Assembly: GCF_010501075.1 (NCBI RefSeq)
Contig: NZ_QVMN01000012.1
Location: 1 to 64,000 of the forward strand
Source: Dysgonomonas sp. 25
GTDB lineage: Bacteria > Bacteroidota > Bacteroidia > Bacteroidales > Dysgonomonadaceae
Direction: 5' to 3'
Length of the DNA: 64,000 bases
This document shows, one piece after another, positions 1-64,000 of the stretch. Below the pieces are notes generated by a model. That model did not search any database, was not told the origin of the DNA, and saw nothing but the letters and a program-made list of their open reading frames with translations. Each line of letters begins with the position of its first letter. Position 1 is the first letter of the stretch. A program made the position numbers and the translations under genes.

Positions 1-283
1 AATGCGAACCTTCAAACACACTTCTATATATCTCACAGGCTGCCCCGTACCGACGCCCTTTTGTCCGTTCAACTTCCTTTCCTTTGGTCGTGCGGGGAAG
101 GCCTGTCCTTTAATGCTACCTCCCCCCAACTCTCCGAAGGGGGAAATAGATTCCAGTCTGTTTTACAAGTCAATTAATAATGCTGCTCTCCTAAGCCTCC
201 CCCACGGGGAGGTTTGGTGGGGCTCAAACAAACACCATTTATTCACCTTGCCTTACGGGGCATCAAAACGAAATCAAAAAAAA
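1..283. repeat. Repeat-bearing intergenic region upstream of the first FISUMP gene
   Basis: The frame is open through this stretch but its translation is low-complexity and looks like nothing known, so I treat it as non-coding. It holds two GC-rich imperfect palindromes of the CCTCCCC/GGGGAGG type at about 119-146 and 195-224, the same family that lies around the other FISUMP loci. No convincing promoter was seen. Confidence 0.6.
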
Positions 284-799
284 ATGAGAACGATGAGAAG
301 AACTAAAACAAAGAGCAAAAACCTCAACCATTTCAAGACGGCTATACTAATTATAGCCTTGACATTTGCAGGCAACATGTGCGTAGTGAATGCGCAAGCG
401 ACTATCGGCAGCGGCGAACGCCCCAACAAGGGGGCGCTGCTCGACCTGAAAGAGACAAATGCCGACGATTCATCGACCAAAGGGTTTATCCTGCCAAGGG
501 TAAAGCTCACCGACCTGAACAACCTCTTTCCGATGTTCGAATCCGATGGCAATGAAGGATACATAGATGCCGTAAAAGCGGATGAAGACAAGCTGCATAC
601 CGGGCTGATAGTCTTCAATACGAACAGTGACTTCCCTTTCTTTGTGGACGTATACGTCTGGATGGGGGATAAATGGTATCGACTACCGCGGCTTATGCAA
701 GTGCCTGCCGGAGAATGGTACCGGCCGATCAACGAATTATATTTTACTAACACTGCTTTTGCTGCACTTTCTGATGGACGAAAGAGCGGAAAAGCTTAA
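284..799 (+). CDS. Short secreted FISUMP-family paralogue (N-terminal domain only)
   Basis: The ATG at 284 gives 171 aa; a second ATG at 293 is also possible. A basic start and hydrophobic segment ending near VVNAQA form a signal peptide. Next comes the domain shared by all FISUMP proteins here: ATIGSGE, KGALLDLK, LPRVKLTDLNNLFPMF, HTGLIVFN, YVWMGDKWY. The protein stops soon after that and lacks the C-terminal FISUMP domain (ICPDGWHLPS...RCKK). It lies 16 bp upstream of a full-length paralogue with a near-identical N-terminal domain, so it looks like a tandem duplicate that lost its 3' part. Family membership is clear from the sequence; function is unknown. It could be a degraded copy or a small secreted companion of the next gene. 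Confidence 0.7.
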   Translation: MRTMRRTKTKSKNLNHFKTAILIIALTFAGNMCVVNAQATIGSGERPNKGALLDLKETNADDSSTKGFILPRVKLTDLNNLFPMFESDGNEGYIDAVKADEDKLHTGLIVFNTNSDFPFFVDVYVWMGDKWYRLPRLMQVPAGEWYRPINELYFTNTAFAALSDGRKSGKA

Positions 800-815
800 A
801 TAAAACCAAACCGAC

Positions 816-2741
816 ATGAAAAGAATCTTATTTACACACATGCTATTGCTGATGCTGCTGTCGGCAACGATGACAGGCCATGCGCAGGTAACTATCGGCA
901 GCGGCGAGAAGCCCAACAAAGGCGCACTGCTCGACCTGAAACAGACGAATAACGAAATATCCTCTACCAAAGGGGTTATCCTGCCAAGGGTACAGCTGAC
1001 AGACCTGAACAACCTGTTTCCGATGTTTGAGAGTGATGACAACGGAGGCTATAAAAATGCCGTGAAGGCTGACGAAGACAAGCTGCATACCGGCATGATC
1101 GTCTTTAACACGGCTTCGAGTGTATTGCTCCCCGAAGGCGTGTATATCTGGGATGGCAGCAAATGGACAAAAGGAGCAGAAGAAGCCCTCGCCAAGCTGC
1201 ACCTCAGCGAGAGCCGCTTCGACCTGCCGAGTGGTAAGGATGCACGCACACTTACAGCACAGGAATTGGTTATCAACTGGATGGATGGAGCATCGCCGAC
1301 CTATAACGCAGCGGCAGCCAGTGGCTTCACAGCTGTACCTTTTACGGGCAATCCGCTGACGCCTGCGACACTGACGACCTCCCCGACAACGATAAGCTTG
1401 TTGCCCGATGCGATGACCGATACGGATGTTACAGCAGCTAACCCGTGGAAGACGAAAGAAACAGAACTCTCGTTCCTCTACACCGATACAGATGAAGATG
1501 GCAACTCCAAGGAAAAGATAAAAACGGTGACCATCAACCAGACTAACTTTGCCCTGAAAGCAAAAGACAGGCTACGCAATGCTCAAATAACCTATACAGC
1601 TGCTACCAGTGGTAACTTCAATGTACAGGGGAATGCCTCTTGGAAGGCAGAGATTACGGGTATGGAGAGCGCTGCTACTTTTACCGTTGCAGCCGAAGGA
1701 GGCAAAACGCTGACAGACGGTACTACCAATACTACGAATGTGCCTTACACTACCAATGCAGGCAACCGCTACGACTATGCGAATGTCACTTTCAAAGATG
1801 CTGAAACACCGAAACGCTTTGAGGATGTAACGGTTTCGATGGTCAATTGTGTCACAGGAAACGACCCGAGTATCGAGGAATGGGCGAGGCGGGCAGGCTT
1901 CACCGACGACGAGATAGCAGCCGTGACGAATGCGGATGCGGGCTCGTCAGCTATCAAGCCCATCAACCTCATCCAGCTACACCGCGACCAGGACGATAAC
2001 CTTTTTCTCTCGGGGGACTTTGGCAATGCCGGGCGGTGGATGTTGCATAATGTGAGAGCATTGAACTATTCGTCAAAGGCGCCGCATAGTCAGGGTAGGA
2101 CGCTTACATATTCGTATGCAACTACATACAATGTAGCTCAGTGGGGATATCCAAATGCAAGCCAAACTCTTTTCGATAATAATCCGCGGGTGGGGCTGGT
2201 ATATAACTGGGATGCGGCCACAGGTGGAAAGGGAGGTGCAAATGGACAAGCTACCATTAACGATGGAGAGAATATCACTACAACTCCTACGCCTGTACAA
2301 GGTATCTGCCCCGATGGATGGCATTTACCGAGTGAGTATGAATGGACGCAGTTAGATCAGGAGATTACTACTAACACCAATTTATATAGTGGCACGGCCG
2401 ATATTGGCGGTACAATTACCATAGGCAGTAATACCCGTGGAACACATGCGAAAGGGATGAAAGCTCCATGTTCGGCACCAACCTCTGCAACTGTCCCTAA
2501 TGGCTACAGTAATACCATCTCCATTTCGTCTCGTCCGGGTATGAATCTTTTGCTTACAGGTTATTATACAAATAATAGTACCTATGAGTATGGTAGCTGG
2601 ACGATGTTTTGGACGCCTAATAGTGGCGGCGATACTACTACTTCGTACTATCGGCAATTCAAATATACTAACGAACATGTTGAACGTGTCTTATATTTTC
2701 GTCATTTGTTACTCCCTCTCCGCTGCAAGAAGAACGAATAG
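816..2741 (+). CDS. Secreted FISUMP-domain protein, full length
   Basis: 641 aa. A signal peptide (MKRILFTHMLLLMLLSATM... cleaved near GHAQ) precedes the shared N-terminal domain (about 25-125; QVTIGSGEKPNKGALLDLK, VYIWDGSKW). A Thr/Ala-rich middle region (about 150-350) looks like Ig-like or beta-rich linkers. The C-terminal FISUMP domain begins near residue 495 with GICPDGWHLPSEYEWTQL and ends with the family hallmark RCKK. The matching middle segment (INQTNFALK, NRYDYANVTF, KRFEDVTVSMVNC) is shared with the broken gene at 9455-11478. TIGR02145/PF09603 proteins are secreted and of unknown function. Probably co-transcribed with the short paralogue 16 bp upstream. The gene is followed at once by a hairpin and by repeats. 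Confidence 0.85.
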   Translation: MKRILFTHMLLLMLLSATMTGHAQVTIGSGEKPNKGALLDLKQTNNEISSTKGVILPRVQLTDLNNLFPMFESDDNGGYKNAVKADEDKLHTGMIVFNTASSVLLPEGVYIWDGSKWTKGAEEALAKLHLSESRFDLPSGKDARTLTAQELVINWMDGASPTYNAAAASGFTAVPFTGNPLTPATLTTSPTTISLLPDAMTDTDVTAANPWKTKETELSFLYTDTDEDGNSKEKIKTVTINQTNFALKAKDRLRNAQITYTAATSGNFNVQGNASWKAEITGMESAATFTVAAEGGKTLTDGTTNTTNVPYTTNAGNRYDYANVTFKDAETPKRFEDVTVSMVNCVTGNDPSIEEWARRAGFTDDEIAAVTNADAGSSAIKPINLIQLHRDQDDNLFLSGDFGNAGRWMLHNVRALNYSSKAPHSQGRTLTYSYATTYNVAQWGYPNASQTLFDNNPRVGLVYNWDAATGGKGGANGQATINDGENITTTPTPVQGICPDGWHLPSEYEWTQLDQEITTNTNLYSGTADIGGTITIGSNTRGTHAKGMKAPCSAPTSATVPNGYSNTISISSRPGMNLLLTGYYTNNSTYEYGSWTMFWTPNSGGDTTTSYYRQFKYTNEHVERVLYFRHLLLPLRCKKNE

Positions 2742-2856
2742 CAACGCGTAGCGTTGCAGTTACTTCGCCCTTCGGGCAGTTACAAGTTACGAGTTACAAG
2801 AAACTTTATCTATACAGGTAGCCTCCCCCAACTGGGGGAGGTTGGAGGGGGTGGGT
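2741..2856. repeat. 3' repeat block of the first FISUMP locus
   Basis: It starts on the last base of the stop codon with a hairpin (GCAACGC-gta-GCGTTGC, 2741-2757). Then come a small CCC-TTCG-GGG hairpin, a GTTACAAG/GAGTTACAAG direct repeat (2779-2800), the motif TTTATCTATAC (2805-2815) and a CCTCCCCC/GGGGGAGG palindrome (2821-2856). TATCTATAC also occurs just 3' of the other FISUMP genes (near 9417-9426 and 50233-50241 on the opposite strand), so the locus 3' ends share ancestry. The first hairpin could help end transcription, but no U-tract follows it. Confidence 0.6.
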
Positions 2857-2923
2857 GACAAAAAAATGATGGCATGGCAAAATATTGTTGGGAAGATTAA
2901 TATTATAATTCCGAAAAAGTATG

Positions 2924-2931
2924 TATATTTG
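2924..2931 (+). promoter_or_regulatory. guaB promoter, -7 box
   Basis: TATATTTG matches the Bacteroidetes -7 consensus TAnnTTTG and lies 31 bp before the chosen guaB ATG. No clear -33 TTTG was found at the usual spacing. Confidence 0.5.
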
Positions 2932-2941
2932 CACGCAATAA

Positions 2942-4438
<1,497 letters not shown>

Positions 4439-4462
4439 TCGCTAAAAAAGACTATATATGTT

Positions 4463-4492
4463 AAAGGCAGCTTTCTGAGAGAGCTGCCTTTT
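4463..4492. terminator. Bidirectional intrinsic terminator between guaB and the gltX operon
   Basis: A 10-bp stem (AAAGGCAGCT / AGCTGCCTTT) with a 9-nt loop is followed by TTTT on the plus strand and flanked by AAA, which gives U-rich ends on both strands. It sits between convergent genes ending at 4438 (+) and 4518 (-). Confidence 0.8.
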
Positions 4493-4517
4493 ATCATTAG
4501 GATGTCGGACGATAGAA

Positions 4518-5102
4518 TTACTTGCCCACCGTGAAGTTGACAGGGATATATATCGGCGACACGACTTGTTGAGATCCAATCATAAAAGATGGCTTTATCT
4601 GAATCGAAACATTTGACTTCTCTGTGCCGATTCCTGCAATATTCTTAATGATATTAACCATTGTATCTTTGGAATCGCCTTTCAGATACTGGGCAATATC
4701 CAGTTGCAGATTGATAGGCATAGTTTTGGTTTCGCCAGCAGAAACACTCAGGCGTTCATTGATAGAGCCCGACGTCAGTTGCAGATTGTCTATGGTAACG
4801 ATATATTGCAAACCGTTTAGAAACGCTTCGGATGCATTGGGATTGTTCACATCCAAGTTGACCGTCATATCCACAGGGATAGACGTTGCCGTTCCGGTGA
4901 GGATTGAAGTTAGCTTCGGTATGCTCGACAAAGACAATCCATTGGAGAGGTTCATCCCCGAAACCGATACATTCGACAAAGAGTTGTACGAATATTTACA
5001 ATTGACCATATTGTAAGCGCCCGAAAGGCTTTGAGCTGCATCGCAGCTGACTAATAATGTTGCAACAAACAGGAATGCTGCGATTCTTCTTAATACTTTC
5101 AT
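4518..5102 (-). CDS. Lipoprotein, possible LEA14/WHy-like beta-sandwich
   Basis: 194 aa. A lipoprotein signal with the lipobox Cys at residue 20 (LLVSC) is followed by one beta-rich domain. The segment VDMTVNLDVNNPNASEAF, with its central NP and a following hydrophobic strand, resembles LEA14/WHy domains; this resemblance is my inference. It is the last gene of the operon gltX-waaA-DUF2027/Smr-lipoprotein, 29 bp after the Smr gene. It is probably anchored to the periplasmic face of a membrane. Function unknown. Confidence 0.75.
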   Translation of the reverse strand: MKVLRRIAAFLFVATLLVSCDAAQSLSGAYNMVNCKYSYNSLSNVSVSGMNLSNGLSLSSIPKLTSILTGTATSIPVDMTVNLDVNNPNASEAFLNGLQYIVTIDNLQLTSGSINERLSVSAGETKTMPINLQLDIAQYLKGDSKDTMVNIIKNIAGIGTEKSNVSIQIKPSFMIGSQQVVSPIYIPVNFTVGK

Positions 5103-5131
5103 ATTGATTGTTTTATAGTTTTGTAATTCAA

Positions 5132-6193
5132 TTATTTGATAGTTACCATCGTTGCCCCGTATCCGTATTCGCGGAAAGAAGCATCCTGATAATAGGCTGA
5201 TTTGTATTTCTTCTTCAATTCGTCTATGACAGCGTTCTTTAATACACCGTCTCCTTTGCCGTGGATGAAGACGATTTTCTGCCCCTTGTTTTTGAGATTC
5301 TCGTCCATTACCTCCCTGAATTTGGAAAGCTGGTAATCGAGGATATCAGCATTGGACAATCCGGCTGTGGTATCTAACAGAGCATCGATATGTAAATCTA
5401 TCTCGACGATAGCGCTCTTTTCTTTCTTGTGCAAAGGTTGTATACGCGGACGTCTGTCGGCTTGTTTCTTTTCCTGCATGGCAAGGGCAAGATCTTCGGC
5501 TGATACCTTCAATTCGCGTTCGGGCAAATCTCTGCGAACCAGCGTATAGAGCAACGCATCCTCGTCGAAGTAGTCGTTGTCTTTGAAACTGTGTAGCTTA
5601 TAGAATTTGACCGTGTCGATGCGCAAATCTATCGAATAGGTATTCTTCAGGTCGAAGGCTTTATCCTGTTTGTAGGCAAAGAATTGCAAGCAAACACGCT
5701 CCAGATCGTTGAGCATATCATGGGCAAACTCTTCGACGAAGATTTTGGTATTGGGCTCTATCACACCTGTCTGGCGGCTTATCCAAGCCTGCCCGGTATG
5801 AGAGAGGTAGCTGTACGACAGGTAATAGTTGCTGTCGTTTATCAGATAGCACTCGAAATTCGTCGAACTGAGCGATTTGGCATCTATAGGGAGATAGGCT
5901 AAAGCAACCGTAAGTTGTTCGCCTTCCTTCGTTTCGACGGGGATGTACGCTTCCTCCTGTTTGGTGGGTTGCGATTGGTAGGTGTGGACAATTTGCTGTA
6001 TCGCAGCTTCCTGCTGAGGCTGGTTGCGTACCTGATTGTCTTTTCCTTCCTCGATGATGACACATTCGCGGATAAGTACGGGAATGTCGAAGCCGTCTTC
6101 GTCTTCTACAAGGACAATATCCCGTCCCTGAAAGCCTTTGACAATGCCTCCGCCGGTTGTATTCAGGAATCGTACTTTATCGCCTATCTTCAT
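5132..6193 (-). CDS. DUF2027 and Smr domain protein (MutS2-Smr-like)
   Basis: 353 aa. The N-terminal ~70 residues (KIGDKVRFLNTTGGGIV, then FDIPVLIRECVII) form the DUF2027 region, a small SH3-like barrel. The middle is beta-rich. The last ~80 residues are a Smr domain: the EIDLHID motif, a helix with LSKFREVMDE, then VFIHGKGDGVLKNAV. Smr domains bind or nick nucleic acid; in this Bacteroidetes family the target is unknown. Cytoplasmic, as there is no signal peptide. The start ATG at 6193 lies 17 bp after waaA, so it is translated from the same message. Confidence 0.88.
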   Translation of the reverse strand: MKIGDKVRFLNTTGGGIVKGFQGRDIVLVEDEDGFDIPVLIRECVIIEEGKDNQVRNQPQQEAAIQQIVHTYQSQPTKQEEAYIPVETKEGEQLTVALAYLPIDAKSLSSTNFECYLINDSNYYLSYSYLSHTGQAWISRQTGVIEPNTKIFVEEFAHDMLNDLERVCLQFFAYKQDKAFDLKNTYSIDLRIDTVKFYKLHSFKDNDYFDEDALLYTLVRRDLPERELKVSAEDLALAMQEKKQADRRPRIQPLHKKEKSAIVEIDLHIDALLDTTAGLSNADILDYQLSKFREVMDENLKNKGQKIVFIHGKGDGVLKNAVIDELKKKYKSAYYQDASFREYGYGATMVTIK

Positions 6194-6210
6194 CGCATTG
6201 GTTGTTTTGG

Positions 6211-7449
6211 TCAGAGGGGAAGAAGGCTCACTACCTTATCTACCGCCCCTGTGTGTTCTATGACATATTGTCTTGCATGATTACCTGCCGAACTCAATGA
6301 TTCGGGGTATTCTATCAGTTCGTCCATCAGCCCGCGGAAAGTCTCGTAATCGTTGACCGAGTAGCCTCCGCCACTTTCGATGAGGCCGATTGCCTCAATG
6401 AACTTCTTGAAGTTCGGGCCGAAAAGGACAGGAATTCCATATACCGCAGCCTCGAGTACGTTATGGATGCCTACTCCGAATCCTCCTCCCACATAGGCTA
6501 TCTGCCCATAGCGGTAGACGGATGAGAGCATCCCCATGGTATCGAGGATAATACAATCGACCTTTTCGACGTCCTCGGCTGTAGCCTTGGAATAGCGGAC
6601 GAAAGGGCGTTGCAGGTTCTCTTCGATATATTTCAGGTGCGCCTCGTGTATCTCGTGCGGCGCGATGATCAGTTTGAGATGAGATGTGGCATTGAAGTAT
6701 GTGACAAAGATGTCTTCATCTTTCGGCCACGAGCTTCCGGCAACCAATATCTTCTGTCCATCGGCTTGTGCCTTAGTGGCGAAGCGGGCTATCAGGTCTA
6801 TATCCTTTGCCTGCTTGCTGATATCCAATACGCGGTCGAAGCGGGTATCGCCACAGACTTCGACATTGGTTACATCTATTGTTTTCAGCAGGTCTTTGGA
6901 AGCTTCGTCCTGTACGCACAGACAGTGGTACATGTGCAATAGCTTCTGCATAGACTTGCCATACCAGCGGAAGAATATCTGCTTAGGACGGAAGATAGCC
7001 GATACCATATACACAGGGATATCTCTCTTGTGCAACTGGCTGACAAAGTTGTACCAGAACTCGTACTTGATAAAGACGGCCATCTTCGGTTGTACCAATC
7101 CGAGGAACTTGCGCACATTGCGTTTCTTGTCGAATGGCAGATAGCAAACCACATCGGCTAATGGGTAATCCTTGCGCACCTCATATCCCGATGGGGAGAA
7201 GAACGTGAGGAGTATTTTATATTCCGGATGTTGCTTCTTTACCTGCTCGATAATCGGGCGTCCTTGCTCGAACTCGCCAAGCGAAGCGGCATGAAACCAG
7301 ATATATTGAGCATTGGGATCTACTTTCTTACGAAGGATGGTATAAGTCTCTTTGTGCCCTACTATCATCTTCCGTGCCTTCCGGTGGAAAGGCGAAATGA
7401 TGCGGACAACCAGTGCATAGAGGAATATACCTATGTTATAGAAAAGCAT
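6211..7449 (-). CDS. waaA: 3-deoxy-D-manno-octulosonic acid (Kdo) transferase
   Basis: 412 aa. It moves Kdo from CMP-Kdo to lipid A at the inner face of the inner membrane. An N-terminal membrane anchor (about 1-20) precedes the GT30 domain. HAASLGEFEQGRP carries the catalytic Glu of the S-x-GE motif (residue 59), and VGGGFGVGIHNVLEAA is the nucleotide-sugar binding segment. Length is normal for the family (kdtA/waaA). It starts 6 bp after gltX ends. The C-terminus (AVDKVVSLLPL) looks complete. Confidence 0.95.
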   Translation of the reverse strand: MLFYNIGIFLYALVVRIISPFHRKARKMIVGHKETYTILRKKVDPNAQYIWFHAASLGEFEQGRPIIEQVKKQHPEYKILLTFFSPSGYEVRKDYPLADVVCYLPFDKKRNVRKFLGLVQPKMAVFIKYEFWYNFVSQLHKRDIPVYMVSAIFRPKQIFFRWYGKSMQKLLHMYHCLCVQDEASKDLLKTIDVTNVEVCGDTRFDRVLDISKQAKDIDLIARFATKAQADGQKILVAGSSWPKDEDIFVTYFNATSHLKLIIAPHEIHEAHLKYIEENLQRPFVRYSKATAEDVEKVDCIILDTMGMLSSVYRYGQIAYVGGGFGVGIHNVLEAAVYGIPVLFGPNFKKFIEAIGLIESGGGYSVNDYETFRGLMDELIEYPESLSSAGNHARQYVIEHTGAVDKVVSLLPL

Positions 7450-7455
7450 TCCCGT

Positions 7456-8970
7456 TTATTTAATGTTCTTAATAGCAGCTTCTAATCTGCGGATAGTTTC
7501 TTCTTTGCCGATGGCAGCTGTGATGTCGAACATGTGAGGCCCTTTGGATTCGCCGACGAGAGCCAGACGGAAGGCATTCATGATATTACCCAAGTGATAG
7601 CCTTTTGTTTCTATCCAGCCTTTCACGACTTCTTCCTGATGGTGAGCCGAGAAGTCACCAATGCCTTTCAATACGTCGATCAACTCGCCTAATTGTGCCG
7701 GAGTTTCTTCTTTCCAGCGCTTTTTGACGGTCTTTTCATCGTATGCCGCAGGAGCAACAAAGAAAAATGATGCCTGATCCCACAGTTCTTTCACGAAAGA
7801 GACACGCTCTTTGACTAAACCGACTACCTGCTCGATGTAGCCTTTGTCTGCTTCTATTCCATGCTCTTTCAGTATGGGAGCAAACAGGCCGGCTAATTCG
7901 CTGTCCGGCTTTTGCTGGATATATTGGTGGTTGAACCATTTACCTTTTTCGTAGTCGAACTTCGCACCGCTTTTGCTTACGCGTTCCAATGAGAACAGGC
8001 GGATAAGCTCGTCCATCGACAGCATTTCCTGATCATTGCCCGGATTCCAGCCTAACAAGGCGAGGAAGTTGACAACCGCTTCGGGCAGATAGCCGCTTTC
8101 GCGGTAGCCTGAAGAGATTTCGCCTGTCTTTGGATCTTTCCATTCCAACGGGAAGACAGGGAATCCCAAGCGATCGCCGTCGCGTTTACTCAATTTGCCT
8201 TTTCCGTCAGGTTTCAACAGGAGCGGCAGATGTGCGAATGACGGCATAGTATCTTCCCAGCCGAAAGCACGGTAAAGCAAGACGTGCAGCGGCGCAGACG
8301 GCAGCCACTCTTCGCCACGGATAACGTGTGTAATCTCCATCAAATGGTCGTCCACGATATTGGCCAGGTGGTATGTCGGCAGGTTGTCCTGCGATTTGTA
8401 TAACACCTTGTCGTCGAGGACGGAAGAGTTTATCTTCACCTCACCGCGAATCATATCGTTCACGATAACGTCTTCGTTGGGTTCTATCCTGAAGCGCACA
8501 ACGTATTGTGTGCCTCCATCTATCAGTTTTTGCACTTCGTCGGCGCTCATCGTAAGCGAGTTACGCATATCGCCACGGGTAGAGGCATCGTATTGGAAGT
8601 TAGGCGTCGATTCGCGCTTTGCATCCAATTCCTGCGGGGTGTCGAACGCTATATAGGCAGCGCCTTTCTCCAGCAATATATCTACGTATTGGCGGTAGAT
8701 ATCCTTACGATCGGACTGGCGATAGGGGCCGTATTGCCCGCCGATGTGCGTACCTTCGTCGAACTGAAGTCCAAGCCACGTAAGGGCTTCGATGATATAC
8801 TCTTCGGCTCCGGGAACGAAACGCTGTGAATCGGTATCTTCGATGCGAAGAATAAAAGCTCCTTTATGCTGTTTGGCAAAGAGGTAGTTATATAATGCTG
8901 TACGCACTCCTCCGATGTGGAGAGGGCCTGTGGGGCTGGGCGCGAAACGTACTCTTACTGGCTGAGACAT
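7456..8970 (-). CDS. gltX: Glutamyl-tRNA synthetase
   Basis: 504 aa class I synthetase that charges tRNA-Glu. The N-terminal signature is [13 protein letters not shown] (HIGH equivalent at about 17-20), with a KMSKS-like [10 protein letters not shown] near residue 260. The C-terminal helical anticodon-binding domain is complete. First gene of a four-gene minus-strand operon. A TATTTTTG -7 box lies 27 bp upstream of the ATG. Confidence 0.97.
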
Positions 8971-8996
8971 ATTTGTAATGGTTAGAAAAACGGCTA

Positions 8997-9004
8997 CAAA
9001 AATA
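8997..9004 (-). promoter_or_regulatory. gltX promoter, -7 box
   Basis: On the minus strand TATTTTTG matches TAnnTTTG, 27 bp upstream of the gltX ATG. No clear -33 box. Confidence 0.5.
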
Positions 9005-9180
9005 CATATTATTTTCGTAACTATACGCTATACAGCTAAAAACTTGCTTAACAGCCAGTAGCTTAGGATATAGAAATACGTTTCGCCTCCAACTTAAAAG
9101 AGTAATCAAACGTATCATTTTTTTGCCACGCTGTTTTTCGAGCATTACCTATTGGTTATCAGACCGATACTATAAGAAAA

Positions 9181-9385
9181 ACTTAACAAAACAGCATGTG
9201 CTTTATAAAAATAACAGTTGTCAAGTTATGTCAAAAACCTACTTCGCTGATAATCAATCAAAATTTAGTTAAAACTTGACACTCTTGACATATTTGACGC
9301 GACACAGTGTTTTTTTCTTGTCATTTTTTTATTACTTAACCACAGAGGACACGAAGTTTTTACACAGAGGTCACAAAGCAAAGAA
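9181..9385. repeat. FISUMP-cassette 3' flank, copy A, with iterated TTGAC boxes
   Basis: This stretch of about 205 bp is nearly the same as 49875-50076, including CTTTATAAAAATGACAGTTG-type sequence, ACCTACTTC, TTTAGTTAAAACTTGAC and the tail TTAACCACAGAGGACACGAA. It contains three TTGAC boxes exactly 9 bp apart (starting at 9276, 9285, 9294) and, 45 bp to the left, two GTCAA boxes 10 bp apart (9220, 9230), which read as TTGAC on the other strand. Homology probably extends more weakly left to about 9119. The CCACAGAGGACAC tail resembles a dispersed repeat known from many bacterial genomes. Confidence 0.8.
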
Positions 9386-9454
9386 CACAGGGAAACAGTC
9401 CTCGCGGACTACTTCCCTGTATAGATAATTTATTTGATAACCGCTAACTGATTA

Positions 9455-11478
9455 TTAGTCTTTCTTGCACCTCACACTCTCAAAGGAGTAACGGGCATTT
9501 GTAATCCTGTTCATTTGCGCATTGGCAGAACTGATGTACCGATGCCACACATTAGTAGCACCGACGCCGCTGGCTGACCAAAAGTTCGCGAACCCCCCAT
9601 AATTACCGACCACACCGCCACTAGCGTGACCCACAGACATAGCGCTAAAGCCCGGTCTCATGGTGGTGTCATTGATGATGTTTGATGCACCGTTGGAGGC
9701 TATTGATGAGGTAGGTGCCGGGCAAACATCTTTCATACCCTGGCCGTGAGTACTACCCCGGTTTGCTGCTTGCCCAACAGTGATAGTGCCGTTCGCATCG
9801 GGGATAGCGGCGTATTGGCTGGTATGGGTGTTTATTTCCTGCTCCAGTTGTGTCCATTCGTAATCGGACGGCAGATGCCAACCGTTCGGGCAAATACCTT
9901 GTCGACGAGCAGTCTGCGGGTCGGTAGCAGGAGCTATCTCACCATCGCTATATGGTTTTTGTCCGTTTGCATAGGCTGCGTCGTTTGCCCCGTTATCAAA
10001 TGTACTTCCTTTGCTGTTAGTTGCAGCCGCCCAATTGTAAAGGCGTCCAAGTCGTGGATTGTTATTGTAGAGGGTGGCGGAGGTGCCGTTGCCACTTATG
10101 TTGGGGTATGTCCATAACGGGTTCTTGTAATTGTCGACCGAAGCAGACGGCGAAGCTGGTAAGTTAACCGAAACGTTGACGTCTACGCCGGTTCTCGCTC
10201 CCGTAGCAAAGCTGGTGGCAGCCAGATTGTTGAGCATCCAGCGGTTGCGTCCGTCGAGGCTACCGGCATCAGTGCCAAAGTCACCCGAAAGAAAAATATT
10301 GCCGCTCTGGTCTTTATGTGCCTGTACACCATTGGGCAGGGTGGTAGGGGTGGCATCACCTCCAAGAGTGCCGCCATTGGGCAGAGCTTGTATAGCTGTC
10401 AATTGTGCAGCACTGAAGCCGGCTCGTTCAGCCCATTGTAGCATGGTGAGGTCGTTGTCGGTAGTGGTGCCACAGTTGAGAACAGATACGGTTATATCCT
10501 CGAAGCGTTTGTTTGTTTCGGTATCCGAAAAGGTTATATTGGCTACATCATAACGATTGCCTGTTCCGACATTATATTGGACGTTTTGCGTACTGTTAGT
10601 ACCGTTTTTCAGATCTGTTCCGCCTGTAGTCGGGCTGGTGTTTGCCAATCCCGGAGTACCTGTTATCGTTGTTGTCCATGCAGCATTACCTTGTACATTG
10701 AGGCTTCCGCTGGTAGGGGTGGTATAGATAATCTGACTGTTAGTGAAGAATTATTTACCTTCAACGCATAATTCGTCTGGTTGAGGGTAATCGTCTTCGT
10801 TTGCCCGCACTCGGTATAAGTGAAGATCAGGCCGGTTTGCTTGCTTGCCCACGGCGAAGCCGGGTTGATAGTCATTGCATCAGGCAGCAAAGTCATGTCG
10901 GTAGGAGAAGCCGTCAAAGTAGTTGGTGCTAACGGTGTCCCCGTAAAATCAATAGCAGTCAATCCACCCGAAGCCGCCGAAGCCCATGTCGGAACAAGCC
11001 CTCCATTCCATGTTATTTTAAGATTTTGTGCGGTGAGCGGGCGGGCATCGTGCCCGCTGGGCAAGTCAAAGTAGTCCTGATTGAAATTCAATCCGGCAGG
11101 AGTATTGTCACCTATCTTATTCCATTCGCTACCCGTCCACACATACAGACCTTTGCCGCTCATGGTACATTTATCACTGTGGTACACGATAAGCCCCGTA
11201 TGATTGGCATCTTCAGTCGCTTTGTCGTAGTGGGTGCCGCTTTGGGTATAGTTAGAGCCACTGATACCGTCAAACATAGGAAATAGCTTATCCGTGTCAG
11301 TGAGTTTTACGCGAGGCATAGCCAATCCTTTGGAGGTAGTCGTCCCTTGCGTAAGGTCTAACAACGCACCATCAACCGGTGGCTGATTACTTCCAATAGT
11401 TACCTGCGCTTGCAGGGCGATTGTTGTTGTTAAGAAGGCTAATATCAAGATAGCCTGTGTCAAGATTTTCTATTTCAT
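9455..11478 (-). pseudogene. FISUMP-domain gene broken by a stop at codon 3 and a frameshift
   Basis: Two abutting reading frames together make one FISUMP protein. The 5' half (11478-10735) has the shared signal peptide and N-terminal domain (QVTIGSNQ, GALLDLTQ, GLYVWTGSEW, LNQTNYALKV). The 3' half (about 10733-9455) resumes with QIIYTTPTSGSLNVQGN and continues to GICPNGWHLPSDYEWTQL and RCKKD. The frame is lost once between about 10733 and 10752, and the two halves align end to end with the intact gene at 816-2741. The ATG at 11478 reads ATG-AAA-TAG, whereas the sister gene at 51735 reads MKRTILTQAILILAFL; an in-frame TTG at 11463 could rescue initiation. With two independent lesions I call it a pseudogene. 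A sequencing error could explain one lesion but hardly both. Confidence 0.8.
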
Positions 11479-12149
11479 AATAAAAAATAATTAGTTAATA
11501 TGATAATGAGATAATATAATAATGTGGTAATATGCTAATGTGATAATGCCGGATAGTACGATAGTGAAGATGTGCTTTTCTATTAGCTCATCAACACATT
11601 GACACATTAAGACATTAGTTTTGTAAGCCATTAGCTGATAGCTGTTAGTTTTATTGTCATGCTGAGCGAAAGCGAAGCATCTCGTCTCGTTACTGCGTAG
11701 GGGCAGACCTGTGTGTTTGCCCGATATATCGATTTGCAGGCGCACACATACATGTATATTCTTTTTAATTGCCTCCACTTTTAAGTGGAGGTCTCGAAAG
11801 GTTGGTTCAAAAATGGCTTTAGCCAAATATCTTTTGACTAAAGTCATCTCCTGAAAGATGCAATCATATCCACGCCTTAAAAGGCGTGGCAACATTAGAC
11901 TATTAGCTTTGTAGGGGGCAATAAACATTGCCCCGTATATGTCGGATATTACGGGCGAATATTTATTGGCTCGACTACGCTTCGCCGAACGATGTTTCGC
12001 CCCTACATGGATTTTGTTGTTGACTGTTGACTGATAACTGTTGACTGAATAGTGCTGCTCACTGTTGACTGAAAAATCCCGCTTCTCCTCACGGAGAAGA
12101 CGGGACAAAATGGGGGTTCTTCCCCTGACATTAACACAAGCAATTTGGC

Positions 12150-12240
12150 ACCCCCTCCCTGCCTCCCCCATTAGGGGAGGAGATAGGAAAAGGGTATATA
12201 TTTTTACTCCCCCTCTGTTGGAGGGGGACGGGGGGAGGTG
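12150..12240. repeat. Pair of GC-rich palindromic repeats, cassette A
   Basis: Two imperfect palindromes (cores CCTCCCCCATTAGGGGAGG and CCCCCTCTGTTGGAGGGGG) separated by an AT-rich spacer. The same pair with the same spacer order recurs at 52080-52169. Confidence 0.75.
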
Positions 12241-12302
12241 AATATTTTTTGAAAAAACTACCCTGAAAATTTGGTGGCCTAAGAAATAATCGCTAAATTT
12301 TC

Positions 12303-12323
12303 GTGTGTGTGTGTGTGTGTGTG
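12303..12323. repeat. (GT)n microsatellite, about 10.5 units
   Basis: A pure GT run directly after TTTC. The equivalent site in cassette B (52231-52256) has 13 units. Dinucleotide runs of this length slip easily during replication. The flank to the right is shared by the two cassettes. Confidence 0.9.
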
Positions 12324-12587
12324 CACGTAGATAACAGAATATATCATATTAGAATACAATATATTAACTGAAAAAATGGTCTTATTATATCTGTTTTTTA
12401 GCACGATATTTGTGTTGTATGATACTGCAAAGAAAGTACTTTTTATTGACAAATACACCATTTGAAAGAAAGAAAATAGTCAATCGTCACAATCAAAAGC
12501 CGGAAATTTATTATCTCAACCGATAGCTTTTTCCCTCTTATTCAACACTTATACCTGACATACAACTATTCATAATCAAAAAAAGAC

Positions 12588-12595
12588 TATATTTG
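12588..12595 (+). promoter_or_regulatory. rsfS promoter, -7 box
   Basis: TATATTTG (TAnnTTTG) lies 38 bp before the rsfS ATG, downstream of the cassette's 5' flank. Confidence 0.5.
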
Positions 12596-12633
12596 TAGGC
12601 TTAATTTAATAATATCGGAACAAAATATACTGA

Positions 12634-12993
12634 ATGGACAACGCTAAAATCATTGTAAACAACGTCGTGGCAGCTTGCCAGGAGAAAAAAGCCCGTAACA
12701 TTGTAATCGTAGACATGACAGAGATGATAGGAACCATCTGTCAATATTTCGTAATATGCGAAGGACGCAGCCCTACACAAGTATCGGCAATAGGTGAGGA
12801 AGTTATCGATTCACTCAAAAAGAACATGAAAGAACGCCCTATCGCAAGCGATGGTGTAGTGGAAGGACGTTGGGCAGGAATAGATTATGGTACGGTTATT
12901 GTTCATATATTTTTACCCGAATTGCGCGAGTTTTATGACATCGAACATTTGTGGGCTGATGCGCAGTTGGAAACGATTCCCGATATCGACTGA
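12634..12993 (+). CDS. rsfS: Ribosome silencing factor RsfS (Iojap)
   Basis: 119 aa, the usual length. It binds ribosomal protein L14 (uL14) and blocks joining of the subunits when nutrients are short. The family fold is visible in IVIVDMTEM, the conserved YFVICEGRSPTQVSAI, and the C-terminal GRWAGIDYGTVIVHIFLPE...YDIEHLWADA. It stands upstream of ftsH (72-bp gap) and cdsA in the same direction, a common Bacteroidetes neighbourhood. Confidence 0.95.
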   Translation: MDNAKIIVNNVVAACQEKKARNIVIVDMTEMIGTICQYFVICEGRSPTQVSAIGEEVIDSLKKNMKERPIASDGVVEGRWAGIDYGTVIVHIFLPELREFYDIEHLWADAQLETIPDID

Positions 12994-13064
12994 CAACTTT
13001 TCATCTGAAAGTTTGTTCATTTAGTAGAATTATTTTGTCGAATTTTAATTTTTCCAGTTAACAT

Positions 13065-15104
13065 ATGGATAACTACAACAAAGAAGAAGGTCAGAAAAAG
13101 CCACGAATACCAACCCCCCAGAAACCGAAAAGCTCCTTTAATCTCAACTGGTTATTCCTGTTAATCTTTGCCGGAATAATCGGAGTTTATTTCTTTTCGC
13201 AGAGTGCATTCTCGAAAGAAGTTGCCTGGTCGGATTTTCAGGGGTATGTCAAGAAAGACTATATCAACAAGATTGTTGTTGACGGAAAATCGCGTACCCT
13301 GCGCGCCTACGTGCGTAGCGAATCAATAAACGAGGTATTCAAAGACGAAGCTAAATCCGAAAACCTGCCAAAAAATCCTTTTATCTCCGTTAAGATTCCT
13401 TCGGCCGATAAATTTTCGGACTTCTACGACCAGATAAAGAAAGATCACAACTACAATATAGACGTCAGCTACGAAGAGAATGTCAGCATTTTCGACTTTC
13501 TCATCGGTGCACTGCCATTCCTGCTGCTTATCGGGCTGTGGGTATTTATGATGCGCCGTATGTCCGGCGGAGGAGCCGGTGGTGGCGGCGGAGTATTCAG
13601 CGTAGGAAAATCCAAAGCACAATTATACGACAAAGCGTCCGATCTGCGTGTGACATTCAAGGATGTTGCCGGATTGTCGGAAGCAAAAGAAGAAATAGAA
13701 GAGATAGTAGAATTTCTCAAAAACCCTTCGAGATATACCGAAATCGGGGGTAAAATACCGAAAGGCGCCTTGCTTGTAGGCCCTCCGGGAACAGGTAAAA
13801 CGCTTTTGGCAAAAGCGGTTGCAGGCGAAGCCAATGTACCGTTTTTCTCGATGTCGGGTTCCGACTTTGTAGAGATGTTTGTCGGCGTTGGAGCTTCGCG
13901 TGTGCGCGACCTCTTCAAGCAGGCTAAGGAAAAATCGCCTTGTATCATCTTCATCGACGAGATAGACGCCATCGGCCGTGCCCGTGGCAAGAATCCGAAC
14001 TTCGGCTCGAACGACGAACGCGAGAATACATTGAACCAGCTCCTGACCGAGATGGACGGCTTCGGTACCAATAGCGGTATCATCATCCTCGCGGCAACTA
14101 ACCGTGCCGATATTCTGGACAAAGCACTCCTGCGTGCGGGACGCTTCGACCGCCAGATAAATGTCGATTTACCTGACCTCAATGACAGAAAAGCGATATT
14201 CAAAGTACACCTTCGTCCTGTGAAAATAGACGACAGCGTAGATGTCGATTTCCTTGCCCGCCAGACGCCGGGATTCTCGGGAGCTGACATTGCCAATGTG
14301 TGTAACGAAGCGGCTTTGATTGCTGCCCGTAAAGGAAAGAAAATAGTACAAAAAGAAGACTTCCTGAATGCTGTAGACCGCATCATCGGGGGGTTGGAAA
14401 AGAAAAATAAGGTTACAACACGCGACGAGCGCCGCACGATTGCTATTCACGAGGCGGGACACGCTACGTTGAGCTGGTTCCTCGAGCATGCCAATCCGTT
14501 GGTGAAAGTTACGATTGTTCCCCGCGGAAAAGCATTGGGAGCAGCATGGTATCTGCCGGAAGAAAGGCAAATCACCACCAAAGAGCAGATGCTGGACGAA
14601 ATGTGTGCCTTGCTCGGAGGACGCGCCGCTGAAGAGGTCTTTATCGGACAAATATCTTCGGGTGCAGTCAACGACCTCGAACGTGTAACGAAGCAGGCTT
14701 ACGCGATGATTTCCTATATGGGGATGAGCGACAAGCTGCCAAATATCAGCTACTACGATTCGGCCGATAATTACGGCTTCACAAAGCCATACAGCGACGA
14801 TACGGCCCTGCTTATCGACCAGGAGGTGCAGGCGATGATTAGCGAACAGTACGAGCGTGCTAAGCAGTTGCTTCGCCAACATTCGGACGGACATCATGCC
14901 TTGGCTGACAAACTGATGACCGAGGAAGTTATCTTTGCCGACGACCTGAAAAAGATTTTCGGTTTACGTCCGTGGGTATCCCGTTCGGATGAGATTATGA
15001 AAGAAAACGAAGAAATCGTGAAAGAGGTTGAAGAAGAGAAAGCCAAAGGCGAAGATGCGCCGGGCATTCTCGCACAGCCGGGACAATCGGAAGAGATAGA
15101 ATAA
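13065..15104 (+). CDS. ftsH: ATP-dependent zinc metalloprotease FtsH
   Basis: 679 aa inner-membrane AAA+ protease that removes damaged membrane proteins and regulators. Two membrane segments (about 28-46 and 143-163) bracket a periplasmic domain. The AAA module has Walker A GPPGTGKT (239-246), Walker B FIDEID and the second region of homology ending in RAGRFDR. The peptidase zinc motif HEAGH is at 462-466. A Gly-rich stretch ([11 protein letters not shown]) follows the second membrane helix. The Glu/Lys-rich C-terminal tail is typical of Bacteroidetes FtsH. The cdsA start follows within 21 bp. Confidence 0.97.
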
Positions 15105-15125
15105 TAATATAACAGTCATTATATT

Positions 15126-15977
15126 TTGAAGAAACTGCCAAATATTGTCGTCCGCATCCTTGCCGGAATCGTATTTGTAGGATTGTTGCTTGCCGGAATC
15201 CTGATTAATGAATTCACTTTTGCTGCTATATTCGCCCTGCTCACAGGGTTGGCTCTGTACGAATTTTATGGGTTGATAGAAAAGGCCGCCAATGTCAAAG
15301 TATCGAAATGGCTGAATATCATCGGGGGGCTTCTTTTATTTGGCGGAGTGTTTTGGTATAGCAATTCGGTAACTTGCTTCAGACCGGATTTGTTTTTCTA
15401 CCTTACACCTTATGCCATTTTCTTATTAGTCCTCTTCGTAAGCGAGTTGTATCGGAAGCATGCCAATCCGTTGCAATCGCTCGCCTATTCCTTCTTAGGG
15501 CAACTTTATATTGCTCTACCTTTTGCGTTGACTAATAAGTTGGTGCTGACTGCCTCTTTCTACACCAGTTACAACTATATCTTCCTTTTAGCTATTTTAG
15601 TTATTATCTGGGTCAACGATTCGTTCGCTTACCTCACGGGTATGACTTTCGGTAAACATCGCCTGTTCGAGCGCATATCGCCAAAAAAATCGTGGGAAGG
15701 ATTCTTTGGAGGGTTAGCTTTCGCCATAGGAGCATCCTTGGTGCTGGCATATTTTTATCCCGAGTTGTCTACTCCTAAATGGATAGGCTTTGCAATTGTA
15801 ACGGTTGTATCCGGCACATTCGGCGACTTGGTAGAATCGCTTTTCAAACGCACATTGGGTGTCAAAGATTCGGGTAACATGATTCCGGGGCATGGCGGTA
15901 TCCTCGACCGCTTCGACAGCACCATTCTTGCCATTCCGGCTATTGTAATATATCTGGAGGTGATAAAGATTTTTTAA
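15126..15977 (+). CDS. cdsA: Phosphatidate cytidylyltransferase
   Basis: 283 aa, polytopic inner-membrane enzyme that makes CDP-diacylglycerol from CTP and phosphatidic acid. The C-terminal family signature is complete: FGDLVESLFKR, then KDSGNMIPGHGGILDRFDS. The predicted start is TTG (MKKLPNIVVRI), with no in-frame ATG nearer the ftsH stop. It lies 21 bp after ftsH and is probably co-transcribed. It ends 70 bp from the convergent YitT-type gene. Confidence 0.94.
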   Translation: MKKLPNIVVRILAGIVFVGLLLAGILINEFTFAAIFALLTGLALYEFYGLIEKAANVKVSKWLNIIGGLLLFGGVFWYSNSVTCFRPDLFFYLTPYAIFLLVLFVSELYRKHANPLQSLAYSFLGQLYIALPFALTNKLVLTASFYTSYNYIFLLAILVIIWVNDSFAYLTGMTFGKHRLFERISPKKSWEGFFGGLAFAIGASLVLAYFYPELSTPKWIGFAIVTVVSGTFGDLVESLFKRTLGVKDSGNMIPGHGGILDRFDSTILAIPAIVIYLEVIKIF

Positions 15978-16047
15978 ATATCCGCTTTCTTCGTCCTCGC
16001 TCTTAAAAATGAGACTATTCCTTTTTCTCAGAAAATGCAAAACTTCT

Positions 16048-16914
16048 CTAACTCCTTATCTTATCGAACCCTTCGCCATAAACCCCACGCACGGTCGTTT
16101 GCGAGATAAAGGCTTTTTCATCGATTTTTTGTATCAGGCGGAACATCTGTATCGATTCGGAACGCTTAGCTAATACAACCACCACCTTTATCGGTTTACC
16201 CGTATAAGCTCCCGTACCGTCCAACAGGGTACAACCTCTATGCAGTTCAAAATTAATAGCTTTCGCTATTGTCTCATACTTATCAGAGAAGATAAAGAAC
16301 TGAACCGATTGACGGAATCCATTGATAACCATATCAATGGTGTATGTCATCACACCCATTACGATAAGGGCGATAATAATCTTCTGATAATCATGGAAAA
16401 CAAAATAGGAGCAACAAATAATAGTAAAGTCGCAAAGTAACATTCCGCGACCGAAAGAGATATTCTTATATTTATTGATGATGGCAACAACAATATCCGT
16501 ACCGCCCGTACTCCCGTTTGCGCTAAATACAAGCGCTATGCCGGCTCCACACATCATCCCCCCTACTACACCCGAAAGTGTCGGTTCAGAAGCCATCAGA
16601 GGCTCTTTAAAGATTAATTGAGCAATCGTAATGAGGGCCGTAAGAACTACTACCCCGTATATTGTTTTGGCGAGGAATTTTATGCCTAATATCTTCAAGG
16701 CAACCAAAAGCAAGGCGCAGTTAGTGAAAAAATATACATATTGCAGTGGTAATCCGGTACTGTATTCAATCAAGAGGGCGATACCGGTCAGTCCCCCTGT
16801 TACGATTCCACCGGGCTTGATAAAGCCTATCAATCCAACTGCGTATAAGACAAGACCGACAGTTATTAACAGATAGTCTTTCCAATAAAAATCTTTTAAG
16901 TATCTGCGAGGCAT
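16048..16914 (-). CDS. YitT/DUF2179-family membrane protein
   Basis: 288 aa from the ATG at 16914 (MPRRYLKDFYWKDYLLI). I rejected the longer frame to 16998 because a TATCTTTG -7 box lies inside it at 16940-16947. Five or so membrane helices include the conserved KPGGIVTGGLTGIALL and FSANGSTGGTDIV. The C-terminal DUF2179 domain (GCTLLDGTGAYTGKPIKVVV) is cytosolic. The family is widespread and its transport substrate, if any, is unknown. Confidence 0.9.
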   Translation of the reverse strand: MPRRYLKDFYWKDYLLITVGLVLYAVGLIGFIKPGGIVTGGLTGIALLIEYSTGLPLQYVYFFTNCALLLVALKILGIKFLAKTIYGVVVLTALITIAQLIFKEPLMASEPTLSGVVGGMMCGAGIALVFSANGSTGGTDIVVAIINKYKNISFGRGMLLCDFTIICCSYFVFHDYQKIIIALIVMGVMTYTIDMVINGFRQSVQFFIFSDKYETIAKAINFELHRGCTLLDGTGAYTGKPIKVVVVLAKRSESIQMFRLIQKIDEKAFISQTTVRGVYGEGFDKIRS

Positions 16915-16939
16915 ATGGTTAGATATTATAATTTCGACG

Positions 16940-16947
16940 CAAAGATA
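16940..16947 (-). promoter_or_regulatory. Promoter -7 box of the YitT-type gene
   Basis: TATCTTTG on the minus strand (TAnnTTTG) lies 26 bp upstream of the ATG at 16914. Its position decides between the two possible starts. Confidence 0.55.
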
Positions 16948-17001
16948 AGTAGGATTTTCCATTTCATCTCTCAAAAAAGAGAGAAATAAGAACAACAATA
17001 T

Positions 17002-17961
17002 TTATTTTTTATCCGAAATCAAACCATCCCTCATCAAGTCTTGTATCATCTTGTGCGTAAAGAGTTTGCTACCTCTGTTATTCATATGCATCGAGTTGTA
17101 GAAGTAGTCTTTATGATAACATATCGAATCATTGGAATAATCAAAAAACGGGATCGCATATTTGTCCGAAAATTTTTGATAGATAGCAATAACGGAGTCC
17201 TTATTTGATATAAATTTCTGTCCCTCGATATACTCGGGTGTATAAACAAAAATCAACGGAATATCTTCTTTTTTGGAATCGATAATAAAATCTTCAAATA
17301 ACCTTACAGAAGTCGTATCGATATAGGCTTTGTACGACTTCATATTGCCTTGTGCTCTCTCTAATGCGCCATCCCATTCTTTTTCGTATCCTTTATATCC
17401 TTTCTCGCGGAAACGGGCATCAGGATTAACATAATAATTCAGTCCCGAACGGATAGCATCGAAACGCCCGATATAGCGGTATAAAGGGATAATGAAATCG
17501 GGACAAGTAAAACCTTCGTATGTCAATGTTGTCTCTGCTACATCTTTGTTCCATAGCATATAAGGCAGGAATTGCCCCAAATTATATAAATCAGGACGTT
17601 TCTCAAGCGTAAAGACATCCAAGGCATAAATAATTGCTTCCGGCTTCGGGTTATGTCGCAGATACTCACGATGTCTTAAACTTTGCAGATAGAAGTTATG
17701 AGCATTCAGACCAAAATTATAGGCCGGGTGCCCGGTTTCTTTTTCTATCATCATAGGGTCAATATGGATCCATGCACGCGAAGAACCATAGATAAGATAA
17801 TCGGAATTGACCTGACCAGTATAAATATCTGTCCATGTTTCTATTTCACCATCTGAATAAACAGAATGAGCCAAGCCGTTTGAAATAAACCAATCGGCAG
17901 GATAAGCCAATACGATTATCGGGCAAACAAATATCAATAGTTTTTTTAGTAGCTTCTTCAT
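17002..17961 (-). CDS. SGNH-like protein paired with the MBOAT acyltransferase (paralogue 1)
   Basis: 319 aa. An N-terminal membrane anchor (KLLIFVCPIIVLAYPADWF) precedes a periplasmic domain. LIYGSSRAW places a GDS-like Ser at residue 60, and the C-terminal YNSMHMNNRGSKLF has the His expected near the SGNH catalytic end. The layout resembles DltD/AlgJ/AlgX-type partners of MBOAT enzymes, which act in O-acylation of surface polymers. The gene starts 6 bp after the MBOAT gene and is a clear paralogue of 19411-20397 (same Ser position, same anchor). The substrate is unknown. Confidence 0.8.
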   Translation of the reverse strand: MKKLLKKLLIFVCPIIVLAYPADWFISNGLAHSVYSDGEIETWTDIYTGQVNSDYLIYGSSRAWIHIDPMMIEKETGHPAYNFGLNAHNFYLQSLRHREYLRHNPKPEAIIYALDVFTLEKRPDLYNLGQFLPYMLWNKDVAETTLTYEGFTCPDFIIPLYRYIGRFDAIRSGLNYYVNPDARFREKGYKGYEKEWDGALERAQGNMKSYKAYIDTTSVRLFEDFIIDSKKEDIPLIFVYTPEYIEGQKFISNKDSVIAIYQKFSDKYAIPFFDYSNDSICYHKDYFYNSMHMNNRGSKLFTHKMIQDLMRDGLISDKK

Positions 17962-17967
17962 TCCTGC

Positions 17968-19404
17968 TTAGAATTGGAAATAGATGAATTGTTGCTCGCC
18001 TCCGGCAAATAAAATAATAAATACGATAATCATATAATAGAATGCCCACCGGAAGAAGCGGCTACGCTTCGCTCCGAAGAATTCCAAACCATACTTATTT
18101 TCTCTACCTAACCATTCGACAATAAACATCAGCAAAAACATACCGATAGTTATCAAAGTTTTGGTATCATAATGAGGTGAGGTAAGTAATTCTTTAGGTA
18201 TACTTGCAATGTATTCGAAAGCATGCGTCATGTTATCGGCACGGAAGAAAATCCAGGCAAAAGCAGCCAACGCAAATGTTATGCCCACATGCAGAATATC
18301 CTTGAACGAAGGTAATAACTTACCTTGCGCTACCACATCCAGATTCTTCCGGTTCTGCTTCATAATAATAGACGGCATAATAAACAAGGCATTCAGACCG
18401 CCCCAGGCGATAAATGTCCAGTTAGCGCCGTGCCAGAAGCCACTGACAAGGAATATTATAAACGTGTTGCGTATCGTCTTTAACATCGTACCTCTGCTCC
18501 CTCCGAGTGGGAAATAGAGATAGTCGCGAAACCACGAAGACAAGGATATATGCCAACGCCGCCAGAACTCGGCAATATCGCGCGAGAAATACGGAAATTT
18601 GAAGTTCTGTAATAATTCAAAGCCAAGCATCCGCGCGGTTCCCAGCGCTATATCCGAATAACCCGAGAAGTCGCCGTATATCTGTATCGTAAAGAAAATA
18701 GCCCCCAACACCAATGTACTCCCCGAGTGTTCGCCTCCATTAAAAGCCATATTGGCATATTCGGCACAGTTATCGGCTACAACAACTTTTTTGAACAAGC
18801 CCCAAAGGATTTGCTTCAAGCCATCTACCATCTTGGCGTAACGGAATGTACGTTCCTGTTCTATCTGAGGGAGTAGGTGTGTTGCCCGTTCGATAGGCCC
18901 AGCAACCAATAAGGGAAAGAAGCTGACGAACAAAGAATAGTCTACCCAGTTGCGGGTAGGCTTTATTCTATCGTTATAGATATCGAGCACATACGAGAGC
19001 CCGTGGAATGTATAGAACGATATACCAACCGGCAAAATAATACTTAGTGTGTGGATGCTCGATGATAAACCGAATAGCTGCAAAAATTCCTGAAACTCGT
19101 GTATAAAGAAATTGAAATACTTAAAGAAGCCCAGAAAACAAATATTCACAATGACTGCAATAAACATCCAAGTCTTTCGTCCGCTTTTTGTCGTTGCCGT
19201 ACTGACCCTTAGCCCTCCGTAATAGCAGAGGATAGTGGAAATAGCCAGCAGAAAAAGAAAACGCCAATCCCAGCAGCCATAGAAGAAATAACTGGCAACA
19301 AGCAAGAAAACATTCTGTGCCTTTTTGTTATTCTTCAATACCAGCCAATAGATAAAAAAAACTATCGGAAAGAATATGGCAAAGTTGATTGAGTTAAAAA
19401 GCAT
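17968..19404 (-). CDS. MBOAT-family O-acyltransferase (AlgI/DltB-like)
   Basis: 478 aa polytopic inner-membrane protein. Family features include FIYWLVLK at the N-terminus, PVGISFYTFHGLSYVLDIY, FGGYSDIA-like GDFSGYSDIALG, AEFWRRWHISLSSWFRDYLY and the catalytic His at residue 325 in SGFWHGANW. These enzymes pass acyl groups across the membrane to a surface sugar or polymer. It sits between two SGNH-like paralogues with 6-bp gaps on each side, all in one transcript headed by leuS. Confidence 0.93.
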   Translation of the reverse strand: MLFNSINFAIFFPIVFFIYWLVLKNNKKAQNVFLLVASYFFYGCWDWRFLFLLAISTILCYYGGLRVSTATTKSGRKTWMFIAVIVNICFLGFFKYFNFFIHEFQEFLQLFGLSSSIHTLSIILPVGISFYTFHGLSYVLDIYNDRIKPTRNWVDYSLFVSFFPLLVAGPIERATHLLPQIEQERTFRYAKMVDGLKQILWGLFKKVVVADNCAEYANMAFNGGEHSGSTLVLGAIFFTIQIYGDFSGYSDIALGTARMLGFELLQNFKFPYFSRDIAEFWRRWHISLSSWFRDYLYFPLGGSRGTMLKTIRNTFIIFLVSGFWHGANWTFIAWGGLNALFIMPSIIMKQNRKNLDVVAQGKLLPSFKDILHVGITFALAAFAWIFFRADNMTHAFEYIASIPKELLTSPHYDTKTLITIGMFLLMFIVEWLGRENKYGLEFFGAKRSRFFRWAFYYMIIVFIILFAGGEQQFIYFQF

Positions 19405-19410
19405 ATTTAT

Positions 19411-20397
19411 CTAAAAGTTTTTATTTTCAAGCTCTAATAGCCGTATACTAAGATCCTCGGTAAACTTGCGACTACCTCTCACATTCAAATGCAATACATT
19501 GTAAAAATATTGTGTATCATACGATATCGAATCTTTAGTATAATCCCAAAAAGGGATATTATATTCTTTTGCAATATTATTATAATAATCAGTTATCTGT
19601 CTTATTGAAGTTACGACATATCCATCTTTGCAATATTCGGGAGTATAGACGAAAACTACTTTTATCTGCTCTTGTTCACAATCCTGGATAAAACGAATAA
19701 ATATGTCTTTATATAGCAAATGAGATTCAAGATCAGGGATTATTTTATCTCGTTCTATTTCTATCGTTGGATCGTATGTTGTAGTACCTTCGGCACCAGG
19801 TATTGTATACCAGGGAAAGTCCTGAGCCAAATAACCTTTATAACGCATCTTATGACCAGGTGGATTGAAGTAATAGCTTGCTCCCCATTTTATAGCGCCC
19901 AAATTTCCGACATACCTGAGAAAAGGAATATAATAATCGACACTACTGAAATCAAGATATGGCCCCATATCTTCCTGCATGCTTTCATTGAATAACATGA
20001 ATGGAATGAAATTAATAGAAGCCGTTCCCATTGAATTGTAAAGAGTAGGCTGATCAAGAGAACAAATTACAATTTTAGGTTTTGTATTATACTTCAAATA
20101 TTCTTTGAATAATAAATCTTGTAAATTAAAACGTAAAGCATTGAACCCGACAACATAGGCAGACATATTCGTTTTTTCTTCGATTATGGCAGGATCGAAA
20201 TGGACAAAAGACCTCGAAGAGCCTATTATAAGAATATCCGTATTTATATTGCCTGTATACAAATCGTTAGTAATTTCCATATCTCCACCTCCCACACCAG
20301 AGTTACGCAAGCCATAAGATAAAAGTCTATCTGCAGGATAAGCTAACAATATGATTGGCAGTAAGAAAAGAAAGACTTTTTTGAGTAATTGTTTCAT
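19411..20397 (-). CDS. SGNH-like protein paired with the MBOAT acyltransferase (paralogue 2)
   Basis: 328 aa. Same architecture as its paralogue: N-terminal anchor (FLFLLPIILLAYPADRLL), Ser at residue 60 in LIIGSSRSFVHFDP and C-terminal YNVLHLNVRGSRKF. It lies 25 bp after leuS and 6 bp before the MBOAT gene. Having two such partners around one acyltransferase suggests a two-step transfer or two acceptors (inference). Confidence 0.8.
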   Translation of the reverse strand: MKQLLKKVFLFLLPIILLAYPADRLLSYGLRNSGVGGGDMEITNDLYTGNINTDILIIGSSRSFVHFDPAIIEEKTNMSAYVVGFNALRFNLQDLLFKEYLKYNTKPKIVICSLDQPTLYNSMGTASINFIPFMLFNESMQEDMGPYLDFSSVDYYIPFLRYVGNLGAIKWGASYYFNPPGHKMRYKGYLAQDFPWYTIPGAEGTTTYDPTIEIERDKIIPDLESHLLYKDIFIRFIQDCEQEQIKVVFVYTPEYCKDGYVVTSIRQITDYYNNIAKEYNIPFWDYTKDSISYDTQYFYNVLHLNVRGSRKFTEDLSIRLLELENKNF

Positions 20398-20422
20398 GTT
20401 TATCTATCCTTGCGGGGGGGCA

Positions 20423-23227
20423 CTACAATACGATGTTTATCATCTTTTTAGGAACAAAGATGAATTTCTTGTATTCTGTCTTTCCTTCCATCCATTTCTG
20501 CGACAACTCATGCGCCAATATAACCTTCTCTACCTCCTCTTTCGTTACGTCGGCAGGGAATTCTATATCGAAACGGACTTTCCCGTTGAAAGCAACGCCA
20601 TATTTGAAGGCATCTTCTACCAAGTAGGCTTCATTATGTTTTACCCATTCAGCTTCGCATACCGAATTGGTATTGCCTAATGCATGCCATAATTCTTCCG
20701 CTATAAACGGAGCAAAAGGAGCCAAAGTAACAACCAAATCCTGCAATATCGCTTTTTTGCTGCATTTCAAGGCTGTCAATTCATTCACGCAAATCATCGA
20801 AGCCGATACAGAGGTATTGAATGAGAAATTCTCAATGTCTGACGAGACTTTCTTGATTAGTTTATGCAGTGCCTTCAATTCTTCTTTGGTCGGCTCGGCA
20901 TCCACAACGATAAACTCGTCTCCCTTGTAGAACAAGCTCCACAATTTACGCAGGAAACGGTGTACACCGTCTATTCCGTTTGTGTCCCAAGGCTTGGATT
21001 GTTCCAATGGCCCTAAGAACATTTCGTATAAGCGCAAGGTATCTGCGCCATATTTTTCGACAATATCGTCGGGATTGACAACATTGTGATAAGATTTAGA
21101 CATCTTTTCTACTGCCCATCCACAGATGTATTTACCATCTTCCAAGATAAATTCGGCTGTGGCAAATTCAGGCCGCCACGCTTTGAAAGCTTCAACGTCT
21201 AAAACATCATTGCTTACAATGTTGACATCCACATGAAGCGGTTGCACATCGTATTGGTCTTTCAGATTGTACGAAACGAATTTATTTGTACCGTTGATGC
21301 GATATACAAAATTGCTTCGTCCCTGTATCATTCCCTGATTAATCAGCTTTTTGAAAGGCTCGTCTTCGCATGACACGTTGATGTCAAACAAGAATTTATT
21401 CCAAAAGCGACTGTAAATCAAGTGACCCGTAGCATGCTCCGTACCTCCGATATACAAATCGACATTGCGCCAGTATTCGTCTTTCGCTTTCGATACCAAC
21501 TCTTTGTTGTTATGCGGATCCATATAACGCAAATAGTATGCTGATGAACCTGCAAATCCCGGCATGGTATTCAATTCCAGCGGGAAGATGGTTTTATGAT
21601 CGATTTTATCGTTTTCAACGACTTTATTATTGACTGTGTCCCATGCCCAAACGGTAGCGCGTCCCAATGGCGGTTCGCCCGTCTCGGTCGGCAGGAATTT
21701 GTCTACGTCCGGCAATGGCAATGGCAATGCTTCCAACGGCAGCATATACGGCATGCCATCTTTATAGTAAACAGGGAACGGTTCGCCCCAATAACGCTGA
21801 CGCGAGAAAATGGCATCGCGCAGACGGTAGTTTGTCTTTACGCGGCCTAATTCGTTTTCCTGGATATATTCTTTCGTTTTCTCTATCGCTTCTTTCACTG
21901 TCAAGCCATTCAGGAAGCCAGAGTTTATCATAATTCCTTCTTTGGCATCGAAGCTTTCTTCCGAAACATCGGCACCCTCAATCAACGGGATAATCGGCAA
22001 ATCGAAATGTTTGGCAAAGGCATAGTCGCGGCTATCGTGTGCCGGAACGGCCATAATAGCTCCCGTACCATATCCCGCCAATACATAATCGGCTACCCAG
22101 ATAGGAATTTCTTTTCCGTTCAACGGGTTAATGGCATACGAGCCTGTAAATACACCCGATACTTTTTTGTCCATCTGACGGTCGCGTTCGGTACGGCGTT
22201 TCGTGGCTACCAGATACTCTTCCACCGCCATGCGTTGTTCGGGTGTAGTCACCTTAGATACATACTCACTTTCGGGAGCAAGCACCATGAAAGTCACCCC
22301 AAAAATTGTGTCAGCGCGGGTAGTAAAGATCACAAAAGAGACATCTGAATCTTTCACGGCAAACTGCATTTCCGCCCCTTCGCTTTTTCCTATCCAGTTG
22401 CGTTGAGTTTCCTTCAACGAATCTGTCCAGTCGATTTTATCCAAGCTTTCGAGCAAACGCTGTGCATAAGCCGAAACGCGTAAACTCCATTGGCGCATAA
22501 CGCGTTGTTCCACCGGATGTCCTCCACGCTCGGACAAGCCGTTAATCACCTCATCATTTGCCAACACCGTGCCCAAAGCGGCACACCAGTTAACGGTGGT
22601 GTCGGCTAAGTAAGCAATGCGGTAATTCAGTAATATTTCTTGTTGTTCTTTTTCTGTTTTGCTATTCCATTCTTCGGCAGTAAATTCCAATTCTTCGCTG
22701 CAAGCAACATTCAGGTCTTTCGAACCGTTCGTACCGAACCACTCGATCAATTCTTCGATTGGGCGGGCCTGTTGCTCGTCGTTGCAGAAATAGGAGTTGA
22801 ACATCTGTATAAATGCCCATTGCGTCCAATGGTAATATTCGGGTTCGCTGGTGCGGATTTCGCGGCTCCAGTCGAAAGAGAAGCCGATTTTATCCAGCTG
22901 CTCGCGATAACGGTTGATATTTTGTTCGGTCGTGATGGCCGGATGCTGCCCTGTCTGAATGGCATATTGCTCCGCCGGAAGACCGTAAGCATCGTATCCC
23001 ATCGGATGCAATACATTGTATCCGCACGAGCGTTTGTAACGGGTATAGATATCGGATGCTATATATCCGAGCGGATGGCCCACGTGCAGCCCTGCCCCTG
23101 ACGGGTAAGGGAACATATCGAGGACATAGTATTTAGGTTTGGTGTTGTCTTCTACTACTTTGTACGTTTTGTTGTCGACCCAATATTGAAACCAGCGTTT
23201 CTCTATTTCTTTAAAATTATATTCCAT
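20423..23227 (-). CDS. leuS: Leucyl-tRNA synthetase
   Basis: 934 aa class I synthetase. HVGHPLGY is the HIGH motif, an editing (CP1) domain follows, then [12 protein letters not shown] carries KMSKS, and the helical anticodon domain and C-terminal domain complete it. Length fits the bacterial family. It heads a transcript that continues into the SGNH/MBOAT genes with a 25-bp gap. A -7 box lies 40 bp upstream. Confidence 0.97.
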
Positions 23228-23266
23228 AAAATTGAAACTGAAAGTATGTTACAATTAATCAAGCCA

Positions 23267-23274
23267 CAAAGATA
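23267..23274 (-). promoter_or_regulatory. leuS promoter, -7 box
   Basis: TATCTTTG on the minus strand, 40 bp upstream of the leuS ATG. The -33 region is not clear. Confidence 0.5.
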
Positions 23275-23310
23275 GCTATTTGTTTGGAAGTAGGACGGAT
23301 ACAAAAAGGA

Positions 23311-23335
23311 AAAGTCAACCATCGCGGCTGACTTT
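23311..23335 (-). terminator. Terminator of the lipoprotein gene at 23370-24200
   Basis: A 10-bp stem with one mismatch (AAAGTCAGCC / GGTTGACTTT on the minus strand) and a 5-nt loop is followed by TTTTCCTTTTT on that strand. Confidence 0.6.
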
Positions 23336-23369
23336 ATAGTATGATTACAAAATTTTATGCTCTTTAAAC

Positions 23370-24200
23370 CTATTCTCTCGAATCGGCCCATACATCTATC
23401 GCGGCAGTGCCCACAATAAGAGATGTAATCAGGACAGCATTCAATGCCCTTCTGTCCGCTGCCTTCTCTACATAGAAAAGGTCTCCCCTATCCTTTAAGC
23501 TTTGCGGAACAGTTTTAGGTGATATTTCGTCCGATTTGAGGATATTAGACAAATAAAACTCATTCTGATAAGCTTTTACAGGTTGACCTTCGAAGTTGAG
23601 AGACAAGTAGCTTTTGAAAGTCAATGGAGTATTCTCTTCGGTGTAATCTACTCTCCCCACAGAGATAAGATGCCCGTCTGACGTACCCAGCTTAGCCTTG
23701 CGGTAAGTTTTGTCATGGATATCTTTGAAATTCACATTCAGGAATAAAGGTGTTTCCGTAATTTTTGCATTGGGCGGGATAAAAGATACTGTTTGGGGGA
23801 TTTCAACGTTTCCTCTGATACTCCCCTGATATTCCCCATAGTTCTCGCCCCAATGCCTGTTATATTGATAAGAATTTGAATAAGAGGAACCTTGAACACC
23901 TCCGTCTATCTTCATCGTCTTACCACTATAACTGATAGCCGTATCGTCGATGATAAGCGCCGAACGTTGCCAATCCACATACAGAGGAAGAGAAGATTTA
24001 TTGAAAATGGTAATCTGAATAGGCGCATTTTCGCCATTGAAAGAGTAAGTGATGCGCAAGCTATCATTCTCTATCAGGAAGTCACCTTTTTCCGATTGTC
24101 CTACCTCCGGATTTACTGTTCGTAGCGTCGATAGGTAATAAGTGGAAGAACAAGAGGAAAACAATGAAACGGAAAGCAAAAGGAACAGTAACTTTTTCAT
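23370..24200 (-). CDS. Lipoprotein of unknown function
   Basis: 276 aa. The signal peptide ends in a lipobox (LFSSCSS, Cys near residue 17). The body is beta-rich, and a hydrophobic helix lies near the C-terminus ([20 protein letters not shown]). I recognise no family. It has its own -7 box at 24236-24243 and its own terminator, so it is probably a single-gene unit. Confidence 0.7.
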
Positions 24201-24235
24201 ATCTATCCGATTTAGTTTAACGAAGTATTATAAGT

Positions 24236-24243
24236 CAAATATA
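24236..24243 (-). promoter_or_regulatory. Promoter -7 box of the lipoprotein gene
   Basis: TATATTTG on the minus strand, 36 bp before the ATG at 24200. Confidence 0.5.
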
Positions 24244-24304
24244 CATTATATAGCCTTCGGAAACAAATTCTGAATAGCCTTTAACTAACACTTTTCCCCT
24301 ATAT

Positions 24305-25456
24305 TTAATAATCGGGGTATAACAGGTATTTCTTGCGTATTTCTTTGTAGGCTGATAAGTCTGCCTGCCAACTGTCAACAATCTCTTTTTCAGGCTTTCC
24401 GGCAATAATCTGCTTACGCAGCTTGTCCGAACCGGCAAGTAAATCCATAAACTTCGGACTGGAAAAGAAAGCCGCGCCTTTACCCGATTTTTTGTACATT
24501 CGAAGCAGGAATTGCAAATCCAAATCTCCATCTGTCTCCCATTCGCGCAAATCTTCGCCGTAGCATGTCAATCCTTTATGCATAGGCGATTTTGCTCCTT
24601 CGGTCGGTTTCGGCGTAAAGGTGAATTTTCCGTACTTGCTTCCGGGCGCACCTATCACCTCGAACGGAAAATCCGTTCCCCGCCCGACGCTTATCTTGGT
24701 CGCCTCAAAGAAGCACAACGAAGGATATAAAGCGATTGCATGGTCGTTCGGCAAATTAGGCGAAGGTTTCACCGGCAACGAATAGGGCTGTCCATGTCGC
24801 CACCCCAACATCGGGAGGACATAGATTTCGCATTGTAGATTATCTTTCAGCCAGCTTTCGCCCTCTATCATCTTGGCCAGTTCGGCAACAGTCAACCCAT
24901 GCAAAACGGGTATAGGATGTACCCCTACAAAGGATTTATATTTAGTATCCAGTACAGGCCCATTGATACAATCATTCGGATTGGGGCGGTCGAGTACAAG
25001 CATTTTCTTCCCGTTCTCGGCGCAAGCCTCCATTGCATAGTGCATCGTGCTGATGTAGGTATAGAAGCGTGTACCCACATCTTGTATATCGAAAATCAGG
25101 AAATCGATATCTTCCAGTTGCTCGGGGGTAGGCTTATAATTCTTGCCATACAAGGAGATTACGGGAAGGCTGGTTTGAGCATCTTTCCCGTCCTTGATGG
25201 TTTCACCGGCATCGGCATTTCCGCGGAATCCGTGTTCGGGAGCGAAAATTTTCACTACTTTTATATCGCTGCTCAACAATGTATCGAGCAGATGTGTTCC
25301 ATTAGTCAGCACCGATGTCTGGTTCACAATCAGCCCGACACGCTGGTCGCGGACAATTGCCCGTATCTGGTCTACACGGTCGGCACCGAGTTGCACTTGC
25401 TGGGCAGACACGACAAGAGGCAGGAGATATAGTAGAATAAGTATATAGCGTTTCAT
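24305..25456 (-). CDS. namZ: NamZ-type exo-beta-N-acetylmuramidase (DUF1343)
   Basis: 383 aa with a Sec signal (YLLPLVVSAQQ). DUF1343 features include RVGLIVNQTSV near the N-terminus, KIFAPEHGFRG, FLIFDIQDVGTRFYTYIS and LDRPNPNDCINGPVLD. The family founder releases MurNAc from peptidoglycan fragments for cell-wall recycling. It is periplasmic by the signal peptide. No murQ, murP or anmK lies in the window, so the rest of the salvage route must be elsewhere. A TAAGTTTG box lies 18 bp upstream. Confidence 0.9.
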   Translation of the reverse strand: MKRYILILLYLLPLVVSAQQVQLGADRVDQIRAIVRDQRVGLIVNQTSVLTNGTHLLDTLLSSDIKVVKIFAPEHGFRGNADAGETIKDGKDAQTSLPVISLYGKNYKPTPEQLEDIDFLIFDIQDVGTRFYTYISTMHYAMEACAENGKKMLVLDRPNPNDCINGPVLDTKYKSFVGVHPIPVLHGLTVAELAKMIEGESWLKDNLQCEIYVLPMLGWRHGQPYSLPVKPSPNLPNDHAIALYPSLCFFEATKISVGRGTDFPFEVIGAPGSKYGKFTFTPKPTEGAKSPMHKGLTCYGEDLREWETDGDLDLQFLLRMYKKSGKGAAFFSSPKFMDLLAGSDKLRKQIIAGKPEKEIVDSWQADLSAYKEIRKKYLLYPDY

Positions 25457-25473
25457 ACAACGTAAGATTTATA

Positions 25474-25481
25474 CAAACTTA
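25474..25481 (-). promoter_or_regulatory. namZ promoter, -7 box
   Basis: TAAGTTTG on the minus strand (TAnnTTTG), 18 bp upstream of the namZ ATG. It implies a short leader. Confidence 0.4.
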
Positions 25482-25498
25482 GTCAATTTTTGCGAATT

Positions 25499-26038
25499 AT
25501 GATAGATACCACAGCACTGATAAAGAAGTATTACGCCGAAGGTTCAGATATTTACAATATGCTTGTAAAGCACAGCGCAGATGTAACGAGAAAAGCCCTT
25601 TCCATCGTGAAAGAGCATCCCGAACTACATGCCGATGCTATATTTGTGGAGGAGGCTGCTATGTTGCACGACATAGGCATCTATCTGACGCATGCGCCTG
25701 CTATCCATTGCTTTGGCGAATATCCCTATCTCTGTCATGGCTATTTAGGGGCTGAAATATTACAAAAGGAAGGCTTACCGCGTCACGCCCTCGTCTGCGA
25801 AAGGCACACGGGAACAGGCATCAGCCTCGAAGAAATCATCCGCGAGAAGCTGCCGCTGCCTCACCGCGATATGCGCCCGCAAAGCATGGAAGAACAGCTA
25901 ATTTGTTTTGCCGATTGCTTCTTTTCCAAGACACGCCTCGGCGAAGAAAAGACACCCGAACAGGCACGAAAGAAACTGCTTCCTTTCGGCGAAGAGTCTG
26001 TAAGGCAATTCGATAAGTGGTGCGAAATGTTTTTGTAA
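25499..26038 (+). CDS. HD-domain phosphohydrolase
   Basis: 179 aa from the ATG at 25499; a TTG at 25490 would add three residues. The metal-binding HD pattern is H25 (KHSADV), H57-D58 (MLHDIGIY), then CHGYLGAEIL and ERHTG further on. Such single-domain HD proteins hydrolyse nucleotides or related phosphoesters; the substrate here is unknown. It is cytosolic, with no signal. It is divergent from namZ (42-bp gap) and convergent with the TonB_C gene (13-bp gap). Confidence 0.88.
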   Translation: MIDTTALIKKYYAEGSDIYNMLVKHSADVTRKALSIVKEHPELHADAIFVEEAAMLHDIGIYLTHAPAIHCFGEYPYLCHGYLGAEILQKEGLPRHALVCERHTGTGISLEEIIREKLPLPHRDMRPQSMEEQLICFADCFFSKTRLGEEKTPEQARKKLLPFGEESVRQFDKWCEMFL

Positions 26039-26051
26039 TATCCCTCAGTTC

Positions 26052-26987
26052 TTACTTTTTGAGCGGAGGATAACCGATAATCGTTATCGGTTCATATATC
26101 TTTATTATCTTTTCTAATTGTGGATAAATGCGCATATACTCATTTACCTCCTCCGTCATAGTCTCGGGATAGATAGTCAGATTATCAAACTTCCAGTCGG
26201 CAACTTCCACTTCCGACGAGATTTTCGGCTTTTTCCCCAACAATTTATTCTCATAATCGAAGAAAACCGTCAATTCCCATACAAAATCCATTGATTGCGC
26301 ACGTGCTTTCCCCGGTACCCAATAAGGCATAGAAAGAAGCATATTTCGTACCGAATCTTCCATATCCTTATTTGGAGAGGGTCTGATTGCAATATTAACA
26401 GGTTTGCCTGTCTTATCGAGCTCGAAACAGGCAGTCACATAACCTTTCCGTCTTTGCTTCAATTGCTCTTTCGGATACACCGTATTGGCTGCAACATATT
26501 GTTTCAACGCATCTTCTCCGCCCGGAAAGGTGAAAATATTAGCCGGTTGCGGAAGATATTCGTCCTTAGATTCTGCATTTTCCTTAGCTTGTGCCATTCT
26601 GAAATCAAAGGTCGCCGCACAAAACAAACGATGTGGTCTTCCGTTCGCTCTTGCAGGAGCATAGCGTGGCAAACTTTTTATTGCTTTCAGAACAGTCTGG
26701 TCAATTGCCGAATCGACTCCCTGAACAATCCTCACCCCTGTTACTTCACCTGCATAATTGACCACCCAATTAGCAGACACACATCCTTCAATCCCTTCTG
26801 CTAAAGATGTATCAGGGTATTTCAGATTTCCATTGAAAAATCTTTTGTAGTATTCGTCTCCACCCGAAAATGCCGGACAGGTATAAACGGTTTTGAAAGG
26901 TACTTCTACCACCTGATTGTAAGACGATTTACAACCAATCAGAAACAAAACTATAAAGAAGAATAAGACAGTAACTTTCTTTCGCAT
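26052..26987 (-). CDS. Lipoprotein with two TonB C-terminal-like domains
   Basis: 311 aa from the ATG at 26987, which places the lipobox LFLIGC at Cys19; the longer frame to 27020 would bury the signal. Two repeats match the TonB_C fold: about residues 45-140 (FSGGDEYYKRFF, YPDTSLAEGIEGCVSANWVV, RIVQGVDSAID) and 165-260 (FPGGEDALKQYV, YPKEQLKQRRKGYV). There is no inner-membrane helix, so it is not a classical energy transducer. It ends the ssb-led operon, 10 bp after the barrel gene. Confidence 0.82.
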   Translation of the reverse strand: MRKKVTVLFFFIVLFLIGCKSSYNQVVEVPFKTVYTCPAFSGGDEYYKRFFNGNLKYPDTSLAEGIEGCVSANWVVNYAGEVTGVRIVQGVDSAIDQTVLKAIKSLPRYAPARANGRPHRLFCAATFDFRMAQAKENAESKDEYLPQPANIFTFPGGEDALKQYVAANTVYPKEQLKQRRKGYVTACFELDKTGKPVNIAIRPSPNKDMEDSVRNMLLSMPYWVPGKARAQSMDFVWELTVFFDYENKLLGKKPKISSEVEVADWKFDNLTIYPETMTEEVNEYMRIYPQLEKIIKIYEPITIIGYPPLKK

Positions 26988-26997
26988 TTTTAAGCAT

Positions 26998-27690
26998 TTA
27001 TAGTGCAAACCCCGATACACGGAAAAATATCGAAAGGGATTGCCTGTCGGGGCGGAGCGTCAATTCATCTTTCAACCGGACGCCGTCTATCTTGGCACGA
27101 TAATACGGCTGGTACGGGTTGTAGTTGGTTAATCCTGCCCCAAGCGTAAACCGTAGAACTCCTGTTTGTTGCTTTTTCTCGTAAAAGAGCCCTACCTGCA
27201 AATGATAGGAAGGATTGAACTGGGTAAATACCATCTTCGTCTTGTCTCTCTCCCGGTAATCCCCGTGCAAAGAATAATATCTTTTTTCCATCACCACGGC
27301 ATTGAACGGAATAGGGTCGAACAAAAAAGCGGCATCCGCTTCTACCCCGAAGCCTTTGACTGTGGGAGTAGAAAGTTTCACTCCGACACTTCCGGCAAGG
27401 TTGATAATATGGTCTTCGACATCGTAGGTTGCTTTCGATGTGGAAAAGTAGGTATCGAGGTAAGAATGGATAACCATTCCTCCGCCCGAAAGGGCTACAT
27501 AATCATTCAACCAATAGTTATATTTCCCACCCAGATAAAACGAGATTTCGGTCTCCAAGCCTTTGGAGTATAACAATCCCCCTTCACCCTCGAACCCATG
27601 TTTTTTGGTTTGAGCGGACAGGAATTGGGGGCAAGCAAGAAACAGTAGTACGAGCGCCAGTATTGCGCGTTTAGTTTGTTTGTATTTCAT
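26998..27690 (-). CDS. Predicted outer-membrane beta-barrel protein
   Basis: 230 aa. A Sec signal (LALVLLFLACPQFLSAQ) is followed by alternating amphipathic strands (YSKGLETEISFYLGGKYNYW, TLGAGLTNYNPY) that end near an aromatic C-terminus (FFRVSGFAL). No specific family is recognised. Its start overlaps the end of the glycosyltransferase gene by 20 bp, which suggests translational coupling. Confidence 0.75.
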   Translation of the reverse strand: MKYKQTKRAILALVLLFLACPQFLSAQTKKHGFEGEGGLLYSKGLETEISFYLGGKYNYWLNDYVALSGGGMVIHSYLDTYFSTSKATYDVEDHIINLAGSVGVKLSTPTVKGFGVEADAAFLFDPIPFNAVVMEKRYYSLHGDYRERDKTKMVFTQFNPSYHLQVGLFYEKKQQTGVLRFTLGAGLTNYNPYQPYYRAKIDGVRLKDELTLRPDRQSLSIFFRVSGFAL

Positions 27691-29212
27691 CTTCGGTCAC
27701 TATTTTTTCAGGACGTACTTTCATCTTGTAAAGTATCATATTCAGCGCCTTGGTACTATCCATAGCCATATAATTCACATTCAACGCTTTTCGGAATTCC
27801 GAAGCAGTGACACCACCTTCCTCGTGCGGTTTCTGAACAAGGATAAATTCCCCTTCGAAAACTTGTTTGTGATGAACCTTTTTGATGTTGAACGGCGCCA
27901 GATTGTCGTTCCAGCCTTCGGGAATCAATACATAGTAGTTGCTTTCGGGATAGAAAATACTTAGTCGCGAAAGAGCCGAACTCTCGAAATATTCGGACAA
28001 AAAGGTCTTGGAATAGGTAGGATTATCGTTGATAAACCGGTGCATATGGTTATATGCATGAACCTCCTGCTTGAGGTAACGATAGGTGGCATAATAGCGC
28101 AGGCTGCCATAGCCGGCAAGAAGCACCATTGTCAATATAGCCAGAATACGGAACCACCTCGTCTCCATCGAGCGGCGGATAATAATCGCCATGGACAGGA
28201 GGAAAAGCCCGAACGAACAAGTCATATAACGTGGTACGATTATCGGGCGGAAGGCATACGACAGAATAAATCCGCTGACAATGGGCAGCAAGAATATAAC
28301 CAGCAACAAAACCGATGCCGTCGCCAATTTATCTTTGCGGACATATCCTTTTATATATACATCGGCCAACAAAATAAATATGAACACCATAATCAATACC
28401 GAGCCATACATCAGCCACATCTTGGTTTCATCGTCGAACGGAAGCCAGTCTTTCTTGATAGAGAAGAAATAGTAGATGTGGTATAGCAAATCTTCCAGTG
28501 AAACGGGCTTTATCCAGAACTGATGTCCTACGTGACGCATCTGATACAATAGTCTCACTATCCAAGGGAGATAGAATACGCCATACACCAACGAGGATAT
28601 GATAAACTGCTTTTGCTGCCTCCTTTTCAGGAAAAAGAGAAGGAAGAAGAGGATAGTAAACATCCACATGACCGTCACCAATCCATAGTAATGCGTAAAC
28701 GAAGCGCAAAGCGCCATAGCTACGAATTTAACCCAGTCGATAACACGTCCTTTGTCATAAGCATCATAGGAATAGATAGCCGATGCCAGCGTGAAGAACA
28801 TTGTCCACGAATACATCCGTATCTCGGTTGCCAGATACTGCGACACAGGAAAGATAATAAGCAACACGATAAATATGGTCGCCACCTTATCCCCTAACCG
28901 CTTGCGGATAACCAATGCCGAAAACAGCATACTCGCCAGAATGCCGACAGTAGAAAACGCCCGTCCGGCAACAATAGAATCGCCGAATAGGTACGAATAG
29001 ATTTTCAGCATCCAATAGTAAAGCGGCGGATGGGCATCGTTGGTGGTAGCAATGTTGTAGATATCGCCCAACGAATGTTTTGCCATCTGCAGGGTATATG
29101 CATCGTCGAAGTTGAGCAGAATATCTATATAGTCGAGGTAGAGGAACAACATCGTCCCCACCACAATGAGAAAGGTATAGAGAAAAGTTTTTGTATACAG
29201 AATGCTTCTCAT
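27671..29212 (-). CDS. Membrane glycosyltransferase, ArnT/PMT-like (GT39/GT83 type)
   Basis: 513 aa with about ten membrane helices. The first periplasmic loop has the acidic pair in NFDDAYT and the segment NDAHPPLYYWMLKIY, both typical of polyprenyl-phosphate-sugar dependent transferases. The C-terminal soluble part is periplasmic. The donor is probably an undecaprenyl- or dolichyl-phosphate sugar (family knowledge), and the acceptor is unknown. It lies between gldD (27-bp gap) and the barrel gene in the ssb operon. Confidence 0.85.
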   Translation of the reverse strand: MRSILYTKTFLYTFLIVVGTMLFLYLDYIDILLNFDDAYTLQMAKHSLGDIYNIATTNDAHPPLYYWMLKIYSYLFGDSIVAGRAFSTVGILASMLFSALVIRKRLGDKVATIFIVLLIIFPVSQYLATEIRMYSWTMFFTLASAIYSYDAYDKGRVIDWVKFVAMALCASFTHYYGLVTVMWMFTILFFLLFFLKRRQQKQFIISSLVYGVFYLPWIVRLLYQMRHVGHQFWIKPVSLEDLLYHIYYFFSIKKDWLPFDDETKMWLMYGSVLIMVFIFILLADVYIKGYVRKDKLATASVLLLVIFLLPIVSGFILSYAFRPIIVPRYMTCSFGLFLLSMAIIIRRSMETRWFRILAILTMVLLAGYGSLRYYATYRYLKQEVHAYNHMHRFINDNPTYSKTFLSEYFESSALSRLSIFYPESNYYVLIPEGWNDNLAPFNIKKVHHKQVFEGEFILVQKPHEEGGVTASEFRKALNVNYMAMDSTKALNMILYKMKVRPEKIVTEDEIQTN

Positions 29213-29239
29213 AAGTATTTTTCAGGTTAAGTTCGAACC

Positions 29240-29824
29240 TTAGTCTCTCCACTCCAGCGATTCTATCATCGCAACGATATCTTCGCGGAGATAGGCGGTA
29301 ACAGGGGCAACAGAGTCCGGATTGACAAGTGTATCGTAGTATAACGACCCACGGAAGAAATTGGACACACTATCGGTCACAAAGAATTGTATCGGCACAG
29401 CCACTCCGCCTTCTATTTCGTATACAATGCCCGACGTGTTATGCTCCCTGTTTTCGTAGGCTGTCTGCCGGATACCATCTGCCCGCGAGGCATGGCTGAA
29501 TGCCAGTTTATAGCTGTCTTCCACGGCATCGTAGAACGTCTCCTTCGTGATAGGCAGATAAGAGCAATAAATAGTTGCTTTATACTGCGGATAGGTGATA
29601 TCGAACCATATACCGGGCTTCTCGTTGTTGTCTATCGATTTCACAACGGCAGCGTCCGATACCCGGAGCAATAGTTTCTTATTCTGATACTCGACCGACC
29701 CGTTTCCTGCCCGTTCGATGAATGGATAAGCAACCGATTTCGGCTCTTGCTTATGCTCTTTCTCTTTGCACGAACAGAGGAGGACAAAGAACAGTAAAGG
29801 CAATATGAAGCCTTTCGCCCTCAT
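29240..29824 (-). CDS. gldD: Gliding-motility-type lipoprotein GldD
   Basis: 194 aa from the ATG at 29824. The lipobox is LLCSC (Cys17 or Cys19). GldD features include WFDITYPQYKATIYCSYLPI, LAFSHASRADGIRQTAYEN, QFFVTDSVSNFFRGSLYY and the end VTAYLREDIVAMIESLEW. In Flavobacterium GldD is needed for gliding; in non-gliding Bacteroidales its role is not settled. It starts 4 bp after ssb. The gldE gene usually found between ssb and gldD is absent here. Confidence 0.9.
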   Translation of the reverse strand: MRAKGFILPLLFFVLLCSCKEKEHKQEPKSVAYPFIERAGNGSVEYQNKKLLLRVSDAAVVKSIDNNEKPGIWFDITYPQYKATIYCSYLPITKETFYDAVEDSYKLAFSHASRADGIRQTAYENREHNTSGIVYEIEGGVAVPIQFFVTDSVSNFFRGSLYYDTLVNPDSVAPVTAYLREDIVAMIESLEWRD

Positions 29825-29828
29825 CGGA

Positions 29829-30287
29829 TCAGAACGGTAGATCGTCTTCTTCGTTCGTATTGCTGAATGGGGCTTGCGGTGGCTGTTGTGCCGTCTGCAC
29901 CGGTTGTGCGGGCGAAGAATACGATTGAGGCTGTTCGCCCATTTCGGATGTATTCCTGCGTCCCAGAAGTTCCATATTGTCGGCATATATCTCCACTACA
30001 TAGCGCTTCACACCATTTGCATCATCATAGGTACGCGAGCGGATACGTCCTTCGATATATATCTGGCTACCCTTGCGCACAAATTGCTCGGCTACTTTTG
30101 CCAGGCCTCGCCAGCAAACAATGTTATGCCATTCCGTACGATCGGGTATCTGCGTACCGTTGGTAGCGGTGTATCCACGTTCGGTAGTGGCTAAGGTGAA
30201 GTTGGCTACCACACTCCCGTTGTCGAAGTATTTTACATCGGGATCTTTCCCTACATTCCCTATTAGTATTACTTTGTTTATCGACAT
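29829..30287 (-). CDS. ssb: Single-stranded DNA-binding protein
   Basis: 152 aa from the ATG at 30287 (MSINKVILIGNVGKDPDV); an upstream in-frame ATG at 30317 adds ten unlikely residues. The OB fold (about 1-105) is followed by a Gln/Pro-rich tail and the acidic tip EEDDLPF, which recruits repair proteins. First gene of the operon ssb-gldD-glycosyltransferase-barrel-TonB_C. A TATATTTG box lies 95 bp upstream. Confidence 0.96.
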   Translation of the reverse strand: MSINKVILIGNVGKDPDVKYFDNGSVVANFTLATTERGYTATNGTQIPDRTEWHNIVCWRGLAKVAEQFVRKGSQIYIEGRIRSRTYDDANGVKRYVVEIYADNMELLGRRNTSEMGEQPQSYSSPAQPVQTAQQPPQAPFSNTNEEDDLPF

Positions 30288-30381
30288 ATCTGATTTATAA
30301 TTAGTTATTATCAACAAATGTAGCGAAAGCCGGACACTATCGAGCTTGTTTGTAACTGCCTCGGCGCATTGCTATATTGTA

Positions 30382-30389
30382 CAAATATA
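30382..30389 (-). promoter_or_regulatory. ssb operon promoter, -7 box
   Basis: TATATTTG on the minus strand, 95 bp upstream of the ssb ATG. Confidence 0.5.
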
Positions 30390-30449
30390 GGAATTTTTTC
30401 GAGAGTGCATCCTGTCTGTCTCTTTCTTTAATAGTCCCTATGGGATAAA

Positions 30450-30485
30450 ACAAAAGGAAGAATACCATGTACCCTTCCTTTTTGT
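30450..30485 (-). terminator. Terminator of the ECF sigma operon
   Basis: An 11-bp stem (ACAAAAGGAAG with CTTCCTTTTGT, one bulge) and a 13-nt loop, with a T-rich tail on the minus strand. It lies 22 bp after the last gene of the operon. Confidence 0.65.
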
Positions 30486-30506
30486 AATTCTTATATTCGG
30501 TTTATA

Positions 30507-31391
30507 TTAGCCTCCTGTTGAAGACGAGTTAACATAGGCTAAATAGAATCCGTCGGCATAATCCCAGCTACCAAGATATGTTTCTACCTTAGTTTCGGGT
30601 GAAGCCTTTGTATCTAAACGAGTATAGCGGAACTTGAATGTCACCGGAGTGATGCCATAGAAGTCACTTACTTCCTGGTATCTCGTTGATGCTCTAAAGA
30701 GATTTCTGAAATCGCTCAGGTTACCGACAAAATTTGCGCTTGTCGCTCCGCTCGATACCGAAAATCCTGTCGGATCATTCACAAAGTAAACATCGATAAT
30801 CGCTTGGTTCTTATCTGCTATCGGAGCAGGATAGTCGTTCCCGAGGTCATCTTTTTTTGTCTCGGTTTGTTTTGTTGGGTCATATACAAAGTAAACCTTA
30901 ACATTCTGAACCAGATCTTCCTGTTTGGCACTAAATGAGAAGAGACCTCTATCCTTGAAATATTCTTCGCGCGGCTGGAATCCAGTGCCTATTGCAAGCG
31001 AAAAGCTGGTCGGATAGAATTGGCCGTCTATTGTAGAAGTTCCAGGATTATAAGCAGGAAGGGCAGTTTCATCCACATAAACATAATTATTAATAAAACT
31101 GCTCGAGAATTTCGTTACTACCTGTACATATTCAGGCTTGTTTACCTGTCCACCTTGTATCCAGTTTTTTTGTTTATACGAAAGTATGGCACAATCCTCA
31201 CGCGTAAGTGTATTGGCTGCCTCTGTATTGTCAAGATCGATGTATATCATCTCTGCTGTTTGGGCAATCCATTGTTCGTTAATATAAGCAAAGCTTTTTT
31301 GAGGAGAGATACTACTATCACTGTCTCCTAAACATGAACTCATAGATAAAGCTGTTATAGCAACAGCACATATTAATGCAATACGTCTCAT
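30507..31391 (-). CDS. Lipoprotein of unknown function, third gene of the ECF operon
   Basis: 294 aa. The lipobox Cys is at residue 20 (SMSSC), followed by the acidic LGDSDSS that favours surface export in Bacteroidota. The body is beta-rich and Tyr/Phe-rich. I recognise no family with confidence. It lies 32 bp after the dual-membrane anti-sigma gene and before a strong terminator, so it is likely part of the same regulon and may be its output or a co-sensor (inference). Confidence 0.72.
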   Translation of the reverse strand: MRRIALICAVAITALSMSSCLGDSDSSISPQKSFAYINEQWIAQTAEMIYIDLDNTEAANTLTREDCAILSYKQKNWIQGGQVNKPEYVQVVTKFSSSFINNYVYVDETALPAYNPGTSTIDGQFYPTSFSLAIGTGFQPREEYFKDRGLFSFSAKQEDLVQNVKVYFVYDPTKQTETKKDDLGNDYPAPIADKNQAIIDVYFVNDPTGFSVSSGATSANFVGNLSDFRNLFRASTRYQEVSDFYGITPVTFKFRYTRLDTKASPETKVETYLGSWDYADGFYLAYVNSSSTGG

Positions 31392-31423
31392 TTTCTTGTC
31401 TACTATTTTAGGTTATTAATCAT

Positions 31424-32641
31424 TTAAAATTTCCACTTAAGTCCGAGATTCAAGTCTAATTGAAGATCTTTATCGGAATATATCGTGCGGTATTTATTCG
31501 ATGCATCGAAATAATAAACTCCGCCAAAAGTGCCATAAAGATACAATCTGTTGTATAACGGATAAGTAAGACCTACGTTAAAATGTGTTGAAAATTGCGG
31601 TTTGCTTTGATGAATATTTCTCTTAGTTGTATTTATATGTTCAAAGAAGTATTCTCCTGTCTGGTCAGCAAACACTCTATCCAAGTTACCATTGTACGAA
31701 CCGTGTATGTCTTTTTGTATCATTCCGCCGACAGCAACATAGCTTTCGAGGCGTTTATATCTTAAGAACGTATAATTCAGCGAAACAGGTATACCGAGGT
31801 AATGGAATTTTTGTTTTTCCCGCAATTTAAAGTTATTATCCGATTTTATAGACGAAGCCAAATAGGTATATACAAGCCCCGTTTCTATCGAAAGGTTGTT
31901 TGTAAGATCCTTGCTCACAGTCAATCCGAAAGATATCGGACGGTCATGCTCCATCTCGAAAATATTGTTTCCGTAGCATAATGCTTCGTCGAGTGGCTCC
32001 CCATCGGCAAAGGAAAGGATTCCTCCCTGCTGCGTATTCTTATCGGCATAAAGGTCGAGCGAAGATAAGAGTCCGATGGTCATGCCGCCTGATCTCTTAT
32101 CCAGAACAAGTTTAGGAGCTTCTTCTTTTATCTCTTCCACCACAAGGAGGTCGGTCGGTTCCGGCTGTTCTACTACAAGCGGAGTTTCTTCTACAGGAGC
32201 CTCCTGCACCTTCGGTTCTTCTTTCAGGTCCTCTTTCTTCTCTACCGGGGTTACAGGTTTCACTTCTTCCCTGTTTGCATATCTTGGAGCTGTTCTCTGA
32301 GGCGAAACAGGAAGTTCTTTTTCCGGCGCTACAGGTTCTACAGGTTGTTCGATATAGGCAGAGTCGATAGGATTTTCCACGATTTGCACAGGCGGTGTCA
32401 TAACAGGCGTGGCGTCTTCTTTGTTCCAGAAGATAATTATACCCACGGTGATAAGGGCAACTGCAGCAACCGCAGCAGCAACTTTCAGCCAAAGCATTTT
32501 CGATACTCTGCCCGGAGTAGCCGCTGGCTGCGACAAAGATTGATCTATTCCTGCCCAAAGCGACGCAGGAACCTCCGGTTCGAAGTTTTGCAACTTCGAA
32601 GAGAAGAGATCTTTTATTTTATCTTTGTTCTCCAGTGCCAT
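31424..32641 (-). CDS. Predicted dual-membrane-spanning anti-sigma factor with OM beta-barrel (Dma-like)
   Basis: 405 aa. A short cytosolic N-terminus (about 1-48, FSSKLQNFEPEVPASLWAGI) resembles the anti-sigma tail found next to ECF factors. One inner-membrane helix spans about 50-72 (VAAAVAAVALITVGIIIFW). A Pro/Glu/Val-rich periplasmic spacer (about 78-185) follows, then a C-terminal OM barrel (about 190-405; FGLTVSKDLTNNLSIETGLV, ending LDLNLGLKWKF). A single chain would thus cross both membranes, as described for Dma proteins of Bacteroides thetaiotaomicron. The ATG lies 1 bp from the sigma-gene stop, which supports coupled expression. The architecture is read from the sequence; the anti-sigma activity is inferred. 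Confidence 0.82.
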   Translation of the reverse strand: MALENKDKIKDLFSSKLQNFEPEVPASLWAGIDQSLSQPAATPGRVSKMLWLKVAAAVAAVALITVGIIIFWNKEDATPVMTPPVQIVENPIDSAYIEQPVEPVAPEKELPVSPQRTAPRYANREEVKPVTPVEKKEDLKEEPKVQEAPVEETPLVVEQPEPTDLLVVEEIKEEAPKLVLDKRSGGMTIGLLSSLDLYADKNTQQGGILSFADGEPLDEALCYGNNIFEMEHDRPISFGLTVSKDLTNNLSIETGLVYTYLASSIKSDNNFKLREKQKFHYLGIPVSLNYTFLRYKRLESYVAVGGMIQKDIHGSYNGNLDRVFADQTGEYFFEHINTTKRNIHQSKPQFSTHFNVGLTYPLYNRLYLYGTFGGVYYFDASNKYRTIYSDKDLQLDLNLGLKWKF

Positions 32642-32642
32642 G

Positions 32643-33188
32643 TTAACTATTTTCTTTTATATAGTTCTTCACCTTATCCTGTAATAGCTGCCGGGCTCTT
32701 ACGTATTGGGAGCGGGATGTGCTCTCATTTATGCCCAGCATTTCAGCAATTTCTTTGTGCGAATAATCTTCGACAGCGTACAAATTGAATACAGCAGCAT
32801 AGCCCTTTGGCAGCTCCTGAATCATTGCTAAAAGTTTAGTCTCCGGAATATTATGCATTTCCTCTTCTGTAGAGGAATCTATCGTGTCGGCATAGTTTTG
32901 TATATCATCCGTCGTCTGTATTAACTTTTTATCTTTTCTAATGTTTTCGAGCGCCTGATTTATAAAAATCCTTTTCATCCAACCTTCGAAAGAACCTTTG
33001 TCCTGAAATGATTGAATATTAGTAAACACTTTGATGAATCCATCCTGTAGCAAATCCTGTGCTGCGTCTGTGTCTGAGCAGTAGCGTAAGCATATCCCAT
33101 ACATCATACGAGAATACTTCTCGTACAGAGCTTTTTGGGCGCTACGCTCCTGGTTCTTACAGCCAGATATGATTTGCTGTTCATTCAT
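32643..33188 (-). CDS. ECF-family RNA polymerase sigma factor
   Basis: 181 aa. Region 2 is at about 20-90 (YSRMMYGICLRYCSDTDAAQDLLQDGFIKVF, then GSFEGWMKRIFINQALENIR). Region 4 is at about 120-172 (LPKGYAAVFNLY, DYSHKEIAEMLGINESTSRS, the helix-turn-helix). First gene of a three-gene operon with the dual-membrane protein and a lipoprotein. Such operons usually include autoregulation by the sigma factor. Confidence 0.94.
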   Translation of the reverse strand: MNEQQIISGCKNQERSAQKALYEKYSRMMYGICLRYCSDTDAAQDLLQDGFIKVFTNIQSFQDKGSFEGWMKRIFINQALENIRKDKKLIQTTDDIQNYADTIDSSTEEEMHNIPETKLLAMIQELPKGYAAVFNLYAVEDYSHKEIAEMLGINESTSRSQYVRARQLLQDKVKNYIKENS

Positions 33189-33267
33189 ACACTGTTTTCA
33201 CTTATAAAGATGCATAAATATCAAAAGTGCTGCATCTTAATTCAATTATTTTCGATTAATGCGGTAC

Positions 33268-33291
33268 AAAAAACCAAAAAAGAGGTTTTTT
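33268..33291 (-). terminator. Terminator of exbB-exbD
   Basis: An AAAAAACC / GGTTTTTT stem of 8 bp with an 8-nt loop, and a T-run on the minus strand, 33 bp after exbD. Confidence 0.55.
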
Positions 33292-33324
33292 CGGAGATAT
33301 ACAACATTTTTTTGATAGATTTTT

Positions 33325-33732
33325 TTATGGTTTTTGGGTAAACAAAATCATTTTCACTTTGACTTTGTTGCCTATGTCTATTATGTCTACTACGTCTTGC
33401 AAGCTAAGATTACGATCGGCTTGTAGCAATACGTTCATTTCTTCGTTTTCGCCTTTTTGGGCAAGCATGGCTGCCAATGTCGGCTCAATTTCTTCCTTCG
33501 CTATTTCTCTGTCGTCTATGTAATAGCGCAAATCAGGTGTAATCACCAGATTCACATTTTTCTTTGTAACAACCTGTTCCGAGGTCGAAGCATTCGGCAG
33601 CATCACTCTTATGGCAGCAGGCGTCACCATGGTAGAGATGATAAGAAAAAACAGCAACAGAAAGAACATAATATCGTTCAACGAAGCAGTATATACTTCG
33701 GCAGCCCGACTTTTTTTACGTTGTACTTTCAT
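33325..33732 (-). CDS. exbD: ExbD/TolR-family biopolymer transport protein
   Basis: 135 aa. A cytosolic tip, then one membrane helix (about 22-40) that contains the proton-path Asp in SLNDIMFFLLLFFLI, then the periplasmic domain (NVNLVITPDLRYYIDD, ILLQADRNLSL-like VLLQADRNLSLQDVVDII). Works with ExbB to use the proton motive force. It lies 23 bp after exbB. No tonB, tolA or second exbD follows, so the partner transducer is encoded elsewhere. Confidence 0.9.
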   Translation of the reverse strand: MKVQRKKSRAAEVYTASLNDIMFFLLLFFLIISTMVTPAAIRVMLPNASTSEQVVTKKNVNLVITPDLRYYIDDREIAKEEIEPTLAAMLAQKGENEEMNVLLQADRNLSLQDVVDIIDIGNKVKVKMILFTQKP

Positions 33733-33755
33733 AACAAATCGTTTTTAGGGAATGA

Positions 33756-34466
33756 TTATGCTTGTTGCTTTTTATAGATACGCACAGCTTTGATTACTTC
33801 GTTGGCATCCTTTTCTATCGTTACCACCGCTTTGTCTATGCGTCCGTTGAGTACGTAATATCCGGTGTATGCAATGATACCGACCAAGAGACCGGCTCCC
33901 GAACAAATCATCTTTTGATACAGCCCCGTAGAAATGGTATCGATAGCCAAGTCGTTTGTTTTGGCAATGTCGTAGAATATTTTGATTACCCCGAATATCG
34001 TCCCGAGGAATCCGAGCATCGGCGCGATAGAAGCGGTAATACCCAGCCAGTTCATCTGGTTTTCCATCATGCTGAGCTGTACGCGCGATTCTATTTCCAT
34101 CGCTTCTTCAATCTCATCCACACTCTGGTCTATCTCTTTCAATCCTGCCGCTATAACCTTAGCCTGTGCATATGGCTTTTCGAGGCAGAATTTGAGGGCT
34201 TTATCTATTTTTCCTTCGGCTACCAATTCTGTCACTCGCGACAACCATATCGAATCGCGCTTCGCCATCCGGTTCAGTTGCAACCATTTGTTGAGAATGA
34301 CATAGATAGCAAGCAACGAGAGCAGGAAGATTGGCAATAATATCCATCCGCCTTTCAATACAAGGCTGAAATAACTTTCGTCGGCCACAGGCATTGCGTC
34401 GGGTTGTTCGCCCACGGTGTCGAGAACTGTTGTTGTAGCGGTCTGAAGAATCGTAATCAAGTTCAT
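33756..34466 (-). CDS. exbB: ExbB/TolQ-family proton channel subunit
   Basis: 236 aa, three membrane helices. The conserved region is LGITASIAPMLGFLGTIFGVIKIFYDIA, followed by AIDTISTGLYQKMICSGAGLLVGIIAYTGYYVL. Forms the pentameric channel around the ExbD dimer in the inner membrane. First gene of the pair; no clear TAnnTTTG box was found in the 111-bp gap after nuoN. Confidence 0.92.
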   Translation of the reverse strand: MNLITILQTATTTVLDTVGEQPDAMPVADESYFSLVLKGGWILLPIFLLSLLAIYVILNKWLQLNRMAKRDSIWLSRVTELVAEGKIDKALKFCLEKPYAQAKVIAAGLKEIDQSVDEIEEAMEIESRVQLSMMENQMNWLGITASIAPMLGFLGTIFGVIKIFYDIAKTNDLAIDTISTGLYQKMICSGAGLLVGIIAYTGYYVLNGRIDKAVVTIEKDANEVIKAVRIYKKQQA

Positions 34467-34577
34467 AATCTATGAATGAATTTCGGGTTATTAATAAATA
34501 CACAAAATCCGACAATAATCTGTTTCTGGGAAAAGATACATTGCCGAACCCTGCTTATATGTTATATGTTGTCCTTT

Positions 34578-36011
34578 TTAGAATATTCCAAAGCTTATAT
34601 TATCAATATATTTGTAGAAACAACTTATTATTCCTATCAAAAGAATCCCTGCCATGGAAAGGATAAGCGAAGCTTTCATATAACCATCACTTTTCACCTT
34701 CTCGATAGGGTTGTTGTTTTTGTTTATAAACATCGCTTTCACCACCAACAGGTAATAGTAAAGCGAGATAATCGTATTCAGGAATGCAAGTACTACCAAT
34801 ACAATGCTTGCGGTGCTACCATCCTCCATTGCCGCCATGAATACGAACATTTTGCTGAAGAAGCCGGCTGTAAACGGTATACCTCCCAATGAGAACATGG
34901 CTATCGTCATAGCCCATGTCAGTTTCGGATTGGTTTTGTAAAGGCCATTATAATCCGACATATTCAGTTTGCCTGTTCTGTCTTCGATAACGGAAACTAT
35001 GCCGAAAGCTGCCAAATTGGAAAATATATATACAAATATATAGAAAATTGTTGCAGCCATCCCTAATTTCGTGCCGGAAAATAGTCCGAGCATAATAAAT
35101 CCCGCCTGCGAAACGGATGAATAGGCAAGGAATCGTTTCATATTATTCTGCCGGAGGGCGAACAGGTTACCGATAGTAATGGTCACCAATATCAATATCC
35201 ACAAGATAGCATGCCATGTGCCCGAAAGCGCAGGGAATACTTTGTAGAGAATCATCATCAGCGCAAATACGGCTGCACCTTTCGAGATGGTCGACAAATA
35301 AAGCGTCACATTCGTCGGTGCTCCCTGATAAGTATCGGGCGCCCACATATGGAACGGTACTAATGATATCTTAAAGAATAATCCTGTAGCCGTGAAAATC
35401 ATAGCCATTATCATCAACGGGCCGGCATAGAGGTTTGCTGCGATATCGGTGAAATACAGCGTCCCGGCGGAACCGTAGAGGAAAGATAATCCAAAAATCA
35501 TCACCGCCGAAGAAAATATGGCATTGAACATATATTTGGCTCCTGCCTCGGCCGATTCGCGTTTTGCCTTGTTGAAAGCAACCAGCGCGGCAATAGGAAG
35601 CGAAGCTGTTTCGAGCCCGATATAGAATAATAAGAAATGTCCTGCCGAAATCATCAGGTACATACCGAAGAGGGTAAGCACGGTGAGCATAAAGAACTCG
35701 CCACGTTTGACGATAGCATCCGGCTTCGACAGCCATTGGTTGGCTTGCAGGAAGATAAGGAATACACCTATATTCAAGATATTTTTGATTGTATAAAATG
35801 CCGGGCCTGTGACATACATGCCGTGGAAAGCTTCGGCATCGTCTCTGAAGAAGAAGCAGGCTACCGTATGTATGAGGAATACCACGCAGGCAAACGGGTA
35901 ATAACCTTTCTTGGCTTTGTCCGAAGCAAACAAATCATAAATGATGAGAAGGAGAAATACCACAATAAGTGATAACTCGTGCTTCATAAACAAATAATAA
36001 CTCAAATCCAT
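34578..36011 (-). CDS. nuoN: NADH-quinone oxidoreductase subunit N
   Basis: 477 aa antiporter-like proton-pumping subunit with about 14 helices. The conserved helix-break region is FHMWAPDTYQGAPTNVTLYLSTISKGAAVF, with further Lys residues on the channel path. Last gene of the nuo operon. A repeat-bearing gap of 132 bp separates it from nuoM. Confidence 0.95.
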   Translation of the reverse strand: MDLSYYLFMKHELSLIVVFLLLIIYDLFASDKAKKGYYPFACVVFLIHTVACFFFRDDAEAFHGMYVTGPAFYTIKNILNIGVFLIFLQANQWLSKPDAIVKRGEFFMLTVLTLFGMYLMISAGHFLLFYIGLETASLPIAALVAFNKAKRESAEAGAKYMFNAIFSSAVMIFGLSFLYGSAGTLYFTDIAANLYAGPLMIMAMIFTATGLFFKISLVPFHMWAPDTYQGAPTNVTLYLSTISKGAAVFALMMILYKVFPALSGTWHAILWILILVTITIGNLFALRQNNMKRFLAYSSVSQAGFIMLGLFSGTKLGMAATIFYIFVYIFSNLAAFGIVSVIEDRTGKLNMSDYNGLYKTNPKLTWAMTIAMFSLGGIPFTAGFFSKMFVFMAAMEDGSTASIVLVVLAFLNTIISLYYYLLVVKAMFINKNNNPIEKVKSDGYMKASLILSMAGILLIGIISCFYKYIDNISFGIF

Positions 36012-36031
36012 CTCTTATATCTTTTTAATTT

Positions 36032-36146
36032 CAGCCCCTCCAACCTCCCTGAGGGGGAGGCTCTTGGGTTATTTTACTGGTTATTCTTTATTTCTATTTT
36101 ATCTTTATCCATTTCTAAGGTCCCCCTTGGGGGATGTAGGGGGCTA
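36032..36146. repeat. Two GC-rich palindromes between nuoM and nuoN
   Basis: Elements at 36032-36066 (CCCTCCAACCTCCCTGAGGG core) and 36119-36146 (CCCCCTTGGGGGA core followed by GTAGGGGGC). The right one overlaps the nuoM stop codon, which is formed by the repeat's own TAG. Same family as the repeats around the FISUMP loci. Confidence 0.7.
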
Positions 36147-37631
36147 CGGCAGATAAGTCAGGCATTCACTTATCATATTCGAAATCCATCCCGGGAACAT
36201 ACCCATTCCGGCAACGCAGATAATCAGCCCCACAACGGCTATTTTTTCGTACCAAACGGCATCAGTCAGCTCCAGATGATGTTTATCCTGTACAGGGCCG
36301 TAAAGAATTTTACCCACCACTTTGAGGATATATACCGCCGTCACCACAATAGATGATATAGCCACTATCGTGAATACACGGTGGAACATATCGGTGTGCT
36401 CCCACGAACCGACGAAGATGGTCATTTCGGCAACGAAACCACTCAATCCCGGCAACCCGAGCGAAGCCATACCGGCAATCACATAGGCCACACAGAGGAA
36501 TGGCATCACCTTCATCAACCCGCCCATTTCGCGGATATCACGCGTATGCGTCCGCCCGTAAATCATCCCGATAAGGGCGAAGAACAAGGCTGTCATCAGA
36601 CCGTGCGACAACATCTGCATAACAGCACCTGTTGTTGCTGTCTGATTCAGCATCAATATAGCAAACAATACCAATCCACAGTGGCTCACCGAGGAATAGG
36701 CATTGATAAATTTCAAATCGGTTTGAGAAATAGCTCCCAATGCTCCGTAAAGTACGGAAATACCTGTCAGTATAAGGAAAATCCAACTTAACTCGTCGGC
36801 AGCTTCGGGCATCAAGCGGATAGCGATACGGAAACATCCATAACCTCCCAGTTTCATCAGTACACCGGCATGCAACATCGAAACGGCCGTAGGCGCGGCA
36901 GCGTGACCGTCAGGTGACCAGGTATGGAACGGGAACATTGCTCCAAGCACCCCGAATCCGACAAACGTAAGCGGGAATATCCACATCTGCGCCGAAGGTG
37001 TAATACCTCCGCCTTTCATTATTTCTACCAGGTTGAATGTATGCGCCATTGTTCCGTTTGCCATCTCAACCATCGGCGAGAAGTAGTGAATACCCAATAT
37101 CCCTACGAAGAGGAATGCCGAACCACCCATCAACATGAGGGTAAGCTTCATGGCCGAGTATTCTTTCCGTCCCGAACCCCAGATACCTATCAGCAAGTAC
37201 ATCGGTATCAAGGCTATTTCGTAGAAGAAGAACATCGTGAACAAGTCGAGGGAAATAAAGAACCCGTACACCCCTATCGAGAGGAGCGTCAACCAAAGGA
37301 AGAAGTCGCGGCTCATATTCCACGAAGCGAATGTACCTGTCAAAACAATAACTGCCGTCAGCAACAACATGAGGACAGAAATACCATCCACCCCTATTGT
37401 ATAGGCAATATTCAACGGCTCGTACCAAATAGTAGAATCGTAATACATCCATTCGCCCGTAGCAAGCGGAGTACCTAAATTCAAGTATTCGAACAATAAT
37501 ACAAGCGCAAGTGCCAATTGGGCAAATGCCCCTATCACTCCTACGGTGCGTATCTGTTTCGCGTTGCGGCAAGGAATAAAGGCCAACAACATCACGACCG
37601 GAATAAGAACAAATAATGAAAGAATATTCAT
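36144..37631 (-). CDS. nuoM: NADH-quinone oxidoreductase subunit M
   Basis: 495 aa proton-pumping subunit. The conserved Glu lies in FYEIALIPMYLLIGIWG, and the broken-helix segment is FHTWSPDGHAAAPTAVSML. The stop codon coincides with the edge of a palindromic repeat, so the last residues (ECLTYLP) may have been reset by its insertion. A 105-bp repeat-bearing gap lies before it. Confidence 0.95.
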   Translation of the reverse strand: MNILSLFVLIPVVMLLAFIPCRNAKQIRTVGVIGAFAQLALALVLLFEYLNLGTPLATGEWMYYDSTIWYEPLNIAYTIGVDGISVLMLLLTAVIVLTGTFASWNMSRDFFLWLTLLSIGVYGFFISLDLFTMFFFYEIALIPMYLLIGIWGSGRKEYSAMKLTLMLMGGSAFLFVGILGIHYFSPMVEMANGTMAHTFNLVEIMKGGGITPSAQMWIFPLTFVGFGVLGAMFPFHTWSPDGHAAAPTAVSMLHAGVLMKLGGYGCFRIAIRLMPEAADELSWIFLILTGISVLYGALGAISQTDLKFINAYSSVSHCGLVLFAILMLNQTATTGAVMQMLSHGLMTALFFALIGMIYGRTHTRDIREMGGLMKVMPFLCVAYVIAGMASLGLPGLSGFVAEMTIFVGSWEHTDMFHRVFTIVAISSIVVTAVYILKVVGKILYGPVQDKHHLELTDAVWYEKIAVVGLIICVAGMGMFPGWISNMISECLTYLP

Positions 37632-37636
37632 ATTTT

Positions 37637-37735
37637 ATTATTTAGCTTTTAGCCGTTAGCCGTTAGCTATTGGCTTTTTTACTTTTTGTTTTTCTATAAT
37701 TCTAACAGCTATCGGCTATTAGCTAATAGCTTATT
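37637..37735. repeat. AGCTATTGGCT-type repeats between nuoL and nuoM
   Basis: Direct and inverted units (TTAGCCGTTAGCCGTTAGCTATTG, then CTATCGGCTATTAGCTAATAGCTT) fill the intercistronic gap and could fold into a hairpin. The same units occur near 11630-11650, 51830-51860 and 63585-63611. Confidence 0.7.
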
Positions 37736-37736
37736 A

Positions 37737-39680
37737 TCAATTGCAAATAAAACTGACAATCGCAAATGCAAATCCCACAACCAGAATCAACGCCCCGAGC
37801 AGGTACATGGCAGCATATTGCTGTATGCGCCCCGACTGGAAGTTTTTGATCTTCTCAGAAGCAGCCTGCGTAACTGTTGCCAGCGAGTCCATGAATCCGT
37901 CGACAAACTTTTTATCGAACCAGGCAATAGGACGCGAAATGCAATTGAAAATAACTTTACGGGTGATGAACAACCACAATTCGTCGAAGTAGAATTTCTT
38001 GTGTGCCCATTTATAGAAGAACCCGAAGCCATTGGCAATTTTATCAGGCATTGAATTTTTCTTGAAGTATAGTGCTGTTGCAATACCGATACCCACCAGC
38101 GAGATAACCACACTGATAATAGCTACCTGCATATTCAGCTCGCCTTGATGCGGATGCCCGTCGGAAGTGACGAAGTCACCAAATGGAATAAATCCGGCTC
38201 CTGCGGCAAAAACAGCTAAGATAATCAACGGAATAGTCATTACCGGGCTTGCTTCGTGCGGCTCGTGATGGTAATGTTTCTTTTCGTAGAAGAATATGCG
38301 GAACCACAGGCGCGACATATAGAATGCCGTCAATCCTGCTGCAAAGCTCAATATGAGGTATACGGCAAAATTGCTTTCGTAAGCTGCGGCAAGTATCTCA
38401 TCCTTACTGAAAAATCCGGAAAACGGAGGAATACCGGCAATCGCCAACCAGGCAATCGTAAATGTTCCGAACGTAATCGGCAGTTTTTTCCACAATCCGC
38501 CCATGTCGCCCATTTCGTTGCTGTGCACGGCATGGATAATAGCTCCTGCGCAAAGGAAAAGCAAAGCTTTGAAGAAAGCATGCGTAAACAAGTGGAACAT
38601 ACCTCCTATATAGCCTAATCCTTCGTGTCCGTATTTCGATACCCCTAAGGCTGTAAGCATAAAGGCAATCTGCGATATGGTGGAGAAAGCAAGTACCCGC
38701 TTGATATCTGTCTGCGTACAGGCAATAACGGCCGATACCAATGCCGTGATAGCTGCCATCCATGTAACAACATTCAGGGCTATACCATCCAAATTGGCAT
38801 CTATCGAGAAAATAGGGAATAAACGTGCTACCAAGAATACCCCGGCTACCACCATCGTAGCGGCATGGATAAGCGCCGAAGCCGGTGTAGGACCTTCCAT
38901 GGCATCGGGCAACCAGATGTGGAACGGCATCATGGCCGATTTACCCGCACCTCCCATAAAGATAAGGATAAGCGCCCACGAAAGTATTGACATTCCAAGG
39001 AATGATTGTCCTGCTGTTGTTGCAATAAACGCAGCATTCGGGTCGGTAAGTGTAGCAAAGTCGAACGTTCCGGAATAGAACGACAAGACTAAGATACCTA
39101 CCAGGAAGAAGAAGTCGGCAAAGCGCGTTACGATAAACGCCTTTTTGGCAGCAGCCACAGCCGACGGTTTCATATAGTAGAAACTGATAAGCAGGAACGA
39201 AGATACACCCACCAATTCCCAGAAGATATACATCTGGAAGATATTGGTTGCAAGCACCAATCCCAGCATAGCAAATGTAAACAGCGAAAGGAAAGCGTAA
39301 TAGCGCTGGAAGCCCTTTTCGCCTTTCATATAGCCTAAGCTATAGACGTGTACCATCAGCGAAACGGTCGTAATAACCACCAGCATCATCGCTGAAATAG
39401 GGTCGATATACATGCCGAGGCTGATGTTCAGGTCTTTGTAGAACGGAAGCCATCCTTCGATTAATGTGATGGGGAATGCCTCATAAACTCCGTTCACCTG
39501 CCCTACTTCGAAGAAGTAGATATAGGCGGTCGTGTAGCCTATGACAGCCATTGCCGTCAATGCCAACGTCCCGAGAATACCCGACACGATAGGCTTCATA
39601 TACTTACCTCCCAACCCGAGAATGAGAAACATCACGGCCGGGATGATTAAAATCAGTGCTGTAAAATTAAATTGCTCCAT
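37737..39680 (-). CDS. nuoL: NADH-quinone oxidoreductase subunit L
   Basis: 647 aa, the largest antiporter-like subunit. The core is GGAGKSAMMPFHIWLPDAMEGPTPASALIHAATMVVAG. The C-terminus carries the long lateral helix and a final membrane helix. It lies 25 bp after nuoK. Confidence 0.95.
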   Translation of the reverse strand: MEQFNFTALILIIPAVMFLILGLGGKYMKPIVSGILGTLALTAMAVIGYTTAYIYFFEVGQVNGVYEAFPITLIEGWLPFYKDLNISLGMYIDPISAMMLVVITTVSLMVHVYSLGYMKGEKGFQRYYAFLSLFTFAMLGLVLATNIFQMYIFWELVGVSSFLLISFYYMKPSAVAAAKKAFIVTRFADFFFLVGILVLSFYSGTFDFATLTDPNAAFIATTAGQSFLGMSILSWALILIFMGGAGKSAMMPFHIWLPDAMEGPTPASALIHAATMVVAGVFLVARLFPIFSIDANLDGIALNVVTWMAAITALVSAVIACTQTDIKRVLAFSTISQIAFMLTALGVSKYGHEGLGYIGGMFHLFTHAFFKALLFLCAGAIIHAVHSNEMGDMGGLWKKLPITFGTFTIAWLAIAGIPPFSGFFSKDEILAAAYESNFAVYLILSFAAGLTAFYMSRLWFRIFFYEKKHYHHEPHEASPVMTIPLIILAVFAAGAGFIPFGDFVTSDGHPHQGELNMQVAIISVVISLVGIGIATALYFKKNSMPDKIANGFGFFYKWAHKKFYFDELWLFITRKVIFNCISRPIAWFDKKFVDGFMDSLATVTQAASEKIKNFQSGRIQQYAAMYLLGALILVVGFAFAIVSFICN

Positions 39681-39705
39681 ATCCTGTAAATCTTACTATA
39701 TATGG

Positions 39706-40023
39706 TTAGTTTTTCATTTCGGTTATATTCTCATCTATATATATGCACTTGAAGTGACGGTATATATTGATGATGATGGCTATGGCAACAGCCGTTTCGG
39801 CGGCAGCAATAGCGATGGCAAACAGGGTAAAGAAGAATCCTTCGAGCTGCCCCGGAAACAACAGGCGGTTGAACACCACGAAGTTGATATCGGCAGCATT
39901 AAGCATCAGCTCGATAGAAATCAATACCATTATCATATTCTTGCGCGAAAGGAATCCGTAAACGCCGGCGAAGAACATAATTGTACTTATTGCTAAATAA
40001 CCTTCTAATGGAATACTGTTCAT
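39706..40023 (-). CDS. nuoK: NADH-quinone oxidoreductase subunit K
   Basis: 105 aa with three helices. The conserved membrane Glu residues are in SIELMLNAADINFVVF and nearby. Normal length. It lies 32 bp after nuoJ. Confidence 0.94.
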   Translation of the reverse strand: MNSIPLEGYLAISTIMFFAGVYGFLSRKNMIMVLISIELMLNAADINFVVFNRLLFPGQLEGFFFTLFAIAIAAAETAVAIAIIINIYRHFKCIYIDENITEMKN

Positions 40024-40055
40024 AGTGTATATTATTAGCTTTCTTTTTTTATTCG

Positions 40056-40562
40056 TTATTTTTTACGGGCAATCATAATGGCTCCGATGATACAGGCGAG
40101 CAACAACAGGCTGACAGCCTCGAACGGCAGCATAAACTGGTATTTGTCGGTTCCCATCAGGGTTTTGCCGATGTATTGCATATCCAGTTCTTTGTGGCTC
40201 ACATAGTAATAGAACTTATTAACATTGCGATAGATAACATGCCCGCAGATAGCCAATCCCGCAAAGGAAATCAATCCCGCAAAGACCATGCGTTTCGGTT
40301 TCTCGAACTTCAATTCTTTGCCCGGATCGTGCGTCAGGAAGATGGAGAAGATAAACAAGACCATCACCCCGCCGGCATATACGGCAATCTGTACCGCCGC
40401 CAGAAAGTGATATTCGAGCAATAGGTATAGTCCGGCTGTACCCAACAATACGAAAAGCAGGAACACCGCCGAATGGATAATTTTTCGTGTAGTAACCGCC
40501 AGCACGGAAAAGCCCGTTATGAGAAGCGCAATTACCGAAAATACTATAAATTCTGTTGTCAT
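40056..40562 (-). CDS. nuoJ: NADH-quinone oxidoreductase subunit J
   Basis: 168 aa with five helices. The pi-bulge helix region is QIAVYAGGVMVLFIFSIFL, typical of NuoJ. It lies 34 bp after nuoI. Confidence 0.93.
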   Translation of the reverse strand: MTTEFIVFSVIALLITGFSVLAVTTRKIIHSAVFLLFVLLGTAGLYLLLEYHFLAAVQIAVYAGGVMVLFIFSIFLTHDPGKELKFEKPKRMVFAGLISFAGLAICGHVIYRNVNKFYYYVSHKELDMQYIGKTLMGTDKYQFMLPFEAVSLLLLACIIGAIMIARKK

Positions 40563-40596
40563 ATCTATGATAATATAGTCTCTATATCGTTATTTC

Positions 40597-41178
40597 TTAT
40601 TCTTTATCTGTTTCAGTGCTTGCAGCGTTGTTTTCAGCAGCAGGAGCCTGTTCTTCTTTTTTCACTTCAGTCTCAGCCACAGGTGCCGGAGCTGGAGCCG
40701 GTTTCGGTGCAACTTTCTTTTCGCGCAGCTTAGAACCTTCATGGTTAAGCTTTTCGGTCAGTCTCGCTTTGTTGAAAACGGCACTTTCGAATTCGTTGGA
40801 AAATACGATTGCATCCGACGGACAGGTCAATACACACAAGTTACAGAATGTACATTGCCCGAGGCGGTAAGTATAGGTTGTCAACACTCTTTTCTTTTTA
40901 CCCTCTTCGGTCGTCACCATTTCCGATTCTACCGTGATTGTCCCGTTCGGGCAGTTCATCTGGCAGATACCGCAAGCCGTACAGGCATGCTCGTTGTTTT
41001 CGTCGTGCGGCATGGTCAGCACTCCGCGCACACGCTCGGGTATAACCAGTGTTTTACGGTTCTCGGGATATTGTTGAGTAACCTTTTTGGTAAAAAGCTC
41101 TTTCATGGTAACACTCATTCCCACCAAAAGGGATTTGATGCCACCAAATAAGCCTGAGAAATATTGCGAAACAGTCAT
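40597..41178 (-). CDS. nuoI: NADH-quinone oxidoreductase subunit I with an Ala/Pro-rich tail
   Basis: 193 aa iron-sulfur subunit that holds clusters N6a and N6b. Two complete 4Fe-4S motifs are seen: CTACGICQMNCP and CTFCNLCVLTCP. The last ~45 residues (KKVAPKPAPAPAPVAETEV...) are a low-complexity charged Ala/Pro tail without a known role, longer than in most NuoI. It lies 25 bp after nuoH. Confidence 0.94.
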   Translation of the reverse strand: MTVSQYFSGLFGGIKSLLVGMSVTMKELFTKKVTQQYPENRKTLVIPERVRGVLTMPHDENNEHACTACGICQMNCPNGTITVESEMVTTEEGKKKRVLTTYTYRLGQCTFCNLCVLTCPSDAIVFSNEFESAVFNKARLTEKLNHEGSKLREKKVAPKPAPAPAPVAETEVKKEEQAPAAENNAASTETDKE

Positions 41179-41203
41179 TTTAGTTATCTGTTTATTTTAT
41201 TAA

Positions 41204-42319
41204 TCAAAATAAGTCTTTCAATGTCAAACCAAACAATACGACACCTACCATCAATACAAGGTTCACCATATTGATAGGCAGCATGTATTTCCACTCCAAT
41301 GTCAACAGCTGGTCGATACGCAAACGCGGGAATGTCCAGCGTACCCATAAGCTGAGGAATACGAGGAATGCCGTTTTGCCGAAGAACCAGATATAAGACG
41401 GGATAGCAGCCATGACGCTGTTGAATCCTTCGCCGAAGGCTTCGACCTGTATCGGTTGCCATCCGCCGAGGAATACGGTTGCGGCTATTCCGGCAATGAT
41501 AAACATATTCAGATACTCAGCCAGATAGAAGAAACCGAATTGCAATCCCGAATACTCGGTGTGATAACCGGCAGTCAGCTCCGACTCCGCTTCGGGTAAG
41601 TCAAACGGACCGCGATTGGTTTCGGCATGCCCGGATATGAGGTATATGACAAATGCAATGAGAGCAGGTATGTGCCCGTTGAATAAGTTCCAATCGGCAA
41701 GATAGCGCTGTCCTTCTACGATTGTAGATAACTGCATCGAACCCGAAAGCACAACGACTGTCATCAAGGCAAATCCGGCTGAAAGTTCGTAGCTGATAAA
41801 CTGGGCACCGCTTCGCATGGCACCAATCATCGAGAACTTATTGTTGCTCGACCATCCGGCAAGCAATACGCCGATAATACCCAACGAGGAAACAGCTATC
41901 AGATAGAATACCCCGATATTGAAATCTATGGCTTGCAAGCCCTGTCCGAAAGGCAACGCTCCGAATGTGAGCATAGATGCTCCGATAACGAAGAAGGGTG
42001 CGAGATAGAAGAGGAACTTATCGACATTATTGATATAGATAATCTCCTTGAGCAGGATTTTTATCATATCGGCAATACTTTGTATCAACCCCCATTTACC
42101 TACACGGTTCGGTCCGAGGCGGCACTGGAAGAAGGCTGTAATTTTACGTTCGGCATAAATCAACGCCAGAGCGATAACAGCATAAGCCGTGAGCAAGACC
42201 AATCCGACTAATACACATTCGATTGCAACAACAGCCATTGGATGCAAACTCTCCGAAAGTGCCTTATGTATCCAAGTCAATAAATTTGTCGCTTCAATCG
42301 GGCTATCTAATAATAACAT
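41204..42319 (-). CDS. nuoH: NADH-quinone oxidoreductase subunit H
   Basis: 371 aa membrane subunit that forms the quinone chamber at the foot of the peripheral arm. Conserved segments are [21 protein letters not shown] and [21 protein letters not shown] (acidic E-channel). It lies 42 bp after nuoCD. Confidence 0.95.
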
Positions 42320-42361
42320 ATATCGTTTATCTTAATATATTAATCAATAGTATTCTCTTTG

Positions 42362-43990
42362 TTAGCGGTCTATATCCGGAATCACATAGTCCATAGACCC
42401 CCCGATGGCAATGAAGTCGGAGACTTTCTCGCCTTTCGATACCAGCGGCATCACCTCTACCATCTTCATAGACGGCGAGCGGAAGTGTATACGGTAAGGA
42501 ACTTTGTCGCCACGGCTTTCGATATATACGCCGAATTCGCCACGGCCTGTTTCCACGCGCTGGAAGAATTCTCCTTCAGGCAGCTTGATGATAGCTTTTG
42601 TCTTAGCCTGAAAGTCGCCTTCGGGCAATGGAAGCAGTTGTTCTATAATTTTGAGTGATTCTTCTATTTCGTCCAAACGATTGAGGTAGCGTGCGTAAGA
42701 GTCGCACTCGTTGCGTACAATCACCTTGAAATCGACCTTGTCGTATATAGCATACGGATAGTCGCGGCGCAAGTCCACGTCGACACCCGAACCGCGTCCT
42801 ACTACACCGGTCACACCATACGAGATGGCTTCTTCTCTCGGCAGGATACCTACACCTTCCATACGCCCCACGGCAATAGCATTGTGCGTAAAGAGGCGTT
42901 CGTATTCTCTCAAGCCTTTGCGCATAACGGGGATAAATGCCCGGACATCCTTTTCGAAATCAGGATATACGTCGAACATCACTCCGCCGATAACATTGTA
43001 GTTTGGCAGGAAGCGACCTCCCGAACATTTTTCGAAGATATCGAGAATCGGTTCGCGGTCGCGGAAACCGTAAATAAAGGCTGTGGTACTACCCATATCG
43101 TTACACATAGCCGCCCATGCCACCAAGTGCGATGCAATACGCTGCAACTCATCCATAATCACACGGATGTGCTGCGCACGCAACGGTATCTCTATTTCGG
43201 CCGCTTTTTCGACACACATACATAATGCGTGGCGGTTGATATGCGCCGAAAGATAGTCGAGACGGTCTGTAAAGTGCAGGATTTGAGGGTAGGTCAATTT
43301 TTCGCTCAACTTTTCTATTCCACGGTGAATGTAACCGCTGATTACATCCATGTTTTTGATAACCTCTCCGTCTAATGCGGTGCGGAAGTGCATTACCCCG
43401 TGTGTAGAAGGGTGTTGAGGACCTATATTGATGATATAATCGTCGTCTTCGAACAGATTATATTTTTCTTCTTTGATTTTTCCTTCCGGTGTAATCGTGA
43501 TGCGGGTGGAAATGTCTTTGATTTCGCGGCTCTCGGTCGAAACAGGATTCAATGCGGGGCTATCGTTATAGTCCTTGCGCAGGGGATAACCGTCCCAATC
43601 CTGATTGAGGAAGAATTTGCGCATATCCGGATTGTTGATAAAACGAATCCCGAACATGGCATATACTTCGCGCTCGTTGAAGTTAGCTGTTTTCCAAAGG
43701 TCTGTCACCGAGAACAGCAATGGGTTTTCGCGATCTGCCGTAAAGGTTTTCAGCACCAACTCACGCTTCATATCTTCGATGGAAGAGAGGAGATATACTA
43801 CTCCAAGCCTTTCGCCTTCATCTACACCGAACAGCTTAGCTAAGAAATCAAAGTTGGTTTCTTTGTTTTCTTTCAAGGCTTTTGCCAATCCGTGCAACTT
43901 GTCCGGCTCTACGGTAACAGTCAGTTTTTGCTTTTCTTCGATAACCGCTTCCGGTACAACGTCGAGTATTATTTTTTTGATATTTTCCAT
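42362..43990 (-). CDS. nuoCD: NADH-quinone oxidoreductase subunits C and D, fused
   Basis: 542 aa. NuoC-like part about 1-165 (FNEREVYAMFGIRFINNPDMR, then DWDGYPLRKDY). NuoD-like part about 185-542 (IGPQHPSTHGVMHF, GYIHRGIEKLSEKLTYPQ, down to the C-terminal GSMDYVIPDIDR). NuoD lines the quinone site. The fusion is common in several lineages. It lies 22 bp after nuoB. Confidence 0.95.
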   Translation of the reverse strand: MENIKKIILDVVPEAVIEEKQKLTVTVEPDKLHGLAKALKENKETNFDFLAKLFGVDEGERLGVVYLLSSIEDMKRELVLKTFTADRENPLLFSVTDLWKTANFNEREVYAMFGIRFINNPDMRKFFLNQDWDGYPLRKDYNDSPALNPVSTESREIKDISTRITITPEGKIKEEKYNLFEDDDYIINIGPQHPSTHGVMHFRTALDGEVIKNMDVISGYIHRGIEKLSEKLTYPQILHFTDRLDYLSAHINRHALCMCVEKAAEIEIPLRAQHIRVIMDELQRIASHLVAWAAMCNDMGSTTAFIYGFRDREPILDIFEKCSGGRFLPNYNVIGGVMFDVYPDFEKDVRAFIPVMRKGLREYERLFTHNAIAVGRMEGVGILPREEAISYGVTGVVGRGSGVDVDLRRDYPYAIYDKVDFKVIVRNECDSYARYLNRLDEIEESLKIIEQLLPLPEGDFQAKTKAIIKLPEGEFFQRVETGRGEFGVYIESRGDKVPYRIHFRSPSMKMVEVMPLVSKGEKVSDFIAIGGSMDYVIPDIDR

Positions 43991-44012
43991 TGACCTATCT
44001 GAATATCAACGA

Positions 44013-44618
44013 TTATTTCTTCTTTTTGGCTTTCGTTTTTTGCGTCTTGAAAAGGAAACGTTCGAGTTTCACTTTACGTTGCAATTGCATCAGTCCGTAG
44101 AACAGTGCTTCGGGGCGCGGAGGGCATCCGGGAACATATACGTCTACCGGAACGATTTCGTCCACTCCTTTTACCACGTGATACGAATCGACAAACGGAC
44201 CGCCCGAGATAGCACAGCTACCCATGGCTACTACATATTTAGGTTCGGCCATCTGGTCGTAGACACGCTTCACAAGGGGAGCCATTTTGTGCACGATTGT
44301 TCCCGCCACAATCATCACGTCGGCCTGACGCGGACTGTTACGGGTAACTTCCATCCCGAAACGGGCAAGGTCGTGACGGGCTGCTGCTGCTGCCATAAAT
44401 TCGATACCGCAGCAACTGGTAGCAAAGGCCAGCGGCCAAAGCGAATTGGAACGCCCCCAGTTGATGAGGTTGTCCAATGCCCCGATGACAATAGGGACAC
44501 CGTTGGCACGAAGTTCTTCTACATAATTCTCGAGGTATTCGTTGTCTTTGAATTCTTCGCTCGGAATACCTTTTATATAGATGTTCTTTATTTTCTTGTC
44601 CAATTTCTTTATTTCCAT
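44013..44618 (-). CDS. nuoB: NADH-quinone oxidoreductase subunit B
   Basis: 201 aa from the ATG at 44618 (MEIKKLDKK); the ATG at 44639 would add seven residues and overlap nuoA more. Cluster N2 ligands are visible: [19 protein letters not shown] and GCPPRPEAL. The Lys-rich C-terminus (KTKAKKKK) is unusual. It overlaps the end of nuoA by about 10 bp, which indicates coupling. Confidence 0.94.
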
Positions 44619-44959
44619 TCCAATGCTCCTTTCTTCCATGCATATGCGAGTCCTAACCCGAGGAATAATAAGAATACTAATACACTGATAAGTCCGGCCG
44701 TCCCCAGATCACGCACAACGGTCGCCCAAGGAAACAGGAATACGGCTTCGACGTCGAACATCAGATACAGGATAGCATATAAGTAATATCCTACCTTGAA
44801 TTGCATCCATGATGTTCCGTGTGTCGGAATACCACATTCGTATGCTTCTCCTTTTTGCGCATTAAATGATTTGGGTGATACGAGTAGTGCAATACCTAAT
44901 CCGGCACACACTAAAAACATTCCGGTGAAGAGTACTGTTATAAAAAGTGGAGAACCCAT
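44609..44959 (-). CDS. nuoA: NADH-quinone oxidoreductase subunit A
   Basis: 116 aa with three helices. NuoA signature: [21 protein letters not shown] and [12 protein letters not shown]. First gene of the nuo operon. The 203-bp upstream gap holds no good TAnnTTTG match that I can place. Confidence 0.95.
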
Positions 44960-45162
44960 AAATATCTCTTAATGAATTATTCTACTAATATATTTTTCGC
45001 GTACAGATTTCTGAATTATAGCAAATTGTAAGGGCTGAATGCAGTTTTCTGCAATTGGCCACCCTCGAATTGGCACAAAATTACAGTTTTATTTCATTCT
45101 ACCAAAAGATTGTAATGTAAATAATTGTAAAAAATGACAAGTCGAGTTTACAAAATAGCCTG

Positions 45163-46101
45163 TTACGGTTTTTCCTCGGTCTCCTTTACAATGTATATAG
45201 GCCTGCGCTTGGTTTCGAGATATGTTTTGGACAGGTATTGCCCTAATATCCCCAGACAGAAAAGCTGTATCCCTCCTATAAAGAAGATGATACAAATGGT
45301 CGAAGGATAACCCTGCACATCGTCGCCCCAGATAAGCGTTTTGGCTATGATAATACTAATCATGACGAATGCGATAATGCAAAAGAGAATCCCGAAAAGC
45401 GAAGCAATATGCAGCGGTCGCGTCGAGAAAGCCAATATCCCTTCGAACGAATAGAGCAATAATCCCCAGAAAGACCATTTTGTTTCTCCGGCTACACGTT
45501 CCACATTTTCGTAAGCTATCCATTTGGTATTGAAGCCCACCCATCCGAATATCCCTTTCGAGAAGCGGTTGTATTCGCTCAATTCGAGAATGGCATCGAC
45601 CATCTGGCGCTTCATGAAGCGGAAGTCGCGCGCTCCGTCTACCACCTCGGTATCGGATATTTTGTTCATCAGCTTATAGAAGCGTTTGGCAAAGAACGAG
45701 CGTATCGGCGGCTCGCCTTTACGGTCGACACGGCGGGTTGCAACGCAATCGTATTCGCTGTCGGTCGTCAGTATTTCATACATCTCGCTTATCAACGAAG
45801 GCGGGTCTTGCAGGTCGGCATCGATGAGGGCTACATAATCGCCAGTCGCCGTTTTCAGTCCGGCATAGATAGCCGCTTCTTTGCCGAAGTTGCGCGAAAA
45901 AGAAACATAGCGCACGCGCTCGTCCTGCTTGTGCAGCCCTTTGATGACGGATATAGTCTTGTCTTTCGAACCGTCATTGACAAATATAAACTCGAACGAT
46001 TGTCCGGGCATACCGCTTGTGACTTTCTGTAGTTCCTCGTAGAGAAAAGGCAATGCCTGCTCTTCGTTATAACAGGGAATGATTATCGATATTTTGTCCA
46101 T
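45163..46101 (-). CDS. GT2 glycosyltransferase, DPM1/GtrB-like
   Basis: 312 aa from the ATG at 46101 (MDKISIIIPCYNEEQAL); an ATG at 46116 is possible but lies only 10 bp from the -7 box. The catalytic GT-A domain has YVALIDADLQDPP (DxD) and FRFMKRQMVDAI. Two C-terminal membrane helices follow (LFGILFCIIAFVMISIII, IIFFIGGIQLFCLGILG). Such proteins make polyprenyl-phosphate sugars, possible donors for transferases such as the one at 27671-29212 (inference). Confidence 0.9.
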   Translation of the reverse strand: MDKISIIIPCYNEEQALPFLYEELQKVTSGMPGQSFEFIFVNDGSKDKTISVIKGLHKQDERVRYVSFSRNFGKEAAIYAGLKTATGDYVALIDADLQDPPSLISEMYEILTTDSEYDCVATRRVDRKGEPPIRSFFAKRFYKLMNKISDTEVVDGARDFRFMKRQMVDAILELSEYNRFSKGIFGWVGFNTKWIAYENVERVAGETKWSFWGLLLYSFEGILAFSTRPLHIASLFGILFCIIAFVMISIIIAKTLIWGDDVQGYPSTICIIFFIGGIQLFCLGILGQYLSKTYLETKRRPIYIVKETEEKP

Positions 46102-46126
46102 GTTGTTGCAACTCATTAGATAATTA

Positions 46127-46134
46127 CAAATTTA
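46127..46134 (-). promoter_or_regulatory. Promoter -7 box of the GT2 gene
   Basis: TAAATTTG on the minus strand (TAnnTTTG), 26 bp upstream of the ATG at 46101, which favours that start. Confidence 0.5.
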
Positions 46135-46389
46135 AGTGCTTTTTATTGTATCGCAAACATTCGGGCAAAATAGTTTCGTTATTCACTAATCCTTCAACTG
46201 GATAATACCTATAATCACCCAGAAATTCCTCTCCGTCTGTGTACAGTTTTTTCGGGGAGATAAACCCGCAAACATAGTTATTAAGATACAAAGCATTTAA
46301 CAATGTTAAAATAAGTAAAAATATATTCCTCGACGATTTTTTTTTAACCTACAACATTACTATTGTTAAGTTTTGTATTTAATTTTGTA

Positions 46390-46422
46390 TTTGATTGCAA
46401 TCATAAAAAAAGACTACAATTA
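46390..46422 (+). promoter_or_regulatory. Candidate promoter of the AT-rich lipoprotein gene
   Basis: TTTG (46390-46393), a 21-bp spacer, then TACAATTA (46415-46422), a loose match to the Bacteroidetes -33/-7 pair. Confidence 0.35.
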
Positions 46423-46443
46423 CACTAACTAAAAAACATTTGT

Positions 46444-47286
46444 ATGAAAAAGAAAAACATTTTATTTTTCGCCCTTGCTATTATGACCATTTTTTCATTG
46501 TTTATTTATGCATGTTCTTCGGAAAATGACGGCACAAAAGATGATCCAACTAAACAAAAAGCTCTTAAGTATGAAGAAAAATATTTAGAAGTAGGAATGG
46601 CACATAATGATGCTATGGATGCCATAATAAAGGATGTCAAGATTCAAATGAATTTGCAAAAAACAACTACTACAAGAGAGTTGACAAGAGAAGATCTTAT
46701 TAATATTTTCGATGAATCACATAGAAAAGTTTACTCTTCTTTAGAATCTGTCTCAAAAATTACGAACGCTAAATTGTCCAGCGAACAAATTCAAAAATTG
46801 ACATTATTTACAGAGATCAATACTAAATCTGCAACTGAATATAAATGTTCCGAAGATTTTGAATCTTTAACTCAAGAACTATACAACATGTGTGAAGAAT
46901 CTGAGAATCAAGGGATTTTACCTGAAGATTTTAATGCTAAGATTGGAAAATTAAATATTAAAGCTGTTCAAATTTTATCAGGAGAGGAAATTGATTTTTT
47001 CTTTATCTCAACAAGTGTAGCTAAAGCATCTTATGAGTATTGGTATTATAATTTTGATGAATGGGTTAAAACTATTGCTGGCAGTAACGCTCTTAATAAT
47101 AACCAAAAATCATGGTTCAGTTGGAAGGGTGTTGTGAAAAATGATGCTGCAGGAGCAATTGGAGGTGCATTAGCTGGTGCAGTCGTTGCAGGTGCAGGTG
47201 CAGCACCGGGCGCTCTTGGTGGAGCTATTGCTGGTTCTGCAGGCTCTGCTGCTTTACAAGTCCTTGATCATTTCTTTCCCGGATAA
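46444..47286 (+). CDS. Lipoprotein with a glycine-zipper C-terminal tail, unknown function
   Basis: 280 aa. The lipoprotein signal ends at FIYAC (Cys24) followed by SSENDG, acidic enough for surface export. The middle (about 40-225) is charged and mostly helical, with single Cys residues near CSED and MCEES. The last ~50 residues change sharply to a Gly/Ala tail with repeated GxxxG spacing (DAAGAIGGALAG, then GALGGAIAGSAGSAAL), ending LDHFFPG. Tails of this type occur in class IIb-like bacteriocins and membrane-inserting peptides (family knowledge); a toxin role is only inference. The codons are much AT-richer than those of neighbours, which suggests recent transfer. The next gene, 10 bp downstream, is a small membrane protein. 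Confidence 0.75.
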   Translation: MKKKNILFFALAIMTIFSLFIYACSSENDGTKDDPTKQKALKYEEKYLEVGMAHNDAMDAIIKDVKIQMNLQKTTTTRELTREDLINIFDESHRKVYSSLESVSKITNAKLSSEQIQKLTLFTEINTKSATEYKCSEDFESLTQELYNMCEESENQGILPEDFNAKIGKLNIKAVQILSGEEIDFFFISTSVAKASYEYWYYNFDEWVKTIAGSNALNNNQKSWFSWKGVVKNDAAGAIGGALAGAVVAGAGAAPGALGGAIAGSAGSAALQVLDHFFPG

Positions 47287-47296
47287 TGAATAATTT

Positions 47297-47509
47297 ATGA
47301 AAAACAATAATATTCTCATATTAGCTACTATTTGCTTTGCTGTAACTATCTTCGTTAATTACAGTCTACTATATAAATTTTTATTCGAAGATCAGAATCT
47401 CTTGAAATTCTGTATAGCAATTGTATTAGAAGCTATAGTTTCGCTTTGTTCAGCATATTTGGTTTGTAAACTAATTGCTACTATAAAAAGTAAATGGCAT
47501 AAAGGATAG
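47297..47509 (+). CDS. Small two-helix membrane protein
   Basis: 70 aa. Two hydrophobic helices (ILILATICFAVTIFVNYSLLY and FCIAIVLEAIVSLCSAYLVC) and a basic C-terminus (KSKWHKG). It starts 10 bp after the glycine-zipper lipoprotein, shares its AT-rich composition and ends before a terminator. Size and topology fit a bacteriocin-type immunity protein or a chaperone for its neighbour (inference). No family recognised. Confidence 0.65.
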   Translation: MKNNNILILATICFAVTIFVNYSLLYKFLFEDQNLLKFCIAIVLEAIVSLCSAYLVCKLIATIKSKWHKG

Positions 47510-47528
47510 TTCATATATCCATAACAAA

Positions 47529-47565
47529 AAAGAGCCAAAGATAGATTTGAAGTCTTTGGCTCTTT
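47529..47565. terminator. Bidirectional terminator between the AT-rich pair and groEL
   Basis: A 13-bp stem (AAAGAGCCAAAGA / TCTTTGGCTCTTT) with an 11-nt loop, preceded by AAAA and followed by a T-rich end. It serves the convergent genes ending at 47509 (+) and 47587 (-). Confidence 0.85.
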
Positions 47566-47586
47566 GCATTATATATCGGGGTAGGA

Positions 47587-49347
<1,761 letters not shown>

Positions 49348-49350
49348 TCC

Positions 49351-49620
49351 TTAAATTACTGCCAAAATATCGGACTGACGCATAATGAGATATGCCTCCC
49401 CTTCCCATTCGACTTCGGTGCCGGCATACTTGCCATATAATACCTGATCCTTCGGTTTAACGACCATCTCTTCGTCTTTTGTTCCGTTACCTACAGCAAC
49501 CACTTCACCTTTAAGCGGTTTTTCTTTAGCTGTGTCGGGAATGATGATACCCGCAGCAGTTTTTGCTTCGACAGCGGCAGGCTTCACCAATACTCTGTCT
49601 GCTAATGGTTTAATGTTCAT
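49351..49620 (-). CDS. groES: Co-chaperonin GroES (10 kDa)
   Basis: 89 aa. [11 protein letters not shown] at the N-terminus, the mobile loop [21 protein letters not shown] and the end [12 protein letters not shown] are diagnostic. It caps GroEL. First gene of the operon. Confidence 0.97.
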
Positions 49621-49679
49621 TGTTCGTTGTTTTTAGTTTATTTATTATATTAGATTTTGTTATTGTCAATTTTGGTTCT

Positions 49680-49695
49680 TGCGAAATGTATGCCA
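49680..49695 (-). promoter_or_regulatory. Candidate groES promoter: -24/-12-like or -7-like
   Basis: On the minus strand TGGCATACATTTCGCA keeps the GG-N10-GC spacing of a sigma-54 -24/-12 element (consensus end TTGCA, here TCGCA), about 60 bp before the groES ATG. Inside it TACATTTC is also one mismatch from the housekeeping TAnnTTTG box, so the sigma factor cannot be decided from sequence. No CIRCE element was seen. Confidence 0.35.
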
Positions 49696-49874
49696 AAGGT
49701 AATTGAATATGCCAGACTGACAAAAATTCAGTTTTATTATTCGGCAAACCAACTGTTAAAATGTCAAAATGGCGGATTCGGGAGAAAAAGCAGAAATAAA
49801 CTTTCGTGTCACTTTTTTGTCACCTTGTTTTTGGATGTTTATTCGCTTATTATCAGATTTATAATACTCAAAAA

Positions 49875-50076
49875 ACTTGACAAAACAGGATGCGCTTTAT
49901 AAAAATGACAGTTGTCAAGTTACGTCAAAAACCTACTTCACTGATAATCAACCGAAATTTAGTTAAAACTTGACACTCTTGACAGATTTGACGCGATACA
50001 GCGTTTTTTTCTTGTCATTTTTTATTACTTAACCACAGAGGACACGAAGTTTTTACACAGAGGCCACAAAGTAAAA
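49875..50076. repeat. FISUMP-cassette 3' flank, copy B, with iterated TTGAC boxes
   Basis: Copy of 9181-9385. TTGAC boxes start at 49970, 49979 and 49988 (9-bp period) and GTCAA boxes at 49914 and 49924 (10-bp period), so the box spacing is conserved even where single bases differ. The tail has the same CCACAGAGGACACGAAG repeat. Weaker similarity continues left to about 49813. Confidence 0.8.
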
Positions 50077-50352
50077 GAACGGTTCTGTCATGCTGAGCCT
50101 TTGGCGAAGCATCCCGACCCAACTATGAACAGCGCAAAGCGCAACGAGACCCCTCGCATCCGCTCGGGATGACAAAAAACGTAGGGAAACAGTCCCACCC
50201 CCTCCAACCTCCCCCACAAGGGGAGGCTTATAAGTATAGATAAAGATAGGCTGATATCTTTCCGGCAATAAACCAAAAAGTCCCTCTCCAAATGGAGAGG
50301 GATATAGGGAGAGGTGATTCCCCCTCTTGTGGAGGGGGTGGGGGGAGGTGAA

Positions 50353-51735
50353 TTAGTCGTCTTTCTTGCAGCGGACACTAAGGAGGTATCCGGACTGATA
50401 GCCTCCAACGCACCCCTTATCCACAGTATTGGCAAAATACCGAACTACCATCCGGCTAGACGACCAAATTATAGCAGCACCACCGTAGTAGCCAAAAGCA
50501 CCGGACTCGCCATTGCCCGCAAGAAACAGTTCGAACCCTCCCTGCGCCGCCGATTTGCTGGTACCATTGGAGGCGAGGCCATTGATGGTGGAGCCCGTGG
50601 CTTTCATAGCCCTACCATGGGAAGTACCACGCCAGACAGGGTAAATGTAACCGGAATAAGGCAATAGCGCTCCTCCTATATCGGGCGTTGAACTGAATTT
50701 ACTGGTATTAATAATTATACCGTTCTCCAGATCCGTCCATTGCCGGTCACTGGGCAAGTGCCAGCCAGCAGGACAGATGCCCTGTATCCGATTAGCTTCA
50801 TCCAAACCTACGTTCGCTAGACCACCCCCCGGAGGATCAGGTGTCTGACCGGGTCCTGTACCCATATTGATGGCGGCAGGCCAGTTGTATAGTACGCCCA
50901 GCGTTGCACGATTAGCCGCTTGATTGTTTGGATAGTAATAGCGAGGACTTGTCGTGCTACCAACAGCCTCGCCTCCATACGGATTTTGGGCAATAGCCGT
51001 TCCGTCGGGCATTTTGATAGCCCGCAGGTTTTCAGCCATCCATACCCCGTCTTCAAAAGTTAAGCTGCCAGCTACCGTTTCGGTGCTGGTAACGATTGCA
51101 CTGCCATCCTGCGCGCAACTGATATCACGCGTAACATTAAAGGTATTATCATGTTCGGTATAACCCACATAGAAGCGGGTATAATGATAGGTTTGCGGGG
51201 CGTCGTTCGGGCGGTTATCGGTAAACTGCCCGATATATCCCAGCGGATAGCTTGCCGGATTCTTGCCCAAAGTAGCCCACATAGGGTGGGCGGTATTGCT
51301 CGGGTCGAGGTGTGTGAAACCTTTGAGCTGGGTAGATTGCAATATACGGGTTTCTCCCATTTCGGGATAGGCGCCTAATACCTGCCACTCCGTGCCGTCC
51401 CATACATGCAACCCCGGGCAGAAGCGTGTAGCGAGGGAAACCTCATCTTTGCCAATGTTGTATACAACCAGTCCCGCATGGTCGGCAGCATTGAGCGTGC
51501 CGCTTGGCAGCCCCATTGTTTCGGCGAGGTCTGTCTTGGTTTTGATGTCTTTCAGTTCTACGCGGGGTAGTCCCAGCCCTTTGGTCGACATCCCCTGATT
51601 GTCCATTTTCAGGTCGAGCAGTGCCCCGGCATTGGGTTTCTCGCCGCTGCCGATTGTTACCTGCCCATGCAAGTCGATTGTTGTTGTTAAGAAGGCTAAT
51701 ATCAAGATAGCCTGTGTCAAGATTGTTCTTTTCAT
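50353..51735 (-). CDS. Secreted FISUMP-domain protein, intact (cassette B)
   Basis: 460 aa. Signal peptide MKRTILTQAILILAFLTTTI, cleaved near LHGQ. The shared N-terminal domain (QVTIGSGEKPNAGALLDLK, LHVWDGTEW) spans about 25-135. The FISUMP domain (about 230-460) runs from FEDGVWMAENLRAIKMPDG through GICPAGWHLPSDRQWTDL to VRCKKDD. The middle differs from the 641-aa paralogue: shorter, without the two beta-rich inserts. The first ~20 residues are almost identical to those of the broken gene in cassette A, while the rest has diverged. Probably exported and surface- or matrix-associated; function unknown. Confidence 0.85.
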   Translation of the reverse strand: MKRTILTQAILILAFLTTTIDLHGQVTIGSGEKPNAGALLDLKMDNQGMSTKGLGLPRVELKDIKTKTDLAETMGLPSGTLNAADHAGLVVYNIGKDEVSLATRFCPGLHVWDGTEWQVLGAYPEMGETRILQSTQLKGFTHLDPSNTAHPMWATLGKNPASYPLGYIGQFTDNRPNDAPQTYHYTRFYVGYTEHDNTFNVTRDISCAQDGSAIVTSTETVAGSLTFEDGVWMAENLRAIKMPDGTAIAQNPYGGEAVGSTTSPRYYYPNNQAANRATLGVLYNWPAAINMGTGPGQTPDPPGGGLANVGLDEANRIQGICPAGWHLPSDRQWTDLENGIIINTSKFSSTPDIGGALLPYSGYIYPVWRGTSHGRAMKATGSTINGLASNGTSKSAAQGGFELFLAGNGESGAFGYYGGAAIIWSSSRMVVRYFANTVDKGCVGGYQSGYLLSVRCKKDD

Positions 51736-52401
51736 GTTATAAAAGAATTAACCACCTCCCCCTGTCCCCCCTCCACAAGAGGGGGTAACAGAAAAAGATG
51801 AAGTGAATAAATAGTTGATTTATAGCTTTTAGCCGTTAGCCGATAGCTATTAGCTTTGTCATTGACTACACTTCGTTCCGCCGAACGATGTTTCGCCCCT
51901 ACATGGGTTCTGTTGTTGATAGAAGAGGATGATATACTTCCCCCTTCGGGGGATTGAGGGGGCCTGCTGTTAACTGAAATATTGCCCCTCGCTCCCCCTC
52001 TTGTGGAGGGGGCTGGGGGGAGGTAGGTACGGCTGTCGCAGCCGGAAATACCCCTGACATTAACACAAGCATTCGGGCACCCCCTCCCTACCTCCCCCAC
52101 AAGGGGAGGAGATAGGAAAAGAGTATATATTTTTACTCCCCCTCTGTTGGAGGGGGACGGGGGGAGGTGACTCTTTTTTCTAAAAAAACCTCTAAAACCT
52201 TGGATTAATCCGAAATATTGACTATATTTCGTGTGTGTGTGTGTGTGTGTGTGTGTAAGAATAGTGATATATCATATTAGAATATAATATATTAGCTGAT
52301 AATATAGTTGTAAAATTCCTATCTTTTTGCACAGTATTTGTATTGTGTGACACTACAAAGGAAAGCATTATTAGCGAATAATCAAACTAAAATGTTCGTT
52401 T
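51736..52401. repeat. Repeat-rich 5' flank of FISUMP cassette B
   Basis: 666 bp without a credible gene. GC-rich palindromes lie at 51751-51788, 51939-51966, 51987-52026, 52080-52110 and 52137-52169. AGCCGATAGCTATTAG units lie at 51830-51860. A CGAACGATGTTTCGCCCC element (51880-51905) matches cassette A at 11985-12009. The GT microsatellite and the AT-rich block up to about 52370 also match cassette A. Confidence 0.7.
52231..52256. repeat. (GT)n microsatellite, 13 units
   Basis: A pure GT run after TTTC at the same cassette position as 12303-12323, longer by about five bases. Confidence 0.9.
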
Positions 52402-53760
52402 TTAGCCGAGTAAATTGAGACATTCCTCTATAGTCACCTTCTGCTGTTCACCCGAATCCATATTTTTAAGGGTGATCTTTCCTTCGCTCATTTCATCTTC
52501 GCCGACGATAGCGACATACGGAATCTTGTTGGAATCGGCATAAGACATTTGCTTCTTCATCTTAGCGTTTTCGGGATATATCTCGGTAGCAATTCCTGCT
52601 TGGCGCAAACGGGCTATCTGGGGCAAAATATAGGCTGTTTCCTTCTCGCCGAAGTTGACAAAAAGGATTTGCGTGCCTGCCATAGAATCTTTCGGATACA
52701 GATCGAGCTGGTTCAAGACGTCGAAGATACGATCCGCACCAAACGAGATGCCCACGCCCGACACGTTCGGCAAGCCGAATATACCTGTCAAGTTATCATA
52801 GCGCCCGCCGCCGGTGATGCTCCCTATCTGAACGTCCAGCGCCTTCACCTCGATGATAGCCCCCGTATAGTAACTCAATCCGCGGGCAAGGGTAAGGTCT
52901 ATTTCGAGCTCCGACTTCAAAGGCGTCAACGCCAATGTGTTAACAATAAATTCGAGCTCTTCGACACCTTTCAGGCCTGTTTCGGAGTCTTTCAAAACCG
53001 ATTTCAAGGTATCGAGTTTTTCTCTGTTCGTCCCCTGCAAAAGGATAATCGGCTGCAATTTGGCAATCGCATCCTGCGGAATACCTTTCGATGCCAATTC
53101 TTCATTGACTTTTTCTAATCCTATCTTGTCGAGCTTGTCGATGGCAACGGTTATATCCACTATCTTGTCGGGCTGCCCGATAATCTCGGCCATACCTGTC
53201 AATATTTTGCGGTTGTTGAGTTTGATAGAGACACGGATTCCGAAGCGCGTAAAAACGGTATCGGCAATCTGCAGCAATTCTACTTCGTTTATCAGCGAAT
53301 CGGAACCTACAATATCAGCATCGCACTGGAAGAACTCGCGATAGCGTCCTTTTTGCGGACGGTCGGCACGCCAGACAGGTTGTATCTGAAACCGTTTGAA
53401 CGGAAACGATATTTCGTTGCGGTGCATGACCACATAACGCGCGAACGGCACCGTCAGGTCATAGCGAAGACCTTTTTCGCAGGCTTTGGATGCAAATTTC
53501 AGGGAATTTTTCTCCAATAGTTCTTCTGCAGAAAAATCAGCTAAAACATCTCCCGAATTAAGAATTTTGAACAGCAATTTGTCACCTTCTTCGCCATATT
53601 TTCCCATCAGAGTGGACAAGTTTTCCATCGACGGGGTTTCTATCTGGCGGAAGCCATATAGTTTATATACTTCGCGTATGGTGTCGAAAATATAATTGCG
53701 CTTCGCCATTTCTTCGGGCGAAAAATCACGTGTTCCTTTCGGGATAGACGGTTTTTGCAT
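52402..53760 (-). CDS. hisS: Histidyl-tRNA synthetase
   Basis: 452 aa class II synthetase. Motif 2 region ([24 protein letters not shown]), the histidine loops ([28 protein letters not shown]) and the C-terminal anticodon domain are present. It has a clear TATCTTTG box 32 bp upstream and ends next to cassette B. Confidence 0.97.
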
Positions 53761-53791
53761 AATCGTTCTTTTGTTGAGAATTACTGATGTG

Positions 53792-53799
53792 CAAAGATA
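53792..53799 (-). promoter_or_regulatory. hisS promoter, -7 box
   Basis: TATCTTTG on the minus strand, 32 bp upstream of the hisS ATG. Confidence 0.55.
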
Positions 53800-53883
53800 G
53801 TCGTTTATCGCGTACCGAAAAAAGAACAGGCCGGATTTTAGTATCCAGCCTGCCGGTTTTATGTCTATTCAAGAAGCGTAATC

Positions 53884-54363
53884 TTATTGTTTTGTCATTT
53901 TATATCCGCCTGCCCCATCGCTTTCTATCAGGTAATTGACATACGGAAAAAAATGTTTTTTGTGGTCGTCAAAAATCTTATTCTCTGCCGCCGATGCAGA
54001 ATCGACATAGATCAATATATCTTCATCGCTGACCAGATGCGCCCCACAGCCCAAGACAATGACGTTGTCGTCGGCATTGTCGATAGCGGTACGCGCCAGT
54101 TGCAGTTTTTCGAAATCGAAGTAATTGGTAATCGACTTTGCTGCCGATATATCCGGACTTTCCGGCGAAACAAAGAGTTCGCGGGTATTGATAAATAAAA
54201 TCGGATCGAGCTTTTCAAATTCTTTTGTCAGCTCGTCACAATCGGCTCCCATCGCGCATTCCACAGCAATAACGGTTTTGCAGAGAGTCTTCTTTCGCAG
54301 GTAAGCGATGATATTGTCCCACCCTTCTACCGGAGCGATAGCTTTATTGGTTGTTGTCTTCAT
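53884..54363 (-). CDS. Small protein of unknown function
   Basis: 159 aa, no signal peptide, alpha/beta-type pattern. The segment NVIVLGCGAHLVSDEDILIY resembles a stretch (VxVYGxGAALV...D-LIYxD) that I recall from the N-terminal domain of long phosphomannose-isomerase-like proteins; this is a weak, memory-based likeness. If right, the protein is that domain on its own. It lies 90 bp after comF and 123 bp before hisS, and may be a separate unit. Confidence 0.6.
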   Translation of the reverse strand: MKTTTNKAIAPVEGWDNIIAYLRKKTLCKTVIAVECAMGADCDELTKEFEKLDPILFINTRELFVSPESPDISAAKSITNYFDFEKLQLARTAIDNADDNVIVLGCGAHLVSDEDILIYVDSASAAENKIFDDHKKHFFPYVNYLIESDGAGGYKMTKQ

Positions 54364-54453
54364 ATTGTATGTTTTTAGCTTTCTTACAATACAACAAGCC
54401 CGGGCAGGAAAATGTTAGAAATATTATCTTAAAATAAGGTAAATATAGAAATG

Positions 54454-55143
54454 TCAGGTAGCTGCCGCCAATGTATAAATACTAATCCGGCAACTGGGGC
54501 ATTGCAGTATCACCCGGGCGCACGACTCGAGCGTAGAGCCGGTTGTCAGCACGTCGTCGATTAAGAGAATATGCTTCCCTTCGAACTTGCTTTTGTCGGT
54601 GAGGACGAAAATATTCTCTACATTCTTCCAGCGGGCTTCGCGCGAACTGCTTTTTGCCTGCGAAGGGTTATTCTTTGCTCTCTTAACTATCTCGTAATCT
54701 ACGGGAATACCTGTTTTCAAGGAAATGCCTTTTGCCAGCGCTTCGGACTGGTTATAACCACGCTTCCGTTGCCGCTTGGGATGAAGGGGAACAGGCACAA
54801 TATAATCTATATCTCTCACGAAATCAGACTCTTTCAGGTCGTTTCCGCAAAGCTCACCCATAAAATGTCCCAGCGAGGGGTTATTCTTGTATTTCAGGTC
54901 GTGAATGATAGCCTGCATCATACCACCTTTCACAAAATGTGCGTACGCGGCTACCCGCACAAAAGGGACACGCCCGGCAAAGAATGCTTCGAGTTTGTTT
55001 TCGCGCTGCCCGTGATAGTCCGTTTTGGGCAATTCGGACAGGCAATCGAGGCAGAGGTGCGCTTCGTGCTCGTGCAGCCGTCTCTCGCAAGCGACGCAAA
55101 GCGCAGGGAAAAAGAAGTCGAGCAGGTTAGTAAAAATCTTCAT
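54454..55143 (-). CDS. comF: ComF-family phosphoribosyltransferase-like protein
   Basis: 229 aa from the ATG at 55143; the in-frame start at 55158 would lie deeper inside recX. Four Cys near the N-terminus (CVACERRL, LCLDC) form the zinc finger. The PRT domain has YIVPVPLHPKRQRKRGYNQS and the PRPP loop HILLIDDVLTTGSTLESC. Family role: DNA uptake or processing; a catalytic activity is not established. It overlaps the end of recX by 17 bp. Confidence 0.88.
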   Translation of the reverse strand: MKIFTNLLDFFFPALCVACERRLHEHEAHLCLDCLSELPKTDYHGQRENKLEAFFAGRVPFVRVAAYAHFVKGGMMQAIIHDLKYKNNPSLGHFMGELCGNDLKESDFVRDIDYIVPVPLHPKRQRKRGYNQSEALAKGISLKTGIPVDYEIVKRAKNNPSQAKSSSREARWKNVENIFVLTDKSKFEGKHILLIDDVLTTGSTLESCARVILQCPSCRISIYTLAAAT

Positions 55144-55663
55144 CGTCGTGGCTGCCAAGTAGTTTGTTTACCGCTTTTATCGCGGCATCCATCGAAAAGC
55201 CACGCCCCAAAGCGAAGCGAATCAGTTTGTTGCGTTTGTCATAGTTGTCTTTGGCTTTTACCGATTTCAGCTTTGTGCGCAGGATGCTTTCCAGTTGTTC
55301 GTTGAAAGTATCATCTTCTACCTCATCCAGCAATGGGCGATAGACGGATTCGAGAATTTGCCGTTTCCTTAGTTCGAAGACGATTTTCTGTTTTCCCCAT
55401 TTGTTGAAGCGCAACTTATCATTGATAAAGCTACGCGCAAAACGGGCATTGTTGACATACTTCTCGTCGCGCAACCGCTTCATAATGCGGGCGATTTCCT
55501 CATCTGTCAACTCCCATGCTTTGAGCTTTTTAAGCACATCATATTCGCACCGCTCGGCTCTGGAGCAATACGAGGCAATACGGTTCAATGCGCGAGGCTC
55601 GGAAGCCCCTCCTTTCCTCCCCGAAGGGGAGGTATTCTTTTGCCTATTTTTGTCCTTATCCAT
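55127..55663 (-). CDS. recX: Regulatory protein RecX, with a repeat-derived N-terminal insert
   Basis: 178 aa from the ATG at 55663 (MDKDKNRQK); an ATG at 55669 is also possible. RecX features: SRAERCEYDVLKKLKAW, LRDEKYVNNARFARSFI, and the three-helix repeats to the end. It limits RecA filaments. Residues about 12-24 (TSPSGRKGGASEP) are encoded by a GC-rich palindromic repeat (55604-55632), in frame, before the conserved part begins. It lies 12 bp after prmC. Confidence 0.88.
   Translation of the reverse strand: MDKDKNRQKNTSPSGRKGGASEPRALNRIASYCSRAERCEYDVLKKLKAWELTDEEIARIMKRLRDEKYVNNARFARSFINDKLRFNKWGKQKIVFELRKRQILESVYRPLLDEVEDDTFNEQLESILRTKLKSVKAKDNYDKRNKLIRFALGRGFSMDAAIKAVNKLLGSHDDEDFY
55604..55632. 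repeat. GC-rich palindrome inside the recX coding region
   Basis: The CCCCTCC...CCCCGAAGGGGAGG unit of the same family as the intergenic copies, translated in frame as part of the RecX N-terminus. Confidence 0.7.
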
Positions 55664-55675
55664 GAGCAATGCTTA

Positions 55676-56533
55676 TTATAGCCCCTCCTTCGGAGGGGTT
55701 GGGGAGGCTACTACCATCCTATCACGTTTGCTGATATCCTGAATCAAAGTTACATCCTTAAAACCTTTTTCTTCCAGCATCGTGATAGTCTCCTGCCCTT
55801 TTGCCTGATTGATTTCGAAATAGAGTTTTCCGTCCGGCACTAACAACCCGAGAGCCATATCGGCTATGCGCTCGTAAAACAATAAAGGTTTTTCGTCCGG
55901 CACAAACAAGGCTGAATGCGGCTCATAGGAGAGGACATTCTGCTCCATATCCTGCTTTTCCTTTTCGAGGATATAAGGCGGATTGCTGACAATAATATCA
56001 TATTTTTTATCAGTAGGATATTCTTTAAGGACATCTACCATCTTAAAATCAACCTCTACATTGTTCCGTTTCGAGTTCAATACCGCGACGTCCAATGCCA
56101 AGTGTGAAACATCCCATGCCGACACGTTTGCACCCTTCATATACTTTGCCAGAGCGATGACAATGCAACCGCTCCCTGTGCCGATGTCCAGGATATTCAG
56201 TCCCTGTTGCGGATTCTCACCGATTATCAGCTCGACCAGTTCTTCTGTCTCAGGGCGGGGAATCAATACATTTTTATTCACATAGAAAGGCAGTCCGAAA
56301 AACTCCGCTTCTTCCAGAATATACTGGATAGGCTCGTATTTTTTCAGGCGGTCGAGTACTGAATCCAAGTGCTTTTGCTGTTCTTCGTTCAGGGTTAAAT
56401 CCCTCTCCGCCATGATGGAAGCATAAGGCTTTCCGGTTATATGGCTTAGCAGTAAACGGGCAAAAGCCAGTATCTCCCCTTCGGGATAATACTGGCTCAG
56501 CACTTGTTTTATGGATTTAATTATCTCTTGCAT
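55676..56533 (-). CDS. prmC: Release-factor glutamine methyltransferase
   Basis: 285 aa. Methylates the GGQ glutamine of release factors RF1 and RF2. The SAM-binding motif ILDIGTGSGCIVIAL and catalytic NPPY (DIIVSNPPYIL) are present, preceded by the helical N-terminal domain. The last nine residues (SPTPPKEGL) and the stop come from a GC-rich palindromic repeat. It lies 5 bp after hflX. Confidence 0.94.
   Translation of the reverse strand: MQEIIKSIKQVLSQYYPEGEILAFARLLLSHITGKPYASIMAERDLTLNEEQQKHLDSVLDRLKKYEPIQYILEEAEFFGLPFYVNKNVLIPRPETEELVELIIGENPQQGLNILDIGTGSGCIVIALAKYMKGANVSAWDVSHLALDVAVLNSKRNNVEVDFKMVDVLKEYPTDKKYDIIVSNPPYILEKEKQDMEQNVLSYEPHSALFVPDEKPLLFYERIADMALGLLVPDGKLYFEINQAKGQETITMLEEKGFKDVTLIQDISKRDRMVVASPTPPKEGL
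55677..55708. repeat. GC-rich palindrome that forms the 3' end of prmC
   Basis: CCCCTCCTTCGGAGGGG core followed by TTGGGGAGGC. It supplies the last codons of prmC and lies only 44 bp from the copy within recX. Confidence 0.75.
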
Positions 56534-56538
56534 AAAGG

Positions 56539-57759
56539 TTATTCCTCCGCTTCGTCGTATTTCTGGAACAGGAAATCGTTGTACGGATAGCGGGCAATAT
56601 GTATCTCCTTCACTTTGTTATAAACCTTTTCTTTCAGCTCGTCGATATTCAACTTTTCTTTAGCCGAAATAAAGATACAATCGTCTGCCATCTTGTGCAT
56701 CCATGTCTGTTTCAGTTCTTCGAGCGAGATATTTTCGCGCTTTATCGGCGTCAGGTCATCCTCATCTTTAGGAACATAAGTAAAGGCATCTACTTTGTTG
56801 AATACCAATATCGTCGGTTTTTCTTCCTTGTCGATGTCGCGCAAGGTATTGTTCACGACTTCTATCTGTTCCTCAAAATTCGGATGCGAAATATCTACCA
56901 CATGCACCAACAAATCGGCTTCGCGCACTTCGTCCAGTGTCGACTTAAACGACTCGACCAAGTGTGTCGGCAGCTTGCGGATAAACCCTACCGTATCGGA
57001 CAGGAGGAATGGCAAATTGTCAATAATCACCTTGCGAACGGTAGTATCGAGCGTTGCGAAAAGCTTATTCTCAGCAAAAACGTCCGATTTACTTAGCAAA
57101 TTCATCAAAGTGGATTTTCCCACATTGGTATAGCCTACTAAGGCCACACGCACCATCTTGCCCCGGTTTTTGCGTTGAGAGGCCATTTGCCTGTCAATCG
57201 TTTTCAACTGGTCTTTGAGGAAGGCGATCTTGTCGAGAATGATACGGCGGTCGCTTTCGAGCTGGGTTTCCCCCACCCCACGCATCATCACGCCACCACC
57301 ACGCTGGCGGTCGAGGTGCGTCCACATACGTGTCAATCGTGGCAACAGGTATTGATATTGTGCCAGTTCGACCTGTGTTTTGGCATAAGCCGTCTGGGCA
57401 CGCATGGCAAATATGTCGAGAATCAGGCTAGTACGGTCTAATATACGCACCTGCAATTCTTTCTCGATATTGCGCAATTGCTTCGGCGACAGTTCGTCAT
57501 CGAAAATGGCGATACCTATTTCGTTCTCCTCGAGATATTTCTTTATCTCATTCAGCTTACCTGTTCCCACAAAGGTTACGGGGTTGGCATGCTCCAATTT
57601 CTGGGTGAATTTTTTGTCAGGTACAATTCCTGCCGTATCGGCAAGGAATGCCAGTTCGTCGAGATATTCTCTTACCTGATCTTCTGTCTGTTGCTGGGTA
57701 ATAATGCCCACCAAGACAGCTTTTTCGTTTTTTGCTTCTGATATTATAAAGTCTTTCAT
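56539..57759 (-). CDS. hflX: GTPase HflX
   Basis: 406 aa from the ATG at 57759; a TTG at 57771 would add four residues. The N-terminal HflX domain (FVGTGKLNEIKKYL, FDDELSPKQLRNIE) is followed by a linker and then the G domain (VALVGYTNVGKSTLMNLL, LSDTVGFIRKLPTHLVESFK, VFNKVDAF). A ribosome-associated heat-shock GTPase that splits stalled ribosomes in other bacteria. First gene of hflX-prmC-recX-comF. Confidence 0.95.
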   Translation of the reverse strand: MKDFIISEAKNEKAVLVGIITQQQTEDQVREYLDELAFLADTAGIVPDKKFTQKLEHANPVTFVGTGKLNEIKKYLEENEIGIAIFDDELSPKQLRNIEKELQVRILDRTSLILDIFAMRAQTAYAKTQVELAQYQYLLPRLTRMWTHLDRQRGGGVMMRGVGETQLESDRRIILDKIAFLKDQLKTIDRQMASQRKNRGKMVRVALVGYTNVGKSTLMNLLSKSDVFAENKLFATLDTTVRKVIIDNLPFLLSDTVGFIRKLPTHLVESFKSTLDEVREADLLVHVVDISHPNFEEQIEVVNNTLRDIDKEEKPTILVFNKVDAFTYVPKDEDDLTPIKRENISLEELKQTWMHKMADDCIFISAKEKLNIDELKEKVYNKVKEIHIARYPYNDFLFQKYDEAEE

Positions 57760-57771
57760 ATAATCTTTCAA

Positions 57772-58077
57772 AGGGTTAGGACTGCGGAATGCCTCCTTTC
57801 CTTTTCTTCAAAGGTACTAAAAGAGGGCTGATTGAGCAAATTAGCTTTTGCCCGTTTCCGGATAATTATAAAAGTGTACGAGTAAACAAGTGGATAAGTT
57901 CACAAGTAGTTTTTTTGAGTGAAATCTATTTAATTTCCATTACTGCTAATATTTGTATATACTATTGTACTCTCTTTATTATAGAACTGAAAACATCAAG
58001 GGACTAAAGAAACAGTGTCTCTTTAATCCCCTTTTATTATATCTGGTTGTATGGAAGCCTTTTAGCGGCTTTCAGAT
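57772..58077. other. Intergenic region upstream of hflX
   Basis: 306 bp without a gene. It holds the hflX -7 box at 57809-57816. A weak imperfect hairpin with mismatches (about 57998-58036) may end the DUF2795 transcript. Confidence 0.5.
57809..57816 (-). promoter_or_regulatory. hflX operon promoter, -7 box
   Basis: TACCTTTG on the minus strand (TAnnTTTG), 50 bp upstream of the ATG. Confidence 0.5.
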
Positions 58078-58299
58078 TTAATACTCGTCTTCGTTGAAGA
58101 AGAAATCCTCTTTACTTGGATAATCAGGCCAGATGTCTTCGATGGTATCGAAAACCTCTTCCTCGTCTTCTATCTCCTGCAAATTCTCGATTACTTCGAG
58201 CGGGGCACCCGAACGCTGAGCAAAGTCAATCAACTCTTCTTTAGTTGCAGGCCAAGGCGCATCTTCTAATTTTGAAGCCAGTTCTAATGTCCAGTACAT
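58078..58299 (-). CDS. DUF2795 small acidic protein
   Basis: 73 aa. The DUF2795 core WPATKEELIDFAQRSGAPLE is followed by VIENLQEIEDEEEVF and an acidic C-terminus (FFFNEDEY). Cytosolic, strongly negative. Function unknown. It has its own TATTTTTG box. Confidence 0.88.
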   Translation of the reverse strand: MYWTLELASKLEDAPWPATKEELIDFAQRSGAPLEVIENLQEIEDEEEVFDTIEDIWPDYPSKEDFFFNEDEY

Positions 58300-58341
58300 A
58301 ACGATTTGTTTTTAATAGTGTTTGTTACTACTTAATTTCCG

Positions 58342-58349
58342 CAAAAATA
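58342..58349 (-). promoter_or_regulatory. Promoter -7 box of the DUF2795 gene
   Basis: TATTTTTG on the minus strand, 43 bp upstream of the ATG. Confidence 0.5.
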
Positions 58350-58367
58350 TAATAATATTTTAAATAA

Positions 58368-58919
58368 TCACTGTTTCCAGAATATTTCTTTACCCTTTTT
58401 GTTACATTCTTTTCGGGCTAACAGGAAAAAGTAGTCCGAGAGCCGGTTGACGAAGATCATAATATTATCCTCCACAGGGTACTCTTCCTTCACGCGATAC
58501 ATGCAACGCTCGGCACGGCGGCATACCGACCGGCAGATGTGTGCGCGGGCTGCCGGTTCGCATCCTCCGGGAAGGACAAACTGGCGTATCTGCGGCAATT
58601 GGCCGTCTATCTCGTCCATACGGTTTTCGATATCGGTTATCTGCTCGTCGGTGATGATGCTTGCTGCCTTAGGCGAGCGGGCTTCTGTTTCCGTCGCCAG
58701 GTAAGAGCCTACCACAAAGAGCTTATTCTGGATAAATTCGAGTGTCTCCAGTTCTTTATCGTCGTCTATCACGCAAATAAGCGAACCCACAAACGAATTG
58801 AGCTCGTCTATGGTACCATAAGCCTCGAGGCGGACGTGCGCTTTCGGAACACGCGTTCCACCCACCAGGGAGGTTTTCCCTTTGTCGCCCGTACGGGTAT
58901 ATATTTTACTTTTTTCCAT
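58368..58919 (-). CDS. Cob(I)alamin adenosyltransferase, PduO type
   Basis: 183 aa. Makes adenosylcobalamin from ATP and cob(I)alamin. Motifs: YTRTGDKGKTSLVGG, EAYGTIDELNSFVG and the C-terminal RSVCRRAERCMYRV. Last gene of the LysM-led operon, 21 bp after the DUF5362 gene. No cobalamin riboswitch is visible near it. Confidence 0.93.
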   Translation of the reverse strand: MEKSKIYTRTGDKGKTSLVGGTRVPKAHVRLEAYGTIDELNSFVGSLICVIDDDKELETLEFIQNKLFVVGSYLATETEARSPKAASIITDEQITDIENRMDEIDGQLPQIRQFVLPGGCEPAARAHICRSVCRRAERCMYRVKEEYPVEDNIMIFVNRLSDYFFLLARKECNKKGKEIFWKQ

Positions 58920-58940
58920 ATAATCAACGTCCTAAAAACA

Positions 58941-59432
58941 TTAAAAACTATCGACAAAAACGGCCATACCATAGAGCAAGAACACACTCATAATTATGGC
59001 ATAAATCACATATAAAACAATACCTACAAGCATCATTATTCCCATACTTTTGTAATGAGCTTTCAAATGCCCAAAGGCTTCGGTAAGGGTATCCGGGTTA
59101 TCGTGCCTTATCGCTCTTTTTACAGTACTGGTGAATTTCAGTATCTTATAAAGAGCATAAAAGTAGATAACGGTCATAACAACAGAAATAATAGTCATTA
59201 CTGTCGTCATCATAAAAACTTCACTCAAAGCATCGTTCTGAACTGCCTTGCCCATATTGGACACTATAAGGCTTATAATATAGGCTCCTATCGCCACGAT
59301 AAACACAGCTGAAAAGGCGAGTATGCCCAGAAAACGTGCCCAATTGGCAGCACTATTCAGGAACTTTTTTGCTTCCGGTGTCACTATCAACTCCTGAGGA
59401 GCATAATATGGAGGAGGGGTTTCATTAAACAT
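58941..59432 (-). CDS. DUF5362-type membrane protein
   Basis: 163 aa. A cytosolic N-terminus (LIVTPEAKKFLNSAANWARFLG) precedes membrane helices at about 34-58, 75-97 and 135-160. The conserved loop AIRHDNPDTLTEAFGHLKAHYKSMGI is typical of DUF5362. Function unknown. 19 bp after the methyltransferase gene. Confidence 0.82.
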   Translation of the reverse strand: MFNETPPPYYAPQELIVTPEAKKFLNSAANWARFLGILAFSAVFIVAIGAYIISLIVSNMGKAVQNDALSEVFMMTTVMTIISVVMTVIYFYALYKILKFTSTVKRAIRHDNPDTLTEAFGHLKAHYKSMGIMMLVGIVLYVIYAIIMSVFLLYGMAVFVDSF

Positions 59433-59451
59433 ACTTCTCTCATTTATTTAG

Positions 59452-60141
59452 TTAAAAACTTATTTTATACTCCCACGGATATAGTCCGGCATCAAAAAAT
59501 ACGATTCCTATATTAAACAGGTCGAGCACCGTTGTGCGATCTGCTGCTTCTTTAATACAATTCCATAACGCCCGATGCCGCTTATTTGTTCTGATGCCTT
59601 CTACAATTATAAACGTTTTCGGATGAACGAGCTTACTTATCATTTCTAATTCACCCTCGTTCAGGTGTTTATAATTTTTGAGATTGATATAGATACAATC
59701 CTGTTTTTCTGTCACGAGATTTGCCGAAAAAGCCTCCGTATGCACGACTATTTTCCTGTCCCATCCGAGATATAGCTCTTTCGCTTTGGCATACTTCACC
59801 GGATTCAGCTCTATACTGTGGCAGACGATACTACTCGACGGAGCAGTGAGGTATAGCGTATTCAGTCCTTCGCCCGAACCGATTTCCAGTATCTTCTCCG
59901 CCTCAAAATAATTGACCAGTTTAAACAGCAATCGTCCCACCTTACGCGGCTTCATATGCCTGTCTCTTTTCAGGTTGACATAGTCGCGTATGTCCTGATA
60001 GGCATAATAAGGCGACTTCTCCTCGATAACCTTATTTATGAGATTGAAGACAAAAGGCGAGTGAATGCCGTGTCCCCGGTGATGGCGTATTTTGTATATA
60101 AGCCTTAATCCTGCTCGTGATATTTTATATATCCTGGGCAT
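59452..60141 (-). CDS. SAM-dependent methyltransferase (class I)
   Basis: 229 aa. A basic N-terminus (KISRAGLRLIYKIRHHRGHGIHSPFVF) precedes the Rossmann domain with the SAM motif ILEIGSGEGLNTLYL. The GIHSPFVF start is shared by a Bacteroidetes group that I know only as class I methyltransferases. The substrate is unknown. 37 bp after the barrel gene. Confidence 0.85.
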   Translation of the reverse strand: MPRIYKISRAGLRLIYKIRHHRGHGIHSPFVFNLINKVIEEKSPYYAYQDIRDYVNLKRDRHMKPRKVGRLLFKLVNYFEAEKILEIGSGEGLNTLYLTAPSSSIVCHSIELNPVKYAKAKELYLGWDRKIVVHTEAFSANLVTEKQDCIYINLKNYKHLNEGELEMISKLVHPKTFIIVEGIRTNKRHRALWNCIKEAADRTTVLDLFNIGIVFFDAGLYPWEYKISF

Positions 60142-60178
60142 GTTTTCAGATAGTATTTTATGTGTTGTATGTTTGTAT

Positions 60179-60886
60179 TCAGAACAATTTCACGTAATAT
60201 GTCAACCGGACGGATATCACCTGGTTGGACGAGCGCGAAAATGCATCTGCTTTGCTGTTTTTGTAAACATCGCCTAAGCCGAAATAGTAGCGCCCTTCGA
60301 GAGAGAAATTGCCATATTTCGACTGGTATTCCATTCCCAGTCCGCCCATAATACCGTAATCGAACTTCCGGTCGGCATCCCTGAAATATTGCGCCGTAAC
60401 CATATCGCTCGAAGCACCTCCGCTGGCGAGATAATCTACCAATGTCTGGTTGATTTCTTCCTTTTCGCTCAGCATATACGAGATTTTAGGCCCGAGATTG
60501 ATAATGAAACGGAACTTATTACCCCAATAGATATGCGTCAGGAAAGGCATTTCGAAATAATTCAACGAGTGGCTATGCGCAAAGCCTTTATCAGCTAAGC
60601 TGCCTTTGAATTCCTGCTCCCAGCCTTGTTGCGCATAATTGAGCTCGACAATGAAGCCAAGATGTTTTTCGGTCATATAGCGTACTGCCAGACCGCCATG
60701 CATTTGCGAATACATCTTAGTCGTAACAGCCGAAGAAGGGCCCGAGTTGGACTCGACAAAGTCGACCGACGAAAAGGTAGGCCCGAAACCGACACCGATA
60801 TTCCAATACGGCTTGAAATCCGACTGGCAATAGAGCGCAGCTGAAAAGAGAAAAAATAAAGAGATAAATAAAATTTTCTTTATCAT
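60179..60886 (-). CDS. Outer-membrane beta-barrel protein (PorT-like)
   Basis: 235 aa. A Sec signal (FISLFFLFSAALYCQ) is followed by an eight-strand-type barrel: YWNIGVGFGPTFSSVD, HLGFIVELNYAQQGWEQ, YFEMPFLTHIYW, FIINLGPKISYML, ISVRLTYYVKLF. Belongs to the OMP_b-brl_2/PorT-like group. It lies 3 bp after the LysM gene. Confidence 0.85.
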   Translation of the reverse strand: MIKKILFISLFFLFSAALYCQSDFKPYWNIGVGFGPTFSSVDFVESNSGPSSAVTTKMYSQMHGGLAVRYMTEKHLGFIVELNYAQQGWEQEFKGSLADKGFAHSHSLNYFEMPFLTHIYWGNKFRFIINLGPKISYMLSEKEEINQTLVDYLASGGASSDMVTAQYFRDADRKFDYGIMGGLGMEYQSKYGNFSLEGRYYFGLGDVYKNSKADAFSRSSNQVISVRLTYYVKLF

Positions 60887-60889
60887 TGG

Positions 60890-62692
60890 TTATTTGAATT
60901 CGGTTTTTTCGACAGAAACATCTGTCACATAATGAACGAAATAAAACCCTGAATTGATATATCCCGAATTTTCGCCCGCCCGCTCGAAGCGGATAGCCGA
61001 CTGCAAGGTAGGAGCCGAGTAGGTAGACAGGTGGCTGTCGAAAGAATTGTTGTATTTCTGCAAGCCCGACAAGAAATAGACGCCCGTATCGTAGCCTAAG
61101 AAACAGAATTTAGGGAAGCTAAGCGGGATTTCCTTGTTATACCACTTTTTGTATTCGTACATCTCGCGTTGCACTGTCTTATTGCTCTCGTCCAGATAGA
61201 ATCCGGTATATATATACGTATTGAATTTATACAACTGGCTTGTCAGGTTCAGATATGCCTGCCAGTCGGGATAACCGAAAAGCGTTATCTGCGCTTGTGG
61301 CTCGGACTCTTTGCCTGCCTGCTTTTTAGGCGGCTCTATCACGGTATTCAATATCCCGCTCAGGCGGCGCAAGGTAGGTTCCGACGAAGAGGTAGGAATC
61401 AGTATATTATTCTTGTCCAATACAGTCGCCGATTTTATCTCTTCCACCATATTATCCTGCGTATGCAAATCTTTGTACGGGATACCTTCCGAAGCCAAAA
61501 CAGCTTTCAGTACGTCCGTGAAGTCGCGCTTGTCGAGGTTCGAGCCGGGTTCGGTCACAAAGATGATATTCTCGTTGCGGAACTTATCGGCAAAGGCTTT
61601 GGTTATCTCTGCAAACAAGGTTTTGTGCGAAACCGTCATCTGATAAGTATTAGGACTTCCGGCAAGTACATCTTTATCTCTGCTCGTACCGAACGGAATG
61701 ACGTAGCGTGTACCCGTGCGGCGCGAGAAATCGCTCATGATATCAATCTGTACCTGCGAGATACCGCCAATCAACAGGTGCAACCCGCGCATCTCGGACG
61801 TTTCCAGTATGCTGATAAGGCGTTGCGTATCGTTCTCGCTTCCCGTATCGAAAGTATATATTTCGGCGTTCAGCCCTGTTGCTTTCAATTCGCGCACAGC
61901 CAACAAAAAACCTTCGTAATATTCTACCAATTTTTCTTTCCGTACATTTTTACCCCCCTCGGTGAATGGTAGCAATATGGCTACACGAATCGTTTCGCCG
62001 GCTTTTACAGGTGTCCCTTGAAACCTTGTATCGGGGAGTATAGCCGTCACCGGCGCATTGTTAGGAATGCGGAGAAGCATACCCGCTTTCAATCCGTTTT
62101 TCACATCGGGATTGGCGGCGATAATGTCTTCTATTGCAATATTGTATTGCTTACTCAACTTATACAATGTCTCTCCCGCTTCGACCGTATGTTCGGAAAA
62201 GTCTATTCTTATCCGATCCTGTTGCCTGATTTCAGGGATATAATTATCCGGCGCAATTTTCAGACGGGGGATTTTCAGTATCATACCTTCTTTCAGTCCT
62301 TCTTCCTTCAATTGAGGATTCAAGCTGTAAAGGGTTTCTACGGTTACTTCGTTGTTTTTAGTGATGCGGTACAGTGTTTCTCCCTTTTGTACGGTGTATT
62401 CGAAATAAGACGTATCGGAGGTAGCTTTCTGTTTCGGTATTTTCAATACCTGACCGCCTTTTATTCCGTCGCGTGCTTCGGGATTGAGGCGGTAGATTTC
62501 CTCTACCGTAGTTTTATATTTGCGGGCTAATGAGAAAACCGTTTCGCCCGAAACGACCGTATGGTTGATATAATCGTCGTGGGTGATTGCAGATTCATTT
62601 ATTGCCGTAACCGGGGCTGTATTGCCTTTTGCCGCCAGATTGCAGGATGCAACCATAATCAACAGTAAAAGGCATATATTTTTTAACTTCAT
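60890..62692 (-). CDS. LysM protein with a periplasmic-binding-like domain
   Basis: 600 aa. A Sec/lipoprotein-like signal (LLLIMVASCNLAAKG, Cys near 17) is followed by three LysM domains at about 46-90 (VVSGETVFSLARKYKTT), 98-142 (VQKGETLYRITKNNEVT) and 168-212 (VEAGETLYKLSKQYNIA). Residues about 230-600 look like a LivK-type type-1 periplasmic-binding fold (VAILLPFTEGGKNVR, GISQVQIDIMSDFSRR). It would dock on peptidoglycan and bind a ligand or act structurally. It heads a five-gene operon and has a TATTTTTG box. Confidence 0.88.
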   Translation of the reverse strand: MKLKNICLLLLIMVASCNLAAKGNTAPVTAINESAITHDDYINHTVVSGETVFSLARKYKTTVEEIYRLNPEARDGIKGGQVLKIPKQKATSDTSYFEYTVQKGETLYRITKNNEVTVETLYSLNPQLKEEGLKEGMILKIPRLKIAPDNYIPEIRQQDRIRIDFSEHTVEAGETLYKLSKQYNIAIEDIIAANPDVKNGLKAGMLLRIPNNAPVTAILPDTRFQGTPVKAGETIRVAILLPFTEGGKNVRKEKLVEYYEGFLLAVRELKATGLNAEIYTFDTGSENDTQRLISILETSEMRGLHLLIGGISQVQIDIMSDFSRRTGTRYVIPFGTSRDKDVLAGSPNTYQMTVSHKTLFAEITKAFADKFRNENIIFVTEPGSNLDKRDFTDVLKAVLASEGIPYKDLHTQDNMVEEIKSATVLDKNNILIPTSSSEPTLRRLSGILNTVIEPPKKQAGKESEPQAQITLFGYPDWQAYLNLTSQLYKFNTYIYTGFYLDESNKTVQREMYEYKKWYNKEIPLSFPKFCFLGYDTGVYFLSGLQKYNNSFDSHLSTYSAPTLQSAIRFERAGENSGYINSGFYFVHYVTDVSVEKTEFK

Positions 62693-62716
62693 ATCCGAAT
62701 ATTTATATTGAATCTA

Positions 62717-62724
62717 CAAAAATA
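62717..62724 (-). promoter_or_regulatory. LysM operon promoter, -7 box
   Basis: TATTTTTG on the minus strand, 25 bp upstream of the ATG at 62692. Confidence 0.5.
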
Positions 62725-62749
62725 AGAAAAATACGCTACTTTGCCCGAC

Positions 62750-63484
62750 TTATTTATATTTATCCCACAAACTATCGTGTACTATTTCGCGGCAACGATT
62801 CATCAGCGCAGGAATATCCTCGTCGGTCATCCCTTTGGTAGGAATAGGTTCGTGCACAATCATTTCCATCCGTTTGCCCAGATTGAGCAACAGCGATCCG
62901 CGCCTCATCACGTCGAATGGCCCATTGAGCGTAACGGGTACTACAGGCAGTTCCATATCTTTGGCTATCACGAAAGCACCGCGTTTGAATTTGCCCATCT
63001 TCCCGTTGAAAGTCCTTGCCCCTTCGGGGAATATGGTAAACGATGCGCCGTCGGTCAACTGGCTTTTTGCTTTTTGCAGGCTTTCGACCATCGACTTCAA
63101 CGATGAGTGATCGACAAAAACATGTCCGGCTATTTCGCTCGCTTTCCCCACAAACGGAATTTTGCGCAGCTCTTGCTTTTGCATCCACTTGATAGGCTGG
63201 CCGATATAGCCGTATACGAGGAAGATATCGGAGTAACTCTGATGGTTCGGCACGAAGATGTACGATTGATTGGGGTCTAACGGCGTTTTGTGAATCACCT
63301 TAATGCGGCACAATGCCAAGCGGCAGCCCAGCTTAGACCAGTATTTGGGAGGGTTGAAGCGCCAGAAATTGCTCTTGCTGACCGTACAGCCAATCATCAC
63401 AGTGAGCGCCGTAGCAATAGACGCAAATGCAAAAATGGGCAGGAAGATAAAAATATCGTACAAAACGTAAAGCACTTTTTTCAT
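62750..63484 (-). CDS. plsC: 1-acyl-sn-glycerol-3-phosphate acyltransferase
   Basis: 244 aa. An N-terminal membrane anchor (FIFLPIFAFASIATALTVMIG) precedes the PlsC motifs: PNHQSYSDIF (HX4D), the FPEGART block and a VPVTLNG-type strand. Adds the second acyl chain to make phosphatidic acid, the substrate of CdsA at 15126-15977. A TATTTTTG box lies 30 bp upstream. Confidence 0.93.
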   Translation of the reverse strand: MKKVLYVLYDIFIFLPIFAFASIATALTVMIGCTVSKSNFWRFNPPKYWSKLGCRLALCRIKVIHKTPLDPNQSYIFVPNHQSYSDIFLVYGYIGQPIKWMQKQELRKIPFVGKASEIAGHVFVDHSSLKSMVESLQKAKSQLTDGASFTIFPEGARTFNGKMGKFKRGAFVIAKDMELPVVPVTLNGPFDVMRRGSLLLNLGKRMEMIVHEPIPTKGMTDEDIPALMNRCREIVHDSLWDKYK

Positions 63485-63513
63485 ATCAGAGATGTTGCCG
63501 GTTTACAATTATA

Positions 63514-63521
63514 CAAAAATA
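63514..63521 (-). promoter_or_regulatory. plsC promoter, -7 box
   Basis: TATTTTTG on the minus strand, 30 bp upstream of the ATG at 63484. Confidence 0.5.
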
Positions 63522-63543
63522 CATTTTTTATCTGTCCTTACAG

Positions 63544-63575
63544 AAAAAAGCCCCCGAAATTATTTTTCCGGAGGC
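63544..63575 (-). terminator. Terminator of the FISUMP gene at the right edge
   Basis: An imperfect 10-bp stem (GCCTCCGGAA / TTTCGGGGGC on the minus strand, two mismatches) with a 6-nt loop, followed by TTTTTT on that strand. Confidence 0.65.
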
Positions 63576-63584
63576 GGTATTTTG

Positions 63585-63611
63585 ATAACTGTTAACTGAT
63601 AGCTGATAACT
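63585..63611. repeat. GTTAACTGATAGCTGATAAC-type repeat
   Basis: Short direct units related to those at 11630-11650 and 37637-37735, here between the FISUMP stop and its terminator. Confidence 0.55.
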
Positions 63612-63616
63612 GTGCG

Positions 63617-64000
63617 TCAGTCTTTCTTGCAGCGGACGGAGTGTAGCTGACCTTGATCCGCAGATGACCGCGAAACAGGAGCTGTATTATTCTCAAAGTA
63701 TCGTGTCCAGAAAGCATCTCCATCATGGCGGCTACTCGACCAGAATCCGGCATATGTACCATAACGCGTTTCAGGTTCGAATCCGCTCCATCCACCACCA
63801 TATCCGACAAGTAGTATATCAAATCCGCCAATAGCAGCGGGCTTACTCTTCCCATTGTCTGTCGTTAGGGAGCCCTGCAACGCGCATGGACTTCTCATAG
63901 CAGTGGAATGCCCATCTGCACTGCTTGCCCCGCGAGTAGCATACCCTCCTGTTTCCCACGAAGATTGCCACACCGGGCTAAAGCTACTTGTCGATAAAGA
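63617..64000 (-). CDS. FISUMP-domain protein, C-terminal part only (runs off the window)
   Basis: The frame is open from the window edge to 63617 (about 127 residues visible). The end shows the FISUMP C-terminal pattern: AGFWSSSRHDGDAFWTRYF, then LHSVRCKKD, close to IIWSSSRMVVRYF...SVRCKKDD in cassette B. The N-terminal part and signal lie beyond 64000, so completeness cannot be judged. A GTG at 63973 is probably internal. Confidence 0.8.
   Translation of the reverse strand, partial: SLSTSSFSPVWQSSWETGGYATRGASSADGHSTAMRSPCALQGSLTTDNGKSKPAAIGGFDILLVGYGGGWSGFEPETRYGTYAGFWSSSRHDGDAFWTRYFENNTAPVSRSSADQGQLHSVRCKKD

Follow-up and report, generated by a model that had tools for sequence, protein, structure and literature searches.

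We found that the two FISUMP loci of the window, a stretch of 64,000 nucleotides (C3:1-64000; C-numbers denote contigs of the same genome), are best explained as belonging to one large family whose members are single-gene units scattered over the genome. The genome, of a Dysgonomonas species (G000), comprises 3.74 Mb in 58 contigs and was compared with 24 other Dysgonomonas genomes (25 with its own). The best explanation of the patterns described below, to which we give about two chances in three, is a family of variable, probably secreted proteins whose leaders have been shuffled between loci and which is coupled to a diversity-generating retroelement (DGR), with a reverse transcriptase (RT), an Avd gene and a template. 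We know of no function for FISUMP proteins; a large FISUMP family with a resident DGR, and with LRR as the other type of tail, points to binding proteins that form a diversified repertoire and offers a testable model, and the shared, reassorting leader would provide a handle on the expression of such a repertoire.

The sequence-only reading had described the two loci as alike in content, order and orientation, and BLAST of window positions 9000-12700 against 49600-52500 bears this out. Both genes lie on the minus strand, so that the ends near 9.1 kb and 49.8 kb are the 3' sides. The 3' flanks (9119..9377 in cassette 1 and 49813..50070 in cassette 2, minus strand, 86% identical) align over 9111-9386 and 49805-50080 with 85.9% identity in 277 columns, and the signal-peptide regions (11390..11478 and 51647..51735, minus strand) over 11390-11493 and 51647-51750 with 87.6% identity in 105 columns. 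Leader blocks at 11965-12023 and 51861-51919 are 86.4% identical, and the upstream flanks (12122..12435 and 52040..52380, minus strand) align over 12122-12435 and 52051-52363 with 81.3% identity in 315 columns. The upstream flank of cassette 1 carries a 22-nt motif (12122-12143), GC palindromes (about 12150-12241), (GT)10 (12303-12322), an AT-rich block and a -7-like box (within 12421-12435); that of cassette 2 carries the motif (52051-52072), GC palindromes (about 52079-52170), the palindromic core, (GT)13 (52231-52256), an AT-rich block, a -7-like box (within 52351-52363) and a -33-like box (within 52375-52389). The GT tract reported earlier is thus present in both flanks, with 10 and 13 units. 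The GC-rich palindromes are likewise present in both cassettes but are not specific to them: of the 18 matches to the palindrome core in the window, 15 fall within four FISUMP areas and 3 outside, palindrome pieces adjoin 3' flanks without a family gene at four other loci (L118, L120, L127, L130), and palindromes make up the bulk of the upstream-flank matches in other species.

The middles of the two genes have diverged to the point that BLAST gives no DNA alignment there. Gene 1 (9455..11478, minus strand) is broken: codon 3 is an in-frame TAG, and the reading frame is interrupted near 10.65-10.75 kb, leaving ORFs at 9455-10648 and 10663-11463. Gene 2 (50353..51735, minus strand) is intact and encodes 460 aa, with a signal peptide, an N-domain and a C-terminal Fib_succ_major domain (residues 231-456). 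It is a FISUMP domain protein by both curated cut-offs (PF09603, E 2.7e-24, 86.9 bits, cut-off 33.9; TIGR02145, E 5.4e-13, 50.0 bits, cut-off 41.65). As the sequence-only reading had it, neither the locus at 1-2.9 kb nor that at 63.6 kb has cassette flanks in the assembled sequence. The former consists of an ORF with only the N-domain (2..799, plus strand, 265 aa; 5' side cut by the contig start) that precedes a full FISUMP family gene (816..2741, plus strand, 641 aa), and the latter of a FISUMP family gene that continues beyond the window end (63617..64000, minus strand; cassette flanks not found). The locus at 1-2.9 kb is itself truncated by the contig start.

Upon searching the whole genome, we observed many further copies in which differing genes stand between like flanks, as expected from the earlier reading. 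The FISUMP model gave 61 matches (all 66 candidates scored); together with the matches of the two flanks these were merged into 78 clusters (41 of the 69 upstream pieces entered), fetched as loci L091-L163, and a profile of the N-terminal region found 69 ORFs in them, three of which, at the end of C32, duplicate window genes and were dropped. The remaining 66 are spread over 14 contigs and divide into 53 with a FISUMP tail, eight with an LRR tail and five fragments or others. Their proteins have a common signal peptide, from which secretion is predicted, and an N-domain of the pattern QVTIGS..GALLDLK..KGLxLPRV..GLYVWDG..W, followed by a C-terminal domain of either FISUMP or leucine-rich repeat type. 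Variation sits in the gene, as had been claimed, with the DNA that is alignable across copies stopping within the gene body. Integron gene cassettes were considered and set aside: the units lie on 14 contigs, many have their own promoter and there is no single-site array. FISUMP proteins are found in genomes of Bacteroidota, and 22 of the 25 Dysgonomonas genomes contain FISUMP matches.

The two flanks differ in how closely they follow the family. The upstream-flank search of the genome returned 69 pieces (40 of 93 candidates scored), and a search with its 100-nt core gave 50 matches, of which five secondary or weak ones were dropped; of the resulting 45 upstream elements, 42 precede a family gene by 0.28-1.3 kb, and contig ends cut the other three. 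A genome-wide pattern of CA tract plus core matched exactly at 36 places, 32 of them known already, and added three leaders at contig ends (C1:20, C4:64107, C9:8) and one at C9:3618 that has no family gene within C9:1-7200. In total there are 49 upstream flanks: 42 before family genes (42 of the 66), six cut by contig ends and one alone. Upstream flanks are therefore far from equally common away from FISUMP genes, since 42 of the 43 uncut ones precede a family gene. The 3' flank is only enriched near the family, so that the specificity implied for it earlier stands in part. Of 43 scored copies (40 of 80 candidate regions scored), 28 adjoin a family gene, 14 lie elsewhere, several of these beside housekeeping genes, and one (C1:84651) adjoins a FISUMP match that is truncated at the end of its contig. 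It follows 24 of the 66 family genes, both flanks are present at 20 of the 66, and short matches to its core occur in other Dysgonomonas. Because of those 14 other places and the short core matches in other Dysgonomonas, the 3' flank was rejected as a specific cassette end or recombination site. The whole upstream flank was not found in the 24 other genomes (at most 29 candidates scored per genome), where matches are short pieces, mostly of the GC-rich palindrome, with the GT tract matched too in G013 and G020. An exact 20-mer of the leader motif had no match among genome contigs in a search that possibly excluded the source genome.

Read in gene orientation, the leader comprises a promoter pair, an imperfect palindrome (TATCA..TGATA in many copies), the CA tract, the palindromic core and one of several filler repeats, and runs for 0.3-1.3 kb before the gene. 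The promoter pair TTG-(18 to 23)-TnnnTTTG, its boxes separated by 19-21 bases, occurs in 28 of 41 copies (the 45 elements minus four near-duplicate or truncated ones), against 1.75 per set in mononucleotide-shuffled sets. It is of the Bacteroidetes type, and we infer that it is in use; the CA tract, being downstream of it, would then be part of the transcript. The tract has 9-14 units in 36 of the 41 copies and 3-6 units in the other five. A structured leader RNA was also considered, and Rfam, folding, consensus and covariation tests did not support it: two leaders (L098 and L099) gave one Rfam match, to a miRNA family at E 0.34 and far below the gathering score, and folding z-scores of -1.6 and -1.3, RNAalifold gave no consensus fold for the leader, and two hand-drawn helices showed covariation not above shuffles.

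The promoter boxes, the palindrome and the CA tract are the best conserved parts of the leader. This, together with the near-exclusive position of uncut upstream flanks before family genes, is what one would expect from plain expansion of a family with a selected, co-regulated upstream region and no recombination between loci. We consider that account unlikely, because distances between leaders and between signal peptides do not follow those of the gene body, and near-identical blocks join otherwise diverged loci, which also have filler repeats within the leader in common. Upon comparing module distances among 31 FISUMP units with a leader (of 39 units with a leader; LRR and others were left out), we found almost no correlation of the leader core with the signal peptide (r=0.08) or the N-domain (r=0.04) and little between signal peptide and N-domain (r=0.14, p=0.03), against r=0.51 for N-domain and middle and r=0.48 for middle and C-terminus. 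The leader core is correlated with the C-terminus (r=0.30, p=0.0015), which speaks against full independence of the modules. Within-module controls on odd versus even columns gave 0.71 for the leader core, 0.62 for the signal peptide, 0.84 for the N-domain, 0.82 for the middle and 0.40 for the C-terminus, and the weaker controls on first versus second halves gave 0.42, 0.27, 0.72, 0.64 and 0.37, respectively. The decoupling of the signal peptide is the weaker part of this result because the signal peptide is short. As for the blocks, the unit at 68 kb of C3 matches C43 in one part (95.9%, 340 bp), C32 in another (97.2%, 178 bp) and C56 in a third (97.6%, 581 bp), so that blocks of 178-581 bp are shared at 96-98%, and window positions 1-1560 equal C32:346598-348157 at 99.94% over 1560 bp, with different C-termini following.

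The sequence-only reading had proposed that the whole unit is copied or homogenised as a cassette. This is not supported, as the histories of leader, signal peptide and body are almost uncorrelated, and piecewise exchange fits better: given the decoupled modules and the near-identical blocks between otherwise diverged loci, pieces rather than whole units seem to have been exchanged. The same decoupling, with both flanks together at only 20 of the 66 genes, counts against a mobile, non-autonomous element that transposes as one piece with the gene inside it. Such an element would account for like flanks in the same orientation at dispersed places, for a whole flank not found in other species of the genus and for the one leader without a gene (C9:3618). 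We consider it highly improbable, as no inverted repeat of at least 14 nt within 400 bp joins the flanks of cassette 1, and no transposase-like ORF was noticed by eye inside the window cassettes, in agreement with the earlier reading. The search of cassette 1 for inverted repeats (up to 400 bp) gave one short one only, inside the 3' flank, where TGTCAAG / CTTGACA is found at 9219-9236 and 9264-9281.

Exchange between loci may also be visible in the window itself. Window positions 1-5732 and 6119-11856, the stretches compared, match the end of C32 base for base, and C3:11759-19409 is 99.83% identical to C56:306272-313922, with 13 mismatches. The switch from C32-like to C56-like sequence falls in a 98-bp leader block (11759..11856, minus strand), about 91 bp of which are identical in all three contigs and which recurs at 92% or more in 11 fetched loci, C3 and its C32 duplicate included. 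With the genes named by eye, the neighbour of gltX and gene 1 is rsfS/ftsH in C3 but an MFS-like gene in C32, and in C56 it is gene 2 that adjoins rsfS/ftsH. The C3 arrangement would be the expected outcome if two cassettes had recombined in a mixed population. It is possible, though we would not call it probable, that part of this picture is instead an assembly artefact, in which the ends of C32 and C56 were falsely joined into C3 at the repeat of about 91 bp and contig ends duplicate sequence. The identity to both contigs fits such a chimera, as do the upstream flanks cut by contig ends, at least six in number; an artefact would account for those contigs only and not for the units in contig interiors, and a single locus read twice seems a poorer account of the 13 mismatches between C3 and C56 than two haplotypes. 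The GltX encoded in the window has its closest named isolates in Dysgonomonas. For the ancestral junction, we compared the best 8 of 80 gltX loci (GltX 78-84% identical; one is a MAG labelled Prevotella): in L172, gltX and rsfS lie about 8 kb apart, and the other seven give nothing decisive, with mostly different neighbours.

Upon searching the genome for RTs, we found two. One lies on C5, outside the window, which is why the sequence-only reading could not see the DGR. In order, the locus comprises a FISUMP-tailed family gene, an Avd gene, the template (a second copy of the tail) and the RT, with about 149 bp between the template end and the RT match. The template (C5:6227-6405) and the variable repeat (C5:4938-5114) differ at 20 of 53 A positions and at none of 124 non-A positions; with the last two template bases included, the counts are 20/54 and 1/125. 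The Avd protein matches Pfam bAvd with 46.9 bits (cut-off 40), and its NCBIfam score of 55.3 is below the cut-off of 80. The RT matches RVT_1 with 67.7 bits, over the cut-off; against NCBIfam it has no DGR RT match, the best being a group II RT below cut-off. It contains YVDD and IGNLTSQ motifs, which we take to be marks of a DGR-type RT. Judged from these features, the C5 locus is a complete DGR whose target is a member of the family, with the tail changed at template adenines only. The second RT (C32:136852-138045) is retron-like by eye, had no avd- or template-like neighbour that we noticed and was rejected as a further DGR. In a whole-genome DNA search with the template, only the C5 pair was a clear template-target pair. 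Across the genus, a C5-type RT (E 1e-30 or better) is present in three of the 25 genomes, and these three have the most FISUMP matches (61, 58 and 42; the next genome has 33). In G014, some matches lie within short ORFs or at contig edges. Additionally, G018 has the same kind of DGR: its adjacent target shows changes at 25/70 A and 3/135 non-A positions, and a second target, on a different contig, shows them at 29/70 A and 4/135 non-A positions, the latter being consistent with either action at a distance or a recent copy.

We next consider a DGR-type footprint in other family members, defined as codons of changed residues at template AAY positions that keep the template third base more often than codon usage would predict. 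Among 54 FISUMP tails, at a false-discovery rate of 0.05, eight carry it, namely the C5 gene and seven remote ones (on C56, C32, C4 (two), C1 (two) and C55), and all seven remote genes have at least one cassette flank; the other 46 tails show no footprint. As a control, we tested 51 fetched tails of seven other Dysgonomonas, of which a single one, in G011, has the footprint; a C5-type RT match at E 1e-30 is lacking in six of these seven genomes, and G018 has two. A footprint pooled over all members was rejected as evidence: the ratio is 1.23 in G000, close to 1.19 in G021 and 1.17 in G011, both without a C5-type RT, and codons of G000 outside AAY positions give 1.17. Because the pooled value is barely above those of G021 and G011, the claim of a footprint relies on the eight genes. 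Neither window gene is among them. Gene 1 keeps the third base at 6 of 15 codons (4.8 expected) and gene 2 at 5 of 14 (4.0 expected), and neither shows A-specific change relative to the resident template (gene 1: A 27/53, non-A 53/124, p=0.20; gene 2: A 28/45, non-A 57/117, p=0.086). The seven remote tails are not fresh targets of the C5 DGR, because 24-57 of their 124 non-A positions are changed and the DNA search was clear for the C5 pair only; they may be targets from long ago or of another template, or descend from one.

Taken together, most units come with a Bacteroidetes-type promoter of their own and with a leader that carries the conserved palindrome and the CA tract. RecA-type ectopic recombination or gene conversion would exchange pieces between units, so that the front end for expression and secretion is homogenised and the tails diverge. 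FISUMP, taken from the literature as a putative C-type-lectin-like target fold of DGRs, would be the domain whose new sequences come from the DGR; these tails would then be spread by duplication or recombination, building a repertoire of variable secreted binding proteins. For the lectin fold, gene 2 and the C5 target had no PDB sequence match at E 0.1. A stronger version, in which about 60 recognition proteins form an immune-like repertoire with DGR-hypermutated FISUMP tails, recombination trades promoter, leader and signal peptide between loci and replaces FISUMP by LRR domains after a single type of N-domain, and the CA-tract leader determines which units are expressed, appears doubtful to us.

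Neisseria pil, Mycoplasma vlhA and Borrelia vls are surface-protein families diversified by recombination. The family described here resembles them in having conserved and variable parts and exchange between copies; unlike in those systems, we saw no single expression site or promoterless archive, and 28 of 41 leaders have a recognisable promoter. Turning to DGRs, our full-text literature search returned no paper joining DGR with FISUMP by that name, or DGR with Dysgonomonas, and the excerpted text of PMC8144416 has nothing on FISUMP. DGRs with Fib_succ_major / DUF1566 targets are nonetheless reported in a human microbiome survey (PMC4159848), and Fib_succ_major is tied to DGR targets in Bacuni phages (PMC8143477). 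As far as the excerpts of these two papers go, those systems likewise have an RT, Avd and a template, and changes in their C-terminal FISUMP targets are confined to positions of template A. Their targets are not described there as members of a large family, whereas the target here is one of about 60 relatives, with a common signal peptide and N-domain, a leader before 42 of 66 genes and some LRR tails. Remote targets are known as well, according to the passages available, from Treponema denticola (2-7 targets; PMC4891356), from cyanobacterial CLec genes (219 in 21 genomes; PMC7517822) and, in trans, from Thiohalocapsa (PMC10907252). Multiple-target DGRs have been surveyed (PMC3521204, PMC6642488), and the repeat copies of a template are said to number from a dozen up to hundreds in some cases (PMC6642488). 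Such systems likewise combine one DGR core with dispersed paralogs that have the same tail domain; in the excerpted texts they are not described with a common promoter and leader of separate history or with an alternative LRR tail, and, in contrast to them, the resident template has left no detectable footprint in most members here. Both FISUMP targets and remote targets of DGRs are already known; what is new is to find them combined with so large a leader-shuffled family of FISUMP-or-LRR proteins.

A complete diversity-generating retroelement (DGR), comprising a FISUMP target, the accessory protein Avd, the template and the reverse transcriptase, is found on contig C5 of Dysgonomonas sp. 25 (positions 3,078-7,741), and it is the core of our overall reading even though it lies beyond the coordinates of the window. 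The same genome carries a second reverse transcriptase on contig C32 (136,852-138,045), which appears retron-like by eye.

Among other Dysgonomonas genomes, G018 carries the second DGR of the genus seen to have FISUMP targets, with loci on its contigs C110 (97,000-106,500; L344) and C180 (L324 and L326), one FISUMP target being located on a different contig. When genome G014 was searched for the DGR reverse transcriptase, seven matches were recovered, on contigs C41, C152, C154, C68, C104, C310 and C108, three of which are partial.

Within the 3′ flank of cassette 2, we observe a terminator-like stem with a T run at window positions 49,990-50,005 (+ strand), antisense to the gene; the surrounding region contains five terminator-like sites versus 3.0 in shuffled sequences. 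Two ORFs restricted to the N-domain, window 2-799 and C32:346,935-347,396, each lie immediately 5′ of a full-length member of the family. On contig C9 (3,450-3,690), promoter-like boxes, a CA tract and the core form a leader with no family gene downstream. Finally, in a set of 53 FISUMP-family ORFs taken from other species, five are preceded by (AG) tracts of 44-250 bp (loci L254, L269, L279 and L283; genomes G021, G003, G005 and G011), whereas in the window species the upstream tract is CA.
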